DNA from: Citreicoccus inhibens
Lineage (GTDB): Bacteria; Myxococcota; Myxococcia; Myxococcales; Myxococcaceae
NCBI RefSeq assembly: GCF_019039035.1
Contig: NZ_JAHNZT010000001.1
Coordinates: 62,001 to 126,000 of the forward strand
Reading direction: 5' to 3'
DNA: 64,000 bases
The notes below the pieces were generated by a model. The model was not told the origin of the DNA, searched no databases, and was given only the letters and a program-made list of their open reading frames with translations. Below, one piece after another: positions 1-64,000 of this stretch; within the stretch, counting starts at the first letter, position 1; each line of letters starts with the position of its first letter. The translations under genes were made by a program, and so were the position numbers.

Positions 1-1985
1 GTCCGCTGGGTGCCCGTGGCCGCATCGAGCAGGACGAGCTCCCCTGACTCGCGGCCCACCGCGAAGCTGGGCGACCGCGCCGCGATGGCATACACCGGAT
101 CCGGCTCCACCACGGCCTCGGTGTCGAGGAGGGTCGTGCCATGCCGAAGCTCGTGCAGCGACACATGTCCGCTCTCGTCATGGAGCACCACCACGCGGGT
201 GCCGTCGGGCGTGAAGCTCACGCGCTGGATGTTCCCTGGCGGGCCACGCAGCGTGAGCACCAGCGCGCCGTCCGACACCCGCCACACCCGCGCGCGCTCC
301 TCCTCGACCGCGGCCACGAAGAGCTTGCCGTCCGGAGAGAAGGCCATGGGGAGCGAATCGAGCACCGGGCCTCTGTCCTCGCGGGCCACGGGCGGCGCGG
401 AGAGGACCTGCGCGGGCTCCAGCGTCCGCGCATCGAGGAGCCGCACCCCAGGCCGGAAGGGGGGCGGCTTGCTCACGGTGGAGAGCGGACACGCCAGATA
501 GCGGCCATCCGGGCTCACATCCCAGGGCAGCATGAACGCGGTCCGCGCATCCAGAGGAAGGGGCCTGCTCTGCCCTCGTGAATCAAAGACATGCGTGGAC
601 CTGCGCAACCGCGCGATGCCATAGGGCGCGCCGGCGCGCCCCGACAACTCCTGCACCGGCTCCTGTTCGGCCAGCAGACGGGGAGCGGCGCGCGCATTCC
701 AATCGCTGAGCACCACCCGGAAGTCGGCCGAGGTCAACGCGAAGCGCTCGCCATCTGGATGGAACGCGGCATGACGCTCGACCTTTTGCGGGGGAACCGC
801 TTGGGTCCGCAGCACCTCGCCGCTCAGCGCATCGACCTCGTCCAGCCGGCCATGGACGAACACGCCCAAGCGCTTCGCGTCGAGCCACGAGGCCGAGGAC
901 GCCGGGCCGAGCCCCTGCCCCAGAGGCTGATGCGTCCACCCCTGCGTCTCCACCCGGGTGACTCCGTCCACGGTGCTGAGCGCGAGCCACGCTCCGTCCG
1001 GACTGAAGGCCGCGTCCCGCACGATGGTGCCCACGGAGATGCGCGCCACCTGCGCGCCGGTCTCCACATCCCAGATGCGCGCGGTGTCATCCGAGCCGCC
1101 CGAGGCCAGCCAACGCCCGGACGGATGGAACGCCACGGTCAGCACGGACTGCTCATGCCCCGACAGCGTGTGCGCCACCCTGCCCGTGGCCACCTCGACC
1201 AGGCGCACCCGCCACCCGAGGTTCGCCACGGCGAGCCAGCGGCCATCCGGGCTGAAGGCGACCGAGGTCACCTGCCCCTCTTGCCGCGTCAGGGAATGCA
1301 GCAGGGCGCCGGTCTCCACGTCCCAGATGCGCGCGTCGTGGTCACGCGAGCCGGATGCCAGCCGCGTTCCATCCGGACTCCAGGCCACGCTGCGCACCTC
1401 GGCCTCGTGGCCCGCCAGCGTGCGCACGCAGGTGCCCGTGGCGACGTCCCAGAGATGGACGTTCTGAGTGTCCTCCCACGAGCCCGTCGCCAACCGCGTC
1501 CCGGAGGGATTGAAGGCCACGCACAGCACGTGGGCCTCGTGGCGGAGATCCCGCTCATGTCCCTCCAGACGTCCGGGCAGGGGCCGCAGGGCCTCCAACC
1601 AGGGCTTCACTTCGGACGGGGCCTCCCATTGCTGTCGCCAGTGCTCCGCGAGCTTCCAGACGCGCGCACCTGGATCGCTCCACGGCCCCACCGCGCCTTC
1701 TTCAAAGTGTGAAGCGGCCTCGGGAGCATCGAACCAGCGCAGACGATTGTAGAGACATTGGAACAGCGCCTCCGGATGGTCGCGGACGAAGTCGGCATCG
1801 AGCGCGAGGGCGCGGCGAAGGACGCTCGCGGCACGAGGGCTGACCCAAGGGTCATCGTCCGGGAGGACGCGCGCGAGCAGCGTGTCCAGGGCCTCCTCGA
1901 GCGCCTCCAGGCCCGAGTCCAGAAGCAAACGCTCCAGGGTGGAGAACTCGGCGAGGGCAGCGAGGGTCAGGGAAGGAGGCGGCAT
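1..1985 (-). CDS. WD40-repeat beta-propeller protein (3' end outside window)
   Basis: The reading frame is open from an ATG at 1985 to the left edge, giving 661 codons without the C-terminus. After about 140 residues of helical, non-repeat sequence (starting MPPPSLTLAALAEF), WD40 blades follow, recognisable by repeated GHE...V.SVA.SPDG.RLASGS and ..IWDVETGA units at roughly 40-residue spacing. There is no signal peptide or membrane segment, so a cytoplasmic scaffold or protein-interaction role is likely. Proteins of this form in myxobacteria often accompany kinases or signalling loci, but no kinase domain is visible here. It is transcribed divergently from the gene at 2132. The partner is unknown, and a C-terminal effector domain beyond the edge cannot be excluded. 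Confidence 0.85.
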   Translation of the reverse strand, partial: MPPPSLTLAALAEFSTLERLLLDSGLEALEEALDTLLARVLPDDDPWVSPRAASVLRRALALDADFVRDHPEALFQCLYNRLRWFDAPEAASHFEEGAVGPWSDPGARVWKLAEHWRQQWEAPSEVKPWLEALRPLPGRLEGHERDLRHEAHVLCVAFNPSGTRLATGSWEDTQNVHLWDVATGTCVRTLAGHEAEVRSVAWSPDGTRLASGSRDHDARIWDVETGALLHSLTRQEGQVTSVAFSPDGRWLAVANLGWRVRLVEVATGRVAHTLSGHEQSVLTVAFHPSGRWLASGGSDDTARIWDVETGAQVARISVGTIVRDAAFSPDGAWLALSTVDGVTRVETQGWTHQPLGQGLGPASSASWLDAKRLGVFVHGRLDEVDALSGEVLRTQAVPPQKVERHAAFHPDGERFALTSADFRVVLSDWNARAAPRLLAEQEPVQELSGRAGAPYGIARLRRSTHVFDSRGQSRPLPLDARTAFMLPWDVSPDGRYLACPLSTVSKPPPFRPGVRLLDARTLEPAQVLSAPPVAREDRGPVLDSLPMAFSPDGKLFVAAVEEERARVWRVSDGALVLTLRGPPGNIQRVSFTPDGTRVVVLHDESGHVSLHELRHGTTLLDTEAVVEPDPVYAIAARSPSFAVGRESGELVLLDAATGTQR

Positions 1986-2131
1986 GCGGGACTCGAGTGG
2001 AACGAGGGACGACGCGCGGAGGAGGCGCGCAGCATAAGGCCAAAGCGGGCGGTGGTTGGTGCCACATGTGCACTTGTGCTGTCTTCCCAGACGCCTCTCG
2101 GACTTCTCCGAGAACCAGGAAGAGGCCCACC

Positions 2132-3340
2132 ATGTCCGAGTCTCCCCCAGCCTCGCCGCCCGACCACGACGAGGAGGCATTGCGCGACCTGTCGATGTGG
2201 ATCACCAAGCTGCGGAATCTGGAGAACATCACGGTGGAGCCGCGGGGGAGACTGTCTCGGGGCTCCAACTCCAAGCGCCCTGCCCACAGCAAGAACTTCT
2301 TCAATCACCTCTCGGAACAGAACATCACCTGGCGCGCCACTGACGGCTCCGACCACAGCGGCGCAGTCGCCGTCATCCAAGGCTCATGGTTCCAGGACAG
2401 CGACAGCTACACCTTCGCGCCGGAAGCACGCGCGATGATTGTGGACGTGCACAACGACCATGCCATGGCCTTCCTCCTCCACGAGGCGAGCCAGGGAATC
2501 GACGAGGCCCGCGTGGTGGCCGCCAGCGCCGGAGAGGAGGACTCCGCGGTCACCGTGGCGCAAAGCATGGCCGAGTACACCCGCAAGGCGGTCGAGGCGC
2601 GGTTCGCGTCGCACTGGTTCACGCATCCCGAAGAGGCGCAAGCCGTCCGCCAATGGGTGGATGCCCAGCCACTGCGCAAGACGCCCAAGTTCTCGGTGGA
2701 GATCGAGGCCGTGGAGATGGCCCCGAGCGAGGAGGCGTTGCGCACGCAGCTCATCGAGTGGCTCCCTCCGAAGCGCCGCAGGCTCCTCGCCACCGCGGCG
2801 GGCGCGCCAACCACGGATTGCGCAGCGTTGGCGCGCGCCATCGCGACCGTGCTCGCCACAGGCAAGCCCGCCGCTCAGGCCAAGTTAGAAGCCAGACTGC
2901 GGGAGATGGCCGGATGGGATGACTGGCGGGAGGCGTTCTTCCTCGATGCGCTGCCCTCTGGACTGTGCGCCGTGAGGCTGCGTGCAACCCGCCTGGGAGT
3001 GGCATTTCACTCCACCACTCGCAATGGCGTGCCCTTGCTCGGGCTCCAGCTCCTGCTCGACGCTCCGGGTGCCCAGGCGCTGCATCACCACGTCAACGCG
3101 GATCATCTCCGCTTCTGTCGCTCGCGAGGATTCGACCTGGCGGACGACATCGCGCCGCTGAGCTTCGCGCAAGAGCCCGAACACACCTTGCGAAAGGACA
3201 CAGCTCCCGGTGAGGTCCGCTACCAGCTCCTCATGCCCAAGGCCCTGGTGCCCGCGGGGTGCACGCCAGGCGCGAAGTTCGACTCGATAGCCCCCGCGGA
3301 CGATATCAGCTGGTATTGCCGACCGCCGCGCAGCGTCTGA
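2132..3340 (+). CDS. uncharacterised protein, intact copy of a duplicated gene
   Basis: 402 residues from ATG 2132, preceded by an AGGA-type ribosome site; the frame is open upstream to 1997, but MSESPP is the better start. I do not recognise the family. The protein looks soluble, with no signal peptide, transmembrane segment or Cys motif. Landmarks are ITWRATDGSD (about residue 70), the region HNDHAMAFLLHEAS (about 110), and a C-terminal half with LLGLQLLLDAPGAQ and NADHLRF. A SMI1/KNR4-like (SUKH) fold crossed my mind but is not supported by a diagnostic motif. A shortened, interrupted paralogue lies at 5622-6334, and both copies are followed by MarR-gene sequence, so this gene belonged to a duplicated block. 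Confidence 0.8.
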   Translation: MSESPPASPPDHDEEALRDLSMWITKLRNLENITVEPRGRLSRGSNSKRPAHSKNFFNHLSEQNITWRATDGSDHSGAVAVIQGSWFQDSDSYTFAPEARAMIVDVHNDHAMAFLLHEASQGIDEARVVAASAGEEDSAVTVAQSMAEYTRKAVEARFASHWFTHPEEAQAVRQWVDAQPLRKTPKFSVEIEAVEMAPSEEALRTQLIEWLPPKRRRLLATAAGAPTTDCAALARAIATVLATGKPAAQAKLEARLREMAGWDDWREAFFLDALPSGLCAVRLRATRLGVAFHSTTRNGVPLLGLQLLLDAPGAQALHHHVNADHLRFCRSRGFDLADDIAPLSFAQEPEHTLRKDTAPGEVRYQLLMPKALVPAGCTPGAKFDSIAPADDISWYCRPPRSV

Positions 3341-3363
3341 GGCCACGCTGACGCAGCCGAGCG

Positions 3364-3424
3364 TCAGGAGTCCTCGTCGTCGTCCGAGGCGGCGGGGGCG
3401 CACTCCAGCAGGGCACTCGCGGAC
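3364..3424 (-). pseudogene. 3' remnant of a MarR-family gene
   Basis: About 60 bases read leftward as SALLECAPAASDDDEDS plus stop, closely matching the last residues (SALLESPPAASDDDEDA) of the intact MarR gene at 6361-6819. The stop codon TCA (3364-3366) aligns with TCA 6361-6363. Upstream of the eight bases TCGCGGAC at 3417-3424 the MarR reading stops and the end of an NmrA-like gene begins. The rest of marR has therefore been deleted. Confidence 0.8.
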
Positions 3425-3472
3425 TGGTGCGCGCGAAACGCCCAGGCGCTCCGCGCGCCCACTCCAGGCTGA
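3417..3472 (+). pseudogene. 3' remnant of an NmrA-like NAD(P)-binding gene
   Basis: This stretch reads rightward as ADWCARNAQALRAPTPG plus TGA. It matches ADWCARHAQSFLRPTSR at the end of the intact gene 6935-7798, codon for codon. The left limit TCGCGGAC is shared with the MarR remnant and marks a deletion junction. Only the last 18 or so codons survive and there is no start codon or promoter, so no product is expected. Confidence 0.8.
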
Positions 3473-3488
3473 CCCGCCGGGCTCGCGC

Positions 3489-3706
3489 TCAGGCGTCCAG
3501 CGTGGACACGGTGAGCGCGTGCAGGTCCGCGGTCTCTCCGATGACGTCGATGCGCGTGATGCGCCCGGCCGCCAGCGTGAAGCGCAGGATCCGATACAGC
3601 CGTCCGCGCGGAGCAACCACGAGGCCCACGGCGCCCGCCGCCAGCGCCACCCGCGCGGCCTTCGGTCTGCTCGTCGCCGTTCCCGCCGTGATGGCCTGCA
3701 ACTCCT
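3489..3706 (-). pseudogene. 3' remnant of the ECF sigma factor (SnoaL-like tail)
   Basis: Leftward translation gives AARVALAAGAVGLVVAPRG and, further on, GRITRIDVIGE and ADLHALTVSTLDA. These are nearly identical to the C-terminal tail of the sigma factor at 7808-8692, and the stop codons are aligned. Nucleotide similarity fades near 3700, and the sigma-2 and sigma-4 regions are absent. The neighbouring 3707-3853 has no recognisable gene. This is the third gene fragment, in the same order as in the intact block at 6361-8692. Confidence 0.8.
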
Positions 3707-3853
3707 TGCAGCGCTGGGTGGACGCCCGCGCGGTCGACTTGGCCGAGGCCAGCAACGAGTTCCTGGGTGCCACGTCCCGAAGCGCGCGAGCGCGCCCGCG
3801 CTGCCGCCATGGCCCCGCGCCCCCTGACGCATCGAGGGCCCGGGCCGTGGCAG

Positions 3854-5311
3854 CTACCCCGTGGACCTCTGGACCGGGACAGGGCTTGGGCGCGTGAGAG
3901 GGGGAGGCCGTGTCTCGGTATTCGCCAGCCGCTCGAGAGGGCGGAGGAGCGACATGACGCCATGGCCCAACACGGGCAAGGCCACGGAGGGCTGGAGAAC
4001 CGCCTCCATCCCCGCGTGCAGGTGCAGTATCCGGTAGAACTGGCGATGGACGTGTGCGTCGGTCGACGTGCGCTCCATCAGCCGCAGGATGTACCAGTGC
4101 AGCAAGCCCAGCCCGAAGGTCCGCTTCCCGACGGCCTGCGGATACAGCAAGTCCATGCTCGTGCCCAACAGCCACGGGAGCCGGATGACTTCAGGCAGCT
4201 GCTCGCGGAAGCGCTGCGCCAGGCCCGAGAGATCGCCTCGTTCCGCCTGCTCGCGGAGGCAGGTGTCCAGCAGCTCGGCGCCAAGCCCCGCCACCGACAT
4301 GCCTTGCCCGTAGAGGGGGTTGAAGGCACACGCGGCGTCTCCCAGGATGACCAGCCCCTCGGGAAAGCGGGGCAGCTTCTCGTAGTGCCGCCACCGGCAG
4401 TCCTTCACCTTGTGCTGAGAGATGGGCCCTATCGGCGTGGCCTCTTTCAGGTAGTTGTACAGGTCCGGACGCGTCAGTGAGCGCGCGTACTCGAGGAACC
4501 CCGCGTACTCGGTGGGCGCGTGCTCCCCGAAGTAGCCATTGAGGGTGACGAGCCACCGGCCTCCTTCGACGTGTGAAATGAAACCCGCGCGCCAGGCCTT
4601 GGGAGGACTTGGATAGAGGAAGAGCGCCTTCCATTCCTTTTGGAAGTGGGGCGGCGGCTCGTGCAGGCACGTCGTGTAGGAAAGGTCCACGATGACCTGC
4701 TCTTCCTCCGGGCGCGCGTAGCCGATGGCTTCCAACCACTGAGGCATCCGCGAGCCCCGGCCACTGGCATCCACGACGAGGTCCGCCTCCCACGACTCCT
4801 CGCCCTGGGGTGTCTTGACCCGGACGCCCGTGATGCGCCCCGTGCCCTTCTCGTCGGAGATGAGCCCTTCGATGGAGCAGCCCTCGCGCACCGCGACGTT
4901 GGGCTGCGTCTTCACCCGGCGAAGGACGTTCCACTCGAGCAGGGGCCGGCTGCACAGCAGCCCGGGGATGCCGCTGGTGCGGCGCAGCTTCCACACCCCG
5001 AAGTGGTGCCAGGCGAGGTCTCCACTCGAGTCGATGAACTCGGCGCCCTGGACCTGGAGTTGCTCGAACAGGTCCGGGAAGTACTTGTCGAGGATGCGCC
5101 GGCCCGTGTCCAGCAGCACATGGATGTGCGGCCCTTGGGGAACACCTTTGCGCGCGGCGGGCCCCTCCACCCGGACATCACGCTCCACCAGCGTCACCTT
5201 GTCGAAGTGGTCCGCGAGCGCCCGCGCGCTCAGGAGCCCCGCCATGCTGCTGCCGATGACCACGGCGCTTCCGAATCTGCGTCCAGGGGTTTCCAAGTCC
5301 CAAGCCTCCAA
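3854..5311 (-). CDS. FAD-dependent monooxygenase / oxidoreductase
   Basis: Up to 485 residues. An N-terminal FAD-binding motif (VVIGSSMAGLLSARAL, about residues 17-32), a central VVDASGRGSRMP segment and the second FAD motif VILGDAACAFNPLYGQGM (about 332) place it in the PHBH-like flavoprotein monooxygenase/halogenase-like superfamily. The substrate is unknown. The start is ambiguous: the longest frame begins at a TTG at 5311, whereas a TTG at 5296 sits eight bases behind GGAGG and may be the real start. There is no signal peptide. The gene lies between the two halves of the duplicated block and has no paralogue here, so it either split the repeat or was trapped between copies. Confidence 0.85.
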   Translation of the reverse strand: MEAWDLETPGRRFGSAVVIGSSMAGLLSARALADHFDKVTLVERDVRVEGPAARKGVPQGPHIHVLLDTGRRILDKYFPDLFEQLQVQGAEFIDSSGDLAWHHFGVWKLRRTSGIPGLLCSRPLLEWNVLRRVKTQPNVAVREGCSIEGLISDEKGTGRITGVRVKTPQGEESWEADLVVDASGRGSRMPQWLEAIGYARPEEEQVIVDLSYTTCLHEPPPHFQKEWKALFLYPSPPKAWRAGFISHVEGGRWLVTLNGYFGEHAPTEYAGFLEYARSLTRPDLYNYLKEATPIGPISQHKVKDCRWRHYEKLPRFPEGLVILGDAACAFNPLYGQGMSVAGLGAELLDTCLREQAERGDLSGLAQRFREQLPEVIRLPWLLGTSMDLLYPQAVGKRTFGLGLLHWYILRLMERTSTDAHVHRQFYRILHLHAGMEAVLQPSVALPVLGHGVMSLLRPLERLANTETRPPPLTRPSPVPVQRSTG

Positions 5312-5401
5312 GGCGTCATGTCGTGGCGCTGCGGGTCGGAGGGGTCCGCCTTCCCCAGAGCCGCTCGCCCCCGCCGAGGAGATTGCACATCACCGGTCTG
5401 A

Positions 5402-5506
5402 CATGCCCTCTCGAACCCGGGGCTCGAAAGCTTCACCGCCACCCTGGAGGAGTCCAAGGCGAAGATGCTGGACAGGCTGGAGCGGGAGAGCCAGGGAGCC
5501 CCGTAG
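5402..5506 (+). other. possible coding remnant in the gap upstream of the FAD monooxygenase
   Basis: The stretch 5312-5621 has no intact gene. Within it a stop-free run of 34 codons, without a start codon, ends LEESKAKMLDRLERESQGAP then TAG. It is helical and charged like the C-terminus of a real protein. It may be the tail of a deleted gene or chance in high-GC DNA. Nothing else was recognised in the gap. Confidence 0.25.
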
Positions 5507-5621
5507 AGGGTAACCCCGCTCAGTCCACTCGCGGCCTCCTCGCCTCCCGCCGGTCTTTGCCGACCGCTGCCTGGGGCGCCACGCTCGCCATCTCCTCTTC
5601 TGGATGAGGCCAGGCGAGGAG

Positions 5622-6334
5622 CCGCAAGCCAGGGCGTCGACGAGGCGCGCGTCGTGGCCGCGAGCGCGGGCGAAGAGGGCTCCGCGGTCACCGTGGCGCG
5701 CAGCATGACCGAGTATGTCCGCAAGGCGGTCGAGGCGCGGTTCGCGTCGTACTGGTTCCTCCAGCCCAAGGAGGCGATGGCCGTCCGCAAGTGGGTGGAC
5801 GCCCAGCCCTTGCGCAAGACGCCCAGGTTCTCGGTGGAAACGGTGCTCGAATCCGGCAAGGCCACGGCCTGAGCGAAGTGGGAGGCGCGACTGAAGAGGG
5901 TCGCCGCCGTGGACGACTGGCGCGAGGCGTTCTTCGTCGATGCCCTGCCCAAGGGGCTGTGCGCCGTGAGGCTGCGCGCCCCCCGGCTGGGAGCGGCCTA
6001 TCACCGCACCTCGCGATACTCCGTGCCCTTGCTGGGGCTCCAGCTCCTGCTCGACGCGCCGGGCGCCCAGGCGCGGCATCGCCACGTCAACGCGGATCAT
6101 CTCCGCTTCTGCGGCTCGCGAGGTTTCGACGTGGCGGAGCGCATCGCGCCGCTGAGCTTCGCGCAAGAGCCTCAGCGCACCCTGCGAAGAGGCGCGGCGG
6201 CAGGCGAGGTCCGCTACCTGCTCCTCATGCCCAAGGCCCTGCTTCCGAAGGGGTGCAAGCCGGGCGCGAAGTTCGCGTCGATCGCGCCCGCGAACGAAAG
6301 CAGTGGGAACGGCCGGCCTCCGCGCAGCGCCTGA
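5622..6334 (+). pseudogene. degenerate second copy of the uncharacterised gene at 2132
   Basis: The region translates as ASQGVDEARVVAASAGEEGS and onward, matching about residues 120-402 of the intact protein. Three lesions are visible. The first 120 or so codons are missing. About 48 codons are deleted after FSVE (corresponding to roughly 2701-2844 in the intact gene). An in-frame TGA lies at 5870-5872, after which the same frame resumes with AKWEARLKRVAAVDDWREAFF. The downstream part, including LLGLQLLLDAPGAQ and NADHLRFCGSRGF, is still very similar. It is followed by the intact MarR gene in convergent orientation. Short products could be translated from internal ATGs at 5654 or 5909 but are unlikely to function. 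Confidence 0.85.
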
Positions 6335-6360
6335 GAAGCGCTCGCGAACACAGCGGGGCG

Positions 6361-6819
6361 TCAGGCGTCCTCGTCGTCGTCCGAGGCCGCGGGGGGCGAC
6401 TCCAGCAGGGCGCTCGCGGACCGATGAATCTTCGCGAGCGCGCTCAACAGGTGCTTGCGCTCGGTCGCGGTGAGGCCCTGGGTGACGAGGGCCTCCAGGC
6501 GCTGACGCTCGGCCTCCACGGGCTCCTTCAGCTCACGCCCCGCTTCGGTGAGCCAGAGGCGGACGAGGCGTTGATCCCTCGCATCCGGGCGCCGGGTGAG
6601 CAGCCCGGCCGCCGCCATGCGCGTGGCCATCTTCACCACCGTGGGCGTCGCGACATGCAGCGCCGAGGCCACCTCCCCCGGCGTCCGGCCGTCCTGCTCC
6701 CACAGCATCGCGAGCAACAGGTTCTGTCCCAGGTGCAGGCCGTGGCGCCGCATGGCCACCTCGGCCACGGCCCGGAGCGCCTTCGTCGTCTTGCTGTGCA
6801 GGTCGAGGAACTCGGACAT
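6361..6819 (-). CDS. MarR-family transcriptional regulator
   Basis: 152 residues, normal for MarR. The winged helix lies in the middle: LLLAMLWEQDGRTPGEVASAL, then ATPTVVKMATRMAAAGL as the recognition helix, then a wing with TRRPDARDQRLVRLWLT. The dimerisation helices are at both ends, and an acidic tail (SDDDEDA) finishes the protein. It probably represses itself and the divergent NAD(P)-binding gene at 6935, with release by a small aromatic or electrophilic ligand; no ligand can be deduced. Two operator-like palindromes lie in the shared intergenic region. A 3' fragment of a second copy remains at 3364-3424. Confidence 0.9.
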   Translation of the reverse strand: MSEFLDLHSKTTKALRAVAEVAMRRHGLHLGQNLLLAMLWEQDGRTPGEVASALHVATPTVVKMATRMAAAGLLTRRPDARDQRLVRLWLTEAGRELKEPVEAERQRLEALVTQGLTATERKHLLSALAKIHRSASALLESPPAASDDDEDA

Positions 6820-6867
6820 CGCGACTCACGGTGGGGAACCGGCGCGAGCGTACCGCAGGCACGCCGA

Positions 6868-6915
6868 TTGACGGCCATTCAATAGCCGGCTACCATTTTC
6901 CTCGCTAGCCAGCTA
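6868..6915 (+). promoter_or_regulatory. sigma70-like promoter with two palindromic operator candidates
   Basis: TTGACG (6868-6873), a 17-base spacer and TACCAT (6891-6896) form a credible -35/-10 pair pointing at the gene starting at 6935. The perfect palindrome TAGCCGGCTA (6883-6892) overlaps the spacer and -10 element. A near copy, TAGCCAGCTA (6906-6915), lies 23 bases further, centre to centre, about two helical turns away on the transcription start. This is the expected layout for repression by the divergent MarR protein. The functional assignment is inference. Confidence 0.5.
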
Positions 6916-6934
6916 ACGAACGAGAGCGTCCTCG

Positions 6935-7798
6935 ATGATTCTGGTCACTGGGGCCACGGGCAATGTTGGACGGGAGTTGGTTCGGGAACTCGATGCGCGC
7001 GGCGCGCGGCAACGCCTCCTGGTGAGAGACCCTGTCCGCGCGGCGGGGCTGCCCGAGCGGGCCGCGCGCGTGGTGGGGGACCTGGGTCTCCCCGAGAGCC
7101 TGCCGCCCGCCTTCGCCGGCGTCGACACGCTGTTCCTGCTCACGCAGGGAATCGGGGTCGAGCTGGCCGCGAACGCGCTGCGTGCCGCGAAGGCCGTGGG
7201 CGTGCGGCGTGTGGTGTTCATGTCCTCCATCAACGTCCTCGGAGACCCAGTGCCCGCCATGGGGCGCTGGCACCACGCGCGCGAGCAGCTCGTGCGCGAC
7301 GCGGGCCTGCCCGCCACGATTCTCCGGCCGGGGGGATTCATGACCAACGCCTTCGAGTGGGCGCCGTCCATCCGCGAGGCGGGCTTCGTGTTCGATCCGA
7401 TTGGCCCAGGCCGATACGCGCTCATCGACCCCGCGGACGTCGCGGCCGTCGCCGCGCGCGTGCTGACCGAGGATGGACATGACGGCCAGGCGTACGTCCT
7501 CACGGGTGACGAGGTGCTCACCGTCGCCGAGCAGGTCCGCATCCTCGCCCGGGCGCTTGGCCGCGACATCGAGGTGCGCGAGGCGGCCTCCCCCGAGGAC
7601 GCCGTGAGGTCCCGCTTCCCCCAGGGCGCGCCGCCGGCACTGGCCGAGGCCATCCTCGACACCTTTACGCGGATGCGCTCGGACCGCGTCGGCGTCCGCA
7701 CGGACACGGTGGAGCGCCTGCTGGGCCGCAAACCTCGCCCCTTCGCGGACTGGTGCGCGCGACACGCCCAGTCCTTCCTCCGGCCCACTTCACGCTGA
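6935..7798 (+). CDS. NmrA-like NAD(P)H-binding protein (atypical SDR)
   Basis: 287 residues beginning with the Rossmann motif VTGATGNVGRELVREL (GxxGxxG) right after the start, as in NmrA-like and QOR2-like atypical short-chain dehydrogenases. RRVVFMSSIN marks strand 5, and LRPGGFMTNAFEW is typical of the family. The classical YxxxK pair is not evident, so it may be a redox sensor or quinone/azo reductase rather than an alcohol dehydrogenase. It is divergent from MarR and probably controlled by it. Its stop codon sits in a hairpin shared with the convergent sigma-factor gene. Confidence 0.85.
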   Translation: MILVTGATGNVGRELVRELDARGARQRLLVRDPVRAAGLPERAARVVGDLGLPESLPPAFAGVDTLFLLTQGIGVELAANALRAAKAVGVRRVVFMSSINVLGDPVPAMGRWHHAREQLVRDAGLPATILRPGGFMTNAFEWAPSIREAGFVFDPIGPGRYALIDPADVAAVAARVLTEDGHDGQAYVLTGDEVLTVAEQVRILARALGRDIEVREAASPEDAVRSRFPQGAPPALAEAILDTFTRMRSDRVGVRTDTVERLLGRKPRPFADWCARHAQSFLRPTSR

Positions 7799-7811
7799 GC
7801 CGAGGGCTCAG
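7795..7811. terminator. bidirectional hairpin between convergent genes
   Basis: CTGAGCC (7795-7801) and GGCTCAG (7805-7811) form a perfect seven-base-pair stem with loop GAG. The stem contains the TGA of the gene ending at 7798 and the complement of the stop codon of the gene ending at 7808. There is no T-run, so termination strength is uncertain. Confidence 0.4.
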
Positions 7812-8692
7812 GCGTCCAGCGTCGACACGGTGAGCGCGTGCAGGTCCGCAACCTCTCCGATGACGTCGATGCGCGTGATGCGTCCGCCCGACTGAGTGAA
7901 GCGGAGGATCCGGTACAGCCGGCCGAGCGGCGCCACGACGAGGCCCACGGCGCCCTCGATGAGCGCCACCCGCGCGGCCTTCGCCCCACGCGACAGGGCA
8001 ATGGACTGCATCGCGGCGGCACGCGCCCCGCGCAGCTCCAGCGCCGCCCCCGGCGGCAACGACTCGCGGTCCGCGCACACGACGACCTCGGGATCCAACA
8101 CGGCGAGCACGCCATCGAGGTCGTTGGCTCGCAGTGCGGCGAGGAACGCGTCCACCACGCTTCGCTGGCTCGCGAGGTCGTCCGCGGAAATATCCTCCGC
8201 CCCTTTCACGCGCCGCCGTGCGCGACTCGCGAGCTGGCGCGTGGCCACCACCGAGCGCCCGACAATGGTGGCGATGTCATCGAAGGAGACATCGAACATG
8301 TCGTGGAGCACGAAGGCCACGCGCTCGGCGGGCTCCAGCGTCTCCAGGACCACCAGCAGCGCGAGCCCCACGGCATCCGCCTGGAGCGCCTCTTCCTCGG
8401 GGCCGGCGCGGTTGGACGCCCCCGCGACCGTCACGGGCACCTGCGCGCCCACCGGATCCTCCGGCCGCGACTTGCGCGCACGGAGCTGGTCCAGGCACAC
8501 GCGCGCGACCACCGTCGTCAGCCAGCCCCCCAGGTTCTGCACGTCCTGGGTGTCCGCGCGGCTCGCGTGGAGCCACGCCTCCTGGACGGCGTCATCCGCC
8601 TCGCTCATCCCGCCAAGCATGCGGAACGCCACGGACCGAAGGTGTCCTCGCTGCTCCTCGAATCGAGTCGCCAGAGCCAGATGTGCAGTCAC
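7808..8692 (-). CDS. ECF sigma factor with C-terminal SnoaL-like extension (SigJ-like)
   Basis: 294 residues. Sigma-2 region about residues 10-80 (RSVAFRMLGGMSEADDAVQEAW, with the LRGWLTTVVAR-type segment as NLGGWLTTVVARVCLDQL). Sigma-4 region about 115-165 (ALLVVLETLEPAERVAFVLHDMF, DIATIVGRSVVATRQLASRARRR). About 120 further residues resemble a SnoaL/NTF2 fold and end ADLHALTVSTLDA. Such tails replace an anti-sigma factor by intramolecular control. The WLPEP linker and DGGGR motif that I recall for canonical ECF41 are not present (SRPEDPVG and CADRESLPPG instead), so it belongs to a related SnoaL-tailed group. It is divergent from a carboxymuconolactone decarboxylase gene, the usual partner of these sigma factors. 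A truncated paralogue is at 3489. Confidence 0.9.
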   Translation of the reverse strand: MTAHLALATRFEEQRGHLRSVAFRMLGGMSEADDAVQEAWLHASRADTQDVQNLGGWLTTVVARVCLDQLRARKSRPEDPVGAQVPVTVAGASNRAGPEEEALQADAVGLALLVVLETLEPAERVAFVLHDMFDVSFDDIATIVGRSVVATRQLASRARRRVKGAEDISADDLASQRSVVDAFLAALRANDLDGVLAVLDPEVVVCADRESLPPGAALELRGARAAAMQSIALSRGAKAARVALIEGAVGLVVAPLGRLYRILRFTQSGGRITRIDVIGEVADLHALTVSTLDA

Positions 8693-8693
8693 C

Positions 8694-8720
8694 GGTCACA
8701 CTCCTTTTTGGCCGCGCGTC
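8694..8720 (+). promoter_or_regulatory. candidate ECF sigma promoter for the carboxymuconolactone decarboxylase gene
   Basis: GGTCACA (8694-8700), exactly 16 bases, then CGTC (8717-8720). This differs by one base from the TGTCACA-N16-CGTC promoter that I recall for ECF41 sigma factors and their decarboxylase/oxidoreductase/epimerase targets. It lies 39 bases upstream of the start at 8760 and abuts the divergent sigma gene. Assignment to the neighbouring sigma factor is inference. Confidence 0.5.
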
Positions 8721-8759
8721 ATACACCCGAAGCCACTTGAACCCAGGAGGAAACACCTC

Positions 8760-9218
8760 ATGAACGCGCGAATGAAGAACCCGGTTTTCATGCACCCCGA
8801 GGCCATGAAGGCCCTGCTGTCCCTGTCCGCCACCGTCGAGAAGGCCGGCATCTCACGCCGGTTGAGCGAGTTGCTTTCACTGCGAGCCAGTCAAATCAAC
8901 GGATGCAGCCTCTGCGTGGAGATGCACGCGCGCTTCCTCAAGAAGGAGGGCGAGACCGACGAGCGCATCTTCACCGTGGCCGCGTGGCGTGAAGCCCCCT
9001 ACTTCACCGACGCCGAGCGCGCCGCGCTGGCCCTCACCGAGGCCGCCACCCGGCTGAGCGACCGAGCGGATCCGGTGTCCGACGAGGTCTGGGACGAGGC
9101 CGCCCGCCACTTCGATGCGACCGCGCTGTCGGGCATCGTCCTGGCCATCGCCACCATCAACGTGTGGAACCGCATCAACGTCACCACGCGCCAGGTGGCC
9201 GGCTCCATCCCGGGCTGA
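8760..9218 (+). CDS. carboxymuconolactone decarboxylase / AhpD-like protein
   Basis: 152 residues from ATG 8760, nine bases behind a strong AGGAGG (8745-8750). The AhpD signature CSLCVEMH (C-x-x-C-x-x-x-H, about residues 49-56) follows SLRASQING, so this is the peroxidase-like CMD family rather than a true ring decarboxylase. Its likely function is a thiol-dependent peroxidase or reductase protecting against peroxides. It lies head to head with the SnoaL-tailed sigma factor, a recurrent sigma/COE gene arrangement, and is probably its main target. The paralogous sigma remnant at 3489 has lost any such partner. Confidence 0.9.
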   Translation: MNARMKNPVFMHPEAMKALLSLSATVEKAGISRRLSELLSLRASQINGCSLCVEMHARFLKKEGETDERIFTVAAWREAPYFTDAERAALALTEAATRLSDRADPVSDEVWDEAARHFDATALSGIVLAIATINVWNRINVTTRQVAGSIPG

Positions 9219-9231
9219 GCATCATCCCAGC

Positions 9232-9263
9232 GCTCGACGTCGGTCTCCCCACGGACGTCGAGC
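9232..9263 (+). terminator. inverted repeat after the AhpD-like gene
   Basis: GCTCGACGTC (9232-9241) and GACGTCGAGC (9254-9263) form a perfect ten-base-pair stem with a 12-base loop, 13 bases past the stop. There is no following T-run. The stretch 9219-9543 otherwise holds only the PadR operator at 9484-9513; no gene was recognised in it. Confidence 0.4.
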
Positions 9264-9483
9264 AGTGGACGTGATGGACCGCGGTGCCCTCTGGCATTTC
9301 CGACTCGGCCTGCGCTCTTGCGGGCCACGTGCCGGGGGGACACCGCATGCCGCATCGATGGGCAGCACCGCTGCGCTTGCTCACGGTCATTCTCAAGCCC
9401 GAGATGCTGAGCGAAAAGGGTCCTTGGGCGAGGCGCTCGACAGACAAGGTCTAGCCCCCCCGGCAGGCCCACTTGCCATCCCC

Positions 9484-9513
9484 AGTACTCGGTGCTACTA
9501 AGTACCGAGTACT
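9484..9513. promoter_or_regulatory. palindromic operator upstream of the PadR gene
   Basis: AGTACTCGGT (9484-9493) and ACCGAGTACT (9504-9513) are a perfect inverted repeat of ten-base arms with ten bases between, 30 bases before the PadR start. ACTAAGTA and CTAAGTAG motifs recur just downstream. The size and location suit autoregulation by a dimeric PadR winged-helix protein, but binding is inferred. Confidence 0.5.
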
Positions 9514-9543
9514 AAGCAGCGCTAAGTAGATGGGGAGCGAGCT

Positions 9544-9873
9544 GTGGGCAAGCAGATGACAGAGATGCTGAAGGGAATCCTGGAGGGCATCGTCCTCGCG
9601 CTCCTGTCCCTGCGGCCCGCGTATGGCTACGAGATCACGGCGCGGCTGAAGGAGCTGGGCTTCTCCGACATCGCGGAGGGCACCGTCTACGCCCTGCTCG
9701 TCCGAGTCGAACAGCGCGGCCTGGTCGATGTGGAGAAGGTCCCCTCGGAGAAGGGCCCCCCTCGCAAGGTCTACTCGCTCAACACGCAGGGACAGGAATA
9801 CCTCGAGGAGTTCTGGAAGACCTGGGGCTTCCTCGCGGCGCGGCTCCAACAACTCCATCCAGGAGGTCAATGA
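9544..9873 (+). CDS. PadR-family transcriptional regulator
   Basis: 109 residues from GTG 9544, or slightly shorter from ATG 9556. It has the PadR winged-helix hallmarks: LALLSLRPAYGYEITARLKELG, then EGTVYALLVRVEQRGLV and the wing PPRKVYSLNTQGQEYLEEF. The C-terminal dimerisation helix is short, as in the subfamily paired with DUF1048. It probably represses its own operon through the palindrome at 9484-9513 and responds to a toxic small molecule. The next gene starts two bases after its stop. Confidence 0.9.
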   Translation: MGKQMTEMLKGILEGIVLALLSLRPAYGYEITARLKELGFSDIAEGTVYALLVRVEQRGLVDVEKVPSEKGPPRKVYSLNTQGQEYLEEFWKTWGFLAARLQQLHPGGQ

Positions 9874-9874
9874 C

Positions 9875-10237
9875 ATGCTCATCTCAGAATTCATCGCGAC
9901 TGTGATTGGCGACAAGAAGCCATGGCGAGAATACAAGGCGCGCGTGAAGCAGCTCCCTGAGAGCTACCGCCTGGCTGTCGACGCCCTGGAGCGATACCTG
10001 ACCTACTTTGGAACGGGTGGAGACGGCACCGCGATGTACGCGGACCTCGTCGACCTGTTCGAACAGAGCGCGGCGAACCACACCCCCATCCGACACATCG
10101 TCGGGGAGGATCCGGTGGAGTTCATCGAGGCGTTCGTCCGGAACTACCCCAAGGGGGCATGGATCCTCCGGGAGCGAGAGCGGCTGACCCTCGCCATCTC
10201 TCGCGCCGCCGAAGCCGACTCGAGACAGGCCGGATAG
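9875..10237 (+). CDS. DUF1048-family protein
   Basis: 120 residues beginning MLISEFIATVIGDKKPWREYKARV, with KQLPESYRLAVDALERYL, and FVRNYPKGAWILRERERL near the end. It is all-helical, soluble and has no catalytic motif. DUF1048 proteins are typically encoded directly behind a PadR regulator, as here (start at 9875, stop of padR at 9873), and often precede an ABC exporter. No transporter follows in this window. The gene is probably co-regulated with padR. Molecular function is unknown. Confidence 0.8.
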   Translation: MLISEFIATVIGDKKPWREYKARVKQLPESYRLAVDALERYLTYFGTGGDGTAMYADLVDLFEQSAANHTPIRHIVGEDPVEFIEAFVRNYPKGAWILRERERLTLAISRAAEADSRQAG

Positions 10238-10459
10238 CGCGCCCGCACGTCGTTCCCAGGCAGCACTCGCCCGTCAAGCCAGGCCCATCACGCACCCGCA
10301 CCGAGCCAACGCGACGCTCGGGCCGGCGATGGCGGCAGCACCCCTCACCTCCATCACGAACATCCGCACGGGGACTCCACCCGTTCGTCAGGCACCGCCC
10401 ACCATGCCGCGGCATGGCGCGAGCATTTCGTTTTCATCTCATCCGAAAGGACAGACAGC

Positions 10460-11713
10460 ATGCTGAACACGGCAAGTGGGACCGTCATGCAGGGTCACGT
10501 CGAGGATGGCTGGGGACGCGTGGCCGATGCCTTCCGCGCGAACTTCGCGGGCTCCCCGGGCGAGGTCGGCGCGGCGTGCTGTGTCTACAGGGACGGCCGG
10601 CCCGTCGTCGATGTGTGGGGAGGCTTCGCGGACCGCGAGGCCCACCGCGCGTGGAGCCCGGACACCCTCGCGTTGGTCGCCTCCACGACCAAGGGTGCCA
10701 CAGCGCTCTGCGCCCATCTGCTCGCCCAGCGCGGCGAACTCGACCTGGATGCTCCGGTGGTCAAGTACTGGCCTGAGTTCGGCGCTGCGGGCAAGGAGCA
10801 GATTCCCGTGCGCTGGCTCCTCTCCCATCAAGCCGGCCTCCCCATCGTCGACGGTCCGCTGACCTTCGAGGACGCCTGCGCCTGGCATCCGGTCATCCGC
10901 GCACTCGAAGCGCAGAAGCCGGAATGGCGGCCGGGAACCGAACACGTCTACCACAGCATGACCTTCGGGTTCCTCGTCGGAGAGGTCGTGCGGCGCATCA
11001 CGGGCAACTCGCTCGGCGCCTTCTTCGCCGAGGAGGTCGCGGCCCCCCTCGGGCTGAGCGCATGGATTGGGCTCCCCGCGGAGCAAGAGGAACGGGTGGC
11101 TCGGATTGAGTACGCCGCGCCGTTCACCCTCGAGGAGATGACCGCTGGGATGATCGAGACCACCGGCCTCGACAGGGACACGGTCATCGCCTGGATGAAT
11201 GCCGTGTGGGGGCCCGACTCCGTGCAAGCCCGCGCCGGACAGCTCGGCGGCGCGTTCGACCATTCCACCGGCTACGCGAACACGCGCGCCTTCCGCGCCG
11301 CGGAGTTCCCCTTTGGGAACATGTTCTCGGACGCGCGCTCGCTGGCCCGGATGTACGCGGCCACCGTGAGCAGCGTCGATGGCGTGCGACTGCTGACTCC
11401 GGCGACCGTCGAGCGGATGACCGTCGTCCAGACCGATAGGACGCGGATGAATGGCCTGCCGCCCGGACTCGACGTTCCGGCCAACCGGTCCTTCTACATG
11501 GCGCTCGGGTTCTGGCGAGCGTGCCCACCGATGCCTTGGGTCGGGCCCGGGTCGTTTGGCCACCCCGGCTCCGGCGGCTCCGTTGCCTTCGCAGACCCCG
11601 ATGCCAGGGTCGGCTTCGGGTACGTCACGAACCTCTGGTCATTTCGAGTCGGGGAGCCGCGCGCCTCGAACCTCGCCGCGGCGGTCACCGCGTGCCTCAG
11701 CTCCCAGCGCTGA
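10460..11713 (+). CDS. serine hydrolase of the class C beta-lactamase fold
   Basis: 417 residues. The nucleophile motif is STTK (SxxK, about residue 76) in LVASTTKGATALCAHLL. A YHSM segment (about 167) provides the YxN/YxS-type element, and HPGSGGS near the C-terminus is the HxG-like third motif. This set indicates an EstB-like esterase or D-aminopeptidase-type enzyme rather than a proven beta-lactamase. There is no clear signal peptide, so a cytoplasmic location is likely. The RBS GAAAGGA precedes the ATG. It stands alone, with 222 bases of apparently non-coding DNA upstream. Confidence 0.85.
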   Translation: MLNTASGTVMQGHVEDGWGRVADAFRANFAGSPGEVGAACCVYRDGRPVVDVWGGFADREAHRAWSPDTLALVASTTKGATALCAHLLAQRGELDLDAPVVKYWPEFGAAGKEQIPVRWLLSHQAGLPIVDGPLTFEDACAWHPVIRALEAQKPEWRPGTEHVYHSMTFGFLVGEVVRRITGNSLGAFFAEEVAAPLGLSAWIGLPAEQEERVARIEYAAPFTLEEMTAGMIETTGLDRDTVIAWMNAVWGPDSVQARAGQLGGAFDHSTGYANTRAFRAAEFPFGNMFSDARSLARMYAATVSSVDGVRLLTPATVERMTVVQTDRTRMNGLPPGLDVPANRSFYMALGFWRACPPMPWVGPGSFGHPGSGGSVAFADPDARVGFGYVTNLWSFRVGEPRASNLAAAVTACLSSQR

Positions 11714-11895
11714 GGGTCACGACGCGCCCCCTCGCGAGGCCCCTTTCCCTCTCATCCGAGCCCCATACCCGACCCGCGAGGCGGGTCATTCCAGACTCAG
11801 AAACGGTTCAACTGTGTCGGAAGCAACCCGTGGCGCGAAGGCGCGATAACTGATTGGAGGCCCGCTGGACGCTCCGAACTTCACTGAGGTCGCCC

Positions 11896-12681
11896 ATGTC
11901 ATGGTTTACCCGAGTCAAGGATGCGGTCGCGCCGAAGCTCGCGCTCCCGAAGACGGACCTCCAGCTTCCGTCCATCGAGCAGGTGACGCAGGCGACGGTG
12001 GCGCTGGCCTTCACGGGGGCGGAGCGGGGCTTGAGCCTGCTCGACAAGGGCGTGTCGGCGGTGGCGGGCAAGGACTCGCGCGCGGCCACCGTGCTCCAGG
12101 ATTTGTCCCGGGCCGACTTCGGGGGGCTGCCGCGCCATGACGGACTGCGAGGGGATTGGTTGAAGCTCTGGGGCCCGTGGCTCCGGGAGCAGAAGCCGGC
12201 CACGCTCGGCCAGTGGGACACGCTGCCGGATGGAACCGACCGCTTCACCGTCCTGGACGAGCGCTACCTGGAAGACCTCGCGAGTCGGCCGCACACGCAC
12301 GAGGCCACCCAGGCGTTCTTCCTGGAGCACCCCAGCCCCCAGCCGGGCGACGTCCTCGCGGCGTCGTTCTCGTTCACGGGCGAGGGCTCCGCGACCGGCC
12401 GCTACTCGGCGGTCGAGTGGTTCCTCGGCTCGCACACCACGAAGGTGACGTGCGTGAGCGTGGACCTGGAGACCGGTGTGGCCACGCTCGAGTACGAGGT
12501 CACCAGCCTGCCCCAGGCCACGCCCGCTCGGGCCCGCGCGGCGGAGGCGGAACTCGCGCCCATGTTCGTGGCGGATGACGCCCACCTGGGTCCCCACGCG
12601 GGACTGGGCTGCGACTTCGCCCAGCGCTACGTGTGGACCCGCCAGGTGGAGGTTCCGACGAACCTCGGCCCCCACGGGTGA
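11896..12681 (+). CDS. uncharacterised protein
   Basis: 261 residues from ATG 11896 (MSWFTRVKDAVAPKLALP), behind a GAGG site; the frame is open further upstream, to 11854. I do not recognise the family. The N-terminus (SIEQVTQATVALAFTGAERGLSLLDKG) is an amphipathic helix region, followed by a mixed alpha/beta domain with LWGPWLREQKPATLGQWDTLP and GRYSAVEWFLGSHTTKVTCVSVDLETG. There is no signal peptide or membrane segment and no catalytic motif that I can name. It is convergent with the LysE gene, with seven bases between stops. Confidence 0.65.
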   Translation: MSWFTRVKDAVAPKLALPKTDLQLPSIEQVTQATVALAFTGAERGLSLLDKGVSAVAGKDSRAATVLQDLSRADFGGLPRHDGLRGDWLKLWGPWLREQKPATLGQWDTLPDGTDRFTVLDERYLEDLASRPHTHEATQAFFLEHPSPQPGDVLAASFSFTGEGSATGRYSAVEWFLGSHTTKVTCVSVDLETGVATLEYEVTSLPQATPARARAAEAELAPMFVADDAHLGPHAGLGCDFAQRYVWTRQVEVPTNLGPHG

Positions 12682-12688
12682 CGCGCCC

Positions 12689-13294
12689 TCACGCGAGCGC
12701 CACGTAGCCCGCGACCGCCAGCATGCACGCGCCGAACGTCCAGCCCTGGAGGCGTACGGCCCGCTCGCCGTGGAAGCGCCCCAGGATGAGCTTGCCGCCG
12801 TAGATCCACGGGAAGTGGCACACCACGCAGACGACCAGGAACGCCCCCGTGAGCTGCGCCACCTGCGCGCCCAGGGACTGCGCGGGGTCCAGGAACTGCG
12901 AGAACATCACCAGGACCATCGAGTGGATCTTCGGGTTGAGCGCCACCGCGAGCAGCCCTTCGCCCAAGCCCGGCGGACCGAGCGCCTCGCGCGCCTCCGC
13001 GGGCGCCGCTGACGAGCGGAAGAAGCCCCACGCGAGGTACAGCAGGTACACCACGCCGCCCCAGTGCAGCACCGGGTACAGCCACGGCACCCCGTGCAGC
13101 ACGCGCCCCAGCCCCAGGCCGTAGAGGACGCAGAGGGCGACGTTGGCGACCTCGAAGCCCAGCCAGAATGCCAGGGTCCCCCGGACGCCGAAGCGCCCAC
13201 CCGCCGTGGCGAGCACGGTGTTGCCCGGACCGGGACTGAACACCATGGGGACCGTGTAGCCCATGAACAGCAACCAGCCTTCGGGGGAGATCAT
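12689..13294 (-). CDS. LysE/RhtB-family amino-acid exporter
   Basis: 201 residues from ATG 13294 (MISPEGWLLFMGYTVPMVFSPGPGN); the longer frame up to 13426 would overlap the divergent LysR start and lacks family similarity. Five or six hydrophobic segments and the SPGPGNTVLATAGGRFG motif near residue 20 are diagnostic of LysE/RhtB inner-membrane exporters. HSMVLVMFSQFL lies in the second half. Transport of an amino acid or homoserine-like compound is inferred from family only. Its divergent LysR neighbour probably controls it. Confidence 0.88.
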   Translation of the reverse strand: MISPEGWLLFMGYTVPMVFSPGPGNTVLATAGGRFGVRGTLAFWLGFEVANVALCVLYGLGLGRVLHGVPWLYPVLHWGGVVYLLYLAWGFFRSSAAPAEAREALGPPGLGEGLLAVALNPKIHSMVLVMFSQFLDPAQSLGAQVAQLTGAFLVVCVVCHFPWIYGGKLILGRFHGERAVRLQGWTFGACMLAVAGYVALA

Positions 13295-13407
13295 GTCCGC
13301 GTACCCTCGGCGCACGTGCGTCGTTTCGTCGCGAGAGACAGACCTCATTTCGGAGCGGAGCCCCAGCGAGCTATCCTCGCGCGCTCGATAAACGGGGTTC
13401 ATCGACC

Positions 13408-14274
13408 ATGCGCCGCATGCCACCACTCGGCGCGCTCCGAGCCTTCGAGGCGGGAGCGCGGCACCTCAGCTTCACGCGTGCCGCCGCCGAGCTGTGCGTC
13501 ACCCAGGCCGCCATCAGCCATCAGGTGCGGCAGTTGGAGGACTGGCTCGGCGTCACGCTGTTCGAGCGGCGAGGCCACGCGCTGCGCCTCACCGCCCGAG
13601 GCGCGGCGTACCTGCGCGAGCTGACGCCCGCGTTCGACCGCATGTCCGAGGCGACCGCGCGCCTCCACGAGCGCGACCAAGGCCCGCTGCGCCTCACCGT
13701 CCTGCCCTCCTTCGCCACCTGCTGGCTCCTGCCGCGCCTGGAGTCCTTCCGCCGCGCCCACCCCGACATCACGCTGCACGTGAGCAGCTCCGCCGAGTTG
13801 TGGGACTTCCTCGACGAGCGGTTCGACCTGGGCATCCGCTCCGGCCTGGGACGATGGACGGGCCTCAAGGCCGAGCTGCTGTCACAGGAGACGCTCAGTC
13901 CCCTGTGCAGCCCCGCGCTCGCGCGGCGACTGCGCAAGCCCTCGGACCTCGCGCGCCTGCCGCTCCTGCACGACACGCCAAAGGACGGCTGGCGACGCTG
14001 GCTGGACGCCTCGGGAGCGGAGGGCGTGGAGGTCCGCCCGGGGCTGAGCTTCGACGACGCGAGCCTCGTGCTCCAGGCGGCGCGGGCCGGACTGGGCGTG
14101 GCCCTGGGCCGCCTCACGCTCGCGTCGGAGGACCTGCGGGGTGGACGGCTGATCCAACCCTTCGAGCAGGCCGTGCCGAATGACTTCGGCTACTGGGTGG
14201 TCCACCCTCGCCCGCTGACGGCGCGCGAGGACGTGACCGCGTTCAAGGCGTGGCTGCGCGCCGAGCTCAACTGA
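13408..14274 (+). CDS. LysR-family regulator, GcvA-like
   Basis: 288 residues. The N-terminal winged helix (PPLGALRAFEAGARHLSFTRAAAELCVTQAAISHQVRQLE) has the GcvA-type pattern, and LFERRGHALRLTARG follows. The remainder is a type 2 periplasmic-binding-fold effector domain (LTVLPSFATCWLLPRL, DLGIRSGLGRW). It is divergent from the LysE exporter, the textbook arrangement for an exporter activated by its substrate. The 3' end overlaps the convergent ankyrin gene by eight bases; the short repeat AGCTC/GAGCT surrounds both stops. Confidence 0.9.
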   Translation: MRRMPPLGALRAFEAGARHLSFTRAAAELCVTQAAISHQVRQLEDWLGVTLFERRGHALRLTARGAAYLRELTPAFDRMSEATARLHERDQGPLRLTVLPSFATCWLLPRLESFRRAHPDITLHVSSSAELWDFLDERFDLGIRSGLGRWTGLKAELLSQETLSPLCSPALARRLRKPSDLARLPLLHDTPKDGWRRWLDASGAEGVEVRPGLSFDDASLVLQAARAGLGVALGRLTLASEDLRGGRLIQPFEQAVPNDFGYWVVHPRPLTAREDVTAFKAWLRAELN

Positions 14275-14713
14275 GCTTCGCGGCGAGGGACGCGTGGCCC
14301 TGCTTCCGAGCCCGGTCCGCTGGTGACTCCTTCGCCTGGTTGAGCAAGCGCGGATTGGCACCGCCCGCGAGCCGCGCCGCGACCCCGTCGTCATGCCCAT
14401 TGCGCGCCGCCGTGTGCAGCGGGGTGTTGCCCCCGGAGTCCGTCAGGTCCGGGTTCGCGCCGCGCGCCAGCAGGGCCGCGACGCTCTTGAGCTTCCCCGT
14501 CCACGACGCGAGGAACAGCGCGGTGGCGCCGCTCTCGTCGCGCGCGTCGAGGACCCGCGGGGTTCCCACGGACGAAGCGGCCAACGTGCGGACCGCGGCG
14601 ACATCTCCACGCACCACGGCATCAAAGAGAGGGTGAACCACGAGCACATCCCGGCAGGCCGTGCACGACCTGGGATGGCCACGCGGGTGTGCGCTCCACC
14701 CAGCAAGCGGCAT
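14267..14713 (-). CDS. ankyrin-repeat protein
   Basis: Up to 148 residues. Three ankyrin repeats are clear: HPLFDAVVRGDVAAVRTLA, then ATALFLASWTGKLKSVAALLARGANPDL, then GNTPLHTAARNGHDDGVAARLAGGANP. The ATG at 14713 lies inside a strong hairpin and has no ribosome site. An internal GTG at 14647 just before the first repeat may be the true start, giving about 126 residues. It is on the same strand as, and 39 bases downstream of, the di-heme peroxidase gene. Small ankyrin proteins next to peroxide-detoxifying enzymes (AnkB beside catalase in Pseudomonas) suggest a chaperone or protective role. Confidence 0.75.
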   Translation of the reverse strand: MPLAGWSAHPRGHPRSCTACRDVLVVHPLFDAVVRGDVAAVRTLAASSVGTPRVLDARDESGATALFLASWTGKLKSVAALLARGANPDLTDSGGNTPLHTAARNGHDDGVAARLAGGANPRLLNQAKESPADRARKQGHASLAAKLS

Positions 14714-14742
14714 CGCGCCGGAAGCACCAACCGGCGCGATGC
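14710..14742 (-). terminator. strong hairpin between the peroxidase and ankyrin genes
   Basis: GCATCGCGCCGG (14710-14721) and CCGGCGCGATGC (14731-14742) are a perfect twelve-base-pair stem with a nine-base loop. It begins ten bases past the peroxidase stop on the minus strand. No T-run follows, so it could be an attenuator, an mRNA-stabilising end or a terminator. Confidence 0.55.
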
Positions 14743-14752
14743 GCGGCGGCGC

Positions 14753-16156
14753 TCACAGCACGCGCATGAACGCCACCAGGTCCTTCTTCTCCTGCGCCGT
14801 CAGCCGCGTCTCCAGGATGAGGTTGAAGAACTCGACCGTGTCCTCCAGCGTCAACAGGCGGCCGTCATGCAGGTAGGGCGGCGAGTCGCGGATGCCGCGC
14901 AGCGGGAACGTCTTGATGGGGCCATCGGCGCCCATCACCTCGCCGTTGATGAGCACCGGCTTGTAGAAGCGCTCGGCCCGGAGGTTGTGCATCAGGTTGT
15001 CGGTGTAATACGGCGCCGTGTGGCACACGGAGCACTGGGCCTTGCCGAAGAACAGCTCCTGGCCGCGCGCCTCCGCGGGCGTGGCCTTCTTCGGATCCAA
15101 CTTCCCGTCGAAGCGCAGCTTGGGCGCGGGCGGGAAGTCGAACAACTCCTCCACCTCGGCCATGAAGTGCACCTGGCTGCCGCGCTCCAGGATGTTCACG
15201 CCCTTCTTCGTGGCGATGACCGGGTCGCCGTCGAAGTAGGCCGCGCGCTGCTCGAACTCGGTGAAGTCCTCCACCGTCTTCAACGCGCGCTGCGAGCCGA
15301 ACAGCCGCTGGATGTTCACCCCGCGCAGCGTGGGCGTCTCGATGCGGTGCCGGAACTCCTGCGGGCGGATGTCCCCCACCAGGTGCGTGGCCCCGTTGGT
15401 ATGGCCATTCACGTGGCAGTCGAAGCACGACACGCCCCGGCTGGGTAGCTCCGAGCGGCGGTCCGCCGTCTGGTTGAACTGCTGTTGGGGAAACGGCGTG
15501 ACGAGCAGCCGGAGTCCTTCCAACTGCTTGGGATTCAGGATGCCATTGAACAGGTCCTGAACGTTCATGAGGGTCACGAGCTTGCCCTGCGAGACGTCCC
15601 CCAGGTCCGGCCGCGTGGTGAGGAAGATGGGCGGCGGGAACTCCGGCAGGAAGTGGTCCGGCAGGTCAAAGTCCAGGTCGAACCGCGTCAGGTCGCGGCC
15701 CTCCTGCTGCTTGATTTCGTTGATGTGGAACTTGGGGAAGAGCATGCCGCCTTCCGGGTGATTCGGATGCGGCAGGGGCATCAGCCCGGGCGGGAACACG
15801 CCCTTGTCCCGGATGGCCTCGGGGGACATCGCCGCGAGCGAGTCCCACGTGACGCCCGGCGGCAGCTTCACCCGCACGCCCTCTTGCACGGGCTTGCCTT
15901 TCGACATCGTGACACCCGAGGCGGGCTTGTTCCCCAGGTCATAGCGCTGCACCAGGAGCTGCTGGTGGCGCGCCTCCACCTTGGGCTTGTCCGCCTTCAT
16001 GCGCGCCATGACCTCCGAGAACGGCTCGGTCTGGTCCACGGGCATGTAGCTCGTCTTCCCTCGGGGGGAGACCTCCTGCCCGGCGGCCCCTCCCGCCCAC
16101 AACCCCAGGCACGCCACGACGGTCAATACGGCCGAACGGCTCCCAGACACCCTCAT
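14753..16156 (-). CDS. secreted di-heme cytochrome c peroxidase-like protein
   Basis: 467 residues from ATG 16156, behind GGAGGGAG. The Sec signal peptide covers about residues 1-26 (basic start MRVSGSRS, hydrophobic AVLTVVACLGLWAGG, AAG cleavage). Two c-type heme sites are present: CFDCH (about residue 240) and CSVCH (about 385). The second lies in a classic peroxidase context, ARGQELFFGKAQCSVCHTAPYYTDN, followed by FPLRGIRDSPPYLHDGRL and DTVEFFN near the end. This fits the MauG/CcpA superfamily in the periplasm, reducing peroxide or oxidising a protein substrate. The N-terminal 200 residues are longer than in bacterial CcpA and not recognised. Confidence 0.88.
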   Translation of the reverse strand: MRVSGSRSAVLTVVACLGLWAGGAAGQEVSPRGKTSYMPVDQTEPFSEVMARMKADKPKVEARHQQLLVQRYDLGNKPASGVTMSKGKPVQEGVRVKLPPGVTWDSLAAMSPEAIRDKGVFPPGLMPLPHPNHPEGGMLFPKFHINEIKQQEGRDLTRFDLDFDLPDHFLPEFPPPIFLTTRPDLGDVSQGKLVTLMNVQDLFNGILNPKQLEGLRLLVTPFPQQQFNQTADRRSELPSRGVSCFDCHVNGHTNGATHLVGDIRPQEFRHRIETPTLRGVNIQRLFGSQRALKTVEDFTEFEQRAAYFDGDPVIATKKGVNILERGSQVHFMAEVEELFDFPPAPKLRFDGKLDPKKATPAEARGQELFFGKAQCSVCHTAPYYTDNLMHNLRAERFYKPVLINGEVMGADGPIKTFPLRGIRDSPPYLHDGRLLTLEDTVEFFNLILETRLTAQEKKDLVAFMRVL

Positions 16157-16547
16157 GGACTCCCTCCCTCCGGTTGACTCCAGGCCAGAGACTGACCCGC
16201 GAAGTCGGACGCTAGACCTTTCCCCTCCCCTGCATCCCCCCACGCGTCGCCGGACTGTTGGCCAGTCCATGCTCCCTCCCCGCCTTGACATCCCACCACC
16301 TCAACCACATGATTAAATCAACTGATTGAACTCAGACGTGCTCGAGTGAGGCCGGGACCGGCTCGGGCATGCCTTTGCACGAACAATCCAAGACATTCAT
16401 ATGTCTGAATTTCCTGCCCCGTCCGCGAAGCCGCCGGTGACACAAGCGGGCGCGCGCGGTTTTCGAGTCAGCGGCCACAAGACAGACATGGCTTGTGCCT
16501 GACAATCCAACATCCGTGGTCGGAGGTTGAAGCACATGGGTATCTCG
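16157..16547. other. 391-base intergenic region with promoter-like and palindromic elements
   Basis: No gene. TTGACA (16285-16290) and CATGAT (16308-16313), 17 bases apart, form a candidate rightward sigma70 promoter, rather far (about 235 bases) from the hydrolase start. TGATTAAATCA (16310-16320) is a palindrome next to it. AGACAT-TCAT-ATGTCT (16391-16406) is a second inverted repeat. ACAATCCAA occurs twice (16383 and 16502). The region is clearly richer in AT than its neighbours and probably carries both divergent promoters. Confidence 0.4.
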
Positions 16548-17873
16548 ATGAATCGCCGTTCCCTGCTCCACGCGGGCCTGGGCATCACCGGAGGGCTCGC
16601 GCTGCTGCGAGGCGCGCCCGCCAGCGCCGCGCCCGCCCAGTCCGCGGCCGACGCGCCCGACCCGTCATCTCAGCCCTGGTATGAGCTGGGATTGCTGGCG
16701 GACCCCATCATGGAGAGCCAGCTCCTCCACTTCCTGGCCGCGACGTACAGCGCGCAGGCGGACGTGGGCGAGGTGCTCGACACGGCCCACCGCATCAACG
16801 CCGGCGACGACTGGAGCTGGCCCACGGAATGGAGCAGCACCGCGGACCGCATCCGCGCCATGGGCGACGCGAGCCTCGCCGGCCGTCACCCGCTGAGCGC
16901 CGGGCAGGCGTACCTGCGCGCCGCCAACTACTACCGCGCCGCGCTCATCCACCACCCCGAGCCGAGCCATCCCAGCGTGGTGGAGACGGGGCGCAAGGCG
17001 GTGGAGGCGTACAACAAGGCCATCACCCTGCTGAAGCTGCCGGCGGTGGCGGTGCGCATCCCCTACGAAGGCACCAGGCTGCCCGGCTACTTCTTCCGCT
17101 CACCGTGCGCGCACGCCATGGCGCCGCTGCTCGTCTTCCAGCAGGGACGGGACGCGTGGCCCGAGGAGTCCAAGTACGTCATCGACGCGGCGCTGGCGCG
17201 CGGCTACCACTGCTTGATTGTCCATGCGCCCGGCCAGGGCATGGCCATCCGCGAGCTGGGCCTGCCCTTCCGTCCGGACTGGGAGAAGGTCATCACGCCC
17301 GTCATCGACTTCGCCGTGCGCATCGCGGGCGTGGATCCTCGGCGCATCGCGCTCCTGGGCTGGAGCATGGGCGGCGCGCTCGTGCCCCGCGCGGCGGCCT
17401 TCGAGCGGCGCATCAAGATTCTCATTCCCAACCCCGGCGTCCTCAATTGGGGCCAGGCGATGTTCACGCAGTTCGGTGAGCTGTTCCCGGACCTGCTCCC
17501 CCTGCTCGACAGCGACCCCGCGGCCTTCGATGCGAAGATGGCGCAGCTCATGGACGCGGTGTTCCTGTATCGCTGGTACATGCGGGACTCGATGAACAAG
17601 CACGGCGCGCGCACGCCATCGGAGCTGCTCTTCAAGCTGCGAGACTTCACCAACGTCCCCGTCGTGGACCGCATCCGCTGCCGCACGCTCGTGATGGACG
17701 GCACCGCGGAGGCCTTCTCGCGCGGACAGGCCAAGCAGCTCTTCGACGCCCTGACGTGCCCCAAGGACTACCTGCTGTTCACCGAGGAGGACACGGGGCT
17801 TCTGCACTGCCAGGAGGGCGCCTCGGCCGTGGCCAACCAGCGCATGTTCGACTGGCTGGACGAGTACCTCTGA
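16548..17873 (+). CDS. Tat-exported alpha/beta hydrolase (FrsA/DUF1100-like)
   Basis: 441 residues from ATG 16548 (MNRRSLLHAGLGITGGLALL); an ATG at 16536 is also possible. The twin-arginine start with a hydrophobic stretch and ASAAPAQ cleavage region indicates Tat export. The mature enzyme has the nucleophile elbow GWSMGG (about residue 275), an oxyanion strand APLLVFQQGRDAW (about 190) and a late LLHCQEG segment with the likely catalytic His. An acid in VMDGTAEAF is plausible. The helical N-terminal lid is as in 2,6-dihydropseudooxynicotine-hydrolase-like C-C hydrolases. The substrate is unknown. It is convergent with the next gene across a GC-rich palindrome. Confidence 0.85.
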   Translation: MNRRSLLHAGLGITGGLALLRGAPASAAPAQSAADAPDPSSQPWYELGLLADPIMESQLLHFLAATYSAQADVGEVLDTAHRINAGDDWSWPTEWSSTADRIRAMGDASLAGRHPLSAGQAYLRAANYYRAALIHHPEPSHPSVVETGRKAVEAYNKAITLLKLPAVAVRIPYEGTRLPGYFFRSPCAHAMAPLLVFQQGRDAWPEESKYVIDAALARGYHCLIVHAPGQGMAIRELGLPFRPDWEKVITPVIDFAVRIAGVDPRRIALLGWSMGGALVPRAAAFERRIKILIPNPGVLNWGQAMFTQFGELFPDLLPLLDSDPAAFDAKMAQLMDAVFLYRWYMRDSMNKHGARTPSELLFKLRDFTNVPVVDRIRCRTLVMDGTAEAFSRGQAKQLFDALTCPKDYLLFTEEDTGLLHCQEGASAVANQRMFDWLDEYL

Positions 17874-17888
17874 GCGCGCGGCGCCGCG

Positions 17889-19076
17889 TCAGTCCAGGCC
17901 CCGCAGTCGCGCTTGGAACTCCGGCGCCCGGAAGCGCGGCTCGGACCGGCGGCCCAAGCGCCGCAGCAGGGCCGAGAGGTCATCGCCGTCGAGCGACCAA
18001 CGGCGGAAGCCATAGCGGCCCTGCCCCAGCACGAGTTCGTCCGCGAAGTCGTGCGGGAGGTCGTGAATGAAGAACCAGGAGGGCTCGGCCCGAGGCGCCA
18101 GTGCGCGCAGCGGGCCGAGCACGTCCTCGTCATAGCGCCCGTCGAAGCGGTCCGCGTGCCGCCCCAGCAGCAGCTGGCAGGGCGGCAACCGCGCACGTGC
18201 GTCGAGCGCGTCCAGCGGCCCCTGGCCGTCCTCCAGCGTGAACAAGCCGTGCCCCTCGAAGTCCGCCGGCTCCGGACAGTGCGTCCCCAGCGGGATGCTC
18301 ACACCGCCGTCATCCCGGACCGGCGTCACGGACAGGAGCTGCCAGGGGCCCAGCGTCTCCAGCAGCGGCGCGGGCAAGGCGGGGGGCAAGGGACGCGGGG
18401 GGGTGACGAAGGGCTGGAACCAGGGGTCCACCACGAGAACGCTCCACAGCTCCGGCCAGGCGCGCGTGGCCCGCTCCAACGCGGGCACCACGCGAGCCCA
18501 CTCCGCTCGGCCCTCACGGACCTCCTGGAGCGCGGCCCACAAGGCCACGTCCGGTGCGTGGGGGAAGTAGCGCGTTTGCCATTCAGCCGATGGCGTCGCG
18601 TCATCCCACTCGCACAACACGTTGGCGCGGCGCCACGCCTCGAGCCGAGCGTCCGGCACCAGAGGCCACCGGACCGCGAAGCGCGCGGAGAGCAACCACG
18701 CGAAGTCCTCCGAGCCGAACGCCTCCCATCCCCGCAGTCGCGCGAGCCAGCTCGCCGCGAGGCCCCACGGGCGCGGCAGGCGTCCCAAGGTGTCTCGCGC
18801 CTCGGCGCCCTGCCCGAGCAGGCAGAGACAGGCCGCCTCGCGAACGATGCGCTCCTCGAAGGGAACCTCCGGCCCCGCGCGGCGCAAGAGCGCGAGCGCC
18901 CGCGCATACCGACCGAACGAGAGGAGGACATCCAGCGGTTCGAGGTCCTGCTCGGACCGCAGGGACTCCAACGCGACCACGCCCTTCATCCACGCGCGAA
19001 AGTAACCGAAGCCCGAGGCATGCAGGGCGCGGCGGCGTGCCTCGCGAAGCCAGATGCGGTTCTGGAACAGGTCCAC
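17889..19076 (-). CDS. uncharacterised protein
   Basis: 395 residues starting MDLFQNRIWLREARRRALHASG. I do not recognise the family. The first half is helical, with tetratricopeptide-like helix pairs (LDVLLSFGRYARALALLRRAG, EAACLCLLGQGAEARDTLG). The second half is mixed, with LLLGRHADRFDGRYDEDVLG and the Trp-rich SWFFIHDLPHDFADELVLG. No signal peptide, membrane segment or metal motif was seen. It shares its strand with the ATP-grasp gene upstream, 34 bases away, so the two may form an operon. Confidence 0.7.
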   Translation of the reverse strand: MDLFQNRIWLREARRRALHASGFGYFRAWMKGVVALESLRSEQDLEPLDVLLSFGRYARALALLRRAGPEVPFEERIVREAACLCLLGQGAEARDTLGRLPRPWGLAASWLARLRGWEAFGSEDFAWLLSARFAVRWPLVPDARLEAWRRANVLCEWDDATPSAEWQTRYFPHAPDVALWAALQEVREGRAEWARVVPALERATRAWPELWSVLVVDPWFQPFVTPPRPLPPALPAPLLETLGPWQLLSVTPVRDDGGVSIPLGTHCPEPADFEGHGLFTLEDGQGPLDALDARARLPPCQLLLGRHADRFDGRYDEDVLGPLRALAPRAEPSWFFIHDLPHDFADELVLGQGRYGFRRWSLDGDDLSALLRRLGRRSEPRFRAPEFQARLRGLD

Positions 19077-19110
19077 GCGCCGCAGCCTATCCCTTCACGC
19101 CCGCGCGGCG

Positions 19111-19857
19111 TCAGGCACCCATCAACTCACACCACCGCGCGACCGTGAGCCGGGTGTACTCCTCTGGAGGCAGCCCATAGGCCCCGAGCGAGAAGCCATC
19201 GTTCCACTCCACCAGCGCCGTCTCGCCCGTGGACAGGACACCGAAGTCCACCGCGTACCCCGCCGTGCCCTCCCCCGCCGACGCCAGGGTCGCGACAGCC
19301 TCCGCCACCCGCGCGTCATCCAAGCGCACGGTGGGGTCTCCCGCGTAGTGGCGCACCCCCACGATGACGCCGTGGATGACGAACACACGGAACTCGCTGC
19401 GCCACTCGACCACCTCGGAGCACCACAGTGGCGTGCTCGCCGAGGCGCTCTCCAGCGCGAGCAGGTCGTCCACGTCGCGGAAGACGTGGCCCGTGAAGCG
19501 CTTGCGCCGCTCACCGGGCTTCGCGAAAACCGGCCCCGCCGAGCCTTGAAGCACCTGGGCCTTCAGCTGTCGGACGGTGCTCGGCCACACGCGTCGACAC
19601 AGCAGGGCCGTCAGGCTGGAGGGATAGTCCCGGGTGGGCGGCGGCTCGAGGCCCAAGAGCTTCAGCGCGCACAGCACGGTGGGCACGTCCCCCGCGACCA
19701 ACGTGTCCCGCGACAGCGGAAGCCGCCGGCGCTCCAGCCGCTTGGCGGTGAACGGCTCCACGGGCACATCGCGCGCGCGGAGGACGTCGAGCACGGCCCG
19801 CATCTCGGGCGCCATGCGCCCTGGGCCGTACTCCTGAACGAAGGCCGCTCGAACCAT
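19111..19857 (-). CDS. ATP-grasp domain protein (DUF4343-like)
   Basis: 248 residues from ATG 19857 (MVRAAFVQEYGPGRM); the frame extends to 19893 but the shorter start is preferred. Features of an ATP-grasp ligase are AGPVFAKPGERRKRFTG (ATP-binding lysine and glycine-rich loop), the SEVVEWRSEFRVFVIHG block with E-R-F residues, and GYAVDFGVLSTGETALVEWNDG (Mg-binding D and E-x-N). DUF4343 members are predicted peptide or amino-acid ligases, sometimes used in natural-product or protein-tagging pathways. No cognate precursor peptide was found beside it. It is probably co-transcribed with the uncharacterised gene downstream. Confidence 0.8.
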   Translation of the reverse strand: MVRAAFVQEYGPGRMAPEMRAVLDVLRARDVPVEPFTAKRLERRRLPLSRDTLVAGDVPTVLCALKLLGLEPPPTRDYPSSLTALLCRRVWPSTVRQLKAQVLQGSAGPVFAKPGERRKRFTGHVFRDVDDLLALESASASTPLWCSEVVEWRSEFRVFVIHGVIVGVRHYAGDPTVRLDDARVAEAVATLASAGEGTAGYAVDFGVLSTGETALVEWNDGFSLGAYGLPPEEYTRLTVARWCELMGA

Positions 19858-19914
19858 CGCGCCATCCTGGTCGAATTCGCGGCCCCGTGACACGCCCCTC
19901 CGCGCGCGGGGCGC

Positions 19915-21153
19915 TCACCCTCGCGACGCGGCGGGGAAGCCGTGGGCGCGGGCCCGCCAGGTCACCAGGAACGTGGACACCAGGAGGACGCTCACGCCCC
20001 AGGAGAGCGAGGCCACGCCCAGGGTCTCCATCAGCACGCCCCCCACCAGCCCACCTCCCGCCATGGCCATCCCCCACACGGTGACCACCATGGACTGCGC
20101 CACATCCGAGGCGTTGCCCGCCGTGTTCGCCGAGGCCGTCTGGAACAACGTCGCCGCGCCGCCGAACGCGAGGCCCCACACCGCCACCGCGACATACGCC
20201 ACCACCGCCACGGCCCCGCTCACGCCCAGCGACACGGCCGCGCCCAGGAAGAGCAGCGTGCTGCCCAGCACCAGCGCCCGCAGCCAACGGTCAATCAGCA
20301 CGCCCACGCCCCAGATGCCCAGCAGGCCCGCGAGTCCAAAGACAAACAGCACGGCGTCCACCCGTCCCGCGAGCCCGGAGGGTGCCAGGAACGGAGCGAT
20401 GTACGTGTAGAGCATGTTGTGCGCGAGCACGAAGCTGAAGGTGACGAAGAGCACGGCCTTCAGCCCCGGCGTGGCCGCCACCCGGCGCAAGGGGAGCCGC
20501 GCCTCGGCCGCCTGCCCCGCGAAGTCGGGGACCGAGCCCAGCACCCAGACCAGGAGCCCCACGGTGAGCGCGCTCATCACGCCGAAGGTGGAGCGCCACC
20601 CCATCACCGCGCCCAGCAGCGTTCCAGCGGGGATGCCCATCGACAGGGCGATGGGCGCGCCCACCATGGCCACGGCGATGGCCCGGCCTCGCAGGTGCTC
20701 GGACACCATGCGGCTCGCGTAGCCCGCGAGCAGCGCCCACAGGAGCCCCGCGAACATGCCCGCGACGAACCGCGTGACGAGCGTCAGGACGAAGTGCCGC
20801 GACAGCGCGGTGGCGGTGTTCACGATGATGAAGCCCACGAGGACCGCGAGCAGCAACGGCCTGCGCCGCCAGCCCGAGGTCGCGGCCGTCACGGGGATGG
20901 CGGTCACCAGCGAGCCGAGCGCGTAGGACGTGACGAGCTGCCCCACCAGGGACTCGGGGACGCCGAGGTCCGCGCTCATGAGGGGGAGCAGGCCCGCGGG
21001 CAGGGCCTCGGTGAGGATGACGATGAAGCCCGCCATCGCCAGGGCCAACAGCCCGGACCAGGGGAAGCGCTCGGATGATGGATGCACGGATGTCTCCACG
21101 AGGAAGGCGCGGCCGGAGAGGACCGCCGCGACACAACCTAAGGCCCCGCTCAT
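19915..21153 (-). CDS. MFS efflux transporter (DHA1, AraJ/YdhP-like)
   Basis: 412 residues from ATG 21153; longer starts would run into the divergent LysR promoter. Twelve hydrophobic segments are visible. The DHA1 pattern is clear: FIVILTEALPAGLLPLMSADLGVPESLVGQLVTSYALGSL around TM1-2, GWRRRPLLLAVLVGF in the loop 2-3 region, and RFVAGMFAGLLWALLAGY near TM4. It probably exports sugars, drugs or other toxic compounds across the inner membrane. It is divergent from a LysR regulator with about 40 bases between starts, so co-regulation is very likely. Confidence 0.9.
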   Translation of the reverse strand: MSGALGCVAAVLSGRAFLVETSVHPSSERFPWSGLLALAMAGFIVILTEALPAGLLPLMSADLGVPESLVGQLVTSYALGSLVTAIPVTAATSGWRRRPLLLAVLVGFIIVNTATALSRHFVLTLVTRFVAGMFAGLLWALLAGYASRMVSEHLRGRAIAVAMVGAPIALSMGIPAGTLLGAVMGWRSTFGVMSALTVGLLVWVLGSVPDFAGQAAEARLPLRRVAATPGLKAVLFVTFSFVLAHNMLYTYIAPFLAPSGLAGRVDAVLFVFGLAGLLGIWGVGVLIDRWLRALVLGSTLLFLGAAVSLGVSGAVAVVAYVAVAVWGLAFGGAATLFQTASANTAGNASDVAQSMVVTVWGMAMAGGGLVGGVLMETLGVASLSWGVSVLLVSTFLVTWRARAHGFPAASRG

Positions 21154-21194
21154 TTTGGAGAATCCGATTAAGGTTCCGAATACATCGGACACAG

Positions 21195-22130
21195 ATGTCC
21201 GCAATGGAGCACAGGCAAATGGACAGCCTCGGGGCGCTGAGCGCCTTCGTTCAGGTGGCGGAGGCACGGAGCTTCACGGTCGCGGGGCGCAAGCTGGGCG
21301 TGTCGTCCTCGGCGGTGGGCAAGGCCGTGGCGCGGCTGGAGGAGCGCCTGGGGGTGCGGCTGTTTCATCGCAGCACGCGGAGCATCACGCTCACCGCGGA
21401 GGGCGCGCTGTTCCTGGATCGATGCCGGCGCATCTTCGGAGAGATAGAGGCCGCCGAGTTGGAGCTGGCCCAGGCCACCGCCGCGCCGCGCGGCAAGCTG
21501 CGCGTCAGCCTGCCCCTGGCGGGCACGCTGATGCTCTCCGCCATCACCCAGTTCATGCGCGCCTATCCCGACATCGAGCTGGAGCTCGACTTCACCGACC
21601 GGCTGGTGGACGTCATCGAGGAGGGCTTCGACGCCGTCATCCGCAGCGGCGGCACGGATGACTCGCGGCTGATGATGCGCACGCTGGGGACCTTCGGCTA
21701 TCGCGTGGTCGGGGCTCCAGCGTACTTCGCGCGGCAGGGCACGCCACGCACGCCAGACGACCTGAAGTCCCACGCGTGCCTGCTCCACCGCTTCCCCTCC
21801 ACGGGCAAGCTGGCGCGCTGGCCCCTGAAGCGCGGACGCACGCGGCTCGAGCTGGAGCTGCCCACCACCATCGTGGCGACCACGATCGACCCGTTGATCT
21901 TCATGGCCGAGCAGGGGCTGGGCGTCACATGCGTGCCCCTCTACAACGTGAGCGACCAGCTCCGCGCGGGCACGCTCGTCTCCGTGCTGGAGGACTTCAC
22001 GCGAGACGTGGGCACGTACCGCATCCTCTGGCCGGCCAGCCGGCACCCCTCGCCCAAGGTGCGGGCCTTCGTGACGCACATGGCGGAGCGGCTGTTTCCC
22101 CAGACACCCGAGAAGCCTTCCCGGCGCTGA
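21195..22130 (+). CDS. LysR-family regulator
   Basis: About 311 residues from ATG 21195 (MSAMEHRQMDSLGALSAFVQ); ATGs at 21204 and 21219 are alternatives. DNA-binding domain: ALSAFVQVAEARSFTVAGRKLGVSSSAVGKAVARLEERLG, followed by LFHRSTRSITLTAEG. The effector domain has the YPDIELELDFTDRLVDVIEEGFDAVIRSG pattern of the CrgA/DmlR-type subgroup. It is adjacent and divergent to the MFS pump, which it probably regulates. Its 3' end converges with the Lrp gene across a small hairpin. Confidence 0.9.
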   Translation: MSAMEHRQMDSLGALSAFVQVAEARSFTVAGRKLGVSSSAVGKAVARLEERLGVRLFHRSTRSITLTAEGALFLDRCRRIFGEIEAAELELAQATAAPRGKLRVSLPLAGTLMLSAITQFMRAYPDIELELDFTDRLVDVIEEGFDAVIRSGGTDDSRLMMRTLGTFGYRVVGAPAYFARQGTPRTPDDLKSHACLLHRFPSTGKLARWPLKRGRTRLELELPTTIVATTIDPLIFMAEQGLGVTCVPLYNVSDQLRAGTLVSVLEDFTRDVGTYRILWPASRHPSPKVRAFVTHMAERLFPQTPEKPSRR

Positions 22131-22134
22131 AGGT

Positions 22135-22149
22135 GGAGGCTCAGCCTCC
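22135..22149. terminator. hairpin at the convergent lysR/lrp ends
   Basis: GGAGGC (22135-22140), loop TCA, GCCTCC (22144-22149). The loop is the complement of the stop codon of the Lrp-family gene. It is short, without a T-run; a bidirectional terminator is possible. Confidence 0.35.
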
Positions 22150-22608
22150 GCGCTCCACGGGCAGCCCCGAGCGCGAGAACGAGAACACCAGCGAGGTCTC
22201 GATGCGGCTCACCTCGGGCCGGCTGGTGAAGGACTGGATGGTCAGGATGCGCAGGTGCTCGGTATCCCGACACACCACGTGCACGAGGAAGTCGGTCGTC
22301 CCGCCAAGGCAGTAGACGGCGACGGTCTCCGGCAGGGAGCGCAGGTGGTCCCCGATGCTCCCGAACGCCTCGCCCACGTGGAGGCGGAGCTGCACGGCGA
22401 TGAGCGCCTGGAGCCCCAGCCCCAGCTTCCGCGCATCCAGGTCCGCGCGGTACGCGGAGATGACGCCCTCCGTCTCCAGGCGGCGCACGCGCGTGAGGCA
22501 CGACGAGGGCGCCAACCCCACCTGCGCCGCCAGCTCCTTGTTGGACAGCCGCGCATTGTTCTGAAGGGCGGCCAGAATTTCACGATCGATTCGGTCCAGC
22601 GTGCTCAC
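22141..22608 (-). CDS. Lrp/AsnC-family regulator
   Basis: 155 residues from GTG 22608, seven bases behind AAGGAG, which decides the start over the upstream ATG at 22656. The helix-turn-helix lies at about residues 15-55 (DREILAALQNNARLSNKELAAQVGLAPSSCLTRVRRLE). The RAM effector domain follows, with LGLGLQALIAVQL, VYCLGGTTDFLVHVVCRD and the TSLVFSFSR end. Members of this type sense amino acids. It is divergent from an M3 peptidase gene, suggesting control of peptide breakdown. Confidence 0.9.
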   Translation of the reverse strand: MSTLDRIDREILAALQNNARLSNKELAAQVGLAPSSCLTRVRRLETEGVISAYRADLDARKLGLGLQALIAVQLRLHVGEAFGSIGDHLRSLPETVAVYCLGGTTDFLVHVVCRDTEHLRILTIQSFTSRPEVSRIETSLVFSFSRSGLPVERGG

Positions 22609-22672
22609 CCGGGGCTCCTTGCCGAATTCAATTCGATGGCTGTGAAACAATATCACTTTCTATTCTGTCAAC

Positions 22673-24811
22673 ATGACCTTTCACAGAATCGTCTGTCTTT
22701 GGGTGCTGGGCCTGGGGCTGAGCGCGCGGGCCGAGTCGAATCCCCTGCTGGAGCCCTGGACGGGGCCCCAGGACGGGGTGCCTCCCTTCGACCGCGTGAA
22801 GATGGAGCTGTTCCGTCCCGCGTTCGAGGTGGCGATGGACGACCACCGCCGCGAGGTGGATGCCATCGCGAACTCGACGGAGGCGCCCACGTTCGAGAAC
22901 ACCATCGTCCCGCTGGAGGACTCCGGCCGCGCGTTCAACCGGGTGTACCGCGTCTACAATGCGTGGTCCTCGTTCGTGGCCACGCCGGAGTTCCAGGCCG
23001 TGGAGCGAGAGATGGCGCCCAGGCTCTCGGCGTTCTGGGATGAGCCGTCGCGGAACGCGCAGCTCTTTGCCCGCGTGAAGGCGGTCCACGACTCGGCCCA
23101 GAAGACAGAGCTGTCTCGGGAGCAGCAACGGCTCGTCGATGTCTACTACCGGGACTTCGTGAACTCGGGCGCCCTGCTCGACTCGGCGAGCGGACAGCGG
23201 CTGGCCGCCATCAACCAGCGCCGCGCGCAGCTCTCCACGACCTTCACCCAGAACATGCTCGCGGACGAGGCCCGGTCCGTGGTGCTCACCCGCGAGGACG
23301 ACCTCGCCGGGTTGCCGGACTCCGTGCGCAAGGGCCTGGCGTCCGAGGCCGAGTCCCAGGGCAAGAAGGGCCAGTGGGTCGTCGCCAACACGCGCTCCTC
23401 GGTGGCGGACTTCCTCACGTACTCGGACCGACGGGACCTCCGCGAGAAGGTCTGGCGCGCGTACAACGACCGCGGCGACCACGGCGACGCGCATGACAAC
23501 AACGCGATCATCACCGAGATGCTCTCCCTGCGCGCCGAGCAGGCACGGCTCATGGGGTACCCGACCTTCGCGCATCGGCAGCTCGCGCCGACGATGGTGA
23601 AGACACCCGAGAAGGCCCTCGACCTGATGGAGACGATGTGGAAGCCCGCGGTGGCGCGGGTCCACGAAGAGGTGGCGGACATGCGCGCCATCGCCGAGCG
23701 CTCGGGCCAGAAGGAGCCCATCGCCCCGTGGGACTCCCGCTATTACGCGGAGAAGGTGCGCAAGCAGAAGTACGACCTGAACGAGGCCGAGATTCAGCCC
23801 TATCTCCAGTTGGAGACGCTGCGCGAGGGGATGTTCTGGCTGGCCGGTGAGTACTTCGGGCTCGACTTCGCGCCCGCGGTGGGCGTGCCCGTCTATCACC
23901 CGGACGTGCGCGTCTTCACCGTGACACGCCGCGCGACGGGTCGGCCCGCGGGCCTCTTCTTCTTCGACCCGTACGCCCGACCGGGCAAATACAACGGAGG
24001 CCAGACGACGCCCTTTCGCACCCAGGAGCGCTTCCGGGGCGAGGTGACGTCCATCGTGGCCAGCAGCATGCCCTTCGTGAAGCCCGCGCCCGGCACGCCC
24101 GCGCTCCTGGCCTGGCGCGACGCCCAGACGCTCTTCCACGAGTTCGGTCACGCGGTGCAGGAGCTCAGCTCGGACGTGGCCTATCCCTCGCTCGCGGGCA
24201 CGCGCGTGGTGCGCGACTACAGCGAGTTCCCCGCCAAGCTCTTCGAGCACTGGGTGGGCGCGCCCGAGGTGCTCAACCGCTTCGCGCGACACGCCACCAC
24301 GGGCCAGCCGATGCCCGCGGCGCTGATGGCGAAAATCAAGAAGGCCGCCACGTTCAACCAGGGCTGCGCCATGGTCGACTTCCTCCTCTCGGCGCTCGTG
24401 GAGATGAAGCTGCACCTGGACACCCGAGACCCCATTAATCCCGCCGCCTTCGAGCGGGAGACGCTCGAGCAGCTCGGCGCGCCCTCGGAGGTCAGCATGC
24501 GCTTTCGCATGCCCCACTTCGGGCACGTGTTCTCCAGTGACGCCTACGCGGCGGGCTACTACCGCTACCTGTGGGCGGACGTGCTGGCAGCCGATGCCTT
24601 CGAGGCGTTCCTCAAGGCCCCCCGCGCCCAGGTGCCCCAGGTCGCGGAGCGACTGCGCGCGCACGTCCTGGCCGTGGGCAACACGGTGGACCCCTTCGAC
24701 GGCTACCGCGCCTTCCGAGGCCATGACGCGACGCTCGATGCCTTGATGCGCGAGCGCGGCTTCACCCCGCCCGCCCCGCCGCCCCCGTCACGCAAGCCCA
24801 GGTCGCTGTAG
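22673..24811 (+). CDS. dcp: M3-family metallopeptidase, peptidyl-dipeptidase Dcp type
   Basis: 712 residues with a Sec signal peptide (MTFHRIVCLWVLGLGLSARAES). The zinc site HEFGH (about residue 490) is in the context LFHEFGHAVQELSSDVAYPSLAGT, with the downstream glutamate expected in YSEFPAKLFEHW. The N-terminal helical half (AFEVAMDDHRREVDAIANS, FENTIVPLEDSG) is typical of Dcp/oligopeptidase A. The leader points to the periplasm or outside. It removes C-terminal dipeptides or degrades small peptides. It is divergent from the Lrp-type regulator, 64 bases between starts. Confidence 0.92.
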   Translation: MTFHRIVCLWVLGLGLSARAESNPLLEPWTGPQDGVPPFDRVKMELFRPAFEVAMDDHRREVDAIANSTEAPTFENTIVPLEDSGRAFNRVYRVYNAWSSFVATPEFQAVEREMAPRLSAFWDEPSRNAQLFARVKAVHDSAQKTELSREQQRLVDVYYRDFVNSGALLDSASGQRLAAINQRRAQLSTTFTQNMLADEARSVVLTREDDLAGLPDSVRKGLASEAESQGKKGQWVVANTRSSVADFLTYSDRRDLREKVWRAYNDRGDHGDAHDNNAIITEMLSLRAEQARLMGYPTFAHRQLAPTMVKTPEKALDLMETMWKPAVARVHEEVADMRAIAERSGQKEPIAPWDSRYYAEKVRKQKYDLNEAEIQPYLQLETLREGMFWLAGEYFGLDFAPAVGVPVYHPDVRVFTVTRRATGRPAGLFFFDPYARPGKYNGGQTTPFRTQERFRGEVTSIVASSMPFVKPAPGTPALLAWRDAQTLFHEFGHAVQELSSDVAYPSLAGTRVVRDYSEFPAKLFEHWVGAPEVLNRFARHATTGQPMPAALMAKIKKAATFNQGCAMVDFLLSALVEMKLHLDTRDPINPAAFERETLEQLGAPSEVSMRFRMPHFGHVFSSDAYAAGYYRYLWADVLAADAFEAFLKAPRAQVPQVAERLRAHVLAVGNTVDPFDGYRAFRGHDATLDALMRERGFTPPAPPPPSRKPRSL

Positions 24812-24954
24812 CCCCTGCATCACCCCCGGCCTCGAAATCCAGGCACTTGGGCCCACTCGAAGAAAAGACACGGGGCGTGTCGATCCACGGACAGGTCACT
24901 CGTTGCCGTGATGAAGGCGGGGAATGACTCCCGGCCCAACACACGGAGCGGTAC

Positions 24955-25347
24955 ATGCAGACCCACTCGAAGAAGCAGCTGTGGGCGGGGCGCGTCCTGA
25001 GCGGACTCGCGGTGGCGTTCCTTCTCATGGACGGCATCACCAAGCTCATCCAGCTGACGCCCGTCGTCGCGGCCACCACGCAGCTGGGCTACGACGCGAG
25101 CGCGGTGGTACCCATTGGCGTGCTCGTGCTCGTGGGGACGGTGCTGTACTGCCTCCCTCGCACCTCGGTGCTCGGCGCCATCTACCTCACGGGATTTCTG
25201 GGGGGCGCCATCGCCACCCACGTGAGGCTGAGCAATCCCCTGTTCAGCCACACCCTCTTCCCCCTCTACCTGGCGGCCTTCATGTGGGGCGGCTTGCTCC
25301 TGCGCGACACGCGCCTGTGGTCCCTGCTCCTCCCGCGCGAGGCGTGA
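24955..25347 (+). CDS. DoxX-like membrane protein
   Basis: 130 residues, four hydrophobic segments: VLSGLAVAFLLMDGITKL, VVPIGVLVLVGTVLYCLP, VLGAIYLTGFLGGAIATHVRL, and LYLAAFMWGGLLLRD. This matches the DoxX-like_2 family of small inner-membrane proteins of unknown or redox-associated function. The DG-x-x-KL pair in TM1 and ATHVRL in TM3 are typical. It follows the M3 peptidase by 143 bases without a recognised promoter and precedes the next gene by 39 bases on the same strand. Confidence 0.8.
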   Translation: MQTHSKKQLWAGRVLSGLAVAFLLMDGITKLIQLTPVVAATTQLGYDASAVVPIGVLVLVGTVLYCLPRTSVLGAIYLTGFLGGAIATHVRLSNPLFSHTLFPLYLAAFMWGGLLLRDTRLWSLLLPREA

Positions 25348-25386
25348 GGCCTCGCACATCTCCTCGCGCCAGGAGCGCTTCGCGGC

Positions 25387-25779
25387 ATGATGGCGCGCGA
25401 GCGCCTCGGTAGCGCGAAGGAGAGTCCCTTGAGCCTCGCGAAGAAGTTGAACCTGAAGGACGGCATGAAGCTGCGCGTCGTGGGCAAGCCCGCGAACGTC
25501 GACCTGGGCGATGTCGCCGTCACCCCGTCCGCGAAGGCGGAGGGCCTCCTGGTGTTCTTCAAGTCCCTGGCCGAGGTCGACGCGAAGTGCGCGCCCCTCG
25601 TCGAGGCCGCGAAGGCGGACCGCCTCGCCTGGGCGGCCTATCCGAAGGCGGGGCAGCTCGACACGGACCTCAACCGGGACGTGCTCTGGAACCACCTCGC
25701 CAAGCACTCCATCGAGGGCGTGCGCCTCATCTCGCTCGACGCCGTGTGGAGCGTGATGCGCTTCCGCCCCGCCTCGTGA
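25387..25779 (+). CDS. small DUF3052-like protein
   Basis: 130 residues from ATG 25387; a TTG at 25429 (SLAKKLNLKDGM) would give a protein closer to the usual size. The pattern SLAKKLNLKDGMKLRVVGKP, LVFFKSLAEVD and KADRLAWAAYPKAGQLDTDLNRD resembles DUF3052-type proteins, in which the last segment is conserved. It is soluble, with no catalytic residues assigned. Stops are ten bases from the convergent S41 peptidase gene. Function unknown. Confidence 0.7.
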   Translation: MMARERLGSAKESPLSLAKKLNLKDGMKLRVVGKPANVDLGDVAVTPSAKAEGLLVFFKSLAEVDAKCAPLVEAAKADRLAWAAYPKAGQLDTDLNRDVLWNHLAKHSIEGVRLISLDAVWSVMRFRPAS

Positions 25780-25789
25780 GCCGCGTCCG

Positions 25790-27151
25790 TCAGGTCCTCG
25801 GATAGACGCGCGGAGCAGGCGCTCCCAGCCACTGCGTCTCCACGGCCTTGGGCGTGATGTGCACGCGCAGCGCGTCCACGCCATCCACCGTGAACCACCC
25901 GTCCGCCGTCATGGGCGCCAGCCGGCGCAGGGGGCGGTCAGGACGCGACATCCACATCGCGCCCTCGCGCCACTTCACCTCCATGTCGCCGTACTGGCCG
26001 GTGAGCTCCTGGATGCGCGCCGTCGTCAGCTCCACGGGATGCAGCCGGGCCTCCGCGCCCGCCTGGGCCCACGCGTACCCGGCGCGAACCTCGGGGGACA
26101 GACCCGGGGTCTGGGCCAGCCGCTTCAGCGCGAGTGACTGCGCCACCTCCAGGGCCTGGAAGGGAATCGCCTCGACGGTCGGGGTGATGCCCACGCCTTC
26201 CCAGTTGGTGTGGCTGACGGCGTGGACCGGGCGCCCCATGGACACGCTCAAGACGAAGCCCGGCGCGATGGGCACGAACTGGTTGTTGTTGGCCGCGCCC
26301 ATGGTCTTCGCGCCCACCAGCTCGCCCAGCTTGAACTGCTGCACGTCGTAGGCGAAGGCCTCCGCCGCCGAGGCGACGTCTCCGTCAATCAACACATACA
26401 GCGGCTTGCCCTTGAGCCGTCCGGCCGGCAGGTGTCCCAAGGCGCGCGACTGCTCGTCCGGCTTCGAGCGTTCGAGGAACGTCATCTCCAGCGTGTCCTC
26501 GTCCAGGAAGTGGCTGACGAGGTAGCGCACCGCCCCGTGTGAGCCACCGCCATTGCCGCGCAGGTCGATGATGACGGCGTCGCCGTCCTTCAAGAAGCGC
26601 AGGGCCTCGTCATAGACGGCGCCCGTCTGGTCGCGCACCCACTCGAACGCGGAGATGCGCAGGTAGCGGATGTTGCCCGGGAGGATGCGCTGCTCGGCCA
26701 GACCGTGATGGTCGCGCGCGGCCCGCTCACGCCAGAACGCGAACTCCGCGTCAGCGCTCTCGCCCCGAGCGGCCTCCTTTCGGAGGTCCTCGTACCGCGG
26801 CGGCTCGAAGCCCAGGTACAGGTGATGATCACCCGAGGCCGCCACGAGGTCCTCGGTGACAAGCTCGCCCAAGCGCACGGGGTCCGTGCCGTCATAGCGC
26901 CCCGCCTTGCGCGCCTGGGTCAGCCGCTCCACGAGCCCGGGCACCTTCTCCGGGAAGACGTACGACGCGCGCAGCGACGCGACAATGGCATCCAGCGCGG
27001 CACTCCGCTCCGCGACGGAGAGCGGCCGAGGCCCGGCGCGCTCCGCCCGCGCGCCTGGCTGCGCGGCCCGAGGCCCCGGCTGCCCCCAGGCGACACTGGC
27101 AGACAGCGAGAGCACTCCCACCCACCACGTCGCGCTTCGGTCTCCACGCAT
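25790..27151 (-). CDS. secreted S41-family (C-terminal processing-like) peptidase
   Basis: 453 residues from ATG 27151 with a signal peptide (MRGDRSATWWVGVLSLSASVAWGQ). An IRBP-like N-terminal helical domain (YVFPEKVPGLVERL) precedes the S41 core. AVIIDLRGNGGGSHGAVRYL (about residue 195) is the substrate-strand signature, and IDGDVASAAEAFAYDVQQF (about 260) carries the nucleophile Ser followed by helix. VGAKTMGAANN holds the next conserved loop. There is no PDZ domain, so it belongs to the interphotoreceptor-retinoid-binding/tricorn-like branch. It probably cleaves peptides in the periplasm or medium. Confidence 0.85.
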   Translation of the reverse strand: MRGDRSATWWVGVLSLSASVAWGQPGPRAAQPGARAERAGPRPLSVAERSAALDAIVASLRASYVFPEKVPGLVERLTQARKAGRYDGTDPVRLGELVTEDLVAASGDHHLYLGFEPPRYEDLRKEAARGESADAEFAFWRERAARDHHGLAEQRILPGNIRYLRISAFEWVRDQTGAVYDEALRFLKDGDAVIIDLRGNGGGSHGAVRYLVSHFLDEDTLEMTFLERSKPDEQSRALGHLPAGRLKGKPLYVLIDGDVASAAEAFAYDVQQFKLGELVGAKTMGAANNNQFVPIAPGFVLSVSMGRPVHAVSHTNWEGVGITPTVEAIPFQALEVAQSLALKRLAQTPGLSPEVRAGYAWAQAGAEARLHPVELTTARIQELTGQYGDMEVKWREGAMWMSRPDRPLRRLAPMTADGWFTVDGVDALRVHITPKAVETQWLGAPAPRVYPRT

Positions 27152-27205
27152 CTTCGTGCGCTCCTGTGCGGAAGGCGGGCGGAGCCCCGCTCCCGTCACG
27201 GACAT

Positions 27206-27227
27206 ATATAAGCACTAATATAAGCAC
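27206..27227. repeat. tandem ten-base repeat upstream of the S41 peptidase gene
   Basis: ATATAAGCAC occurs at 27206-27215 and again at 27218-27227, a twelve-base period in an AT-rich island of otherwise GC-rich DNA. It lies 55-76 bases upstream of the S41 start. It could be a regulator site or part of the promoter; nothing further supports a choice. Confidence 0.45.
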
Positions 27228-27264
27228 GCAAGTCCACCGGCGCGGAGGGAGGGCGGCACGCCGG

Positions 27265-28005
27265 TCAGGTCGCGTCGTGGAAGATGATGCCCACCGTGTG
27301 GCGCGCGCCCGAATGCAGGCGGCTGACGCCGTGACGGAGGTTCACGCGGTAGACGCCGCGCGTGCCCTGGACGGGGCGCTGGTGCACGGCGAAGACGACG
27401 GCGTCCCCCTGGCGGAGCGAGAGCACCATGGGCCGCGACTGCATGCGCGGGCGCTGCTCCGTCATCACGAACTCCCCGCCGGTGAAGTCGCGCCCGGGCT
27501 CGGAGAGGAGCACGGCCACCTGGAGCGGGAAGACGTGCTCGCCGTAGAGGTCCTGGTGCAGGCAGTTGTAATCCCCTTCGCCGTAGCGCAGGAGCAGCGG
27601 CGTCGGGCGGAGCTGTCCCGCGGCGTGGCAGCGCGCGAGGAAGTCCGCGTGGGATTCGGGGAAGTGGACGTCCACGCCCATCGCGGTGTGCCAGCGGTTC
27701 GCGATGGGCACGAGGCGCGGATAGAAGCTCTCGCGCAGCCGTGCGACGGTGTCCGGCAGCGGGTGGGCGAAGTACTGGTATTCGCCGCGGCCAAAGCCAT
27801 GACGCCCCATCACCACGCGGCTGCGGAAGACGTCCTCACGCGGATACAGCCCCGCGAGGGCCTCGCACTCGGCGGGTGCCAGCAACCGCTCCACCTGCGC
27901 GGCGCCCTGGGCATCCAGGTCCGCGGTGATGCGAGCCCAGTCCAGCGCGGCGACCCGGTGCGAGAGGTCTCGGGCGGGCGTGAGGCGTGAAGCCAGCGCG
28001 CTCAT
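27265..28005 (-). CDS. 2OG-Fe(II) oxygenase coupled to Ada
   Basis: 246 residues from ATG 28005, overlapping the Ada stop by the four bases ATGA, so it is translationally coupled. Iron ligands: H-x-D in NCLHQDLYGEHVFPLQVAVLL (about residue 155) and a distal His in SGARHTVGIIFHDAT at the C-terminus. TGGEFVMTEQRPRMQS and GDAVVFAVHQRP are typical of prolyl-4-hydroxylase-like double-stranded beta-helix proteins. The position behind ada suggests a role in repair of alkylation damage, like AlkB but of a different subfamily. The substrate is not known from sequence. Confidence 0.85.
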   Translation of the reverse strand: MSALASRLTPARDLSHRVAALDWARITADLDAQGAAQVERLLAPAECEALAGLYPREDVFRSRVVMGRHGFGRGEYQYFAHPLPDTVARLRESFYPRLVPIANRWHTAMGVDVHFPESHADFLARCHAAGQLRPTPLLLRYGEGDYNCLHQDLYGEHVFPLQVAVLLSEPGRDFTGGEFVMTEQRPRMQSRPMVLSLRQGDAVVFAVHQRPVQGTRGVYRVNLRHGVSRLHSGARHTVGIIFHDAT

Positions 28006-29111
28006 GACCGGGCCTCGCGGGCGAGCAACACGCGCTTGCGCTCGACCCCCCAGCGGTAGCCCGACACGTCTCCGTCCGCGCGCACGACGCGGTGGCAGGG
28101 AATGGCGACCGCCAGCGCATTGGACGCGCAGGCGCGGGCCACGGCGCGGACCGCCTTGGGGGCGCCGATGGCGTTCGCGATGTCCGCGTAGCTCACCGTC
28201 TCCCCCACGGGGATGGCCCGCAGCGCCTCCCAGACGCGCCGCTGGAACGCGGTGCCCTGGATGTCGAGCGGGAGCGTGACGCCCACGCGCGGGTTCTCCA
28301 CCAGGCCGACCACCGTGGCGACCCACGCCTCGAACGCGGCATCGGCGCCCACGAGCCGAGCGCGAGGGAAGCGCTGCTCCAGGTCATGGAGCAAGGCCTC
28401 GGGGTCGTCGCCCAGGAGGATGGCGCAGACGCCGCGCTCGGTGGCGGCGACCAGCACGTCTCCCAGCGAGCAGCGCCCCATCGCGAAGCGGATCTCCAGG
28501 TCCACGCCACCGGTCCGATACCGCGAGGGCGTCATGCCGAGCATCGCGGGGGCATCAGCGTAGAAGCGCCCCGAGGAGGCATAGCCCGCGCCATAGATGG
28601 CCTCCGTCACCGAGTCGCGCGACTGGAGCTCCTCCTGCACGCGCCGCGCACGGAAGGCCTGCGCATACGCCTTGGGCGTCACGCCGGTGAGCGCCTTGAA
28701 GAGGCGGTGCGTGTGAAAGACGCTCAGGCCCACGTGCTGGGCCAGCGACTCCAGCGAAGGCGTGTCCTCGCTCCGCTCCAACATCCGACACAGCTCGGCC
28801 ACCTGGGCCGCCTGTCGCTCGGCGAGCGGAGGCTGGTCCGGCTTGCAGCGCTTGCAGGGCCGGAAGCCGGCCCGCTCCGCCTCCGCCGCGCTGGCGTGGA
28901 ACGCGACGTTCCGCGGATGCGCGGAACGCGAGGCGCACGAGGGGCGGCAGTACACCCCCGTGGTCCGGACGGAATAGAAGAACGACCCGTCCGCGTGCTC
29001 GTCCCGGGCGCGGACCGCCGCCCAACGGGGGTCCTGCTCGACGGCGGCGGCGGTCGCCTGTCGCTTGGCTCGCATGGTGTGGGTCTCCCGCATTGGCTCT
29101 GTGAGGCTCAT
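28002..29111 (-). CDS. ada: Ada, bifunctional methylated-DNA repair protein and AraC-type regulator
   Basis: 369 residues from ATG 29111 (MSLTEPMRETHT); ATG 29075 is an alternative. N-terminal zinc domain with the phosphotriester acceptor Cys in TTGVYCRPSCASR and PCKRCKPDQ (about residues 50-90). AraC DNA-binding domain: SLESLAQHVGLSVFHTHRLFKALTG and VTEAIYGAGYASSGRFYADAPAMLGM. C-terminal O6-alkylguanine transferase with active site IPCHRV (about 339) and SYADIANAIGAPKAVRAVARA. Full E. coli Ada layout, so self-activation by methylation of the N-terminal Cys is expected. It is coupled to the 2OG oxygenase downstream. Confidence 0.95.
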   Translation of the reverse strand: MSLTEPMRETHTMRAKRQATAAAVEQDPRWAAVRARDEHADGSFFYSVRTTGVYCRPSCASRSAHPRNVAFHASAAEAERAGFRPCKRCKPDQPPLAERQAAQVAELCRMLERSEDTPSLESLAQHVGLSVFHTHRLFKALTGVTPKAYAQAFRARRVQEELQSRDSVTEAIYGAGYASSGRFYADAPAMLGMTPSRYRTGGVDLEIRFAMGRCSLGDVLVAATERGVCAILLGDDPEALLHDLEQRFPRARLVGADAAFEAWVATVVGLVENPRVGVTLPLDIQGTAFQRRVWEALRAIPVGETVSYADIANAIGAPKAVRAVARACASNALAVAIPCHRVVRADGDVSGYRWGVERKRVLLAREARS

Positions 29112-29293
29112 GACACGACGGTAATCGTGAGCAGGGAGCCCGGCACTCCGGCTCTTGCTCTGGAATCCGAGTCGATGTCCACCGCGTCTTCCGCTCCCAT
29201 AACAGCGACCGCCTGTTCCGCCGCTCGCCCGGACAGGCCCCGCGAGGAATGGGAGCCCTACCCTTTCCTGGCAATCGGACACGGGGGTGCGAC

Positions 29294-30925
29294 ATGGCGG
29301 GGAAGACAGCGGCGGGGCGCAGGGCCTACATCATCGGCGGCGGCATCGCGGGCATGGCCACGGCGGCCTATCTGATTCGCGAGGGCGGGCTCCCCGGCGC
29401 GCAGGTCTTCGTCCTGGAAGAGAGCCCCATCCTGGGAGGCAGCCTGGACGGCGGCGGCACCCCCGAGAACGGCTACATCCTGCGCGGCGGCCGGATGTTC
29501 AACTTCTCCTACCGGTGCACCTACGACCTGCTGTCGTTCATCCCATCCCTGGACCGCCCTGGCCAATCGGTGAAGGACGACATCGACCAGTTCAACGAGG
29601 CGCACCCCACCGAGTCCCACTGCCGGCTCGTGGAGCACGGCCGCAAGCTCGACGTGACGCAGATGGGGTTCTCTCGCAAGGACCGGCTGGACCTCATTGA
29701 AATCATCGCGCGCAGCGAGGCGTCCCTGGGCCGCAAGCGCGTGGACGAGTGCTTCTCGCCCGGCTTCTTCCAGACGACGTTCTGGTTCATGTGGGCCACG
29801 ATGTTCGCGTTCCAGCCGTGGCACAGCGCCGTCGAGTTCCGGCGCTACCTGCACCGCTTCGTCCACGAGTTCCCCCGCATCAACACGCTGGCGGGCGTGG
29901 ACCGCACGCCGTTCAACCAGTACGACTCGGTCGTGCTGCCGCTCCAGGCGTGGCTCCAGCAGCAAGGCGTGCACTTCGAGCTGGGCATGGAGGTGCGCGA
30001 CCTGGACTTCCAGCCCGCGGGGGACCGCCAGCGCGTCAGCGGCATTCACTTCCACCGCGGTCAACGCGACGGGACCATCGCGCTCAACGCGTCCGACCTC
30101 GTCTTCGTCACCAACGGGTCGATGACCTCGGGCACGCGCTACGGTTCCATGAACGCGCCGCCCCAGGGCGAGGGCACCCGGCGCGACGGCGGCTCGTGGA
30201 TGCTGTGGGAGCGCATCGCGAAGGGGCGCCCCGAGTTCGGCCGGCCCTCGGTGTTCGATGAGCGGGTGGACGAGTCGAAGTGGCCCTCGTTCACCGTGAC
30301 ACTTCAGGACCCGCTGTTCTTCCGCCTCATGGAGGACTTCACCGGCAACGTCGCGGGCGAGGGCGGCCTGGTGACGGTCAAGGACTCGAACTGGCTCATG
30401 TCCGTGGTGCTCGCGCACCAGCCCTACTACCGGCACCAGCCACCGGGCGTCACCGTGTTCTGGGGCTACGGATTGTTCCCGGACCGCGTGGGCAACTTCG
30501 TGCAGAAGGCCATGTCGGAGTGCTCGGGAGCGGAGCTGTTCATCGAGCTGTGCAACCACCTGGGCTTCCAGAAGGAGCTGCCCACCCTTCTGCGCGGCGC
30601 GAACAGCATCCCCTGCATGATGCCTTTCATCACCAGCCAATTCCTCACACGCGGCCCCACCGACCGGCCGCACGTCGTGCCGGAGGGCTGGGAGAACCTC
30701 GCCTTCATCGGCAACTTCTGCGAGCAGCCCAAGGACGTCGTGTTCACCGTGGAGTACTCGGTGCGCTCCGCGCAGGCCGCGGTGTTCTCACTCTTGGGGC
30801 TGGAGAAGGAGCCGCCTCCCGTCTACCCCGGTGAGCGAGACCCGCGCGTGCTGCTCCACGCGCTCCAGACCCTGTACACCCATGGCGAGCACGCGGACGA
30901 GGCCCCCGGAACCTCGCCCCACTGA
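29294..30925 (+). CDS. ohyA: oleate hydratase (FAD-dependent fatty-acid double-bond hydratase)
   Basis: 543 residues from ATG 29294 (MAGKTAAGRRAYIIGGGIAG); the upstream frame to 29249 is less likely. The FAD motif is IIGGGIAGMATAAYLIRE. The family signatures are ILGGSLDGGGTPENGYILRGGRMF (flavin/substrate lid, about residue 65), CTYDLLSFIPSL, WFMWATMFAFQPWHSAVEFRRYLHRF, and NGSMTSGTRYGSMN. PDRVGNFVQKAMSECSGAEL and FIGNFCEQPKDVVFTVEYSVR lie near the C-terminus. It hydrates oleate to 10-hydroxystearate, detoxifying unsaturated fatty acids at the membrane. The length matches the family. It is divergent from ada. Confidence 0.93.
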   Translation: MAGKTAAGRRAYIIGGGIAGMATAAYLIREGGLPGAQVFVLEESPILGGSLDGGGTPENGYILRGGRMFNFSYRCTYDLLSFIPSLDRPGQSVKDDIDQFNEAHPTESHCRLVEHGRKLDVTQMGFSRKDRLDLIEIIARSEASLGRKRVDECFSPGFFQTTFWFMWATMFAFQPWHSAVEFRRYLHRFVHEFPRINTLAGVDRTPFNQYDSVVLPLQAWLQQQGVHFELGMEVRDLDFQPAGDRQRVSGIHFHRGQRDGTIALNASDLVFVTNGSMTSGTRYGSMNAPPQGEGTRRDGGSWMLWERIAKGRPEFGRPSVFDERVDESKWPSFTVTLQDPLFFRLMEDFTGNVAGEGGLVTVKDSNWLMSVVLAHQPYYRHQPPGVTVFWGYGLFPDRVGNFVQKAMSECSGAELFIELCNHLGFQKELPTLLRGANSIPCMMPFITSQFLTRGPTDRPHVVPEGWENLAFIGNFCEQPKDVVFTVEYSVRSAQAAVFSLLGLEKEPPPVYPGERDPRVLLHALQTLYTHGEHADEAPGTSPH

Positions 30926-31026
30926 GCCCGCACGCGTCGCGTTCGCCCCGCGCGAAGGCCGTGGGCAAGAGACACGACTTCGGAGACACTTCGCTCCGAA
31001 GCCGTGCCCACCGGACACCGCGCACC

Positions 31027-31707
31027 ATGCTCCTCCTCGCGTTGAGTTGTCTTCAAGGTCGCCCCATGCATGACGCCGCCGAGACGCTGCTCGCGCTCGG
31101 CGCGGACGGACTCCAGCTCACGCCCGGCAATGCCCCCACCGACGGATTCGTGGAGGACCTGCGCCAGCGGGGCGTGCCCTTTCGCACGCACCATGGCTTC
31201 ACGCCGAGCGCGATGCGGCGGCAGGTCTGGGCCTCTGATGCCGCGTGCCGCGTCGACTCGGACTCCGTCCACCCTCCGCGCGACGTGGACCCCGCGCGCG
31301 AGCCCTGGGCGCACCGGGTGGAAGCCGGCGCGTATCAAACGCTGACGGTGGAGACCATGTACCCAGGCTATGCGCTGGGCACGGGGGCCGCGATTGACCG
31401 GGCCATGTCACTGGGCCTGCGGTTGGCGGTGGATGTCTCGCATCTGCACATCCAACGCGCCGGTGGCCTGCTGCCAGATTCGGTGTGGCGGCGGCTCCAG
31501 GACTATCCCTCCATCCACGAGGTGCACGTGTCCGCCAATCCCGGGGACCGGGACGCGCATCATCCCCTGACGCGTGACACCTTCGGGCTCGCCTGGGCCC
31601 GAGAGCGCGGCGCGGACGGTACACCCCTCATCCTCGAGTGCTACATGCACCGGCTCTCCGACGACGCACGCCGCGAGCAGGTGGCGCTCTGCCTGGGCAC
31701 GACATGA
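31027..31707 (+). CDS. predicted TIM-barrel metalloprotein (xylose-isomerase/AP-endonuclease-like)
   Basis: 226 residues from ATG 31027. The order of likely metal ligands fits an AP-endonuclease-2/sugar-isomerase-like barrel: TVETMYPGYAL (Glu), LAVDVSHLHIQ (Asp, His), EVHVSANPGDRDAHHPL (His, Asp-x-His) and TPLILECYMHRL (Glu). The barrel is shorter than normal (usually 250-290 residues), and HHGFTPSAMRRQVW marks an early strand. No exact family name comes to mind. It is translationally coupled (ATGA) to the next gene, so the two probably act together. A link to DUF692/MNIO peptide-modifying enzymes is possible but unsupported by a precursor. Confidence 0.65.
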   Translation: MLLLALSCLQGRPMHDAAETLLALGADGLQLTPGNAPTDGFVEDLRQRGVPFRTHHGFTPSAMRRQVWASDAACRVDSDSVHPPRDVDPAREPWAHRVEAGAYQTLTVETMYPGYALGTGAAIDRAMSLGLRLAVDVSHLHIQRAGGLLPDSVWRRLQDYPSIHEVHVSANPGDRDAHHPLTRDTFGLAWARERGADGTPLILECYMHRLSDDARREQVALCLGTT

Positions 31708-32213
31708 ACCACCTCAAGTACTCCCCCGCGAAGGCCGCGGCCCTGCGCGAGCACCTCTTGAAGGCGCAGGTCGAGCCGGTGGTGCTCGACCACTTTCAAA
31801 GGCATCCCCACCTGCGCTCCGCCGCGCTCCTCGTCGCGCAGTATTGGAATGACGAGGCAGACGACGCGGTCCACCACCGGCTCCTCTTCTCCGAGCTCGA
31901 GACGCCCGACACGGACGCCGCGTTTCGGGACCAAGAGAACGATGGCGTCAACTTCGCCACGCCTCCGGGCGAGGAGCGCTGGGAGGCCGAGGCGCAGCGG
32001 TATGTCTTCAGCTGGCCCGACAACCGCGAGGCCATCCCGCTCTTCGCCGCGTTCACCCGCGAAGACTGCCACCAGGACATGACGCCCCTTGAGTCGTTCA
32101 CGCCCTACGCCATCTTCCGGCGGACGGGCACGGGGCTCGCCATCGAGGTCGTGGGGCAGATGCTCCGCCCGTGGCTCGATGGCGTCCGGCCAAGCTGGGA
32201 GCAAGACGTCTGA
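31704..32213 (+). CDS. uncharacterised partner of the TIM-barrel protein
   Basis: 169 residues from ATG 31704, overlapping the previous stop as ATGA. I do not recognise the family. It is acidic and soluble, starting MNHLKYSPAKAAALREHL, with AALLVAQYWNDEADDAVHHRLLFSELETPD and YVFSWPDNREAIPLFAAFTREDCHQDM, and Trp/Phe-rich throughout. There is no signal peptide or metal cluster. Tight coupling suggests a complex or sequential reaction with the barrel protein. Confidence 0.65.
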   Translation: MNHLKYSPAKAAALREHLLKAQVEPVVLDHFQRHPHLRSAALLVAQYWNDEADDAVHHRLLFSELETPDTDAAFRDQENDGVNFATPPGEERWEAEAQRYVFSWPDNREAIPLFAAFTREDCHQDMTPLESFTPYAIFRRTGTGLAIEVVGQMLRPWLDGVRPSWEQDV

Positions 32214-32243
32214 GCCCAGCTTCGCCGCGTCCCCGAGGGGCGA

Positions 32244-34055
32244 CTACTTCACGCCCACCGCGTTCCAGCTCTCCAGCACCTTCTTCGCCTCCGGGGAGTC
32301 CTTGCCGTAGAGGTCCTGGGCCGCCTTGAAGGTGGCCTCCTTCGCCTGGGCGAAGTTGGTGTTCGGCGTCATGTAGAACGTCAGCGCGCGAGAGAAGACC
32401 TTCAGGCTCTTCTCGATGCCGATGCCGTCCTTCACCTCGACGCCGGAGGTGCGGTTCTTCCCGCCCTCGGACAGCAGATAGAAGGCGTTGTTCGCGATGC
32501 CCGAGTTGAGGTGCACGCCGCCGTTGTCCTGCATGCCGGTGTAGAGCTTGGAGTAGTTGTCGCGGGACTGGCCGTCCTTCGTGGGGTCGCTCAGGTCACG
32601 CAGGCCGTCGGTGGGGTCGCCGTTGTTCGGCGTGAAGGTGTCCTCGCCCACCGTCCAATCGAACTTCACCGCGCTGTTCGTCTTGCTCTCGTGCCACTCC
32701 ACGCCCGTGCCGAGGATGTCGCTCATCGCCTCGTTGAGCGCGCCAGACTCGCCCCGGTACTTGAGGCCGGCGGTGCGCTCGGTGAGGCCGTGGGTGATTT
32801 CGTGGCCCGCGATGTCCAGCGTAGTGAGCGACCCGAACGTCTGGCCGTCGCCATCGCCGTAGTTCATCTTCTCGCCGTCCCAGTAGGCGTTGTTGAACTT
32901 GTCGCCCACGTGCACGTCAGAGATGAGCTTCTCGCCCTTGCCGTCGATGGAGTCGCGGCCGAGCACGTCCTTGTAGAAGTCATACGTGGCCTGCGCTCCG
33001 TACTGCGCATCCACCGCGTCCTTGTTGCGAGCGGGATCCGTCTTCTCGCCCCAGACGTCGTTGTTGTCGGTGATGGGCGCGTTCTTCGTCGAGGTGGACT
33101 CCGGGTCTCGGTTGAGCGCGTCGCGCGTCACCACGCCCTGGCCACGCGACTTGTCCTCCAGGCTGTACGTGCCATCCGCGTTCTTCGTGCTGCCGATCCG
33201 CACCTTGCCGCTGTACTGCGTGGTGTCGTCGGCCTTGCCCGTCGTCGTGGGCTGCGACGGGGTCGTCGGGGTCGTCGGGGTCGTGGTGGGCTTGCCCTTC
33301 TTGCCGCGCACGCCCTCGAAGCCGCCGAGCTGGTTGAACTGCTCCAGCACCTTCCCGGTGTTGGCGTCGACCAGGTAGTTCATCTTGCGCGGGTCCTTGC
33401 CCTGGCCCACGTCCGTCGTGTTGCTCAGCTCCACGTGGTACGCGACGTGGTACGCGCCGTCGTTCGCCTTGAAGAGGACGCGCTCGGTGGTCGGCGCGCG
33501 GTCCGTCTTGCCCGCGAAGTCCCGCTGTGCGACGGCCAGCGCCTGCTCGGCGGACAGCTTCGTCTTGGACGAGCCCAGCCCGGGCGGGATGGCGGAGAGG
33601 TCTCCGGTGACGCTCTCCACGCGGCCATCGTTGGCCAGGTGCCCGATGACCTGCTCACCGAAGACAGGCGTGCCCTCGCTGACGCGGTCCATCCGCACGT
33701 GCGTCATGCCCAGCGTGTCCTGCTCCACCGTGCGCGGCGAGAAGTCCGCCCCGCTGAGGACGGGCGTGGGGACGATGCCCCGGCCCGCGGACTGCGCGCT
33801 CTGCGTCTGGAGGAAGTCCACCGTCGTCTGGATGGCCGCCTTGCCCTGCGCGCTGTCGAGCGCGATGGGGCCCGGCTTCGGGGGCGCGGCGAGCGTGTTC
33901 TTCAGCGCCACCGGGGCCGGGCGCGCCTGGGGCGCGAAGCTGGACGCCTGGGTGAATCCCACGCCCTTGGACGACCCCTGCCCCGAGGCGCTCGCGGGCT
34001 TCGTGTCGGGGGAGCGGGAGACGGTGGGCTTCGGAAGGTCGTTGCGAACTTTCAT
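32244..34055 (-). CDS. M4-family (thermolysin-like) metalloprotease
   Basis: 603 residues. FTP/PepSY-type propeptide about 65-240 (TVDFLQTQ, GEQVIGHLANDGRVESVTGDL, YLVDANTGKVLEQF). The catalytic domain has GHEITHGL (zinc site, about residue 415) and NEAMSDILGTGVEW, the third ligand, followed by the C-terminal helical lobe with GVHLNSGIANNAFYLLSEGG. A Pro/Thr-rich linker (TTTPTTPTTPSQP) lies between pro- and mature regions. The N-terminus (MKVRNDLPKPTVSRSPDTK) is polar with no Sec signal, unlike classic thermolysins, so export must use another route or the protein stays inside. The stop is 31 bases from the convergent gene. Confidence 0.93.
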   Translation of the reverse strand: MKVRNDLPKPTVSRSPDTKPASASGQGSSKGVGFTQASSFAPQARPAPVALKNTLAAPPKPGPIALDSAQGKAAIQTTVDFLQTQSAQSAGRGIVPTPVLSGADFSPRTVEQDTLGMTHVRMDRVSEGTPVFGEQVIGHLANDGRVESVTGDLSAIPPGLGSSKTKLSAEQALAVAQRDFAGKTDRAPTTERVLFKANDGAYHVAYHVELSNTTDVGQGKDPRKMNYLVDANTGKVLEQFNQLGGFEGVRGKKGKPTTTPTTPTTPSQPTTTGKADDTTQYSGKVRIGSTKNADGTYSLEDKSRGQGVVTRDALNRDPESTSTKNAPITDNNDVWGEKTDPARNKDAVDAQYGAQATYDFYKDVLGRDSIDGKGEKLISDVHVGDKFNNAYWDGEKMNYGDGDGQTFGSLTTLDIAGHEITHGLTERTAGLKYRGESGALNEAMSDILGTGVEWHESKTNSAVKFDWTVGEDTFTPNNGDPTDGLRDLSDPTKDGQSRDNYSKLYTGMQDNGGVHLNSGIANNAFYLLSEGGKNRTSGVEVKDGIGIEKSLKVFSRALTFYMTPNTNFAQAKEATFKAAQDLYGKDSPEAKKVLESWNAVGVK

Positions 34056-34309
34056 GGCGGCGCACCCAAAGTGGGGAGAGGTACTCCTATTCTCGAAATA
34101 TCCGACAAACAGTTGTGTCCCGCTGATTTAGAAATCGAGATGAGGCCCGGAGACAGGGCAAGCCCTTGGAAACATTTGCCCAGGAGGGCACAGCGGCCCG
34201 CACCCGGGGGTGGGGCGACGGAGCGGGCGGCTGGGTGGAGCGCCTTGCCGGGTTGGGGCGTGGGGGCAACCGTTCGCGAGGACAGGCAGGTCTCGGAGGG
34301 GGGGCACCC

Positions 34310-34912
34310 ATGAGCGGCGTGAGGGATTCGGCGACGGCGTTGATGAACGAGCGGGAGATGCGGCTGGTGCTCGCCAGCGCTCCACGCAATCTGGCGGCAC
34401 TGACGCAGCGGGAACTCAAATCCCTGGTGAAGCGGGCGCGGGGACTGAAGGACCGCTATGCGCTGCGGGCGCGGCGATTGATGGGGGAGGCGCGCGGCAA
34501 GCGTCCCGCCACACGCGGCCGCAGGGCCCAGGGCAATGCGAACACCCGGCGCAAGGCGGTGCTGTTCCAACAAGCCCTGGGACGATTCGAGGCAAGGCTC
34601 GCGCTCCTGGAGCGCGCGGCACCGAGCACGAAGCCCGCGGCGCGGGTCCGCAAGAGCGCGACTGGCAAGCGAGCCGCGACCGCGCGCAAGCAGGCTCCAG
34701 CGCGCAAGGCCACGGCGACCCGGCGGGCCTCGGTGGCCAAGACCTCACGGGTCCGCGGCGCCAAGAAGGCCGCCGCTCCGGCAGGCTACGTGCGGCGACA
34801 GAAGTCTCGGGGTGGCGCGCAGAAGCAGCGGCGCTTCAGCTCGGTCAACACGGTGGCGCACCGCACCGCGCAGGGGCGACGACAGCAGGCCCGGCGCGAC
34901 TCACGGCGGTAG
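34310..34912 (+). CDS. Lys/Arg-rich histone-like protein
   Basis: 200 residues from ATG 34310 (MSGVRDSATALMNEREMRLVL), behind a long GGAGGGG purine run. Residues 1-110 are helical, with ALTQRELKSLVKRARGLKDRYALRARR. The C-terminal 90 residues are almost all K, R, A, T and P (RKSATGKRAATARKQAPARK, SRVRGAKKAAAPAGYVRRQK), resembling bacterial H1-like histone tails (Hc1/AlgP/KdgR-like repeats). Binding to DNA or RNA is inferred from composition. The low-complexity tail may overstate similarity to eukaryotic H1. Confidence 0.65.
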   Translation: MSGVRDSATALMNEREMRLVLASAPRNLAALTQRELKSLVKRARGLKDRYALRARRLMGEARGKRPATRGRRAQGNANTRRKAVLFQQALGRFEARLALLERAAPSTKPAARVRKSATGKRAATARKQAPARKATATRRASVAKTSRVRGAKKAAAPAGYVRRQKSRGGAQKQRRFSSVNTVAHRTAQGRRQQARRDSRR

Positions 34913-34995
34913 CGGAGTCTCGCGCCTCCCCACCGTGGCGCCGCGCCCCCTTCGCTGGCGCGGCGCCATGACGGGTTGCAGCCGGGTCACCGCGC

Positions 34996-35403
34996 TCAGG
35001 GCACCTCGGGCAGCGAGTACTCGAAGTCGTAGAAGTGCTTGCCGCCGCTCTCGATGATGATCTTCACCGAGCCCGAGAGCCCGCGCAGTTCCCCCGTGCC
35101 CGAGTCCGGCACCACCGTGATGATGAGCGACGTCTCGCCACGCACCGCCGTCCCGGAGTGCTGGAGACAGAATGTGCCGGTGCGGCCCTTCAGCGTTCCC
35201 GTCACGCACTCCATCGCCACATAGCCCGCCGAGCCCTCCACGGCGGAGCGCACCGCGAGCATCTGTCCCACGCTCGTCGCGTCCAGCTCACCGTGGAAGC
35301 GCTTGTCGAGCCACAGCCGTCCCACGGGCGAGTCGCTGGCCTGCGCCTCGGGGGGCATCGGGGTCAGCTTGACGTCAAAAGGGCCGGTGGCTCGCTGCAT
35401 CAT
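34996..35403 (-). CDS. DUF3224-family protein
   Basis: 135 residues from the ATG at 35403 (MMQRATGPFDVKLTPMP), behind GAGGAAGGA. The protein is a beta-barrel-like DUF3224: FDVKLTP at the start, LDKRFHGELDATSVGQMLA, AMECVTGTLKGRTGTFCLQHSG and the end GSVKIIIESGGKHFYDFEYSLP. These are stand-alone cytoplasmic proteins of unknown activity, with a lipocalin/dirigent-like shape. It is divergent from the AraC-type gene and probably regulated by it. Confidence 0.88.
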   Translation of the reverse strand: MMQRATGPFDVKLTPMPPEAQASDSPVGRLWLDKRFHGELDATSVGQMLAVRSAVEGSAGYVAMECVTGTLKGRTGTFCLQHSGTAVRGETSLIITVVPDSGTGELRGLSGSVKIIIESGGKHFYDFEYSLPEVP

Positions 35404-35533
35404 CGTGAAGTCCTTCCTCGCGGAGAAAGTCGCCGCCCACACCGTACGCGGGCTGGAAATCGTGGGCCGGGACATAGGTGAGCGTCCTCGACCTGGATTG
35501 CAAAAACACGACACCTCCCTACCATGCGGCGCA

Positions 35534-36394
35534 GTGAGTCGTTCCCGCCTCGACGCCCCGCGCGGCGTCCTCCAGCGCCGTGCGCCCGCGAACCGTATCT
35601 CCCACGAGCGCTTCCACCCCGCGCCCGCGCTGGCGCCCTTCATCGAGCACTTCTGGAGCGTCCGGTGGGACCTTCGGGGCCTGCCCGCCATCCAGGCCGA
35701 GACGCTGCCGCACCCGTGCATCCATTGGATTTTCGAGCGAGGTCGCGGCCAGCTCACCGGCGTGCAGACGCGGCGCTTCCGCCGACGGCTGAGCGGGCAG
35801 GATCGCGTCTTCGGCATCAAGTTCCGCCCCGCCGCGTTCCAGCCGTTCCTGGGGGCTCCGCTGTCGCGCCTGACCGATCGCACCGTCAGCGCGAGGCCCG
35901 TGTTCGGACCGGCCGGAGAGGCACTGCGCGACGCCATCCTCGCGGAGTCCGAGGTCCTTCGATGCGTGGCGCTGGCGGAGGAGTTCCTCCTCGCGCGCAT
36001 CCCCGACCTGCCCGCGGAGATCCTCCTGCTGCGCGACCTGGTGGAGCGGCTGGCGAGAGACCCGGACATCACGCGCATGGAGCAGGTCGCCGCGCTCGCG
36101 GGCCTGCCGGTGCGCCAGCTCCAGCGACGGTTCAAGGCAGCGGTGGGTGTGAGCCCCAAGTGGGTCCTGCAACGCTACCGCCTCCATGAAGCCGCCCTGC
36201 GACTCGAGGCCGAGGACGCTCCGGACATGGCGAGCCTCGCGTTGCACCTGGGTTACTTCGACCAATCGCACTTCATCCGAGACTTCAAGTCCGTCGTGGG
36301 ACAGTCGCCCGGCGAGTACGCCGCCGAGGCTCGCGCCATCCGCCGGGACACGAACGCTCGGACTGCCCCTCAGAAGCGAAGCAGTCCCAGGTGA
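35534..36394 (+). CDS. AraC-family transcriptional regulator
   Basis: 286 residues from GTG 35534 (VSRSRLDAPRG); an ATG at 35524 is in another frame, and a frame open to 35303 overlaps the DUF3224 gene. N-terminal part: HPAPALAPFIEHFWSVRWDL, then PCIHWIFERGRG and FGIKFRPAAFQPFL. This is the DUF6597-type cupin-like segment of XylS-like activators. The C-terminal double helix-turn-helix has TRMEQVAALAGLPVRQLQRRFKAAVGVSPKW and DMASLALHLGYFDQSHFIRDFKSVVGQSPGEY. It is divergent from the DUF3224 gene, its probable target. Confidence 0.9.
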   Translation: MSRSRLDAPRGVLQRRAPANRISHERFHPAPALAPFIEHFWSVRWDLRGLPAIQAETLPHPCIHWIFERGRGQLTGVQTRRFRRRLSGQDRVFGIKFRPAAFQPFLGAPLSRLTDRTVSARPVFGPAGEALRDAILAESEVLRCVALAEEFLLARIPDLPAEILLLRDLVERLARDPDITRMEQVAALAGLPVRQLQRRFKAAVGVSPKWVLQRYRLHEAALRLEAEDAPDMASLALHLGYFDQSHFIRDFKSVVGQSPGEYAAEARAIRRDTNARTAPQKRSSPR

Positions 36395-36465
36395 GGCATG
36401 GCAGGCGACTTTCCCGCGCCTCTCGCGGCGCTCCCTCCGGCCTGGGTGACGAGAGCGCCGCAGCC

Positions 36466-36488
36466 CCTCCTGCGCTCAGCGCAGGAGG
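36466..36488. terminator. perfect hairpin over the stop codon of the PD40 gene
   Basis: CCTCCTGCGC (36466-36475), loop TCA, GCGCAGGAGG (36479-36488), a ten-base-pair perfect stem. The three-base loop is exactly the complement of the stop codon of the gene ending at 36476. It lies 71 bases after the convergent AraC gene and can serve both strands. There is no T-run. Confidence 0.5.
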
Positions 36489-37438
36489 CAGCGCGTGTCG
36501 AGGCTGTAGAAGTCCGAGGGCGTGAACGGGTTCCACGTCTGCCGCACGAAGTAGAGGCGACGCAGGTCGCGGCTCAGCGTCGGGTGGAACTCGTCCTTCT
36601 CCGTGTTCACCGCCGGCCCCATGTTCAGCGCCCGCGTCCACGTGCCCGCGAGGTTGAAGCTCACGTAGAGGTCACCCAGGCCATACCCACCCGGCCGATT
36701 CAGCGACGCGAAGATGAGCAGCTTCCCGTCCGGAGAGACCCACGGGTTGTACTCCCAGAAGTCCGGGCTGTTCACCCCCATGCCCAGGTTCTCCGGCGCG
36801 GCGTACCCAGTGCCCTGGCGGCGCGCGCGGTAGATGTCGAAGTCCGTCTCGAAGGTGCCGCTCGCGAAGTACACCGTCCCGTCCGCGGTCACGCTCGGGA
36901 AGAGCTCGTGCCGAGGCGAGTTCACGGTGTTGCCCAGGTGCTGAGGCGCGCCCCACCCCTTGCCGGAGCGGTGCACCACCCAGAGGTCGAAGTCCTCGCG
37001 CTCCACGCCGTCCACCGGCCGCATGGAGGAGAAATAGAGCGACTGCCCATCCGGCGAGAGGAAGGGATCCGAGTCGTGGAAGGTGCCCGAGAAGGACACG
37101 ACCTCGCCCGGACCGAAGTGCCCATTCACCTTGTGCGTGACGTAGATGGTCCCATAGGGCGCCTCCGCCGTGTCCACGTGGTAGTAGGCCGTCTGGCCGT
37201 CCGCGGAGAGCGACAGCCGATACTCGGAGCGCTCCGGCAAGGAGATCTCCCCTGGCGCGAAAAGCGAACCACCCGGCTCGCATGCTCCGCGCGACAGCGC
37301 CTCCACGCCCTCGCCGGACGCCCAGGCCTCGTCCCATGGCCCCTGCGCCCAGGCGGCCCCCGACACGCTCATCAACACCCCGGCCAGCAGGGCACCCACG
37401 GACGACCCCTTCGCTCCCATTCCACGAATCACGTTCAT
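36476..37438 (-). CDS. secreted PD40/TolB-like beta-propeller protein
   Basis: 320 residues from ATG 37438, behind AAAGGAG. Signal peptide (SSVGALLAGVLMSVSGAAWAQ). PD40 propeller repeats follow: EYRLSLSADGQTAYYHVD, DSDPFLSPDGQSLYFSSMRP, RHELFPSVTADGTVYFASG, YNPWVSPDGKLLIFASLN, DEFHPTLSRDLRRLYFVR. No OmpA or peptidase domain is attached, so it is a stand-alone exported propeller of unknown ligand. It lies downstream of the LytTR/LytS pair on the same strand, 114 bases away, so it could be a target of that system. Confidence 0.85.
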   Translation of the reverse strand: MNVIRGMGAKGSSVGALLAGVLMSVSGAAWAQGPWDEAWASGEGVEALSRGACEPGGSLFAPGEISLPERSEYRLSLSADGQTAYYHVDTAEAPYGTIYVTHKVNGHFGPGEVVSFSGTFHDSDPFLSPDGQSLYFSSMRPVDGVEREDFDLWVVHRSGKGWGAPQHLGNTVNSPRHELFPSVTADGTVYFASGTFETDFDIYRARRQGTGYAAPENLGMGVNSPDFWEYNPWVSPDGKLLIFASLNRPGGYGLGDLYVSFNLAGTWTRALNMGPAVNTEKDEFHPTLSRDLRRLYFVRQTWNPFTPSDFYSLDTRCLLR

Positions 37439-37552
37439 GCGCGGCTCCTTTGCCGCGACCAAGGTCGCTCGAACGCGCGAGCAGCCCCATGAGGATGTGA
37501 TGAGCCGTGGAGGGTCCGGGATGGACGGTGGACCGGACGGGATGACGTTGCG

Positions 37553-38338
37553 TCAGGGCGCCAGGTCGAGCGCCCGCTGCAGGCGCGCACGGTAGCTGCG
37601 CCCCGAGGTGAGCTTCGTTCCATCCCGCAGGACGAACACGAACTCCCCGGGCGGCAGCGGCTCCACTTCTTCAATCCGGTCGAGCTGGACGATGAACGAG
37701 CGATGCGCGCGCACGAAGCGCTTCGGGTCCAGCTTCGACTCCAACGCGTTGAGCGTCTCCCGTGCGAGGTAGGACTCCTTCCCCACATGCAGCGAGACGT
37801 AGTTCCCCTCGGAGGACAGGTAGTCGATGTCCTCGACCCGGACGAAGCGCAACCGCCACCCTACCCTCGCCACCAGTCGGCTCACGTACCGCTCGGCGGG
37901 CGGCGCCATCCGTTGGGACAACGACTCCAGGCGCGCGAGCAGCTCCGCGTCCGGCTGGGTGGCGCGGGCTCGCAGTCGCTCTCGCGCCCGAGCGAGGCTC
38001 TGCTGGAAGCGCTCCCGGTCGAACGGCTTGAGCAGATAGTCGAGCGCGTTGGCCTCGAAGGCCTGGACCGCGAAGTCCCGATGCGCCGTCACGAAAATGA
38101 TTTCAGGGAGCCGCTCCGGCGCGACCGCTCGAATGACTCCGAAGCCATCCGGCTCGGGCATCTGCACGTCCAGGAAGACGAGGTCCGGTCGCTCATCCTC
38201 CAGTGCCGTGATGGCCTCGTGGCCGTCACGGCACTCCGCGACGACCTGCATGTCCGAGGTCTCCGCCAGGAGGTCCCGCAGGCGCTCCCTCGCGAGGGGC
38301 TCGTCGTCCACCACGACCACGCGAATCGGCGTGCTCAC
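37553..38338 (-). CDS. LytTR-type response regulator
   Basis: 261 residues from GTG 38338, overlapping the kinase stop as GTGA. Receiver domain about 1-120: VVVVDDEPLARERLRDLL, phospho-acceptor Asp in DLVFLDVQMPEPDGF (about residue 57), and KPFDRERF (Lys 107 region). LytTR DNA-binding domain about 160-261: RLRFVRVEDIDYLSSEGNYVSLHVG, KLDPKRFVRAHRSFIVQLDRIEEV and LTSGRSYRARLQRAL. It partners with the sensor just upstream and binds direct repeats upstream of its targets. No target site is assigned here. Confidence 0.93.
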   Translation of the reverse strand: MSTPIRVVVVDDEPLARERLRDLLAETSDMQVVAECRDGHEAITALEDERPDLVFLDVQMPEPDGFGVIRAVAPERLPEIIFVTAHRDFAVQAFEANALDYLLKPFDRERFQQSLARARERLRARATQPDAELLARLESLSQRMAPPAERYVSRLVARVGWRLRFVRVEDIDYLSSEGNYVSLHVGKESYLARETLNALESKLDPKRFVRAHRSFIVQLDRIEEVEPLPPGEFVFVLRDGTKLTSGRSYRARLQRALDLAP

Positions 38339-39384
38339 GCGGAGGTCTCCGCGCGGAACGGCAACGCGAGCAGAACCTCGGTGCCACCCCCTTCGGCGTC
38401 TCGCAGCTCCAGCCGGTGGTCTCGGCCGTACAACTGCGTGAGCCGCTCGCGGGTGAGCCACAGGCCCTTGCCACCACCAGACCGGGTGAGCGCTTCGGGC
38501 GGCGACTTGAGCCCCAGGCCGTCATCGCGCACTTCGAGGCGCAGCTCGGAGCCTTCACGGCGAGCAACCAGCGTCACCGTCCCCGGCTCGGAGCCCGGCG
38601 CGATGCCGTGCTGAATGGCGTTCTCCACGAGCGGTTGCAGCAGGAAGTGAGGCACATGCGCGCCCAGTGTGTCCGGGTCGATGTCCCGATGCACCGTGAG
38701 CCGATCCGCGAAGCGCACGCCTTGGATGTCCAGGTAGAGCTGGAGCGAGCGCAGCTCCTCGCGCAGCGGAACCTCCTCACGCGTCGCGGCGTCCAGCGTG
38801 CTGCGCAGCAAGTCGCTCAGCCGCGCAATCATCCGCTCACTGCCATCGGGGTTGCGATGAACCAGCGCGGAGATGGAGTGCAGCGTGTTGAACAAGAAGT
38901 GAGGGTGCAGCTGCGCCTTGAGGACATGGAGCTGCGCGCGAGCGAGCTGACCTTCTCGCAGCCGCACCTGCTCGGCGTAGTAGAGCGCGTTCGCCACGCC
39001 GAGCACCGTGAAGTAGGTGAACGGGTTGTAGAGCAGCGAGTGCTCCAGCACGTCCCAGAAGTCCGGGCGCTGGGCGTACCAGCCAATCCAAGGATCGAGC
39101 GCGTAGATGGCGGCGGCTCGCGCCACCGAGGCAAGCAACGCCCCCACCGCGTGCAGCACGAGCCGGGGGACGAGGTGCGAGCGCTCGAACGGGAAGCGCA
39201 GCCCCAACTGGATGACGACCAAGGTGAGCGGGGCCCAGAGACCGTGGGCCACGAGCGACGTGCGCAACACATCGCTCCAGGCGCCGCCGCCCACGGAGTG
39301 CGCCTCGCTCGCGGCAGCCAACCCCGACAACGTCCAATAGACGAACGAGGCCACCCACCAGCGCCAGGAGCTGCCGCGTGTCAT
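38335..39384 (-). CDS. LytS/YehU-type sensor histidine kinase
   Basis: 349 residues from ATG 39384. Four hydrophobic segments in the first 150 residues: VASFVYWTLSGLAAA, LWAPLTLVVIQLGLRF, LVLHAVGALLASVARAAAIY, YFTVLGVANALYYAEQV. Then the His_kinase domain with the phospho-acceptor in LKAQLHPHFLFNTLHSISALVH (about residue 180), and an HATPase with LLQPLVENAIQHGI (N box), EVRDDGLGLKS (G1) and GGGKGLWLTRERL (G2). The membrane sensing module is not a named type. It is translationally coupled with the LytTR regulator downstream. Confidence 0.93.
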   Translation of the reverse strand: MTRGSSWRWWVASFVYWTLSGLAAASEAHSVGGGAWSDVLRTSLVAHGLWAPLTLVVIQLGLRFPFERSHLVPRLVLHAVGALLASVARAAAIYALDPWIGWYAQRPDFWDVLEHSLLYNPFTYFTVLGVANALYYAEQVRLREGQLARAQLHVLKAQLHPHFLFNTLHSISALVHRNPDGSERMIARLSDLLRSTLDAATREEVPLREELRSLQLYLDIQGVRFADRLTVHRDIDPDTLGAHVPHFLLQPLVENAIQHGIAPGSEPGTVTLVARREGSELRLEVRDDGLGLKSPPEALTRSGGGKGLWLTRERLTQLYGRDHRLELRDAEGGGTEVLLALPFRAETSA

Positions 39385-39573
39385 GGCGGCGGAGTATACG
39401 CACGCCCCCTCGCACGCCGGGAAGCAGGCCTCGCGTTGTCCGCACCGTCGACTCGATGGAATCCTTCCAACGGATTGACACATCGCTCCAGCCCCCTGGC
39501 GCGCACTGCAATGGCGTGACATGGAGGCGGGGCGTTTCACTTCTCCCCACACAGCTCTCCTTTGGGTCCCATC

Positions 39574-40008
39574 ATGAAGCTCTCATCCGTCTTCCCTGCT
39601 CCTCCATCCAATGCCGCGAGCGTGGCGCTGCTGATGTTGCGCGTCGTCGCCGGGCTCGCGTTCGTGCTGCATGGCTCGTCCAAGATTCAGGACCCCTTCC
39701 ACTGGATGGGGCCCACGGCACCGGTGCCCGGGCTGTTCCAGGCACTGGCCGCGCTCTCCGAGTTCGGTGGCGGGCTGGCGTGGATTCTCGGCGCGCTGGT
39801 GCCGCTCGCGTCCCTTGGGCTGTTCTTCACGATGCTCGTCGCGGTGTTCACCCACGCGGTGGCGAACGGCGATCCGTTCGTGGGCCACGGCGCGAGCTAC
39901 GAGCTGGCCCTGGTGTACCTGTCCATCTCCGTGGTGATGCTGCTCATCGGCCCCGGCCGGTTCTCCGTGGACGCGTTCATCCGCGCCAGACTCAACCGTA
40001 CCCCGTAG
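39574..40008 (+). CDS. DoxX-family membrane protein
   Basis: 144 residues from ATG 39574. Four hydrophobic segments: SVALLMLRVVAGLAFVLHGSSKI, LSEFGGGLAWILGALVPLASLG, LFFTMLVAVFTHAV and LVYLSISVVMLLIGPG. R-x-x-x-G-x-x-F-x-x-H-G in TM1, the GG pair in TM2 and GPGRFSVDA in the last loop are typical of DoxX. These inner-membrane proteins are associated with thiol-redox stress. It stands alone, reading away from the LytS gene; it is followed by gene debris. Confidence 0.88.
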   Translation: MKLSSVFPAPPSNAASVALLMLRVVAGLAFVLHGSSKIQDPFHWMGPTAPVPGLFQALAALSEFGGGLAWILGALVPLASLGLFFTMLVAVFTHAVANGDPFVGHGASYELALVYLSISVVMLLIGPGRFSVDAFIRARLNRTP

Positions 40009-40182
40009 AGCCTGCGCCTCAAGCGCGCCGGCGGCCAGCACGTCCGCCAGCGCGTGGACTTCTTGGGCGTCGTCCGTTCGTCTTTGGGCAGGCGCCCGCA
40101 CATCGCCTTCAGCGAGCCAGCAGGGGCTGGGCACTGAGTCCGCGCGCTCACGCCAGAGGCCGCACAACGCCCGACGCGGCAT

Positions 40183-40362
40183 CACCCCTCCAACCAGGTC
40201 CGATTTGACGGCGGCAACTCCAAGCTGTCGGACGCGCTCTTCCGCGCGGGCAAGCACCACGAGCTGCTCGCCATCAGCGGCGCCCCCCATCACGTGGTGG
40301 ACCCGCTCCTCAACACACACCTGTGGGAGCGGGTGATGCGCCACCTCCACGACACTCTCTAG
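40183..40362 (+). pseudogene. 3' remnant of an S9 (prolyl oligopeptidase/DPP-IV) peptidase gene
   Basis: The frame reads VRFDGGNSKLSDALFRAGKHHELL, then HLWERVMRHLHDTL and TAG. The spacing N-S-x-x-L-x-x-A-L-x-x-A-G-K-x-x-E-L, followed later by H-x-W-x-R-x-x-R-x-L, matches the last 60 or so residues of DPP-IV-like peptidases (helix after the catalytic Asp). The catalytic His position appears altered (GAPHHV), and nothing upstream encodes the rest. The stop overlaps that of the convergent monooxygenase. No other gene is visible in 40009-40182. Confidence 0.55.
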
Positions 40363-41846
40363 GTTGCCTCGGCTGAACGCGGGGGCCCGAACCATTGCGT
40401 GAGGGCCGCACGCAGTCCCTGGTCCGTGCCCTCCCCGACCCACGCGACGTGTCCGTCCGGACGAATCAGCACCGCGGCCGGCGCCGTCACGAGCCCCAAC
40501 ACCGGGAGTTCCCACGCCCCCGTGCAGCGCGCCGCGACTCGGCGAACCCGGTCCGCCCAGGGCGCGACATCGAGTGGGCCACGCTCGTCGAAGTCGAGCA
40601 GCACCGGCCGCGCGTCATGCAACAGGTGGAACACACGCCGGGGCCCCTCGGCCGTCATCAGGTCGAGGTCCGGCATGCGCCGCCCGAGCAACGGATGTCC
40701 GTTGCCCAGGTCGTAGTGGATGTCCAGACCCGACATCATCGCCGCGTACTGCTTGCGTGGCCCGTCCATCCGCAGCAACTCCGCCAGCGTCTCCCGCACG
40801 GCGTCCATCCGCGCGTCACCGCGGCTCAGCGCGGTCTGCGCCAGGGTCTTCCGCAGCGCACGGGCCGCGATGGGGTGTCGCTCGGCTTGGTACGTGTCGA
40901 GCAGGTCGTCCGGCGAGACACCGCGCACCACCTGGGCCAGCTTCCATCCCAGGTTCACGGCATCCTGCACACCGAGGTTGAGCCCCTGTCCGCCCATCGG
41001 AGAATGCACGTGGGCCGCGTCGCCGGCCAGGAGCACCCGCCCGTTGCGGTAGGACGCCGCCTGCCGGGTCATGTCGGTGAAGCGCGAGAGGTACGTGGCG
41101 CGTTGCAGGCCGTAGTCCGTCCCGTAGAGCGCGATGAGCCCCTGGCGCAACGTCTCGAGCGTCGGCGCGTCTGCCGTGCAGACCTGCTCCTCTCGCAGCA
41201 CCACGCCCACGCGCCCGTCCTCCAGCTTGCCCATCGCGAAGGTGCCCTTCTCGTCCCGACGAATGCCGAAGGTCGGCGTGCCGGTCATCTCGACCTCGGC
41301 GATGAGGTAGCTGATCGACGCGTCCCACCCCGGGAACGCAATGCCTGCCGCCTTGCGGATGAGGCTGCGGCCCCCATCGCATCCGACGAGGTACTTCGCA
41401 CGCACCACGCGGCCATCGGACAACGTCACGTCGACGCCGGTGTCATCCTGCGCGAAGCCCGTCACTTCGCACCCTCGCGCCATGGGCACCGCCAGCTCGC
41501 CCACCCACTCCGCCAGGATGCGCTCGAAGCGCTCCTGCACGAGCGCGAGCCCGTGGTTGTGACGCGTTGGAAAGTCGCTGAGGTCCAGCGGCGCCTGCCC
41601 GAACGCGACGTTCTGGACCGTTTGTCCTTGCGAGGTGAAGCGCTCGACGACCCCGCGCTGGTCGAGCACCTCCAGGCTGCGCGCGTGCAGCCCACGCGAG
41701 CGGGTGCCGACGACCTCCTGACCGGCGCGCCGCTCGACGATGAGCACGTCCACCCGCGCCAACGCCAGCTCCGCCGCCAGCATCAGCCCGGTCGGGCCCC
41801 CTCCCGAGATCACCACCGCGTGCTGCGTCACGTCGTCCGCGTGCAT
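40359..41846 (-). CDS. FAD-dependent aromatic-ring monooxygenase (PHBH fold, Rox/PgaE-like)
   Basis: 495 residues from ATG 41846 (MHADDVTQHAVVISGGGPTGLMLA). First FAD motif GGGPTGLMLAAELAL (about residue 15). DG motif YLVGCDGGRSLIRKAAGI (about 155). Second FAD motif GRVLLAGDAAHVHSPMGGQGLN (about 285). A thioredoxin-like C-terminal domain without cysteines (about 400-495) with RPVLLDFDERGPL completes the layout of class A monooxygenases acting on polyketides, phenols or rifamycins. Similarity in form to rifampicin monooxygenase is noted, but antibiotic inactivation is only one possibility. It has no operon partner. Confidence 0.9.
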   Translation of the reverse strand: MHADDVTQHAVVISGGGPTGLMLAAELALARVDVLIVERRAGQEVVGTRSRGLHARSLEVLDQRGVVERFTSQGQTVQNVAFGQAPLDLSDFPTRHNHGLALVQERFERILAEWVGELAVPMARGCEVTGFAQDDTGVDVTLSDGRVVRAKYLVGCDGGRSLIRKAAGIAFPGWDASISYLIAEVEMTGTPTFGIRRDEKGTFAMGKLEDGRVGVVLREEQVCTADAPTLETLRQGLIALYGTDYGLQRATYLSRFTDMTRQAASYRNGRVLLAGDAAHVHSPMGGQGLNLGVQDAVNLGWKLAQVVRGVSPDDLLDTYQAERHPIAARALRKTLAQTALSRGDARMDAVRETLAELLRMDGPRKQYAAMMSGLDIHYDLGNGHPLLGRRMPDLDLMTAEGPRRVFHLLHDARPVLLDFDERGPLDVAPWADRVRRVAARCTGAWELPVLGLVTAPAAVLIRPDGHVAWVGEGTDQGLRAALTQWFGPPRSAEAT

Positions 41847-42103
41847 GCCTCAGTCCTCCCGCGCTTGGAACGAAACGGGCAAGGGTGGAGCACGGGCAGG
41901 GGGGCTTGCGGCAACACCCGGGGTCTGGCATCTGCTGACAGTGGAGAGCGCGGTTGCCCTACGGAGTCACCTTCGGGGCGCCCATTTTCTCAGCCCCCAA
42001 TTCCTGAGAGGGATAGGCCCACGCAAGCGGCCACCCGACCTCTTGATTCGCCGGGCGGTTTCTTCTAACCGAGCCAGATCAACCGTCTCTTCCAGGGAGT
42101 GTG

Positions 42104-42997
42104 ATGAAAGCACTGTTTGCCGCATTGCTGTTGTTCACGACCGCCGCCCAAGCGGAGTCCAAGCCGGTCAAGCTCTTCATCGACGGGGGCAATCCCTTCC
42201 TGCACGTCGACGCGAAGGACGCCCCCACCGTGGGCGACGAGGTCACGCTGTTCGCCGATGCGAATGGCTCGAAGGCCGTGGGCACCGCGGTCGTCATGGA
42301 AGTGAAGGGCGCCCTCGTCCGCCTCAACGCCGACGCAACCAAGAGCGGCGCGAAGTTCGCGCGCGCCATCAAGCCCGCCCCCGTGGCGGCTCCCGCCCCG
42401 GCCGCCGCGCCTGCTCCGGCCCCCGCTCCCGCCCCCGTGGCGGTGGAGCCTCCGCCGCCCGCCCCGCCCACGCCGCCTGCCGAGGCCGTGGAGCCCGCCC
42501 CGCGCCTGCGCGGAACCCTGGCGTCCGGACTCGTCCGCGTCACGATGCACAACAACTCCGAGGAGGCGTGGACCGACTGCATGCTGCGCTTCTCGGACGA
42601 GCGCTTCTTCAAGGTGGGCCGCGTGGCCGCGGGCGCGGACGACACCGTGATGAAGGTGAAGTTCTCCAGCCCTCCGGTGCCTGCCAGTGACCGCGTCGTC
42701 GTCAAGTGCGTCCAGGGCGAGGCCGAGTTCCTCTACGCCGAGCCCGCTCGCCCCGCCGCGATCAAGGGGTACGCCGTGGGCGATGGCGACCGCGTGACGG
42801 TCTTCAATCAGAGCGAGAAGGACTGGACCCAGTGCGACGTGCGCAAGCCCGACGGCAGCCACTATGTCCTGGGCAACTTGGAGGCGGGCGACCAGAACTC
42901 CATCCGCGGCGGTCTGTTCAAGAAGGACCCGAAGCCCGGCGTGCAGTGGCTGAAACTCATCTGTGCCGAAGGTGAGTTGGAGACATCCTTCAAGTAG
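42104..42997 (+). CDS. secreted protein with Pro/Ala-rich linker, function unknown
   Basis: 297 residues from ATG 42104, directly after GGGAGTGT. Signal peptide (MKALFAALLLFTTAAQA). A small N-terminal domain (KLFIDGGNPFLHVDAKD, VVMEVKGALVRLNADA), then an Ala/Pro linker (APAPAAAPAPAPAPAPVAV), then two similar beta domains: VRVTMHNNSEEAWTDCMLRF...DERFFKVGRVAAG and DRVTVFNQSEKDWTQCDVRK...SHYVLGNLEAG. The internal repeat, with one Cys each side, suggests duplicated beta-sandwiches. It is followed by a strong terminator and is not part of the biosynthetic operon. Confidence 0.8.
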   Translation: MKALFAALLLFTTAAQAESKPVKLFIDGGNPFLHVDAKDAPTVGDEVTLFADANGSKAVGTAVVMEVKGALVRLNADATKSGAKFARAIKPAPVAAPAPAAAPAPAPAPAPVAVEPPPPAPPTPPAEAVEPAPRLRGTLASGLVRVTMHNNSEEAWTDCMLRFSDERFFKVGRVAAGADDTVMKVKFSSPPVPASDRVVVKCVQGEAEFLYAEPARPAAIKGYAVGDGDRVTVFNQSEKDWTQCDVRKPDGSHYVLGNLEAGDQNSIRGGLFKKDPKPGVQWLKLICAEGELETSFK

Positions 42998-43038
42998 CCC
43001 CACGCGCGCCTACCCGAGCGCGCTATCTCTGCCGAGCC

Positions 43039-43078
43039 CCGCGGCCCGCCTCCGGAACTCAACCGGGGCGGGCCGTGG
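43039..43078 (+). terminator. strong GC hairpin terminator
   Basis: The arm from 43042 (CGGCCCGCCTCCGG) pairs with CCGGGGCGGGCCG ending at 43075, with one bulge; three more pairs extend the stem to 43039 and 43078. The loop is AACTCAA. TGTTT follows on the plus strand. It terminates the secreted-protein gene and insulates the biosynthetic operon starting at 43280. Confidence 0.7.
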
Positions 43079-43118
43079 TGTTTCGTGCGAAGCCCGCTCG
43101 GCGCCGCCACGTCGCAAA

Positions 43119-43148
43119 TTCAAGACAGATAAGAAATACCCCTATGTT
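43119..43148 (+). promoter_or_regulatory. AT-rich putative promoter region of the biosynthetic operon
   Basis: The only AT-rich island (43115-43150) between the terminator and the first biosynthetic gene. A weak pair TTCAAG (43119-43124) and TATGTT (43143-43148) with an 18-base gap could be a sigma70-like promoter 130 bases before the start at 43280. No operator, sigma54 -24/-12 motif or regulator gene is adjacent. Confidence 0.25.
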
Positions 43149-43279
43149 CTGAAGAGCCCTCCATTCCAGTACCGGGGGACGAAGGACATTCCGGGGCTCC
43201 ACGGCCATTCTCGGCGCCGGCTGTATCTACCCCCACCATTCCCAGACATACCTTTGGGTCCGCGCCGGAAACGCCGCTC

Positions 43280-45025
43280 ATGAGCGAGCCACTCAGCACA
43301 TTGCGAGCAGACCTGTTCCTGCTGCACGCGCCGAGTGTCTATGATTTCCGCGACCGGGACGACGTGCTGTTCGCCTATCTGAGCGACTCCGACAGCGTCA
43401 ACGTCACGTCCATCTACGAGATGTATCCGATTGGCTTCCTCGCGCTGAAGGAGCACCTGCGCGCGCACGGCCTCTCGGTGGACATCGTCAACGTGGCGGC
43501 GCTGATGCTCCAGCACCCGGCGCTGGACGTGGACCGGCTCCTGGAGCGGCTGGAGGCCCCGGTCTTCGGCGTGGACTTGCACTGGCTGGCGCACGGCCAC
43601 GGCGCCATCGAGCTGGCGGGCCGAATCAAGCGAGCCCATCCCGAGGCGATCATCCTCTGCGGAGGAATCTCCGCCACGTATTACGCGGAGCAGCTCATCC
43701 AGTACCCGGCCATTGACGTCGTGGTGCAGGGCTACGACACGCTGGAGCCCACGCGGCGGTTGGTCGAGCGCATCCAGCGCGGTGAGCGGAACCTGGAGGG
43801 CATCCCCAACCTCCTGTTCAAGCGCCAGGGCCGCATCGAGCGCACCGGCTTCGCGCACAAGCCCGCCCGCGACTCCAACGACGCCACGGTGGACTGGGGC
43901 TTCTACCGGGACGCCCCCGGCGACGTGGCCGCGACGCGGCTCATCATGACGCTGCCCAACACCGGGTGCGCGTATGACTGTGGTTGGTGTGGAGGATCGC
44001 GCTCGGCGTTCCGTCAGGTCATGGGCGTCAAGAAGACGCTCATCCCGAAGCACCACCAGCGCGTCGTCGATGAGCTGCGCACCCTGGGCCCCACCGCCAC
44101 GCAGACGGGCATCTACGCGCTCCAGTGCTACTCGGAGACGCGCCCGCGCTTCCACGCGTATCTGGATGCAGTGCGCGAGGCCGGCTACCGCCAGCTCTTC
44201 GTCGAGCAGTTCCACCTCACGCCCGAGGACACGCTGCGGCGGATGGGTCAGGCCAGTCAGACCTACATCCTCTTGTCGCCCGAGTCGCATGACCCGGTCA
44301 TCAGCAAGCTGGCCGGGCGCGGGACGTACACGATGGAGCAGATGGAGGCGTGGATTCCGCGCGCGCTCGACGCGGGTATCGCGGGCGTCCTCATCTGGTT
44401 CTTCCTCGGGATGCCCCAGCAGACGCCGCAGTCCATCTCCGACACAGTGGACTACTGCATCGGCCTCCTGGAGCGCTTTCCGGGCCGGCGTGTGCTGCCC
44501 CTGCTGTGTCCCATGGTGCCATTCCTGGACCCGGGCTCGCGCTTCTTCGAGGACCCCGAGCCCCATGGCTATCGCCTCTTCCACCGCACGCTGGAGGAGC
44601 ACCGGCGCGCCTTGGTGGAGCCGCTCTGGCATCGGCGGCTGAACTACGAGACGCGCTGGCTGTCACGGCGCCAGCTCCAGGACGCCACGTACGGCGCGGT
44701 GGCTCGCCTCGTGGAAGCCAAGGGACAGGCGGGCGTGCTCCCTCGCGGCGTGTGCCAGGGAATCCTCTCCGCCATCTCCGAAACCGAGACACTGCTCGGT
44801 GAGATGGAACAAGCGCTGACGCGGGATGGTGCGCTGACCGCTCCGCTGCGCGACGACATCCGCGCGTACAACCGGCGCGTCCTGTCGCACTCGAGCGACC
44901 AGATCGTGCCCCTCCCCCGCCCCTTCGGAGGTCGCTGGTTCGACGACTTCACCGTGCCCGCGTCAATGCTGGCGCAGCTGCAAGGGAAGGCCTTCCACGC
45001 GGCGCGCGCCCAAGGAGAAGGCTGA
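43280..45025 (+). CDS. cobalamin-binding-type radical SAM protein, first gene of the biosynthetic operon
   Basis: 581 residues. N-terminal B12-binding-like Rossmann domain about residues 45-160 (YEMYPIGFLALKEHLRAHGL, FGVDLHWLAHGHG, IILCGGISATYYAEQL). The radical SAM [4Fe-4S] motif CAYDCGWC (CxxxCxxC, about residue 230) is preceded by MTLPNTGC and followed by barrel segments with FVEQFHLTPEDTLRRMG and ILLSPESHDP. The opening LLHAPSVYDFR and EMYPIGF recall the Ta0216 (TIGR04190-like) family, from memory. Only three bases separate it from the next gene, so it is co-transcribed with the proline-oxidising set. The reaction is unknown; methylation at an unactivated carbon or another radical step is inference. 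Confidence 0.85.
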   Translation: MSEPLSTLRADLFLLHAPSVYDFRDRDDVLFAYLSDSDSVNVTSIYEMYPIGFLALKEHLRAHGLSVDIVNVAALMLQHPALDVDRLLERLEAPVFGVDLHWLAHGHGAIELAGRIKRAHPEAIILCGGISATYYAEQLIQYPAIDVVVQGYDTLEPTRRLVERIQRGERNLEGIPNLLFKRQGRIERTGFAHKPARDSNDATVDWGFYRDAPGDVAATRLIMTLPNTGCAYDCGWCGGSRSAFRQVMGVKKTLIPKHHQRVVDELRTLGPTATQTGIYALQCYSETRPRFHAYLDAVREAGYRQLFVEQFHLTPEDTLRRMGQASQTYILLSPESHDPVISKLAGRGTYTMEQMEAWIPRALDAGIAGVLIWFFLGMPQQTPQSISDTVDYCIGLLERFPGRRVLPLLCPMVPFLDPGSRFFEDPEPHGYRLFHRTLEEHRRALVEPLWHRRLNYETRWLSRRQLQDATYGAVARLVEAKGQAGVLPRGVCQGILSAISETETLLGEMEQALTRDGALTAPLRDDIRAYNRRVLSHSSDQIVPLPRPFGGRWFDDFTVPASMLAQLQGKAFHAARAQGEG

Positions 45026-45028
45026 GCC

Positions 45029-46174
45029 ATGGACTTCGCGTGGGCGCCCGAAGACGCGCGGATGAAGTCGGACGCCGCCGCGTTCGGCCGCGAGCGCCTC
45101 GCCTTCGACGTGGGGGCGTTGGACCGCGACGGGACCTTCAATCACGAGGGCTGGCGGCGGGCCGCGGAGTTCGGCGTGCTCGGCCTTTCCCTCCCGCGTC
45201 GCTACGGAGGCGCCGAGCGGCCGCTGCTCACCACCGTCCAGGCGATGGAGGGCTTGGGGCTGGGGTGCACAGACAACGGCCTCTGGTTCGCGTTGGGCGC
45301 GCACCTGTGGGCGTGCGCGTGGCCCATCCTCCTGGTGGGCACGGAGGAGCAGAAGGAGCGCTACCTGCCCTCGCTGGCCCGCGGGGTGCGCGTGGGCAGC
45401 CACGCGATGACCGAGCCGGAGGCGGGCTCGGACGTGGCGGCGCTGCGCACGACGGCCACCCGGCGCGGAGCGGGCTATGTCCTCCAGGGCCGCAAAATCT
45501 TCGTCACCAACGGGCCCGTCGCGGACCTGACCGTGGTCTTCGCGACGGTGGACCCCGCGCGGGGACGCGAAGGTCTGACGGCCTTCCTGGTGGAGCGTGG
45601 GCAACCGGGCCTCCACCTGGAGCGCACGGTTTCGAAGATGGGGCTCAGGACCGCGAGCATGGGCGAGCTGCGGCTGGACGGCTGCGAGGTTCCGGTGTCA
45701 CAGCGCCTGGGTGAAGAGGGCGCGGGCCTGCCCTTGTTCGCGCAGCTCATGGAGTACGAGCGCGGCCTCATCCTCGCCCCGGCGCTCGGCGTGATGGAGC
45801 GAATCCTGGAGCGCTGCGTGCGCCACGCGCGCGAGCGTCGGCAGTTCGAGCGGCGCATCGGCGACTTCCAGGCCGTGTCCACCAAGCTGGTGGAGATGCG
45901 GCTGCGCCTGGAGACAGCGCGCGGGCTGCTGTACCGCTTCGCGTGGCTCAAGCAGCAGGGCCGCAGCGCGATGTTGGAAGCATCGCTGGTGAAGCTCCAC
46001 GTGAGCGAGGCCTGGGTGCAGACGTGCCTGGACGCGATGCAGGTCCACGGCGGCCAGGGCTACCTCACGGAGACGGGGTTGGAGCGGGAAGCGCGCGATG
46101 CGCTGGGGAGTCGCATCTTCTCCGGCACCTCGGAGATCCAGCGAGACCTCGTGGCTCGGATGATGGGCCTCTGA
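45029..46174 (+). CDS. acyl-CoA-dehydrogenase-like flavoprotein, predicted prolyl-S-carrier oxidase (PltE-like)
   Basis: 381 residues, the normal length. FAD and substrate motifs of the family: HAMTEPEAGSDVAALRTTA (about residue 130), RKIFVTNGPVADLTVVFA, the flavin-binding HARERRQFERRIGDFQAV and the C-terminal GGQGYLTETGLEREARDALGSRIFSGTSEIQRDLVARMM. With the proline-specific ligase and free carrier protein that follow, it fits the PltE/RedW-type enzyme that oxidises prolyl-S-carrier twice to pyrrolyl-2-carboxyl-S-carrier. Sequence alone would allow other acyl substrates; context makes proline most likely. It follows the radical SAM gene by three bases. Confidence 0.88.
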   Translation: MDFAWAPEDARMKSDAAAFGRERLAFDVGALDRDGTFNHEGWRRAAEFGVLGLSLPRRYGGAERPLLTTVQAMEGLGLGCTDNGLWFALGAHLWACAWPILLVGTEEQKERYLPSLARGVRVGSHAMTEPEAGSDVAALRTTATRRGAGYVLQGRKIFVTNGPVADLTVVFATVDPARGREGLTAFLVERGQPGLHLERTVSKMGLRTASMGELRLDGCEVPVSQRLGEEGAGLPLFAQLMEYERGLILAPALGVMERILERCVRHARERRQFERRIGDFQAVSTKLVEMRLRLETARGLLYRFAWLKQQGRSAMLEASLVKLHVSEAWVQTCLDAMQVHGGQGYLTETGLEREARDALGSRIFSGTSEIQRDLVARMMGL

Positions 46175-46193
46175 CGAGGCGAGAGGGGGACGC

Positions 46194-47759
46194 ATGCTGT
46201 ATCCGTTGCTCGAAGACAGCGCGCGTGCTTTCGCCCACCTGCCCGCCGTCATCGACGGCCTTCGCGTCCTGACGTTCGGCGAGTTGGACGCGGCGGCCGG
46301 GCGCTTGGCGCGCACGCTGAGAGCCCACGGCATTGGACGGGGCCATCGCGTGGGCCTCCACCTGGACAAGTCGCTGGAGGCCGTGGTGGGGCTGTTGGGC
46401 ATCCTGCGCGCTGGCGCCGCCTACGTGCCCTTGGATGGCAGCGCGCCCGCGTGGCGGCTGGAGTTCATCGCGCGCGACTGCGAGCTGTCCGGAGTGCTCA
46501 CCACGCCCGCCTGGATGGACACGCTGGGCTCCGTGAGCAGCCTGCGCTGCGCCATCCTCGTTGGGGCCACGCCCCAGGAGTGGCGCGCCGAGCCAGGCGG
46601 CCCGCCGACCCTCTCGTGGGACGCGGCGCTCGCGGGTCCCGACACAAGCGAGCCCTCCCCAGTGGAAGGCTCGCCCGAGGACCTGGCGTACATCCTCTAC
46701 ACCTCGGGCTCCACCGGGCAGCCCAAGGGGGTGATGCTCAGCCACCGCGCCGCGCGCGCGTTCGTGGACTGGGCCCACGCCGAGGCGGACATCCGGCCCG
46801 GGGACCGCGTGTCGAGCCACGCGCCCCTCCACTTCGACCTGTCCATCCTCGACCTCTTCGCGGCGGTGAAGGGGGGCGCGGCCATCGTCCTGGTGCCGCC
46901 GGCGCTGTCTGTCTTTCCTCGCGAGCTGGCGGACTTCATCGAGGCCCAGCACATCAGCGTCTGGTACTCCGTGCCCTCGGTGCTCACGCAGTTGGTGGCG
47001 CGAGGCGAGCTGGGGCGCCACGGCTTCCGAGCCCTGCGCACCGTGCTCTTCGCGGGCGAGGTCTTCCCGCTGAAGTACTTGCGCCGCTTCGTCCAGACAC
47101 TGCCGCACGTGCGCTGCCTCAACCTCTACGGGCCCACCGAGACGAACGTGTGCACGTTCCAGCCGGTGGGGCCGCGCGAGCTGGCGGGCACCGAGAGCCT
47201 GCCCATTGGACAAGCGTGCTGCGGGGACGAGGTGTTCCTCCTCGGCGATGACGGCGCGGAGGCGCGGCCGGGGGACGAAGGGGAGCTGTGCGTGGCGGGC
47301 CCCACCGTGATGAGCGGCTACTGGGGCATGCCGGAGCGCACGCGGGCCGTGCTGGGGCCACTCCTGGGACGGGCGCGCGCGTACCGGACGGGCGACCGCG
47401 CCCGGCGCGACGAGGCGGGCGTCCTCCACTTCCTGGGGCGCCGTGACGACCTGGTGAAAGTACGAGGACACCGCGTGGAGCTGAGCGCGGTGGAGGAGGT
47501 GCTGCTGCGGCATCCGGACGTGGAGGAGAGCGCGGCGGTGACGCTGCCCGACGAGCTCACCGGCAACGAGCTGCGGGCCTTCGTCGTGCTCCGTGCCGCG
47601 TCCGCCATCAGCCCGCAAGAACTCAGGATGCACTGCGCGGAGTACCTGCCCCGCTACATGGTCCCCGCCCGCATCGACCCATGTCGCGCCTTGCCGAAGA
47701 CGACGACGGGGAAGAAGGACCGGGTACGGCTCCAGGAGCGGGCGCGCGAGCTCGGGTGA
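46194..47759 (+). CDS. stand-alone adenylation enzyme, predicted L-proline-AMP ligase (PltF-like)
   Basis: 521 residues. ANL core motifs: LAYILYTSGSTGQPKGVML (A3, about residue 165), HFDLSILDLF (A4), LNLYGPTETNVC (A5), GELCVAGPTVMSGYWG (A6), YRTGDRARRDEAG (A7), GRRDDLVKVRGHRVEL (A8) and KTTTGKKDR (A10 Lys). Aligning to GrsA-Phe positions 235, 236, 239, 278, 299, 301, 322, 330 and 331 by eye gives D-L-L-Y-L-A-L-V-C, the code I recall for PltF-type proline ligases. No carrier is fused; the free PCP 81 bases downstream is the partner. It activates L-proline and loads it for oxidation to pyrrole. Confidence 0.92.
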   Translation: MLYPLLEDSARAFAHLPAVIDGLRVLTFGELDAAAGRLARTLRAHGIGRGHRVGLHLDKSLEAVVGLLGILRAGAAYVPLDGSAPAWRLEFIARDCELSGVLTTPAWMDTLGSVSSLRCAILVGATPQEWRAEPGGPPTLSWDAALAGPDTSEPSPVEGSPEDLAYILYTSGSTGQPKGVMLSHRAARAFVDWAHAEADIRPGDRVSSHAPLHFDLSILDLFAAVKGGAAIVLVPPALSVFPRELADFIEAQHISVWYSVPSVLTQLVARGELGRHGFRALRTVLFAGEVFPLKYLRRFVQTLPHVRCLNLYGPTETNVCTFQPVGPRELAGTESLPIGQACCGDEVFLLGDDGAEARPGDEGELCVAGPTVMSGYWGMPERTRAVLGPLLGRARAYRTGDRARRDEAGVLHFLGRRDDLVKVRGHRVELSAVEEVLLRHPDVEESAAVTLPDELTGNELRAFVVLRAASAISPQELRMHCAEYLPRYMVPARIDPCRALPKTTTGKKDRVRLQERARELG

Positions 47760-47840
47760 GTCCGCCCCGATGACGCAGGTTCAACTCACGGGTCGATGAC
47801 CCGACGGGCGTGCCATGCCCAGAAGCCGGAGTGAACGCCA

Positions 47841-48140
47841 GTGAATCAGACAATCGGGGACTTTACCGAGGAGCAGGTCGCTCGAATCATCCGCGACCAC
47901 ATCGACCAGGAGTTCCTCTTCCGCTCGCGCGACGCGGGGCTGACCGAGGAGGACAGCCTCATCTCTCGCGGGGTCATCGACTCGATGGGGCTGTTCCGGC
48001 TCGTGAACTTCCTGGAGCGGCGCTTCGCCATCTGCGTCAGCCCGCCGGACATCGTCATGGACAACTTCCGCAGCCTGCAGGCTATCCGCGTCTTCACCCT
48101 CGCCCGGCTGCGCGCCAGGGCCTGCGCGGAGCAATGCTGA
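47841..48140 (+). CDS. free peptidyl carrier protein (PltL-like)
   Basis: 99 residues. The phosphopantetheine site is the Ser in GVIDSMGLFRLVNFLE (about residue 50), with the preceding LTEEDSLISRG and C-terminal helices as in type II carriers. It is placed directly after the proline ligase and overlaps the next gene. It is predicted to carry prolyl- then pyrrolyl-2-carboxyl thioester. A 4'-phosphopantetheinyl transferase is not encoded in the window. Confidence 0.9.
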   Translation: MNQTIGDFTEEQVARIIRDHIDQEFLFRSRDAGLTEEDSLISRGVIDSMGLFRLVNFLERRFAICVSPPDIVMDNFRSLQAIRVFTLARLRARACAEQC

Positions 48141-49948
48141 TGCAAGCCGACGTCTGGAGGGCCTTCCAGCGGCTGCACGCCCTGCGCTCCGCCGCGCCAC
48201 CGCTGGTGCGCGGCACGCGCCAGGGAGGCACGCGCGCGTCGTTCGCGCAGGAGCGCCTGTGGTACCTGGACCAGGCCAATCCCGGGGGCACTGCGTACCA
48301 CCTGCCTGTCGCGTTCCGCATGGAAGGGGCGCTGGACACGCGCGCGCTGCGGCTGGCGCTGGAGACCATCGAGCATCGTCACGAGGCCCTCCGCACCTCG
48401 TTCGATTCGAGCCGGGGTCTGGTCGTTCAGCGCGTGCGCCCTCCCGGCGCGTTCCGAATGTCGAGCGTGTCGCTGCGCGAGTTGGAGCCGAGCCAGGAGG
48501 GCTTCGCCGCGAGACTCCAGGAGGCGCTGGCACGCGAGGCATGGCGCCCGTTCGACCTGCTGAGGGATCCGCTGTTCCGGGCGACGCTGTTCGAGCTGCG
48601 GGATGACGACCACGTCCTGCTGCTCAACTTCCACCACATCATCTACGACGGCTGGTCACAGGACGTGCTGTTCCGCGAGGTGTCCGCCCTCTACGACGCG
48701 TTCCGGCTGAAGCGACCGTCTCCCCTGTCCGAGCTGACCATCCAGTGCGCGGACCACGCGCGATGGCAGCGGTCATGGCTGCGAGGCCGCGTGCTGGAAG
48801 GACTGCAAGACCACTGGCGCAAGTGCCTGTCGAGCCGCCTGCATGGGCCTCGGTTGCGCGTGGGCCGTCCCGACGCGGCGACCTCGCACGCACGAAGCCG
48901 CGAGCTGGGCGTGTTGCCGCTGCGCTTGCCCGCGCCCCTGGCCTCGGCGGTCCTCCACATGACCCGCGAGGCGGGCGTCACGGTCTTCATGACGCTGCTG
49001 GCCGCGTTCCAGGTGTTGTTGCATCGATACTCGGGCAATCAGCCCAAGCTGTTCGTGTGCAGCCCCATCGCCAATCGCCAGCGCAGCGAGGTGGAGCCGC
49101 TCATCGGCTACTTCACCAACCTGCTCGTGCTGCCCACGGACCTGCGCGGAGACCCGAGCTTCCACCAGGTGCTGGAGCAGGCAAGGGGCATGGTGTCGGG
49201 CGCGCTGGCGCATCAGGACCTGCCAGTGCAGCTCATGGACGGGTTGGACCTGGGCAATGAGCCCCTGTCGCAGGTCCTCTTCTCCTACGAGAACACGCCG
49301 CGCCATCCGCTGACGCTGTCGGAGCTGCGCATCCGCCCGGTGGAGCTGTCCGGAGGGACGTGCGACTTCGACCTCTTCCTCGCGCTGCACGAAGACGGCG
49401 GCGACATCGCGGGCACGCTCAAGTACTCGCGCCACTTGCTGGACGATGCGGATGCGGTGCGCTTGCTGGAGGACTTCCTGGCCGTACTGAGCCAGGCGAT
49501 GGCCGCTCCCGAGCGGCACGCGTCCGAGTTCCTGCCGACGTGCCCCGCGGGCATCGAGTCCCCGCGCGAAGCCGACGTGCCGTCCCGAAGGCCCGCGGCC
49601 GCGACGGCGGACCTGCTGGGTGGACTGCGCGCGGCGGGCCCCGAGCGGCGCAAGGCGCTCTTGCGCGAGTACCTCCACGAGACGCTCGTGCGGGTGGCGC
49701 TGCGTGGGCAGCGGCCGGAGCAGCCCATCCACTCGCTCCAAGAGCTGGCGCTCGACTCGCTCCGGCTCATCGAGTTGACCGGGCGCATCCGCACGGAGCT
49801 GTCCATCGACATGCCCGTGTCGCGGTTCTTCGAGGCGACGAGCCTGGAGGTGCTGGCCGACGAGCTGCTGGCCCGTTGGCTGCGCGCCCAGGTCTCCGAG
49901 ACTCGGCCCGAGGCGACGGGGACGGGCCGCGAGTTCGTCACGCTGTAA
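48134..49948 (+). CDS. NRPS condensation-carrier didomain protein without adenylation domain
   Basis: 604 residues from ATG 48134 (or ATG 48140, which abuts the carrier stop as TGATG). C domain about 30-450: SFAQERLWYLDQANPGG (C1), HRHEALRTSF (C2), catalytic NFHHIIYDGW (HHxxxDG, about 165), VCSPIANRQRSEVEPLIGYFTNLLVLP (C5-like) and HQDLPVQLMDGL. PCP about 510-580 with LALDSLRLIELTGRIRTEL (Ser attachment about 541). No A domain. It could transfer the pyrrolyl group from the free carrier to its own PCP, or use an amino acid loaded in trans. The C domain is of the ordinary amide-forming type, not Cy. Confidence 0.9.
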   Translation: MLMQADVWRAFQRLHALRSAAPPLVRGTRQGGTRASFAQERLWYLDQANPGGTAYHLPVAFRMEGALDTRALRLALETIEHRHEALRTSFDSSRGLVVQRVRPPGAFRMSSVSLRELEPSQEGFAARLQEALAREAWRPFDLLRDPLFRATLFELRDDDHVLLLNFHHIIYDGWSQDVLFREVSALYDAFRLKRPSPLSELTIQCADHARWQRSWLRGRVLEGLQDHWRKCLSSRLHGPRLRVGRPDAATSHARSRELGVLPLRLPAPLASAVLHMTREAGVTVFMTLLAAFQVLLHRYSGNQPKLFVCSPIANRQRSEVEPLIGYFTNLLVLPTDLRGDPSFHQVLEQARGMVSGALAHQDLPVQLMDGLDLGNEPLSQVLFSYENTPRHPLTLSELRIRPVELSGGTCDFDLFLALHEDGGDIAGTLKYSRHLLDDADAVRLLEDFLAVLSQAMAAPERHASEFLPTCPAGIESPREADVPSRRPAAATADLLGGLRAAGPERRKALLREYLHETLVRVALRGQRPEQPIHSLQELALDSLRLIELTGRIRTELSIDMPVSRFFEATSLEVLADELLARWLRAQVSETRPEATGTGREFVTL

Positions 49949-49985
49949 GGCGACAGGGCGCCGCGCGCGCTTGGGGGGAGAGGTC

Positions 49986-51149
49986 ATGAGCTATCAAGCC
50001 GATGCCTGGGTCATCGAAGCGGGTGAGGTGGGACGTCCGGGCCGCGCGCGCCTGAAGCGCACGCGCGTCACCGTGGAGTCCATCCGCGACGACGAGGTCC
50101 TCGCAGCGCCGGTGTGTGGCTGCTGGGAGGGCAACACCGAGCACGCGCTGGCGCGCACGCCCATCGACATCTGCCGGGCCCGGCGCGAGCCCCAGGTCGT
50201 GCTGGGCAACGCGGGCGTGGTGCGCGTGCTGGAGACGGGCAAGGCCGTCACGCAGGTGCGCACGGGGCAGCTCGCGATGATGTTCCCCAGCGGAGAGACG
50301 GACGCGTACGGCTACACCGTCAAGGCGCTCGGCTACGAGGCGCCGGGGCAGATGGGCTGCATGGCCACGCTCATGAAGCTGCGCGGCGCGCAGCTCATCC
50401 CCGTGCCGGAGAACTCGCGCCACACGCCCGCGCAGTGGGCCGCGTTCAGCGTCCGCTACGTCACCGCGTGGGCGAACTGGCGGCTGGCCTCGGCGGTCTT
50501 CCGACTCCAGGTCCCCGAGGAGGAGTGCCCCACCCCGCAGGCCTGGGGCTGGGGGGGCGGGACGACCCTCGCCGAGCTGACCCTGGCCAAGGCTCAGGGC
50601 TGGCGGGCCGTCATGCTGTCCGGCTCGCCGCACCACCTGGATGAGATCCAGCGCGCGGGGTTGGAGGCCATCGACCGGAACACCTTCGGGCGGCTGAGCC
50701 ACGAGCCACACCGCGTGGAGACGGACCTCGACCATCGCCACGCCTATCAGCAAGCGGAGACGGCCTTCCTCGCCGAGGTCGCGCGCCGCACCGAGGGCGC
50801 GATGGTGCACGTGTTCCTCGACTACATCGGCACGCCCGTCCACCGGGCCACGCTCCGGGCGCTGGCGCGCCAGGGCGTGCTCGCCACCGCGGGCTGGAAG
50901 GAGGGCATGGAGCTGACGCTGCTGCGCGCGCGGGAGTGCATCACCCGCCACCAGCACATCCACACCCACTTCGCGCGCTACCAGGAAGGACTGGACGCGG
51001 TGGCCTATGGCGAGGCCATGGGCTGGATGCCGCAGGTGGACAGCCGGCTGTACGGGTTCGACGAGCTGCCGGCGCTCGCCGATGACTACCACCGAGGCGC
51101 GACGGGGTACTTCCCCTGCTTCCTCGTCAACGCGGAGGAGTGGACATGA
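49986..51149 (+). CDS. MDR-superfamily oxidoreductase (crotonyl-CoA-reductase/quinone-reductase-like)
   Basis: 387 residues from ATG 49986, behind GGGGAGAGG. GroES-like N-terminal domain (ARREPQVVLGNAGVVRVLETGKAV) and a nucleotide-binding domain with the glycine-rich AWGWGGGTTLAELTLAKAQGWRAVMLSG (about residue 185). The structural-zinc Cys quartet of alcohol dehydrogenases is absent; the GGGTTLAELTLAKA block is like crotonyl-CoA carboxylase/reductases. Its role is probably NAD(P)H-dependent reduction of an enoyl or carbonyl thioester in trans, since the downstream module has no ER domain. It overlaps the NRPS start as ATGA, so it is part of the operon. Confidence 0.85.
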   Translation: MSYQADAWVIEAGEVGRPGRARLKRTRVTVESIRDDEVLAAPVCGCWEGNTEHALARTPIDICRARREPQVVLGNAGVVRVLETGKAVTQVRTGQLAMMFPSGETDAYGYTVKALGYEAPGQMGCMATLMKLRGAQLIPVPENSRHTPAQWAAFSVRYVTAWANWRLASAVFRLQVPEEECPTPQAWGWGGGTTLAELTLAKAQGWRAVMLSGSPHHLDEIQRAGLEAIDRNTFGRLSHEPHRVETDLDHRHAYQQAETAFLAEVARRTEGAMVHVFLDYIGTPVHRATLRALARQGVLATAGWKEGMELTLLRARECITRHQHIHTHFARYQEGLDAVAYGEAMGWMPQVDSRLYGFDELPALADDYHRGATGYFPCFLVNAEEWT

Positions 51150-54100
51150 GGCCCGTGGACGGGGGCGTCACCGCGCTCCTCACCCGCGTGTTCGACCTGG
51201 GCATTCGTCTGTGGATCGAGGACGGGAAGCTGGCCATCGACGCGCCTCACGGCGCGCTCACCGCGGAGCTTCGCGAGGCGCTGGCCGAGCACAAGGCCGA
51301 GGTGCTGGCGCTCCTGGAGCATGGCCAGGGCGACGCGCGCGCGGCCGAGTTGCCGGCGCTGCTGTCGCGCCCTCGCGAGCGGCACCTCCCCTTCCCGCTC
51401 ACCGACATCCAGCAGGCGTATTGGGTCGGGCGTGGGGGCGACGTGGAGCTGGGCGCGGCCATCCACGTCTACGTGGAGATCGACAGCGCCACGCTGGAGC
51501 CGGAGCGGCTCGGCGCGGCGTGGCGTCAGCTCATCCAGCGCCACGAGATGCTCCGCGCGGTGGCGACCCCGGACGGCTCGCAGCGCATCCTGGCCCAGGT
51601 CCCCGCCTACGAAGTGGCCGTCGAGGACTACCGCGCCTTGCCCACCGAGGAGCGTGAGCGCCGGTTGGCGGCGCACCGTCAGCGCCTGGAGCATCAGGTA
51701 CTCCCGCTCGACACGTGGCCGCTCTTCGAGCTGCGCGCGGTCCGACTGGAAGACGGACATCGCCTCTTCTTCAGCCTCGACTGCACCTTCGTCGACTCGT
51801 GGAGCGTGCAGATCCTCTTCCGCGAGCTGATGCAGTGCTACGCGACCCCCGACGCGCGCTTGGATCCTCCCGAGCACCGCGCGTCCTTCCGCGACTACGT
51901 CCTGGCCACGCAGGCCCTGCCTGAGACGGAGCGCTACCGCCGCTCGCGGGAGTACTGGCGCGAGCGCATCGGCACGCTTCCACCAGCGCCGGACCTGCCG
52001 CGCGTCCCCAGGGCGCGGGGCGCGCGGCGCCCGCGCTTCGTGCGCCGCGAGGCGCGATTGGAGCGCCCTCGATGGGAGCAGCTCGTGCAGCGCGCCCGCG
52101 AGCTCCAGCTCACCCCCACGGGGCTGCTGCTCGCCTGCTACGCCGAGGTGTTGGCGCACTTCAGCAAGAGCCCGCACTTCACGCTGAACGTCCCGCTCTA
52201 CAACCGCCTGCCTCTCCATGAAGACGTGGGGAAGATGGTGGGCACGTTCTCGTCCTTCCTCCTCGTGGAGGTGGACCATCGCGCCGGCGGCTCCTTCCAG
52301 GAGCGGGCCCGCGCGCTTCAGGCGCAGCTCTTCCGCGACCTGGAGCACCGCGACATCGGCGGCGTGGAGGTGCTCCGGCAACTCTTCCGCGAGCGAGGGG
52401 GCATCTCCGGCGCGCTCATGCCCGTGGTGCTCACCAGCTTCGCCAGCGGCGTGGAGGGGTGGGACTCGTGTTGGGTGGATCATCTGGGCCGCGCGCTCGG
52501 CCGCGTCGTGCACTCCGTCACGCAGACGCCGCAGGTGTGGATTGACCACCAGCTCGTGTTCCAGGACGGCGGCGTCTTCTTCAACTGGGACTCGGCCGAT
52601 GAGCTGTTCGCGCCCGGGCTCCTCGACGCGATGTTCGCCGCGTATCAAGGGCTGCTTGAACGACTGGTGACCGAGCCCGACGTCGTGCGGGAGCAGCCGT
52701 TGCGGCTGACCGCGCCTCGCGTGGCGGCCGGGCCTCGGCGCGACAGTCTCGGCACGGACGCATTGCTGCACACGCGGTTCGTGGAGCAGGCCCTCGCGAA
52801 TCCCGAGCGCCTCGCGGTCATCGCGCCCGAGCGCACCCTCACCCATGGCGAGCTGCTCGCACGCGCCACGGCCCTGGCCAACCAGCTCAGCCGCGAGGGG
52901 GCTCGCCGGAACCATCCCGTGGCGGTGGTCATGGAGAAGGGCTGGGAGCAGGTGGTGGCCACGGTCGCGGCCTCGCTCGCGGGCGCGCCGTATCTGCCCA
53001 TTGACGCGGGCGCCCCCCGTGAGCGGCGATGGCGGCTGCTGGCGGATGGGGGCTGCGAGCTGGCGCTCACCCAGCCCTGGCTCGACGCACAGCTCGAATG
53101 GCCCGAGGGCGTCCAACGCTTGCCGGTGACCGCCGGGCCCGCCGCGCCCGTTCATCGCGACGACGTTCCTGTCTCCGCGCAGGGACCGGATGACCTGGCC
53201 GTCATCATCCCCACCTCGGGCTCAACAGGCCGCCCCCAGGGCGTCATGCTGGCCCATCGCGGACTGGTCCACGCGCTCGATGAGACGCTGCGCGAGTTCC
53301 AGGTGGGCCCGGAGGATCGCGTCCTCGCGTTGACCGCGCTGCATCACGACATGTCGCTCTTCGACGTGTTCGGGATGTTGTCCGCGGGCGGGGCGATCGT
53401 CCTGTGTGAGCCCGCCGCGCGCAAGGAGCCCTCGCGCTGGGCCCAGCTGCTGCGGCGTGAGCGCGTCACCGTGTGGAACTCCGTGCCCGGAATGATGGAG
53501 ATGCTCCTGGCGCATGCGCAGGAGCGGCCCGAGGCGCTCGCGCCCACGCTGCGGCTGGCGTTCCTCGGCGGGGACTGGATTCCGCTCAGCCTCCCGGAGC
53601 GACTGCGCGCGCTCGTGCCGGGCGTGCAGCCGGTGAGCGTGGGCGGCCCCACCGAGACGAGCCTGTGGAACATCTGGTACCGCATCGGCGCCGTCGAGCC
53701 GGACTGGGCGAGCATTCCCTACGGCCGGCCCATCGCGGACACGCGCTACCACGTCATGGACGAAGCGCTCCGCGAGCGGCCCGTCTGGGTCCCGGGGGAG
53801 CTGTGTTGCGCGGGCGTGGGCGTGGCCCAAGGGTACTGGCGGAATCCGGAGCGCACGCGCGAGCGCTTCGTCACGCACCCCGTCACGGGCGAGCGGCTGT
53901 ATCGCACGGGTGACCTCGGCCGCCTGTTGCCGGATGGGAACATCGAGATTCTCGGCCGCGTGGACTTCCAGCTCTCCATCCTCGGACACCGCGTGGAGCC
54001 CGGGGAGATTGAGGCCGCGCTCCGCGCGCATCCCCAGGTTGAGGGCGCGGTCGTGGTGGCGGATGGAGACCGCCACGCGCCTCGGCTGGTCGCGTACGTG

Positions 54101-57100
54101 GTGGACAAGCCCGGCGCCGCGCTGGGCGCGGAGACGTTGCGCGCCCATCTCCAGGAGCGGCTCGCGGAGCACATGGTCCCCGCGGTCTTCGTCTTCCTGG
54201 AGCGATTCCCCCTGGGCCCCACCGGGAAGGTGGACCGCGCGGCGCTCCCCCGGCCCGAGACCGCGCTTCCCTCCCCTGCGCCTCGGGGTCCCGAAACCAG
54301 CGCGGCGCCCCCTGACGTCGAGGAGGCCTTGGCGGAGCTCGTTCGGGACGAACTCCGCGTCCCTGCGGTGGACCGGCGTCGCAGCTTCTTTGAACTGGGC
54401 GCCAACTCCGTGCACCTGGTGCGCATCGCCGCGCGCATCCGTCGCGAGCTGGGCGTGGACATTCCCACCGCCGAGCTGTTCCAGAACGCGAACCTGGCGG
54501 CGTTGGCCGCGCACCTCGGACGCGCGCGGCGGGGCGAAGCGGGAGCGCCCGCGGCCCGCGTCCTGGAAGCCCGCGCGAGCGCCCTGGAGCGCGGCCCCAT
54601 CGCCATCATCGGAATGAGCGCACGGCTCCCGGGCGCTCCCGATGTCGAGACGTACTGGCGCAACCTCACCGGCGGCGTCGAGTCCGTGCGCTTCTTCACC
54701 GACGAGGAGCTGCTCAACGAGGGCCTCGCGCGGGAGTTGTTGCAGGACTCGCGCTACGTGAAGGCGGGCGCCGTGCTGGAGGACATCGCGGGCTTCGACG
54801 CGGGGTTCTTCGGCCTCACGGCGCGGGAGGCGGTGCTGACGGATCCGCAGCACCGCCTGTTCCTCGAGTGCGCCTGGGAGGCCCTGGAGCGCTCGGGCTA
54901 TCGCCCGGACGCCACGGGGAAGAAGGTCGGCGTGTTTGGTGGCAAGAGCATGGGCCACTACCTCACCCCTGCCTTGGACCTCTCCCAGCCGCTGCCCTAC
55001 TTCCAGCGGCTGTTTGGCAACGACAAGGACTTCGTCGCCACCCAGGTCTCCTACAAGCTCCACCTCACGGGTCCGAGCATCACGCTCCAGACCGCGTGCT
55101 CCACCTCGCTCGTGGCCGTGGCGCTGGCGTGCCAGTCGCTGTGGAACCGCGACTGCGAGATGGCCCTGGCGGGGGGCGTGTCCATCAAGGTCCCGCACCA
55201 CTTGGGGTACCTGTCCGAGCCGGACTCCGGGATGTTCTCGCCGGATGGGCACTGCCGCCCGTTCGACGCGCGCGCGCAGGGCATCCTCCCCGCGAGCGGC
55301 GCGGGCCTCGTGGTGCTCAAGCGGCTGGAGGACGCGCTCGCGGATGGGGACCACATCCACGCGGTCATCCTCGGGGCGGCGGTCAACAACGACGGCGGCG
55401 ACAAGGTGGGCTTCTCCGCGCCCAGCCGCGACGGGCAGGCGGAGGTCATCGCACGCGCCCAGGCCATGGCGGGCGTGGCACCCCACACGGTGCGCTACGT
55501 GGAGGCCCACGGCACCGGCACCCCCATGGGGGATCCGCTGGAGATCGCCGCGCTGACGCAGGCGTTCCGACTGGGGACCGAGGACACCGGCTTCTGCGCG
55601 GTGGGTTCATCCAAGTCCAACTTCGGCCACCTGGACACGGCCGCGGGCGTGGCCGGGCTCATCAAGGCCGCGCTCTCCATCGAGCGGGGCCTCATCCCGC
55701 CGACGCTCCACTTCGACACGCCCAACCCCGCCATCGACTTCGCGCGCACGCCCTTCTACGTCAACACGCACCTGCTGCCGTGGCCGGACGATGGCCATCC
55801 CCGTCGCGCGGGCGTGAGCTCGTTCGGAGTGGGCGGCACCAATGCCCACGTCATCCTCGAAGAGGCGCCCCGCCGCGTGCCCGAGCGGCTTCGCAGGAGG
55901 GACGCGACGCACCTGGAGCGCCCGCTGCACCTCTTGCCGCTCTCGGCGCGAAGCCCCAGCGCGCTTCAGGTCCTGTCCCGCCGCTTCGAGGACCTGCTGG
56001 CCGACGCGCCCGAGTCCGCGTTGGCGGACATCGGGTACACCGCGAGCGTCGTCCGCTCGCACCTGCCCCACCGGCTGGCCATCGTGGGCCGCACGCCTCG
56101 CGAGATGCGCGAGCAACTGCGCGCGGCGCGCGAGGGGCTGGCCGCGCCCGGCATCATGCGCGGCACCGCGGAGGGGACACCGCGCGTGGCGTTCCTGTTC
56201 ACCGGCCACGGCGCCCACCACCCCGGCATGGGGCGCGGGCTCTATGAGACACAGCCCGTCTTCCGTCGCGCGATGGAGCGCGTGGATGGCCTGCTGCGCC
56301 CGGAGCTGGACACGCCGCTCGTGGAGGTCCTCTATGGCAAGGAGGGCCGGCGCCTCGCGGAGGTCGCCTATGCGCAGCCCGCGCTGTTCGCCGTGGAGTA
56401 CGCGCTGAGCGAGGTCTGGCGCGCATGGGGCATCACCCCCGACGCGGTCCTGGGCCACAGCCTGGGCGAGTATGTCGCGGCCCTCCAGGCCGGTGTCTTC
56501 AGTCTCGAGGATGCGGTGCGGCTCGTCGCGGCGCGCGGGCGACTCATCGAGCAGCTGGGACTGGAGGGCGAGACGCTCGTGGTGCTCGCGGACGAGGCGC
56601 GGATCCGCGAGGCCGCCGCACCGTTCGGGACCCGGCTGGCGATTGCCTCGCTCAATGCGCCCGAGAACATCATCGTCTCGGGCGAGGGCCCCGCGGTGCG
56701 CGCGCTGGCGGAGGACCTGCGCGGCCGAGGCATCGAGACCAAACGGCTGGAGGCCTCTCGAGCCGCCCACTCGCACCTCATGGACCCCGTGCTGCCCGCG
56801 TTCGAGGACCTGGCGCGAGGCATCGCGTTCCAACCGCCCTGCGTTCCACTCGTGTCCAACCTCACGGGCCGCTGGGCGAGGCGAGAGGTCGCCTCGGCGC
56901 GGTACTGGGCTCGCCATCTGCGCGAGCCCGTGCGGCTCGCCGATGGCATGCGGGCGCTGGGCGAGCGAGGCATCCACGTCTTCTTGGAGCTGGGCCCCAA
57001 GCCCACGATGTTGTGGATGGGGCGCGAGTGTCTGCCCACGCAGCCCGCGTTGTGGTTGAGCAGCCTGCGACAGGGACATGACGATTGGCGCCAGATGCTG

Positions 57101-59971
57101 GAGTGCCTGGGCGCCCTGCACAGCCGAGGCGCGCCGGTGGACTGGCGAGGCTTCGAGCAAGGACGTGCCCGCCGTCGCGTGGTGCTGCCCACGTACCCCT
57201 TCGAGCGTCAGCGCTACTGGGCGGACGAGGCTGGAGCACGCGCCGGGCCAGCACGCGTGGGGCACCCGCTGCTCGGCGCACGCGTGGAGTCCGCCGCGTT
57301 GCGGCCTGGGGAGCTTGTCTTCGAGTCTCGCCTGGGCATCACGACGCCGGCCTACCTGGGTGACCACCGCGCCCGCGGCACCGCGCTGCTGCCCGCCACC
57401 GCACACGTCGAGCTGCTGCTCGCCGTGGCCGCCGTGGCGCTGCCCGAGCGCGCACCCGTCATCGAGGAACTGCGGCTGGAACACGCGCTCGTGCTCCCCG
57501 AGCATGGCGAACTCACCGTGCAGGTCGTCGCGCGCCCACGCACCGACGCGGCCTTCGAGGTGGAGGTCTTCCGTCGCGAGGACCCTCCGGGGAGTGGCGC
57601 GACCTGGACGCGCCATGCCGTGGGGCTCCTTCGCGCCGCGCGCGCCGACGAGCAACCTCCCGCGCGCCTGGACACGGCACGCGCCAGCACAGGCGAGGTG
57701 GAGACCGGGGACACGCACTACGAACGGGCCCAGGCCCTGGGCATCACGTTCGGCGAGGCGTTCCGCGGCCTGCGCGAGCTGTGGCGCGACGACATGGGCG
57801 TGGGGGCGCGCATCGAGAGTCCCGCGTGCCTCACGGCAGAGTGCGCGCCCCACCATGTGCACCCCGCGGTGTTGGACGCCTGTCTCCAGCCCGTGGTCGC
57901 CATGGCGCCGCCACCCGCGCCAGGAGAGTGGTGGGTGCCCGCGCGCTTCGAGCGGGTGCGCGTGCACCACCTGCCCTTGCCCGCGCGCCTGGTGAGTCGC
58001 GTCACCCAGCGGACTCCGCTCATCGCGGACGTGGCGCTCTTCGACGAAGCGGGGAACGCGTACCTCAGCGTGGAGGGCTTCGAGCTGCGCAGGACGCGCG
58101 GCGATGCGCTCGTCCCCGAGGCCCGTCCGGGGTTGGCCGAGGCGTTGTACGAACCCGGCTGGCGAGAGCAGGCGCGCCCCGTGCGCGAGGTCGTGCCTCC
58201 GCCTTCCACGTGGCTCATCCTCGCGGACGACCAGGGCCTCGGCGAGACGCTGGCGACGCAGTTGGAGGAGGCTCGCGAGTCCTGCATCGTCGCCCATGCG
58301 GGTGTGGGGTATGCGCGGCGAGGCCCACGACAGTTCCAGGTGGACCCCTCGCGCCCCGAGGACTTCACGCGGCTGCTCGATGAAGCCGTGCCTCCCGGAC
58401 GTCCGTTGCGGCAGGTGCTGTACCTGTGGGCGCTCGATGCGCCCGCGCCCGCCGGGCTGCAAGCCGAGGGGCTCGCGCGGGCGAGCGTGCGCATCTGCGG
58501 CGGAGCGTTGCATCTCGTGCAGGCGCTCACCGGACGCAGCGACGCGCCTCCCGCGCTTCACTTCGTCACGCGCGGCACGCGGGGCACGGACGTCGGACTC
58601 CAATCCGCGTTGTCGGGGCTGGGACAGGTCATCGCCCTGGAGCACCCCGAGCTGGGATGCCGGTGCGTGGACCTTGCCCCGGGGAGTGGCCTGGAGGCGT
58701 GCACGGAGCTGCTCGCCGAGGTGCGTTCGGGCAGCCTGGAGGCGCAGGTCCAGCTCGACGCGGGACGCCGCCGCGTGGCACGCCTGCGCCCCGCCGAGGC
58801 CCTGGGCTCGCCCGAGTTCCTTCGCCCCGACGCGACCTATCTCATCACGGGCGGCTTTGGCCGACTGGGACAGCTCGTCGCCCGCGCGATGCTGGAGCGC
58901 GGCGCACGGAACCTCGCACTGCTCGGGCGACGTGTCCCGCCGCGAGGCAGCGAAGGGCTCGCGGCGCTTCAGGCCACCGGCGCGAACGTCGTGCTCCTGG
59001 AGGCGGACGTCTCCAAGCCGCGCTCGCTCGCCGCCGCGGTGGATGGCGTGCGGCGCGCGATGCCTCCCTTGCGCGGGGTCATCCACGCGGCGGGCACCGT
59101 GTTGGACGGCCCCGTGCAGACGCAGTCCTGGGAAGCCTTCGCGAGCGTGCTGGCGCCCAAGGTCCAAGGCGCGTGGAACCTCCACCGCGCGACGCAGGGC
59201 GTGGAGTTGGACTTCTTCATCCTCTTCGCGTCCGTGGCGTCGCTGCTCGGCAACGCGGGGCAGGCCAGCTACGCGGCGGCCAACTCCTTCTTGGATGGAC
59301 TGGCCCGACACCGACGCTCGCTAGGACTTCCCGCGCTGAGCATCGCGTGGGGCCCCTGGTCCGATGAGGGCGCCGCGGCGGGTGAGGCCACCGCGGAGCG
59401 CCTCCGTCGTCAGGGGCTCGGACTGTTCTCACCCGCGCAGGGGCTCGCGGTGCTGCATCGCCTGTGGAGCCATCCCCACGCGCAGGTGGCCGTGGCCCCC
59501 ATCGACTGGAAGCCCTTCCTCACGACCCACGCTTCGACGTTCTTCGCGGACATGTCACTCCAGGTCGAGGCGCCGCGACGCGCGGGCGCCGCGAGGCTCC
59601 TCCAGCGCCTGGAGGCAATGCCCCCCTCGGAGCGGCATCCGCTGCTCCGCGCGCACGTGAGGGAGCAGGTGGCGGCGGTCCTTGGACTGGCGCCCTCGGC
59701 GGTCGGGATGGGGCGCGGCCTCTTCGACCTGGGGCTCGACTCGCTCGGCTCGTTGGAGATCCGCAATCGGTTGCAGGCCTCGCTCGCGTGCGACCTCCCC
59801 TCCGTCGTGGTGTTCAAGCATCCCAGCGTCGAGCAGCTCGCCACCTACCTGGCCACCGAGGTGCTCCGGATGGATCCACAGACGCTCGCCGGAGAACCTG
59901 GGACCGCGCAGGAGCCTCCCTTGGAGGAAGTCATCCGGCGACTGGAGCGGAAGCTGGAGGACCTGGGCTGA
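51146..59971 (+). CDS. hybrid NRPS-PKS: TubC docking-Cy-A-PCP-KS-AT-DH-KR-ACP
   Basis: 2941 residues from ATG 51146 (RBS GGAGGAG at 51134-51140). TubC-like docking domain about 8-55 (FDLGIRLWIEDGKLAID). Cyclisation domain about 78-510: LTDIQQAYWVGR, DxxxxD motif in DCTFVDSWS. A domain about 535-1030: IPTSGSTGRPQG, HHDMSLFDVF; pocket by eye D-M-F-N-F-G-V-L-W, closest to Cys/Thr/Ser types. PCP about 1085 (LGANSVHLV). KS about 1150-1570 (TACSTS, EAHGTGT, NFGHLD). AT about 1680-1970 (GHSLGEY; substrate motif RAAHS instead of HAFH). DH about 2038-2310 (DHRARGTALLP, HPAVLDACLQ). KR about 2560-2740 (TGGFGRLG, SYAAAN). ACP about 2862 (LGLDSL). No oxidase, ER or TE. Predicted product step: pyrrolyl-azoline, then one double bond. 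Confidence 0.95.
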   Translation: MRPVDGGVTALLTRVFDLGIRLWIEDGKLAIDAPHGALTAELREALAEHKAEVLALLEHGQGDARAAELPALLSRPRERHLPFPLTDIQQAYWVGRGGDVELGAAIHVYVEIDSATLEPERLGAAWRQLIQRHEMLRAVATPDGSQRILAQVPAYEVAVEDYRALPTEERERRLAAHRQRLEHQVLPLDTWPLFELRAVRLEDGHRLFFSLDCTFVDSWSVQILFRELMQCYATPDARLDPPEHRASFRDYVLATQALPETERYRRSREYWRERIGTLPPAPDLPRVPRARGARRPRFVRREARLERPRWEQLVQRARELQLTPTGLLLACYAEVLAHFSKSPHFTLNVPLYNRLPLHEDVGKMVGTFSSFLLVEVDHRAGGSFQERARALQAQLFRDLEHRDIGGVEVLRQLFRERGGISGALMPVVLTSFASGVEGWDSCWVDHLGRALGRVVHSVTQTPQVWIDHQLVFQDGGVFFNWDSADELFAPGLLDAMFAAYQGLLERLVTEPDVVREQPLRLTAPRVAAGPRRDSLGTDALLHTRFVEQALANPERLAVIAPERTLTHGELLARATALANQLSREGARRNHPVAVVMEKGWEQVVATVAASLAGAPYLPIDAGAPRERRWRLLADGGCELALTQPWLDAQLEWPEGVQRLPVTAGPAAPVHRDDVPVSAQGPDDLAVIIPTSGSTGRPQGVMLAHRGLVHALDETLREFQVGPEDRVLALTALHHDMSLFDVFGMLSAGGAIVLCEPAARKEPSRWAQLLRRERVTVWNSVPGMMEMLLAHAQERPEALAPTLRLAFLGGDWIPLSLPERLRALVPGVQPVSVGGPTETSLWNIWYRIGAVEPDWASIPYGRPIADTRYHVMDEALRERPVWVPGELCCAGVGVAQGYWRNPERTRERFVTHPVTGERLYRTGDLGRLLPDGNIEILGRVDFQLSILGHRVEPGEIEAALRAHPQVEGAVVVADGDRHAPRLVAYVVDKPGAALGAETLRAHLQERLAEHMVPAVFVFLERFPLGPTGKVDRAALPRPETALPSPAPRGPETSAAPPDVEEALAELVRDELRVPAVDRRRSFFELGANSVHLVRIAARIRRELGVDIPTAELFQNANLAALAAHLGRARRGEAGAPAARVLEARASALERGPIAIIGMSARLPGAPDVETYWRNLTGGVESVRFFTDEELLNEGLARELLQDSRYVKAGAVLEDIAGFDAGFFGLTAREAVLTDPQHRLFLECAWEALERSGYRPDATGKKVGVFGGKSMGHYLTPALDLSQPLPYFQRLFGNDKDFVATQVSYKLHLTGPSITLQTACSTSLVAVALACQSLWNRDCEMALAGGVSIKVPHHLGYLSEPDSGMFSPDGHCRPFDARAQGILPASGAGLVVLKRLEDALADGDHIHAVILGAAVNNDGGDKVGFSAPSRDGQAEVIARAQAMAGVAPHTVRYVEAHGTGTPMGDPLEIAALTQAFRLGTEDTGFCAVGSSKSNFGHLDTAAGVAGLIKAALSIERGLIPPTLHFDTPNPAIDFARTPFYVNTHLLPWPDDGHPRRAGVSSFGVGGTNAHVILEEAPRRVPERLRRRDATHLERPLHLLPLSARSPSALQVLSRRFEDLLADAPESALADIGYTASVVRSHLPHRLAIVGRTPREMREQLRAAREGLAAPGIMRGTAEGTPRVAFLFTGHGAHHPGMGRGLYETQPVFRRAMERVDGLLRPELDTPLVEVLYGKEGRRLAEVAYAQPALFAVEYALSEVWRAWGITPDAVLGHSLGEYVAALQAGVFSLEDAVRLVAARGRLIEQLGLEGETLVVLADEARIREAAAPFGTRLAIASLNAPENIIVSGEGPAVRALAEDLRGRGIETKRLEASRAAHSHLMDPVLPAFEDLARGIAFQPPCVPLVSNLTGRWARREVASARYWARHLREPVRLADGMRALGERGIHVFLELGPKPTMLWMGRECLPTQPALWLSSLRQGHDDWRQMLECLGALHSRGAPVDWRGFEQGRARRRVVLPTYPFERQRYWADEAGARAGPARVGHPLLGARVESAALRPGELVFESRLGITTPAYLGDHRARGTALLPATAHVELLLAVAAVALPERAPVIEELRLEHALVLPEHGELTVQVVARPRTDAAFEVEVFRREDPPGSGATWTRHAVGLLRAARADEQPPARLDTARASTGEVETGDTHYERAQALGITFGEAFRGLRELWRDDMGVGARIESPACLTAECAPHHVHPAVLDACLQPVVAMAPPPAPGEWWVPARFERVRVHHLPLPARLVSRVTQRTPLIADVALFDEAGNAYLSVEGFELRRTRGDALVPEARPGLAEALYEPGWREQARPVREVVPPPSTWLILADDQGLGETLATQLEEARESCIVAHAGVGYARRGPRQFQVDPSRPEDFTRLLDEAVPPGRPLRQVLYLWALDAPAPAGLQAEGLARASVRICGGALHLVQALTGRSDAPPALHFVTRGTRGTDVGLQSALSGLGQVIALEHPELGCRCVDLAPGSGLEACTELLAEVRSGSLEAQVQLDAGRRRVARLRPAEALGSPEFLRPDATYLITGGFGRLGQLVARAMLERGARNLALLGRRVPPRGSEGLAALQATGANVVLLEADVSKPRSLAAAVDGVRRAMPPLRGVIHAAGTVLDGPVQTQSWEAFASVLAPKVQGAWNLHRATQGVELDFFILFASVASLLGNAGQASYAAANSFLDGLARHRRSLGLPALSIAWGPWSDEGAAAGEATAERLRRQGLGLFSPAQGLAVLHRLWSHPHAQVAVAPIDWKPFLTTHASTFFADMSLQVEAPRRAGAARLLQRLEAMPPSERHPLLRAHVREQVAAVLGLAPSAVGMGRGLFDLGLDSLGSLEIRNRLQASLACDLPSVVVFKHPSVEQLATYLATEVLRMDPQTLAGEPGTAQEPPLEEVIRRLERKLEDLG

Positions 59972-62900
59972 TGCGCGCGCCCTCTTCCACCTCGACCTCC
60001 GAGGCCCTGCTGCGCCGCGCGCTGCGCGCGTTGGAGCAAACGGAGTCGCGGCTGCGCGCCCTCGAGAACGGGCGCCACGAGCCCATCGCGATCGTCGGCA
60101 TGGGCTGTCGCTTCCCGGGAGGCGTGTCGAGCCCCGAGTCCTTCCGCGCGCTGCTCGCCAGCGGCAGGGACGCGGTGACGGACGTTCCTCGCGAGCGCTG
60201 GGGCGTGGATGCACTGCACGCCCCGGAGCTGGATGTTGCTGGGATGCCCGTCACGCGACGCGGGGCGTTCATCGACGGCGTGGAGCACTTCGACGCGGCA
60301 TTCTTTGGCATCAGCCCGCGCGAGGCCGACCGGATGGACCCTCAGCAGCGGCTGCTGCTGGAGGTGAGCTGGGAGGCCCTGGAGCGCGCCGGCATCCCCC
60401 CCAGCGCGCTCGCGGGCAGTCGCTCGGCCGTGGTGATGGGGGTGGCGAGCCACGACTACTTCGGGCTGTCCACGCAAGCGCCCGAGGACATCGATGCCTA
60501 TACGGGTTCCGGCACGGCGTTGAGCGTGGCCGCGGGGCGGCTGGCCTATGTGCTGGGACTCCAAGGGCCGGCGTTCACGGTGGACACGGCGTGCTCCTCC
60601 TCACTGGTCGCGGTCCATCTCGCGTGCCAGGCGCTGCGCCATGGGGAGTGTGACCTGGCGCTCGCGGGAGGCGTGAGCCTGATGCTCACCCCCGTGCTCG
60701 CGATGATTGAGTCGCGCACGCGGATGCTGGCGCCGGATGGGCGGTGCAAGACCTTCGACGCGGCGGCGGACGGGGTGGTTCGCGGCGAGGGCTGCGGCGT
60801 GGTGGTCCTCAAGCGCTGGGAGGATGCGCGACGCGCGGGAGACCCGGTGCTCGCGCTCATCCGAGGCTCGGCCGTGAATCAAGACGGTCGCAGCGCGGGG
60901 CTCACCGTGCCCAACGGCGCCGCGCAAGAGGCCGTCATCCGCGCCGCGCTGGAGGCGGCCCGGGTGGCACCGGAGCACATCGGCTATGTGGAGGCGCACG
61001 GCACCGGCACCGCGCTCGGAGACCCCATCGAGGTCGAGGCGCTGGGCGCGGCGCTGACCCGAAACCACTCGGGCCGGGCCCCGCTGTGGGTCGGCTCGGT
61101 GAAGCCGAACATCGGCCACCTGGAAGCGGCGGCGGGCATCGCCGGGCTGATGAAGCTGGTCCTCGCCCTGGAGGATGGAGTCCTCCCCCCTCACCTGCAC
61201 TGCCAGACACCCAACCCGCGCATCCCCTGGACCGCGTTGGGTGTGCGCGTGGTGAGCGAGCCCACGCCCTGGCCCGTGCTCGGTGGCCGTCGCGTGGGCG
61301 GCGTCAGCGCGTTCGGGTTCTCGGGAACCAACGCGCACGTGGTGGTGGAGCAGGCCCCCTCGGCGCCAGAGGACACCTCGGGAATGTCGCGGCCCTGGAG
61401 CCTCATCACGCTGTCGGCCACGACGCCGGAGTCACTCGACGCGCTCGTCGCGCGGCACCGCTCCCATCTGGAGACACACCCCGCGCGCTCCCTGCGCGAT
61501 GGCGCGACCACGCTCCACTCGGGGCGCGCGCACTTCCGACACCGGTTCGCCTGCGTGGCGCGGACCCCGGAGGAGCTGGTGCGCAAGCTGCGCGCCCGCG
61601 ACGCCCTGGAAGCCGTGGCGAGCGACGAGCCTCCGCGAATGGCCTTCCTGTTCAGCGGGCAGGGCGGACAGTACGCGGGCATGGGGCGCGAGCTGTATGA
61701 GACAGAGCCCCACTTCCGCGACGCGCTGGACCGCTGCGCCGCGGGGCTGGCGCAGCGCATGGAAGCACCGCTGCTCGAAGTCCTCTTCGACAGCAGGGGC
61801 GACACGCTGTCACGCACCGCGTGCGCCCAGCCCGCGCTGTTCTCGCTCCAGTACGCGCTCGCGGCGCTGTGGCGCTCGCTGGGCATCGAGCCCATCGCGG
61901 TGTTGGGCCACAGCGCGGGGGAGTTGGCCGCCGCGTGCATCGCGGGCGTGTTCTCCCTGGAGGATGGGCTGATGCTGGCCGCCGAGCGCGGTCGGCTCAT
62001 GCAAGACCTCACTGAAGCCGGACGCATGGTGGCCGTCTTCGCCGAGCCCGAGCGCGTCGAGCGCGCCGCGTCCGCCCACGCCGGCCGGCTGGCCATCGCA
62101 GCGCGCAATGGGCCGCGCCATGTCGTCATCTCGGGAGAGCGGGCAGCCGTGAGCGCGGTGCTCGGCGCCCTGCACGCGGAGGGAGTCGAGTCACGCGGGT
62201 TGGAGGTCTCCCATGCGTTCCACTCGCCGCTGATGGAGCCCATGCTGGCGCGCTTCGCGGCCGTGGCCGAGCGCGTGCGCTACAGCCCGCCGCGGCACTC
62301 CTTCGTGTCCACCGTCACGGCCAAGGCGGTGAGCGCGGAGCTGACCGAGGCCCGATACTGGGTCGACCACATCCGCCAGCCCGTGCGCTTCGCCGAGGCG
62401 CTGAGCGCCCTCACGCGCGAGGACATCACCGCGTTCCTGGAGTTGGGACCGGGAACCACGCTGACCGAGCTGGCCCGTGGCCTGTTGCCTTCGTCCGCGG
62501 CGCCGTTGCTCCCCAGCCTCCGCCGTGACCACTCCGAGTCGCGGCGTCTCCTGGAGAGCCTGGGCGCGCTGTACGTCCAAGGCGCGCCCGTGCGCTGGGC
62601 CGGGCTGGAGGCGGGTGCGCCAGGGCGCCGCGTCGCGCTCCCGACCTACCCCTTCGAGCGCCGCCGCCACTGGCTCCCCACCGCGCGGACGCCCTTCACC
62701 GTCCCTCCGCGCAGCGCGGCCTCGGAGGCTTCACCCGAGCACCCGTTGCTCGGGCGCCGCCTGGGCTCGCCCGTGCACGGGCGCGATGAGCTGCACTTCG
62801 AGGCACACCTGGGCACGGCTTCGCCGCCCCTGCTCGGACAACACCGCGTCTTCGGTCGCGCCGTGTTCCCCGCCACCGCATTCATCGAGCTGGCACTCGC

Positions 62901-64000
62901 CGCTGGCGCGCAGGCCTTCCGCACCGAAGCCCTGCGCGTGGAAGGGCTGGAGCTCACCCATCCCCTGCTCCTCCCCGACGAAGGCACCCTCCGCGTCCAC
63001 ACCGTGGTGGATCCCGTGGAGGACGACCAGCGAGCGGTCCGTGTCTTCAGCCAGGGAGAGGGCGACAGCGAGACATCCGCCTGGCGCCTGCACATGAGCT
63101 GCGCGGTGCGCCGCGAGGAGGAGCCCCGTCCCGAACGCCGCGCGAGGCCGGGCACGTCGGGAGAGGCGCGGCTCGACATCGAGGCGCATCACCAGCGCAC
63201 CCGCGAGCACGGCCTGGAGCTGGGCCCCCTCTTTCGCGCCCTTCAATCCCTGTGGCGCACACCGCGCGGAGGGGCCGCGCATGGGGTCCTCCCGCCCTTC
63301 ACGGAGCGCTATGTCCTGCACCCCGCGTTGCTCGACGTCTGCCTCCAGTCCCTGAGCGTGGGCTTCGGCGCGGCCGTGGAGGGTGAGGCGTTCCTGCCGG
63401 TGAGCGTGCACCGGCTCACGGTGCACGAGCCGCCCCACGCGGAGGCCTACTGCGAGGCCCAGCCGGGGCCGGTCTCCGACGAGGGTCGGCTGCGCGTCGA
63501 CGCGCGGCTGGTCGCCGGAGATGGGCGCGTGCTCGTCACCGTGGAGGGACTGGAGCTGCGCCGCGCGCGCCGAGAGGCCGTGCTGGGCGGGCTCGCCTCC
63601 GCGGACTGGCTCTACGCCGTGGAGTGGAGACCCGCGCCCCGAGGCGAGCGAAGCGCCGACTTCATCCCGCGCCCTGCCGACGTGGCCACGGCCCTGGAGC
63701 CTCGCCTCGCGACCTTGGTCTCTCCCGCTGAGACCAGGGCCTACGAGGACGTCCTGATCCGACTGGAGACGATGAGCCTGGGCTTCATCCACGCGGCGTT
63801 CCATCGAATGGGGGCGGACTTTCGCCCCGGGCAGCACCTCGGCACGAGTGAGCTCGCGACACGGCTCCAGGTCGTCCCCTCGCAGCGTCGGTTGTTCGGG
63901 CGAATGCTGCACATCCTCGGCGAGGAAGGCCTCTTGGAGCGCGTCGGCATGGGCTGGCGCGTGCGACACGTCCTGCCGGATACACCCTGGCATCCCTCCC
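59971..64000 (+). CDS. type I PKS, KS-AT-DH-(C-methyltransferase), 3' end outside window
   Basis: 1343 codons, starting at an ATG that overlaps the previous stop (TGATG). A helical N-terminal docking stretch ([25 protein letters not shown], residues 9-33) suits class 1-like PKS docking. KS about 38-460: TACSSS (206), EAHGTGT (341), NIGHLE (383). AT about 555-850: GHSAGEL, and SHAFHS predicting malonyl. DH about 920-1200: [21 protein letters not shown]. After VEWRP (1216) comes [20 protein letters not shown] and [18 protein letters not shown], the helical start of a PKS C-methyltransferase. KR and ACP are expected beyond the edge. It extends the chain by a methylated unit and possibly acts iteratively. 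Confidence 0.95.

What the first reader, a model, noticed from the sequence alone, without database searches (positions are those of the whole stretch)
43280..64000. DKxanthene-like pyrrolyl-azoline polyene cluster, possibly with new decorations
Pyrrole starter, a Cy-A-PCP module for Ser/Thr/Cys, then DH- and KR-containing PKS modules predict a pyrrole-oxazoline (or thiazoline) joined to a polyene, which is the DKxanthene scaffold. A B12-type radical SAM gene, an A-less C-PCP protein and a free MDR reductase in the same operon are not explained by that scaffold.
Basis: partly seen in the sequence, partly recalled or inferred. Interest (0 to 1): 0.75.

Follow-up and report, generated by a model that had tools for sequence, protein, structure and literature searches.

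The report
Uncharacterised proline-azoline-polyene cluster, not DKxanthene
This is a rare, complete and undescribed myxobacterial gene cluster that probably builds a small molecule from an oxidised proline, an azoline ring and a methylated four-double-bond chain; it resembles the DKxanthene pigment cluster in one central enzyme, but it is a different cluster and the same genome carries a separate DKxanthene-type one.

Summary
The operon starts at 43280 and runs past the window end to about 80220 on the contig. It encodes: B12-radical SAM; prolyl-carrier dehydrogenase; proline A domain; a free PCP (missed, overlaps the next ORF); C-PCP; a crotonyl-CoA-carboxylase/reductase-like MDR; TubC_N-Cy-A-PCP-KS-AT-DH-KR-ACP; three more PKS modules, two with C-methyltransferase; and a free terminal TubC_N-C. 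It is not the DKxanthene cluster: a separate cluster with DKxanthene-type architecture lies on contig C31 of the same genome. It is a distant sister that shares the azoline-PKS hybrid protein (48% identity; closest relatives after direct orthologues). The dehydrogenase groups with anatoxin AnaB (two-electron, pyrroline), not with pyrrole formers, so the 'pyrrole' starter is doubtful. Best prediction: dehydroproline- or pyrrole-azoline-dimethyltetraene acid, released as an amide or ester by the terminal C domain. Intact clusters occur in at least 3 of 195 Myxococcota genomes (host, one congener, Myxococcus qinghaiensis); a fourth (M. llanfair...) runs off its contig. At the ffh locus other Myxococcus species keep progressively eroded remnants, including a five-gene starter cassette still under purifying selection. 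Products and tailoring roles are untested.

The parts
43280..45025 (+). B12-binding radical SAM enzyme (581 aa), CxxxCxxC at residues 230-237; present only in the four genomes that carry the PKS part
   Evidence: Pfam B12-binding and Radical_SAM; TIGR04190 378.9 bits, below cut-off 500; 4 of 195 Myxococcota genomes
45029..46174 (+). acyl-CoA-dehydrogenase-type prolyl-carrier oxidase, AnaB-like
   Evidence: closest solved structure 4irn (prolyl-ACP dehydrogenase), 473 bits vs 310 for 6cxt and 282 for 5zw0; groups with AnaB, support 0.992; 18 AnaB-specific residues
46194..47759 (+). stand-alone adenylation domain, proline-specific code DLLYLALVCK
   Evidence: same code as the DKxanthene-type proline A domains; solved L-proline ligase 6o6e 353 bits
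   Evidence: overlaps the 712-aa ORF in another frame; conserved in all five-gene cassettes
48134..49948 (+). C-PCP protein without A domain; C motif HHIIYDG intact; C-terminus REFVTL
   Evidence: Pfam Condensation and PP-binding; tail shared with proteins upstream of TubC_N proteins
49986..51149 (+). free MDR protein, divergent crotonyl-CoA carboxylase/reductase (CCR/ECR) relative
   Evidence: profile hit to CCR 4gi2 E 6e-11; AlphaFold pLDDT 87; Foldseek best hits are CCR/ECR structures
51146..59971 (+). hybrid TubC_N-Cy-A-PCP-KS-AT-DH-KR-ACP; Cy motif DCTFVD, A code DMFNFGVLWK
59971..64000 (+). 5' part of PKS2 (KS-AT-DH-cMT-KR-ACP, ends at contig position equivalent to 66573); followed outside the window by PKS3, PKS4 and TubC_N-C to 80220

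Best explanation
A complete, self-contained NRPS-PKS assembly line distinct from DKxanthene. Proposed route: (1) the stand-alone A domain loads L-proline on the free PCP [strong inference]; (2) the AnaB-like flavoenzyme oxidises it there, more likely to a pyrroline by two electrons than to a pyrrole by four [inferred from clade, about 55:45]; (3) the C-PCP protein takes over the acyl group, or adds one further trans-loaded residue, and hands it through its C-terminal docking tail to the TubC_N domain of the hybrid protein [inferred; extra residue undecided]; (4) the Cy-A-PCP part condenses and cyclises Ser, Thr or Cys to an azoline; (5) four malonate extensions with KR and DH, two of them C-methylated, give an azolinyl-CH=CH-CH=C(Me)-CH=CH-CH=C(Me)-CO chain on PKS4; (6) PKS4 docks to the free terminal C domain, which releases the chain onto an amine or alcohol. 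The B12-radical SAM enzyme (only in genomes with the PKS part) is proposed to modify the azoline/chain part, most simply by C-methylation. The CCR-like MDR travels with the proline cassette and is proposed to act on a carrier-bound starter intermediate rather than to supply extender units. Shown here: domains, motifs, relatives, loss pattern. Inferred: every chemical step.
For: Domain content. Proline code identical to DKxanthene-type A domains. AnaB grouping and signature residues. Own DKxanthene-type cluster elsewhere in the genome. Gene-for-gene intact cluster in one congener and in Myxococcus qinghaiensis, and its first part up to the contig end in M. llanfair..., about 60-95% identical. 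Docking: of 576 predicted genes in the held regions only 8 end in the ELTL/LLTL/FVTL-type tail, each the closest upstream NRPS/PKS protein of a TubC_N protein. Malonyl-type motif (HAFH) clear in three ATs, probable in the first. The MDR stays with ACAD-A-PCP-CPCP in genomes without rSAM or PKS, with dN/dS 0.06-0.16 among them.
Against: No metabolite is known. KR catalytic Tyr is His in both C-methylating modules, so those positions could stay keto, although a DKxanthene-type hybrid KR carries the same His. DH motif of PKS3 has D for G. DKxanthene and this A domain share a code, so a pyrrole is not excluded. The docking pattern was chosen after seeing the tails, and most hits are orthologues. 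The rSAM model was too poor to use.
Confidence: 0.6

Rival explanations
1. It is a DKxanthene-type cluster making a shortened pyrrolyl-oxazoline polyene pigment with extra decorations.
For: Same proline A code, hybrid protein next-closest to DKxanthene-type hybrids, Ser/Thr/Cys Cy module, polyene-type modules.
Against: Separate cluster of DKxanthene-type architecture in the same genome; dehydrogenase from another clade; different start, terminus and accessory genes; only 48% identity of the hybrid and 51% of the dehydrogenase.
Confidence: 0.25
2. The free C-PCP inserts a second residue (for instance a second proline loaded by the same A domain) so that the starter is a dipeptide.
For: C domain has an intact HHxxxDG motif in all four PKS-bearing genomes and its PCP is intact; only one stand-alone A domain is available.
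Against: In the remnant cassettes examined the motif is HRxxxDD yet the gene stays under purifying selection, so a non-condensing role is also possible.
Confidence: 0.3
3. The MDR is a CCR that makes an unusual alkylmalonyl extender unit for one of the PKS modules.
For: CCR fold and aligned N50, Y117-E118 and H328 at positions that I recall as the CO2-binding residues of CCRs; paralogues lie beside PKS genes in other clusters.
Against: ATs carry malonyl-type motifs; the MDR is retained in cassettes that have lost all PKS genes.
Confidence: 0.15
4. The cluster is already non-functional in this host.
For: Orthologous loci in Myxococcus are decaying.
Against: All genes of the host copy are intact without stops and the host/congener copies show dN/dS 0.08-0.15 in the genes measured; catalytic motifs are mostly intact.
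Confidence: 0.07

Closest known systems
DKxanthene cluster (BGC0000986; conserved in Myxococcus and Stigmatella, PMC12766979)
   Same: stand-alone proline A domain with identical code, prolyl-carrier dehydrogenase, and a TubC_N-Cy-A-PCP-KS-AT-DH-KR-ACP hybrid that is the nearest relative outside direct orthologues
   Different: dehydrogenase of another clade; no PKS modules before the Cy module; rSAM, C-PCP, MDR and free terminal C have no counterpart; no terminal C-A-PCP; host carries a separate DKxanthene-type cluster
Anatoxin-a starter enzymes AnaB/AnaC/AnaD (PMC3252866)
   Same: A domain, carrier and dehydrogenase on proline; the dehydrogenase is in the AnaB clade with shared signature residues
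   Different: followed by a Cy azoline module, C-PCP and MDR, which the described anatoxin pathway does not have; no evidence that the product is related to anatoxin
Pyrronazol cluster of Nannocystis (halogenated pyrrole-oxazole-pyrone, PMC4902002)
   Same: pyrrole/proline starter placed directly before an azole, then polyketide
   Different: no halogenase among the eleven genes here; direct sequence comparison was not possible
Crotonyl-CoA carboxylase/reductases (CinF, AntE, ECR)
   Same: fold; candidate CO2-pocket residues aligned
   Different: 18-20% identity, 45 bits against an NCBIfam cut-off of 379; linked to a proline cassette

Membership tests
DKxanthene cluster | proline A domain plus prolyl-carrier dehydrogenase starter | tested here: met
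   but the dehydrogenase itself is not in the DKxanthene clade
DKxanthene cluster | Cy-A-PCP-KS-AT-DH-KR-ACP hybrid | tested here: met
   same architecture, 48% identity full length
DKxanthene cluster | PKS extension proteins (KS-carrier, KS-KR) between starter and Cy module | tested here: not met
   none in the operon; present in C31, G096, G121
DKxanthene cluster | terminal C-A-PCP module | tested here: not met
   only TubC_N-C at 78700-80220; C31 has C-A-PCP
DKxanthene cluster | yellow polyene product absorbing near 410 nm | not testable with these tools
   needs culture extracts
AnaB-type prolyl-ACP dehydrogenase | groups with AnaB rather than with pyrrole-forming enzymes, catalytic Glu kept | tested here: met
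   support 0.992, 18 signature residues, YERG base motif
AnaB-type prolyl-ACP dehydrogenase | two-electron oxidation to pyrroline | not testable with these tools
   needs an in vitro assay
Crotonyl-CoA carboxylase/reductase | CCR fold | tested here: met
Crotonyl-CoA carboxylase/reductase | NCBIfam equivalog cut-off | tested here: not met
   45.3 against 378.55 bits
Crotonyl-CoA carboxylase/reductase | reductive carboxylation | not testable with these tools
   candidate pocket residues aligned only
B12-radical SAM, TIGR04190 | B12-binding and radical SAM domains with CxxxCxxC | tested here: met
B12-radical SAM, TIGR04190 | family cut-off 500 bits | tested here: not met
   378.9 bits
Pyrronazol cluster | halogenase | tested here: not met
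   no halogenase domain in the operon

The most novel reading that the evidence does not exclude
The dehydrogenase/CCR-like MDR pair works on the carrier-bound proline: the dehydrogenase makes an alpha,beta-dehydroprolyl thioester and the MDR reduces or reductively carboxylates it, giving a carrier-bound amino-acid building block not described so far, which the C-PCP then delivers; the five-gene cassette would be an independent starter factory that some Myxococcus species keep after losing the rest.
Probability: 0.08. Interest if true: 0.75.

Novelty: new variant of a known kind. Interest (0 to 1): 0.45.

Why it matters
It separates two proline-starter logics that can be confused in myxobacteria: a DKxanthene-type pathway and an AnaB-type one coexist in one genome, so automatic annotation as 'DKxanthene' would be wrong. 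It links a CCR-like reductase, an A-less C-PCP and a B12-radical SAM enzyme to one small assembly line whose product is short enough to isolate, and the series of eroded loci in Myxococcus shows which genes belong to the starter cassette.

Tried and rejected
First MDR alignment A1 contained reverse-strand loci and was redone. Extender-unit supply by the MDR: disfavoured by malonyl-type ATs and retention without PKS. Trans-enoyl-reductase of a split PKS module in the paralogous clusters: checked and not clear, since the MDR there follows a PKS ending in ACP-TE or ACP. Remnant cassettes as an independent ancestral unit: rejected as the simplest reading, because they occupy the ffh locus where M. 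qinghaiensis has the whole cluster and nest inside the full-cluster clade. rSAM structure model: pLDDT 46, not used. Cys versus Ser/Thr specificity of the hybrid A domain: left open (code DMFNFGVLWK). Literature searches found no matching described pathway in the open-access library.

Full report
Observation. The window is G000:C35:62001-126000 of a 9.05-Mb myxobacterial assembly. A free PCP gene at 47841-48140 overlaps the start of the long ORF that holds the C-PCP protein; the true C-PCP start is near 48134. The operon was followed on the contig to about 80220: PKS2 and PKS4 are KS-AT-DH-cMT-KR-ACP, PKS3 is KS-AT-DH-KR-ACP, and the last gene is a TubC_N docking domain plus a condensation domain. 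No thioesterase follows; the next gene is a LysR regulator on the other strand.

Not the DKxanthene cluster. A second prolyl-carrier dehydrogenase in the same genome (C31:144710) lies in a cluster with proline A domain, KS-carrier, KS-KR, Cy-A-PCP-KS-AT-DH-KR-ACP, two KS-AT-DH-KR modules and TubC_N-C-A-PCP. The same type of cluster is in G096, whose size of 10,260,756 bases matches Stigmatella aurantiaca DW4/3-1 from memory, and in most Myxococcus genomes, in agreement with the published conservation of the DKxanthene cluster in Myxococcus and Stigmatella (PMC12766979). That C31 is a DKxanthene cluster rests on architecture and on this distribution, not on a comparison with the MIBiG entry. 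The window cluster shares 51% (dehydrogenase), 44% (A) and 48% (hybrid) identity with C31, and lacks the modules that lie between starter and Cy there. In a scan of 195 Myxococcota genomes the Cy-A region matches four orthologues at 79-100% and then DKxanthene-type hybrids at 51-54%, before all other Cy modules. The hybrid is therefore a true sister of the DKxanthene-type hybrid; 'DKxanthene-like' is right for that protein and wrong for the cluster.

Starter. The stand-alone A domain has the code DLLYLALVCK, identical to the DKxanthene-type proline A domains. The dehydrogenase is closest to AnaB (4irn, 473 bits; 6cxt 310, 5zw0 282). In a FastTree phylogeny the cassette dehydrogenases group with AnaB (support 0.992), apart from the DKxanthene-type group, Bmp3 and the 5zw0 enzyme. 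Eighteen positions carry a residue common to AnaB and all eight cassette enzymes and absent from every presumed pyrrole former compared. AnaB makes (S)-pyrroline-5-carboxyl-AnaD (PMC3252866), whereas RedW, PltE and Bmp3 carry out the four-electron oxidation to pyrrole (PMC10849742). One two-electron enzyme in the tree is thin evidence; I put pyrroline at about 55%.

Assembly order. C-PCP ends in REFVTL (host) or RELLTL (Myxococcus), PKS4 in ITELTL, and the DKxanthene-type PKS before its TubC_N protein in VEELTL. Of 576 predicted genes in the held regions only eight end in such a tail, and each is the closest upstream NRPS/PKS protein of a TubC_N protein. The pattern was chosen after inspection and the hits are largely orthologous, so this is support and not proof. 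It places C-PCP before the hybrid, and PKS4 before the terminal C domain. ATs 2-4 carry the malonyl motif HAFH; AT1 has a variant (AAHS) read as malonyl-like. Both DH motifs are found in every module (PKS3 with D for G) and both cMT domains have a SAM motif. KR catalytic Tyr is His in the two cMT modules in all intact clusters; a DKxanthene-type hybrid KR (G121) has the same change, so inactivity is not implied.

MDR. No close solved relative was found by single sequence. The profile hits crotonyl-CoA carboxylase/reductase 4gi2 at 6e-11, the AlphaFold model has mean pLDDT 87, and the best Foldseek hits are CCR/ECR enzymes. In the alignment N50, Y117-E118 and H328 fall on the residues that I recall as the CO2-binding pocket of CCRs; this was not checked against a paper.

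Distribution and loss. The rSAM gene is found in 4 of 195 genomes: the host, a congener (G073), Myxococcus qinghaiensis (G123) and M. llanfair... (G120); the names come from contig identity. G120 runs off its contig inside the hybrid gene. In M. qinghaiensis the cluster ends with an additional Rieske oxygenase gene (read from the sequence) and lies directly upstream of ffh. At the same place upstream of ffh, G119, G128, G130 and G131 keep only dehydrogenase-A-PCP-C-PCP-MDR; G114 keeps A and C-PCP, G116 A and a C fragment, G117 A alone. The simplest history is an ancestral full cluster with stepwise loss. In the five-gene remnants G119, G128 and G130 the genes are intact and dN/dS is 0.06-0.22 for the four larger ones and 0.36-0.56 for the short PCP, although the C motif has changed from HHxxxDG to HRxxxDD and the A3 motif of G130 is altered. 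So the cassette may have kept a function of its own, but slow decay cannot be excluded.

Verdict. An undescribed (as far as the open-access library shows), complete variant of the proline-starter NRPS-PKS kind; product, oxidation state of the starter, azoline heteroatom, and the roles of C-PCP, MDR and rSAM remain open.

Noticed in passing
G119, G128, G130, G131, G114, G116, G117 upstream of ffh (L043-L048, L064-L066, L129-L130, L191-L197): Stepwise erosion series of this cluster at one locus in the genus Myxococcus, from a five-gene cassette to a lone proline A domain.
   Followed up: yes
L039-L041 (G123:C3), region positions 41851-42909: Rieske-type oxygenase gene appended to the cluster in M. 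qinghaiensis, absent from the host and its congener.
   Followed up: partly
L124-L125 (G033), L127 (G034), L122 (G060): Another minimal operon: prolyl dehydrogenase, proline A domain, carrier protein (seen in G033) and a hexapeptide-repeat (CysE-like) acyltransferase, with no PKS or NRPS module nearby; its dehydrogenase is sister to the AnaB group.
   Followed up: partly
L052-L054 (G138), L058-L060 (G094), L156-L157: A different PKS cluster with a Cy-A module in several genomes contains a paralogue of the CCR-like MDR directly after a PKS ending in ACP-TE.
   Followed up: partly
L043-L045 and L064 (G119, G128), beside the remnant cassette: ECF-type transporter genes adjoin the remnant proline cassette.
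   Followed up: no
L004:7618-15312 (window numbering 106618-114312) and L006:11425-19998: Two further large NRPS genes (three C, two A and two PCP domains each) about 26 kb and 70 kb downstream of the cluster.
   Followed up: no

Follow-up and report, generated by a model that had tools for sequence, protein, structure and literature searches.

What does a cobalamin-type radical SAM enzyme contribute to an operon that otherwise encodes a pyrrole starter cassette and a hybrid NRPS/PKS line? In pyrrole cassettes, an adenylation (A) enzyme loads L-proline onto a carrier protein, and a dehydrogenase oxidises it to pyrrole-2-carboxyl-S-PCP. An operon of this kind, headed by a radical SAM gene, lies in the stretch of DNA analysed here (64,000 nucleotides from the myxobacterium Citreicoccus inhibens, hereafter the window), and a sequence-only reading had suggested that the enzyme may methylate or rearrange the pyrrolyl, azoline or polyene part of the product. 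From the domains and gene order observed at the locus, and from a linkage observed across phyla, we infer the substrate, position and timing of the reaction, as well as the use of methylcobalamin. Very probably, the gene encodes a CloN6-type cobalamin-dependent C5-methyltransferase, which would give a 5-methylpyrrole starter to a DKxanthene-like assembly line.

The radical SAM protein

The open reading frame at 43280-45025 (+), which was confirmed, encodes a 581-aa protein, in which a Pfam search placed a B12-binding domain (PF02310, residues 42-154, 6.5e-16) and a Radical_SAM domain (PF04055, residues 227-392, 2.5e-9), both above their gathering scores. For the [4Fe-4S] cluster there is a CxxxCxxC motif, CAYDCGWC (residues 230-237; 43967..43990, +), whose three cysteines do not vary across the 13 rows of a protein alignment. 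The B12-binding-like domain and the motif had been recognized in the sequence-only reading, and the two domains with this motif are what is expected of a CloN6-type methyltransferase. Among NCBIfam models, TIGR04190 (the Ta0216 family) was the best match by far, with 378.9 bits over 503 of 554 positions, a score below the curated cut-off of 500 bits; three orthologues scored 377-395 bits. The BchE, PhpK, HpnR and KedN5 subfamilies gave 16-36 bits against cut-offs of 481-700, none of which was reached. With regard to the two affinities proposed earlier, Ta0216 is thus the nearest named model, albeit below its cut-off, while BchE (30 bits) is far off.

The operon inside and beyond the window

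Three bases separate the stop codon of the radical SAM gene (TGA, 45023-45025) from the start of the next gene (ATG, 45029), exactly the spacing to a prolyl oxidase gene that had been noted before. This next gene encodes an acyl-CoA-dehydrogenase-type protein, a prolyl-carrier-protein dehydrogenase of the PltE/CloN3/PigA type (45029..46174, +), whose top NCBIfam matches, PigA (397 bits, cut-off 500) and L-prolyl-PCP dehydrogenase (383 bits, cut-off 650), both stay below their cut-offs. It is followed by a stand-alone, proline-type A enzyme (46194..47759, +) with the pocket D-L-L-Y-L-A-L-V-C, which we take, in positions and code, to be a PltF-type proline pocket, and by a 99-aa stand-alone carrier protein (47841..48140, +; motif GVIDSM), which has a counterpart of 56% identity in the corresponding position of the Myxococcus genome G112. 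This carrier, which likely carries proline and then pyrrole, was initially hidden because an overcalled GTG frame at 47810 overlaps it in another frame; for the same reason, the condensation domain-carrier protein (C-PCP) gene that follows (48134..49948, +; Pfam domains and comparison with relatives) has an uncertain start, probably at about 48134/48140. Carrier and C-PCP appear as two separate genes in G110 and G112. Next comes an MDR-superfamily reductase-like protein (49971..51149, +), for which domain and model searches gave a weak crotonyl-CoA reductase similarity. The window's operon showed no KASIII-like gene.

The assembly line proper was read from its domains. A hybrid NRPS/PKS subunit (51140..59971, +) has the order TubC_N dock-Cy-A-PCP-KS-AT-DH-KR-ACP, where the Cy assignment rests on the motif DCTFVDSWS, and where the A-domain pocket is D-M-F-N-F-G-V-L-W, compared with HDFSVYDVF and VMLGGDW in DKxanthene-like A domains; Ser, Thr and Cys are candidate substrates that this pocket could not tell apart. 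A PKS subunit, KS-AT-DH-MT-KR-ACP, starts at 59971 (+) and extends past the window's end at 64000 to 66573, and the line continues with KS-AT-DH-KR-ACP and KS-AT-DH-MT-KR-ACP subunits and a lone condensation domain to about 80220 in window coordinates, so that 2 of the 4 PKS modules have methyltransferase domains of their own. The last gene, at 78700-80220 (window coordinates, outside the window), holds a condensation-type domain with HHAVVDG, and no A, PCP or TE domain was found in it. The proline-activation, carrier and prolyl-carrier dehydrogenase genes that a CloN6-type enzyme would call for are therefore present in the same operon, and the description of the locus as a pyrrole-NRPS/PKS operon with a cobalamin-type radical SAM gene at its head holds for both domains and gene order. 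Upstream of the cluster, on the opposite strand, lies a flavin aromatic-ring hydroxylase-like gene (40359-41846, -).

Distribution of the orthologues

Across the myxobacterial order, some match to the radical SAM protein was obtained in 103 of 145 genomes, yet an orthologue in only four: the window genome (100%), one other compared genome of the host genus (G055, 95%) and two Myxococcus genomes (G102, 78%; G105, 77%). The non-orthologous matches reached at most 37% identity, over part of the protein. Such conservation, 95% within the genus and 77-78% against the two Myxococcus proteins, is far beyond chance, and in all four myxobacteria the dehydrogenase and A domain lie directly downstream. 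This narrow distribution gives no sign of a housekeeping role, which had been named earlier as the finding that would speak against a part in the cluster.

A scan of named genomes yielded 12 loci from 341 candidate stretches, eight at 60-78% identity and the remaining four at 24-32%. The eight belong to Myxococcus qinghaiensis (G105), M. llanfairpwllgwyngyll... AM401 (G102), Dactylosporangium roseum, four actinobacterial MAGs, one of which has a broken gene (G198), and an Anaerolineales MAG (G200). Two overlapping draws of Streptomyces gave matches in 3 of 392 and 2 of 371 genomes and added G833, G796 and G948, and among 394 genomes sampled evenly from the class to which D. roseum belongs, only D. 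roseum itself had an orthologue. In total, 13 orthologues including the window protein, 12 of them full length, are 60-95% identical to it; their hosts are a small number of myxobacteria and actinobacteria, plus a single Anaerolineales MAG. The 12 full-length orthologues, placed in a tree of 28 proteins, form one clade (support 100/99) on a long stem, within which the four myxobacterial proteins group together (98/92).

Two distant relatives (L046 and L047, in G149 and G150) share the CGGS motif and have a long extension at the C-terminus, with 31-33% identity measured for L046. The shortened orthologue of G198 (L079, about 3957-4502) is a single frame that lacks residues about 140-518, cysteine motif included, which suggests a remnant or an assembly fault.

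Linkage to pyrrole starter genes

A radical SAM gene was scored as linked when both a dehydrogenase gene and a proline-type A gene lay no more than 10 kb away. This was the case for 9 of the 13 orthologues, those of the four myxobacteria (G000, the host, with G055, G102 and G105), D. roseum (G195), two actinobacterial MAGs (G196, G199) and two Streptomyces (G833, G796), while the remainder of the clusters differs. Counted by lineage, these are four independent linkages (myxobacteria, the Streptomyces pair, D. roseum and the MAG pair); as a rough estimate, a gene placed at random would have a chance of roughly 1% or less of lying within 10 kb of such a dehydrogenase, with a handful per 8-Mb genome.

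The Streptomyces clusters are ordered carrier-KASIII-like-dehydrogenase-A-carrier-radical SAM (first carrier read in G796, second in G833), so that the radical SAM gene stands at the position of CloN6 in a CloN1-CloN6-like cassette. The protein is 62-63% identical to the window's and the starter genes are the same, but they are joined to a terpene glycoside pathway: GGPP synthase and LytB (read in G833), GcpE, Dxs and UbiA (read in G796), P450s, an EryCIII-like glycosyltransferase, sugar genes and a squalene-hopene-cyclase-like protein. From this gene content the clusters were read as phenalinolactone-like. Phenalinolactones bear 5-methylpyrrole-2-carboxylate. The D. roseum cluster has large PKS subunits, and the MAG pair has a P450, a decarboxylase and a MurT-like ligase. 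As judged from these neighbourhoods, the common part of the clusters is the pyrrole starter, and because the orthologues keep the pyrrole genes amid otherwise differing clusters, the substrate would be the carrier-bound pyrrole-2-carboxyl unit, not the azoline or polyene; linkage makes the pyrrolyl assignment well supported. Of the range of substrates and reactions first proposed, the pyrrolyl unit is retained and methylation is the probable reaction, while the inclusion of azoline, polyene and rearrangement was too wide.

Four orthologues fell outside the linkage definition. In G197 and G948 the dehydrogenase/A pair is on another contig (in G197 at the contig's edge), and in G198 a carrier-like gene and an acyltransferase-like gene, but no dehydrogenase/A pair, lie beside the radical SAM gene. 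The Anaerolineales MAG (G200, L076) has a 62% identical orthologue at 5316-7007, accompanied by a PAS histidine kinase and a solute-binding protein, with no pyrrole genes on that contig and a best dehydrogenase match of 36%; the radical SAM contigs of G197 and G200 are just 11.0 and 10.1 kb long. In G948 (L094-L095), the orthologue is followed by a carrier, a non-proline-type A enzyme and A-PCP and C-A-PCP-reductase proteins, and may act there on another carrier-bound acid.

CloN6 as a precedent and the proposed position of the methyl group

A precedent missed by the sequence-only reading is CloN6 of clorobiocin biosynthesis, in which, according to PMC11218499, CloN4 activates and CloN5 carries proline, CloN3 is the oxidising enzyme and CloN2 moves the unit to CloN1, after which CloN6 and CloN7 methylate and transfer it. 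The same paper describes a cloN6 mutant that accumulates novclobiocin 109, with an unmethylated pyrrole (the unmethylated pyrrole also in PMC8992657), and considers CloN6 most likely inactive once the unit sits on the sugar (PMC11218499). For the methylation of a pyrrole carbon by a cobalamin radical SAM enzyme, CloN6 is the genetic precedent; a 2022 review describes its cofactors and mechanism as without biochemical confirmation (PMC8992657). CloN6 and CouN6, the latter from coumermycin A1 biosynthesis, are listed in PMC11659888 under the accessions Q9F8U1 and A0A1H2F7M3. Both are described as being, like the window enzyme, of the cobalamin radical SAM type and accompanied by a proline A enzyme, a carrier and a dehydrogenase; in clorobiocin, however, the acyl group ends on the sugar via CloN2, CloN1 and CloN7, whereas a Cy-type NRPS/PKS lies downstream in the window. 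No clorobiocin-like cluster or CloN6 sequence was found among the overlapping Streptomyces draws (392 and 371 genomes), the named-genome scan or the draw of the D. roseum class (394); the likeness is drawn from described roles and gene place, not sequence identity, and the Streptomyces orthologues in the CloN6 place stand in.

By analogy, the A enzyme (46194-47759) would load L-proline onto the 99-aa carrier, and the dehydrogenase (45029-46174) would oxidise it to pyrrole-2-carboxyl-S-PCP, whereupon the radical SAM enzyme would transfer methyl from methylcobalamin to C5, the alpha carbon of the pyrrole that is still free, with SAM and the [4Fe-4S] cluster remaking or activating the cobalamin cofactor. 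The 5-methylpyrrolyl thioester would then pass to the Cy-A-PCP/PKS subunit, which would add the azoline and a methyl-branched polyene. The C5 position and the action on the carrier are inferred from CloN6. Linkage to a proline A domain and a dehydrogenase tells which unit is acted on and leaves position and order of events free, so methylation of a ring carbon other than C5, or of prolyl-S-PCP before oxidation, would fit it as well; we consider this unlikely, given that CloN6 work has pyrrole formation first and methylation after (PMC10849742), and that clorobiocin is described as carrying a 5-methylpyrrole (PMC11218499). For a biochemical test of CloN6-type chemistry, the clade offers eleven more full-length proteins, 61-95% identical to the window's, and the stand-alone carrier three genes downstream of the radical SAM gene is further material.

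Predicted fold and the type of reaction

An AlphaFold2 model built from 13 sequences had a mean pLDDT of 76.6 and a pTM of 0.78, with residues 194-218 and 226-230 below 50. Compared with solved structures, its top fold match was TsrM (Z 15.3, rmsd 5.8, 395 residues, 16% identity), followed by CysS (Z 14.5), TokK (14.1), MgmA (13.5), OxsB (13.4) and AprD4 (12.9). The modelled fold fits a cobalamin radical SAM methylase. TsrM, a tryptophan C2 methylase, methylates an sp2 carbon of a nitrogen ring, as proposed for the window enzyme; CysS and TokK trail it by just 0.8-1.2 Z, so the TsrM match marks no special link. A TsrM-like polar methyl transfer would go with a non-radical mechanism and a lower cobalamin face that has no His ligand; the comparison made here covered the overall fold. 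With OxsB and AprD4 close behind the methylases, the fold alone leaves the reaction undecided. A search of solved structures by single protein sequence gave a chance match only, and the sole match under E 0.01 in a profile search was AprD4 (5.2e-5, radical SAM part only). That match, the two fold matches and the fact that cobalamin radical SAM enzymes include OxsB, which is not a methylase, are what an OxsB- or AprD4-like rearrangement or oxidation of the substrate would have in its favour; the best fold matches are nevertheless methylases, the gene order matches the CloN6 cassette, and we judge such a reaction very unlikely.

Related cassettes and assembly lines without the gene

A search of the genus Myxococcus found dehydrogenase matches in 20 of 27 genomes. 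Those of G102 and G105, where the radical SAM gene is present, are 79% identical to the window's. Four others (G101, G110, G112 and G113; dehydrogenase 73-75%) have A, C-PCP and reductase-like genes of the window's kind, with the carrier checked in G110 and G112; these four have no radical SAM orthologue, and no similar megasynthase adjoins the starter cassette. They form a small set (L126-L135), dehydrogenase-A-(carrier)-C-PCP-reductase-like, 58-75% identical to the window's. The other Myxococcus matches (49-54%) include a cluster in G103 and G110 that we took as the DKxanthene cluster, and the host itself has a second, DKxanthene-like cluster on contig C31 (L152-L154), i.e. two related pyrrole-azoline-polyene lines, with no radical SAM match beside the one on C31.

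Compared with the window, the DKxanthene-like clusters (G103, G110 and host contig C31) have a 50-52% identical dehydrogenase, a 44-45% identical A domain and a Cy-A-PCP-KS-AT-DH-KR-ACP subunit 47-48% identical along its whole length, but no radical SAM, C-PCP or reductase-like gene was matched in them. They end in a C-A-PCP-matching stretch (about 29% identical to the window's hybrid subunit over the latter's N-terminal 1,100 or so residues), whereas the window line ends in a lone C domain. The window thus has the pyrrole cassette and Cy-A-PCP-PKS subunit of a DKxanthene cluster, and lacks the terminal NRPS module (A and PCP) after the last PKS. We rejected the reading of the window line as the DKxanthene cluster itself, given the host's separate cluster on C31 and the different end.

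Since the cassette and the Cy-PKS subunit each occur without the radical SAM gene, neither needs the enzyme, which appears from these comparisons to be an added tailoring step. The earlier remark that PltE/F/L-type cassettes do without such an enzyme thus extends to the closest relatives of this one, and the proposed comparison of homologous clusters sets nine orthologues that keep the pyrrole cassette beside four Myxococcus cassettes that lack the gene.

Action at a later stage, on the azoline or polyene, would suit a gene in an NRPS/PKS operon, as class B enzymes methylate unactivated carbons. It is hardly to be expected here: orthologues accompany the pyrrole cassette in clusters without such an NRPS/PKS, 2 of the 4 PKS modules can draw on methyltransferase domains of their own, and the host's DKxanthene-like cluster has the Cy-PKS subunit without the radical SAM gene. 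Azoline and polyene were dropped as first-choice substrates because the orthologues retain the pyrrole genes and not the window's NRPS/PKS. That the gene is carried by chance or has a role outside the cluster, as the Anaerolineales orthologue without visible pyrrole genes, and G197 and G948 with theirs only elsewhere, might hint, has a negligible chance of being right, as the gene directly precedes the dehydrogenase in 4/4 myxobacteria and occurs in 4/145 genomes of the order, each time together with this cluster.

For a CloN6-type methylase, whose chemistry is of a known type, heading a DKxanthene-like line seems to be a new setting; in the partial coverage of the literature, nothing joined DKxanthene with a radical SAM enzyme or addressed 5-methylpyrrole-2-carboxylate biosynthesis, and no paper mentioning methylpyrrole together with myxobacteria concerned this by its title. 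More tentatively, methyl transfer to the sp2 carbon of the carrier-bound pyrrole might be polar, perhaps TsrM-like, and the 5-methylpyrrole azoline-polyene line ended by a lone condensation domain might make a second, distinct compound class, a modified pigment being distinct in a host that also has the DKxanthene-like cluster. The predicted product is a specific one: a few Myxococcaceae would make an azoline polyene that carries a 5-methylpyrrolyl group.
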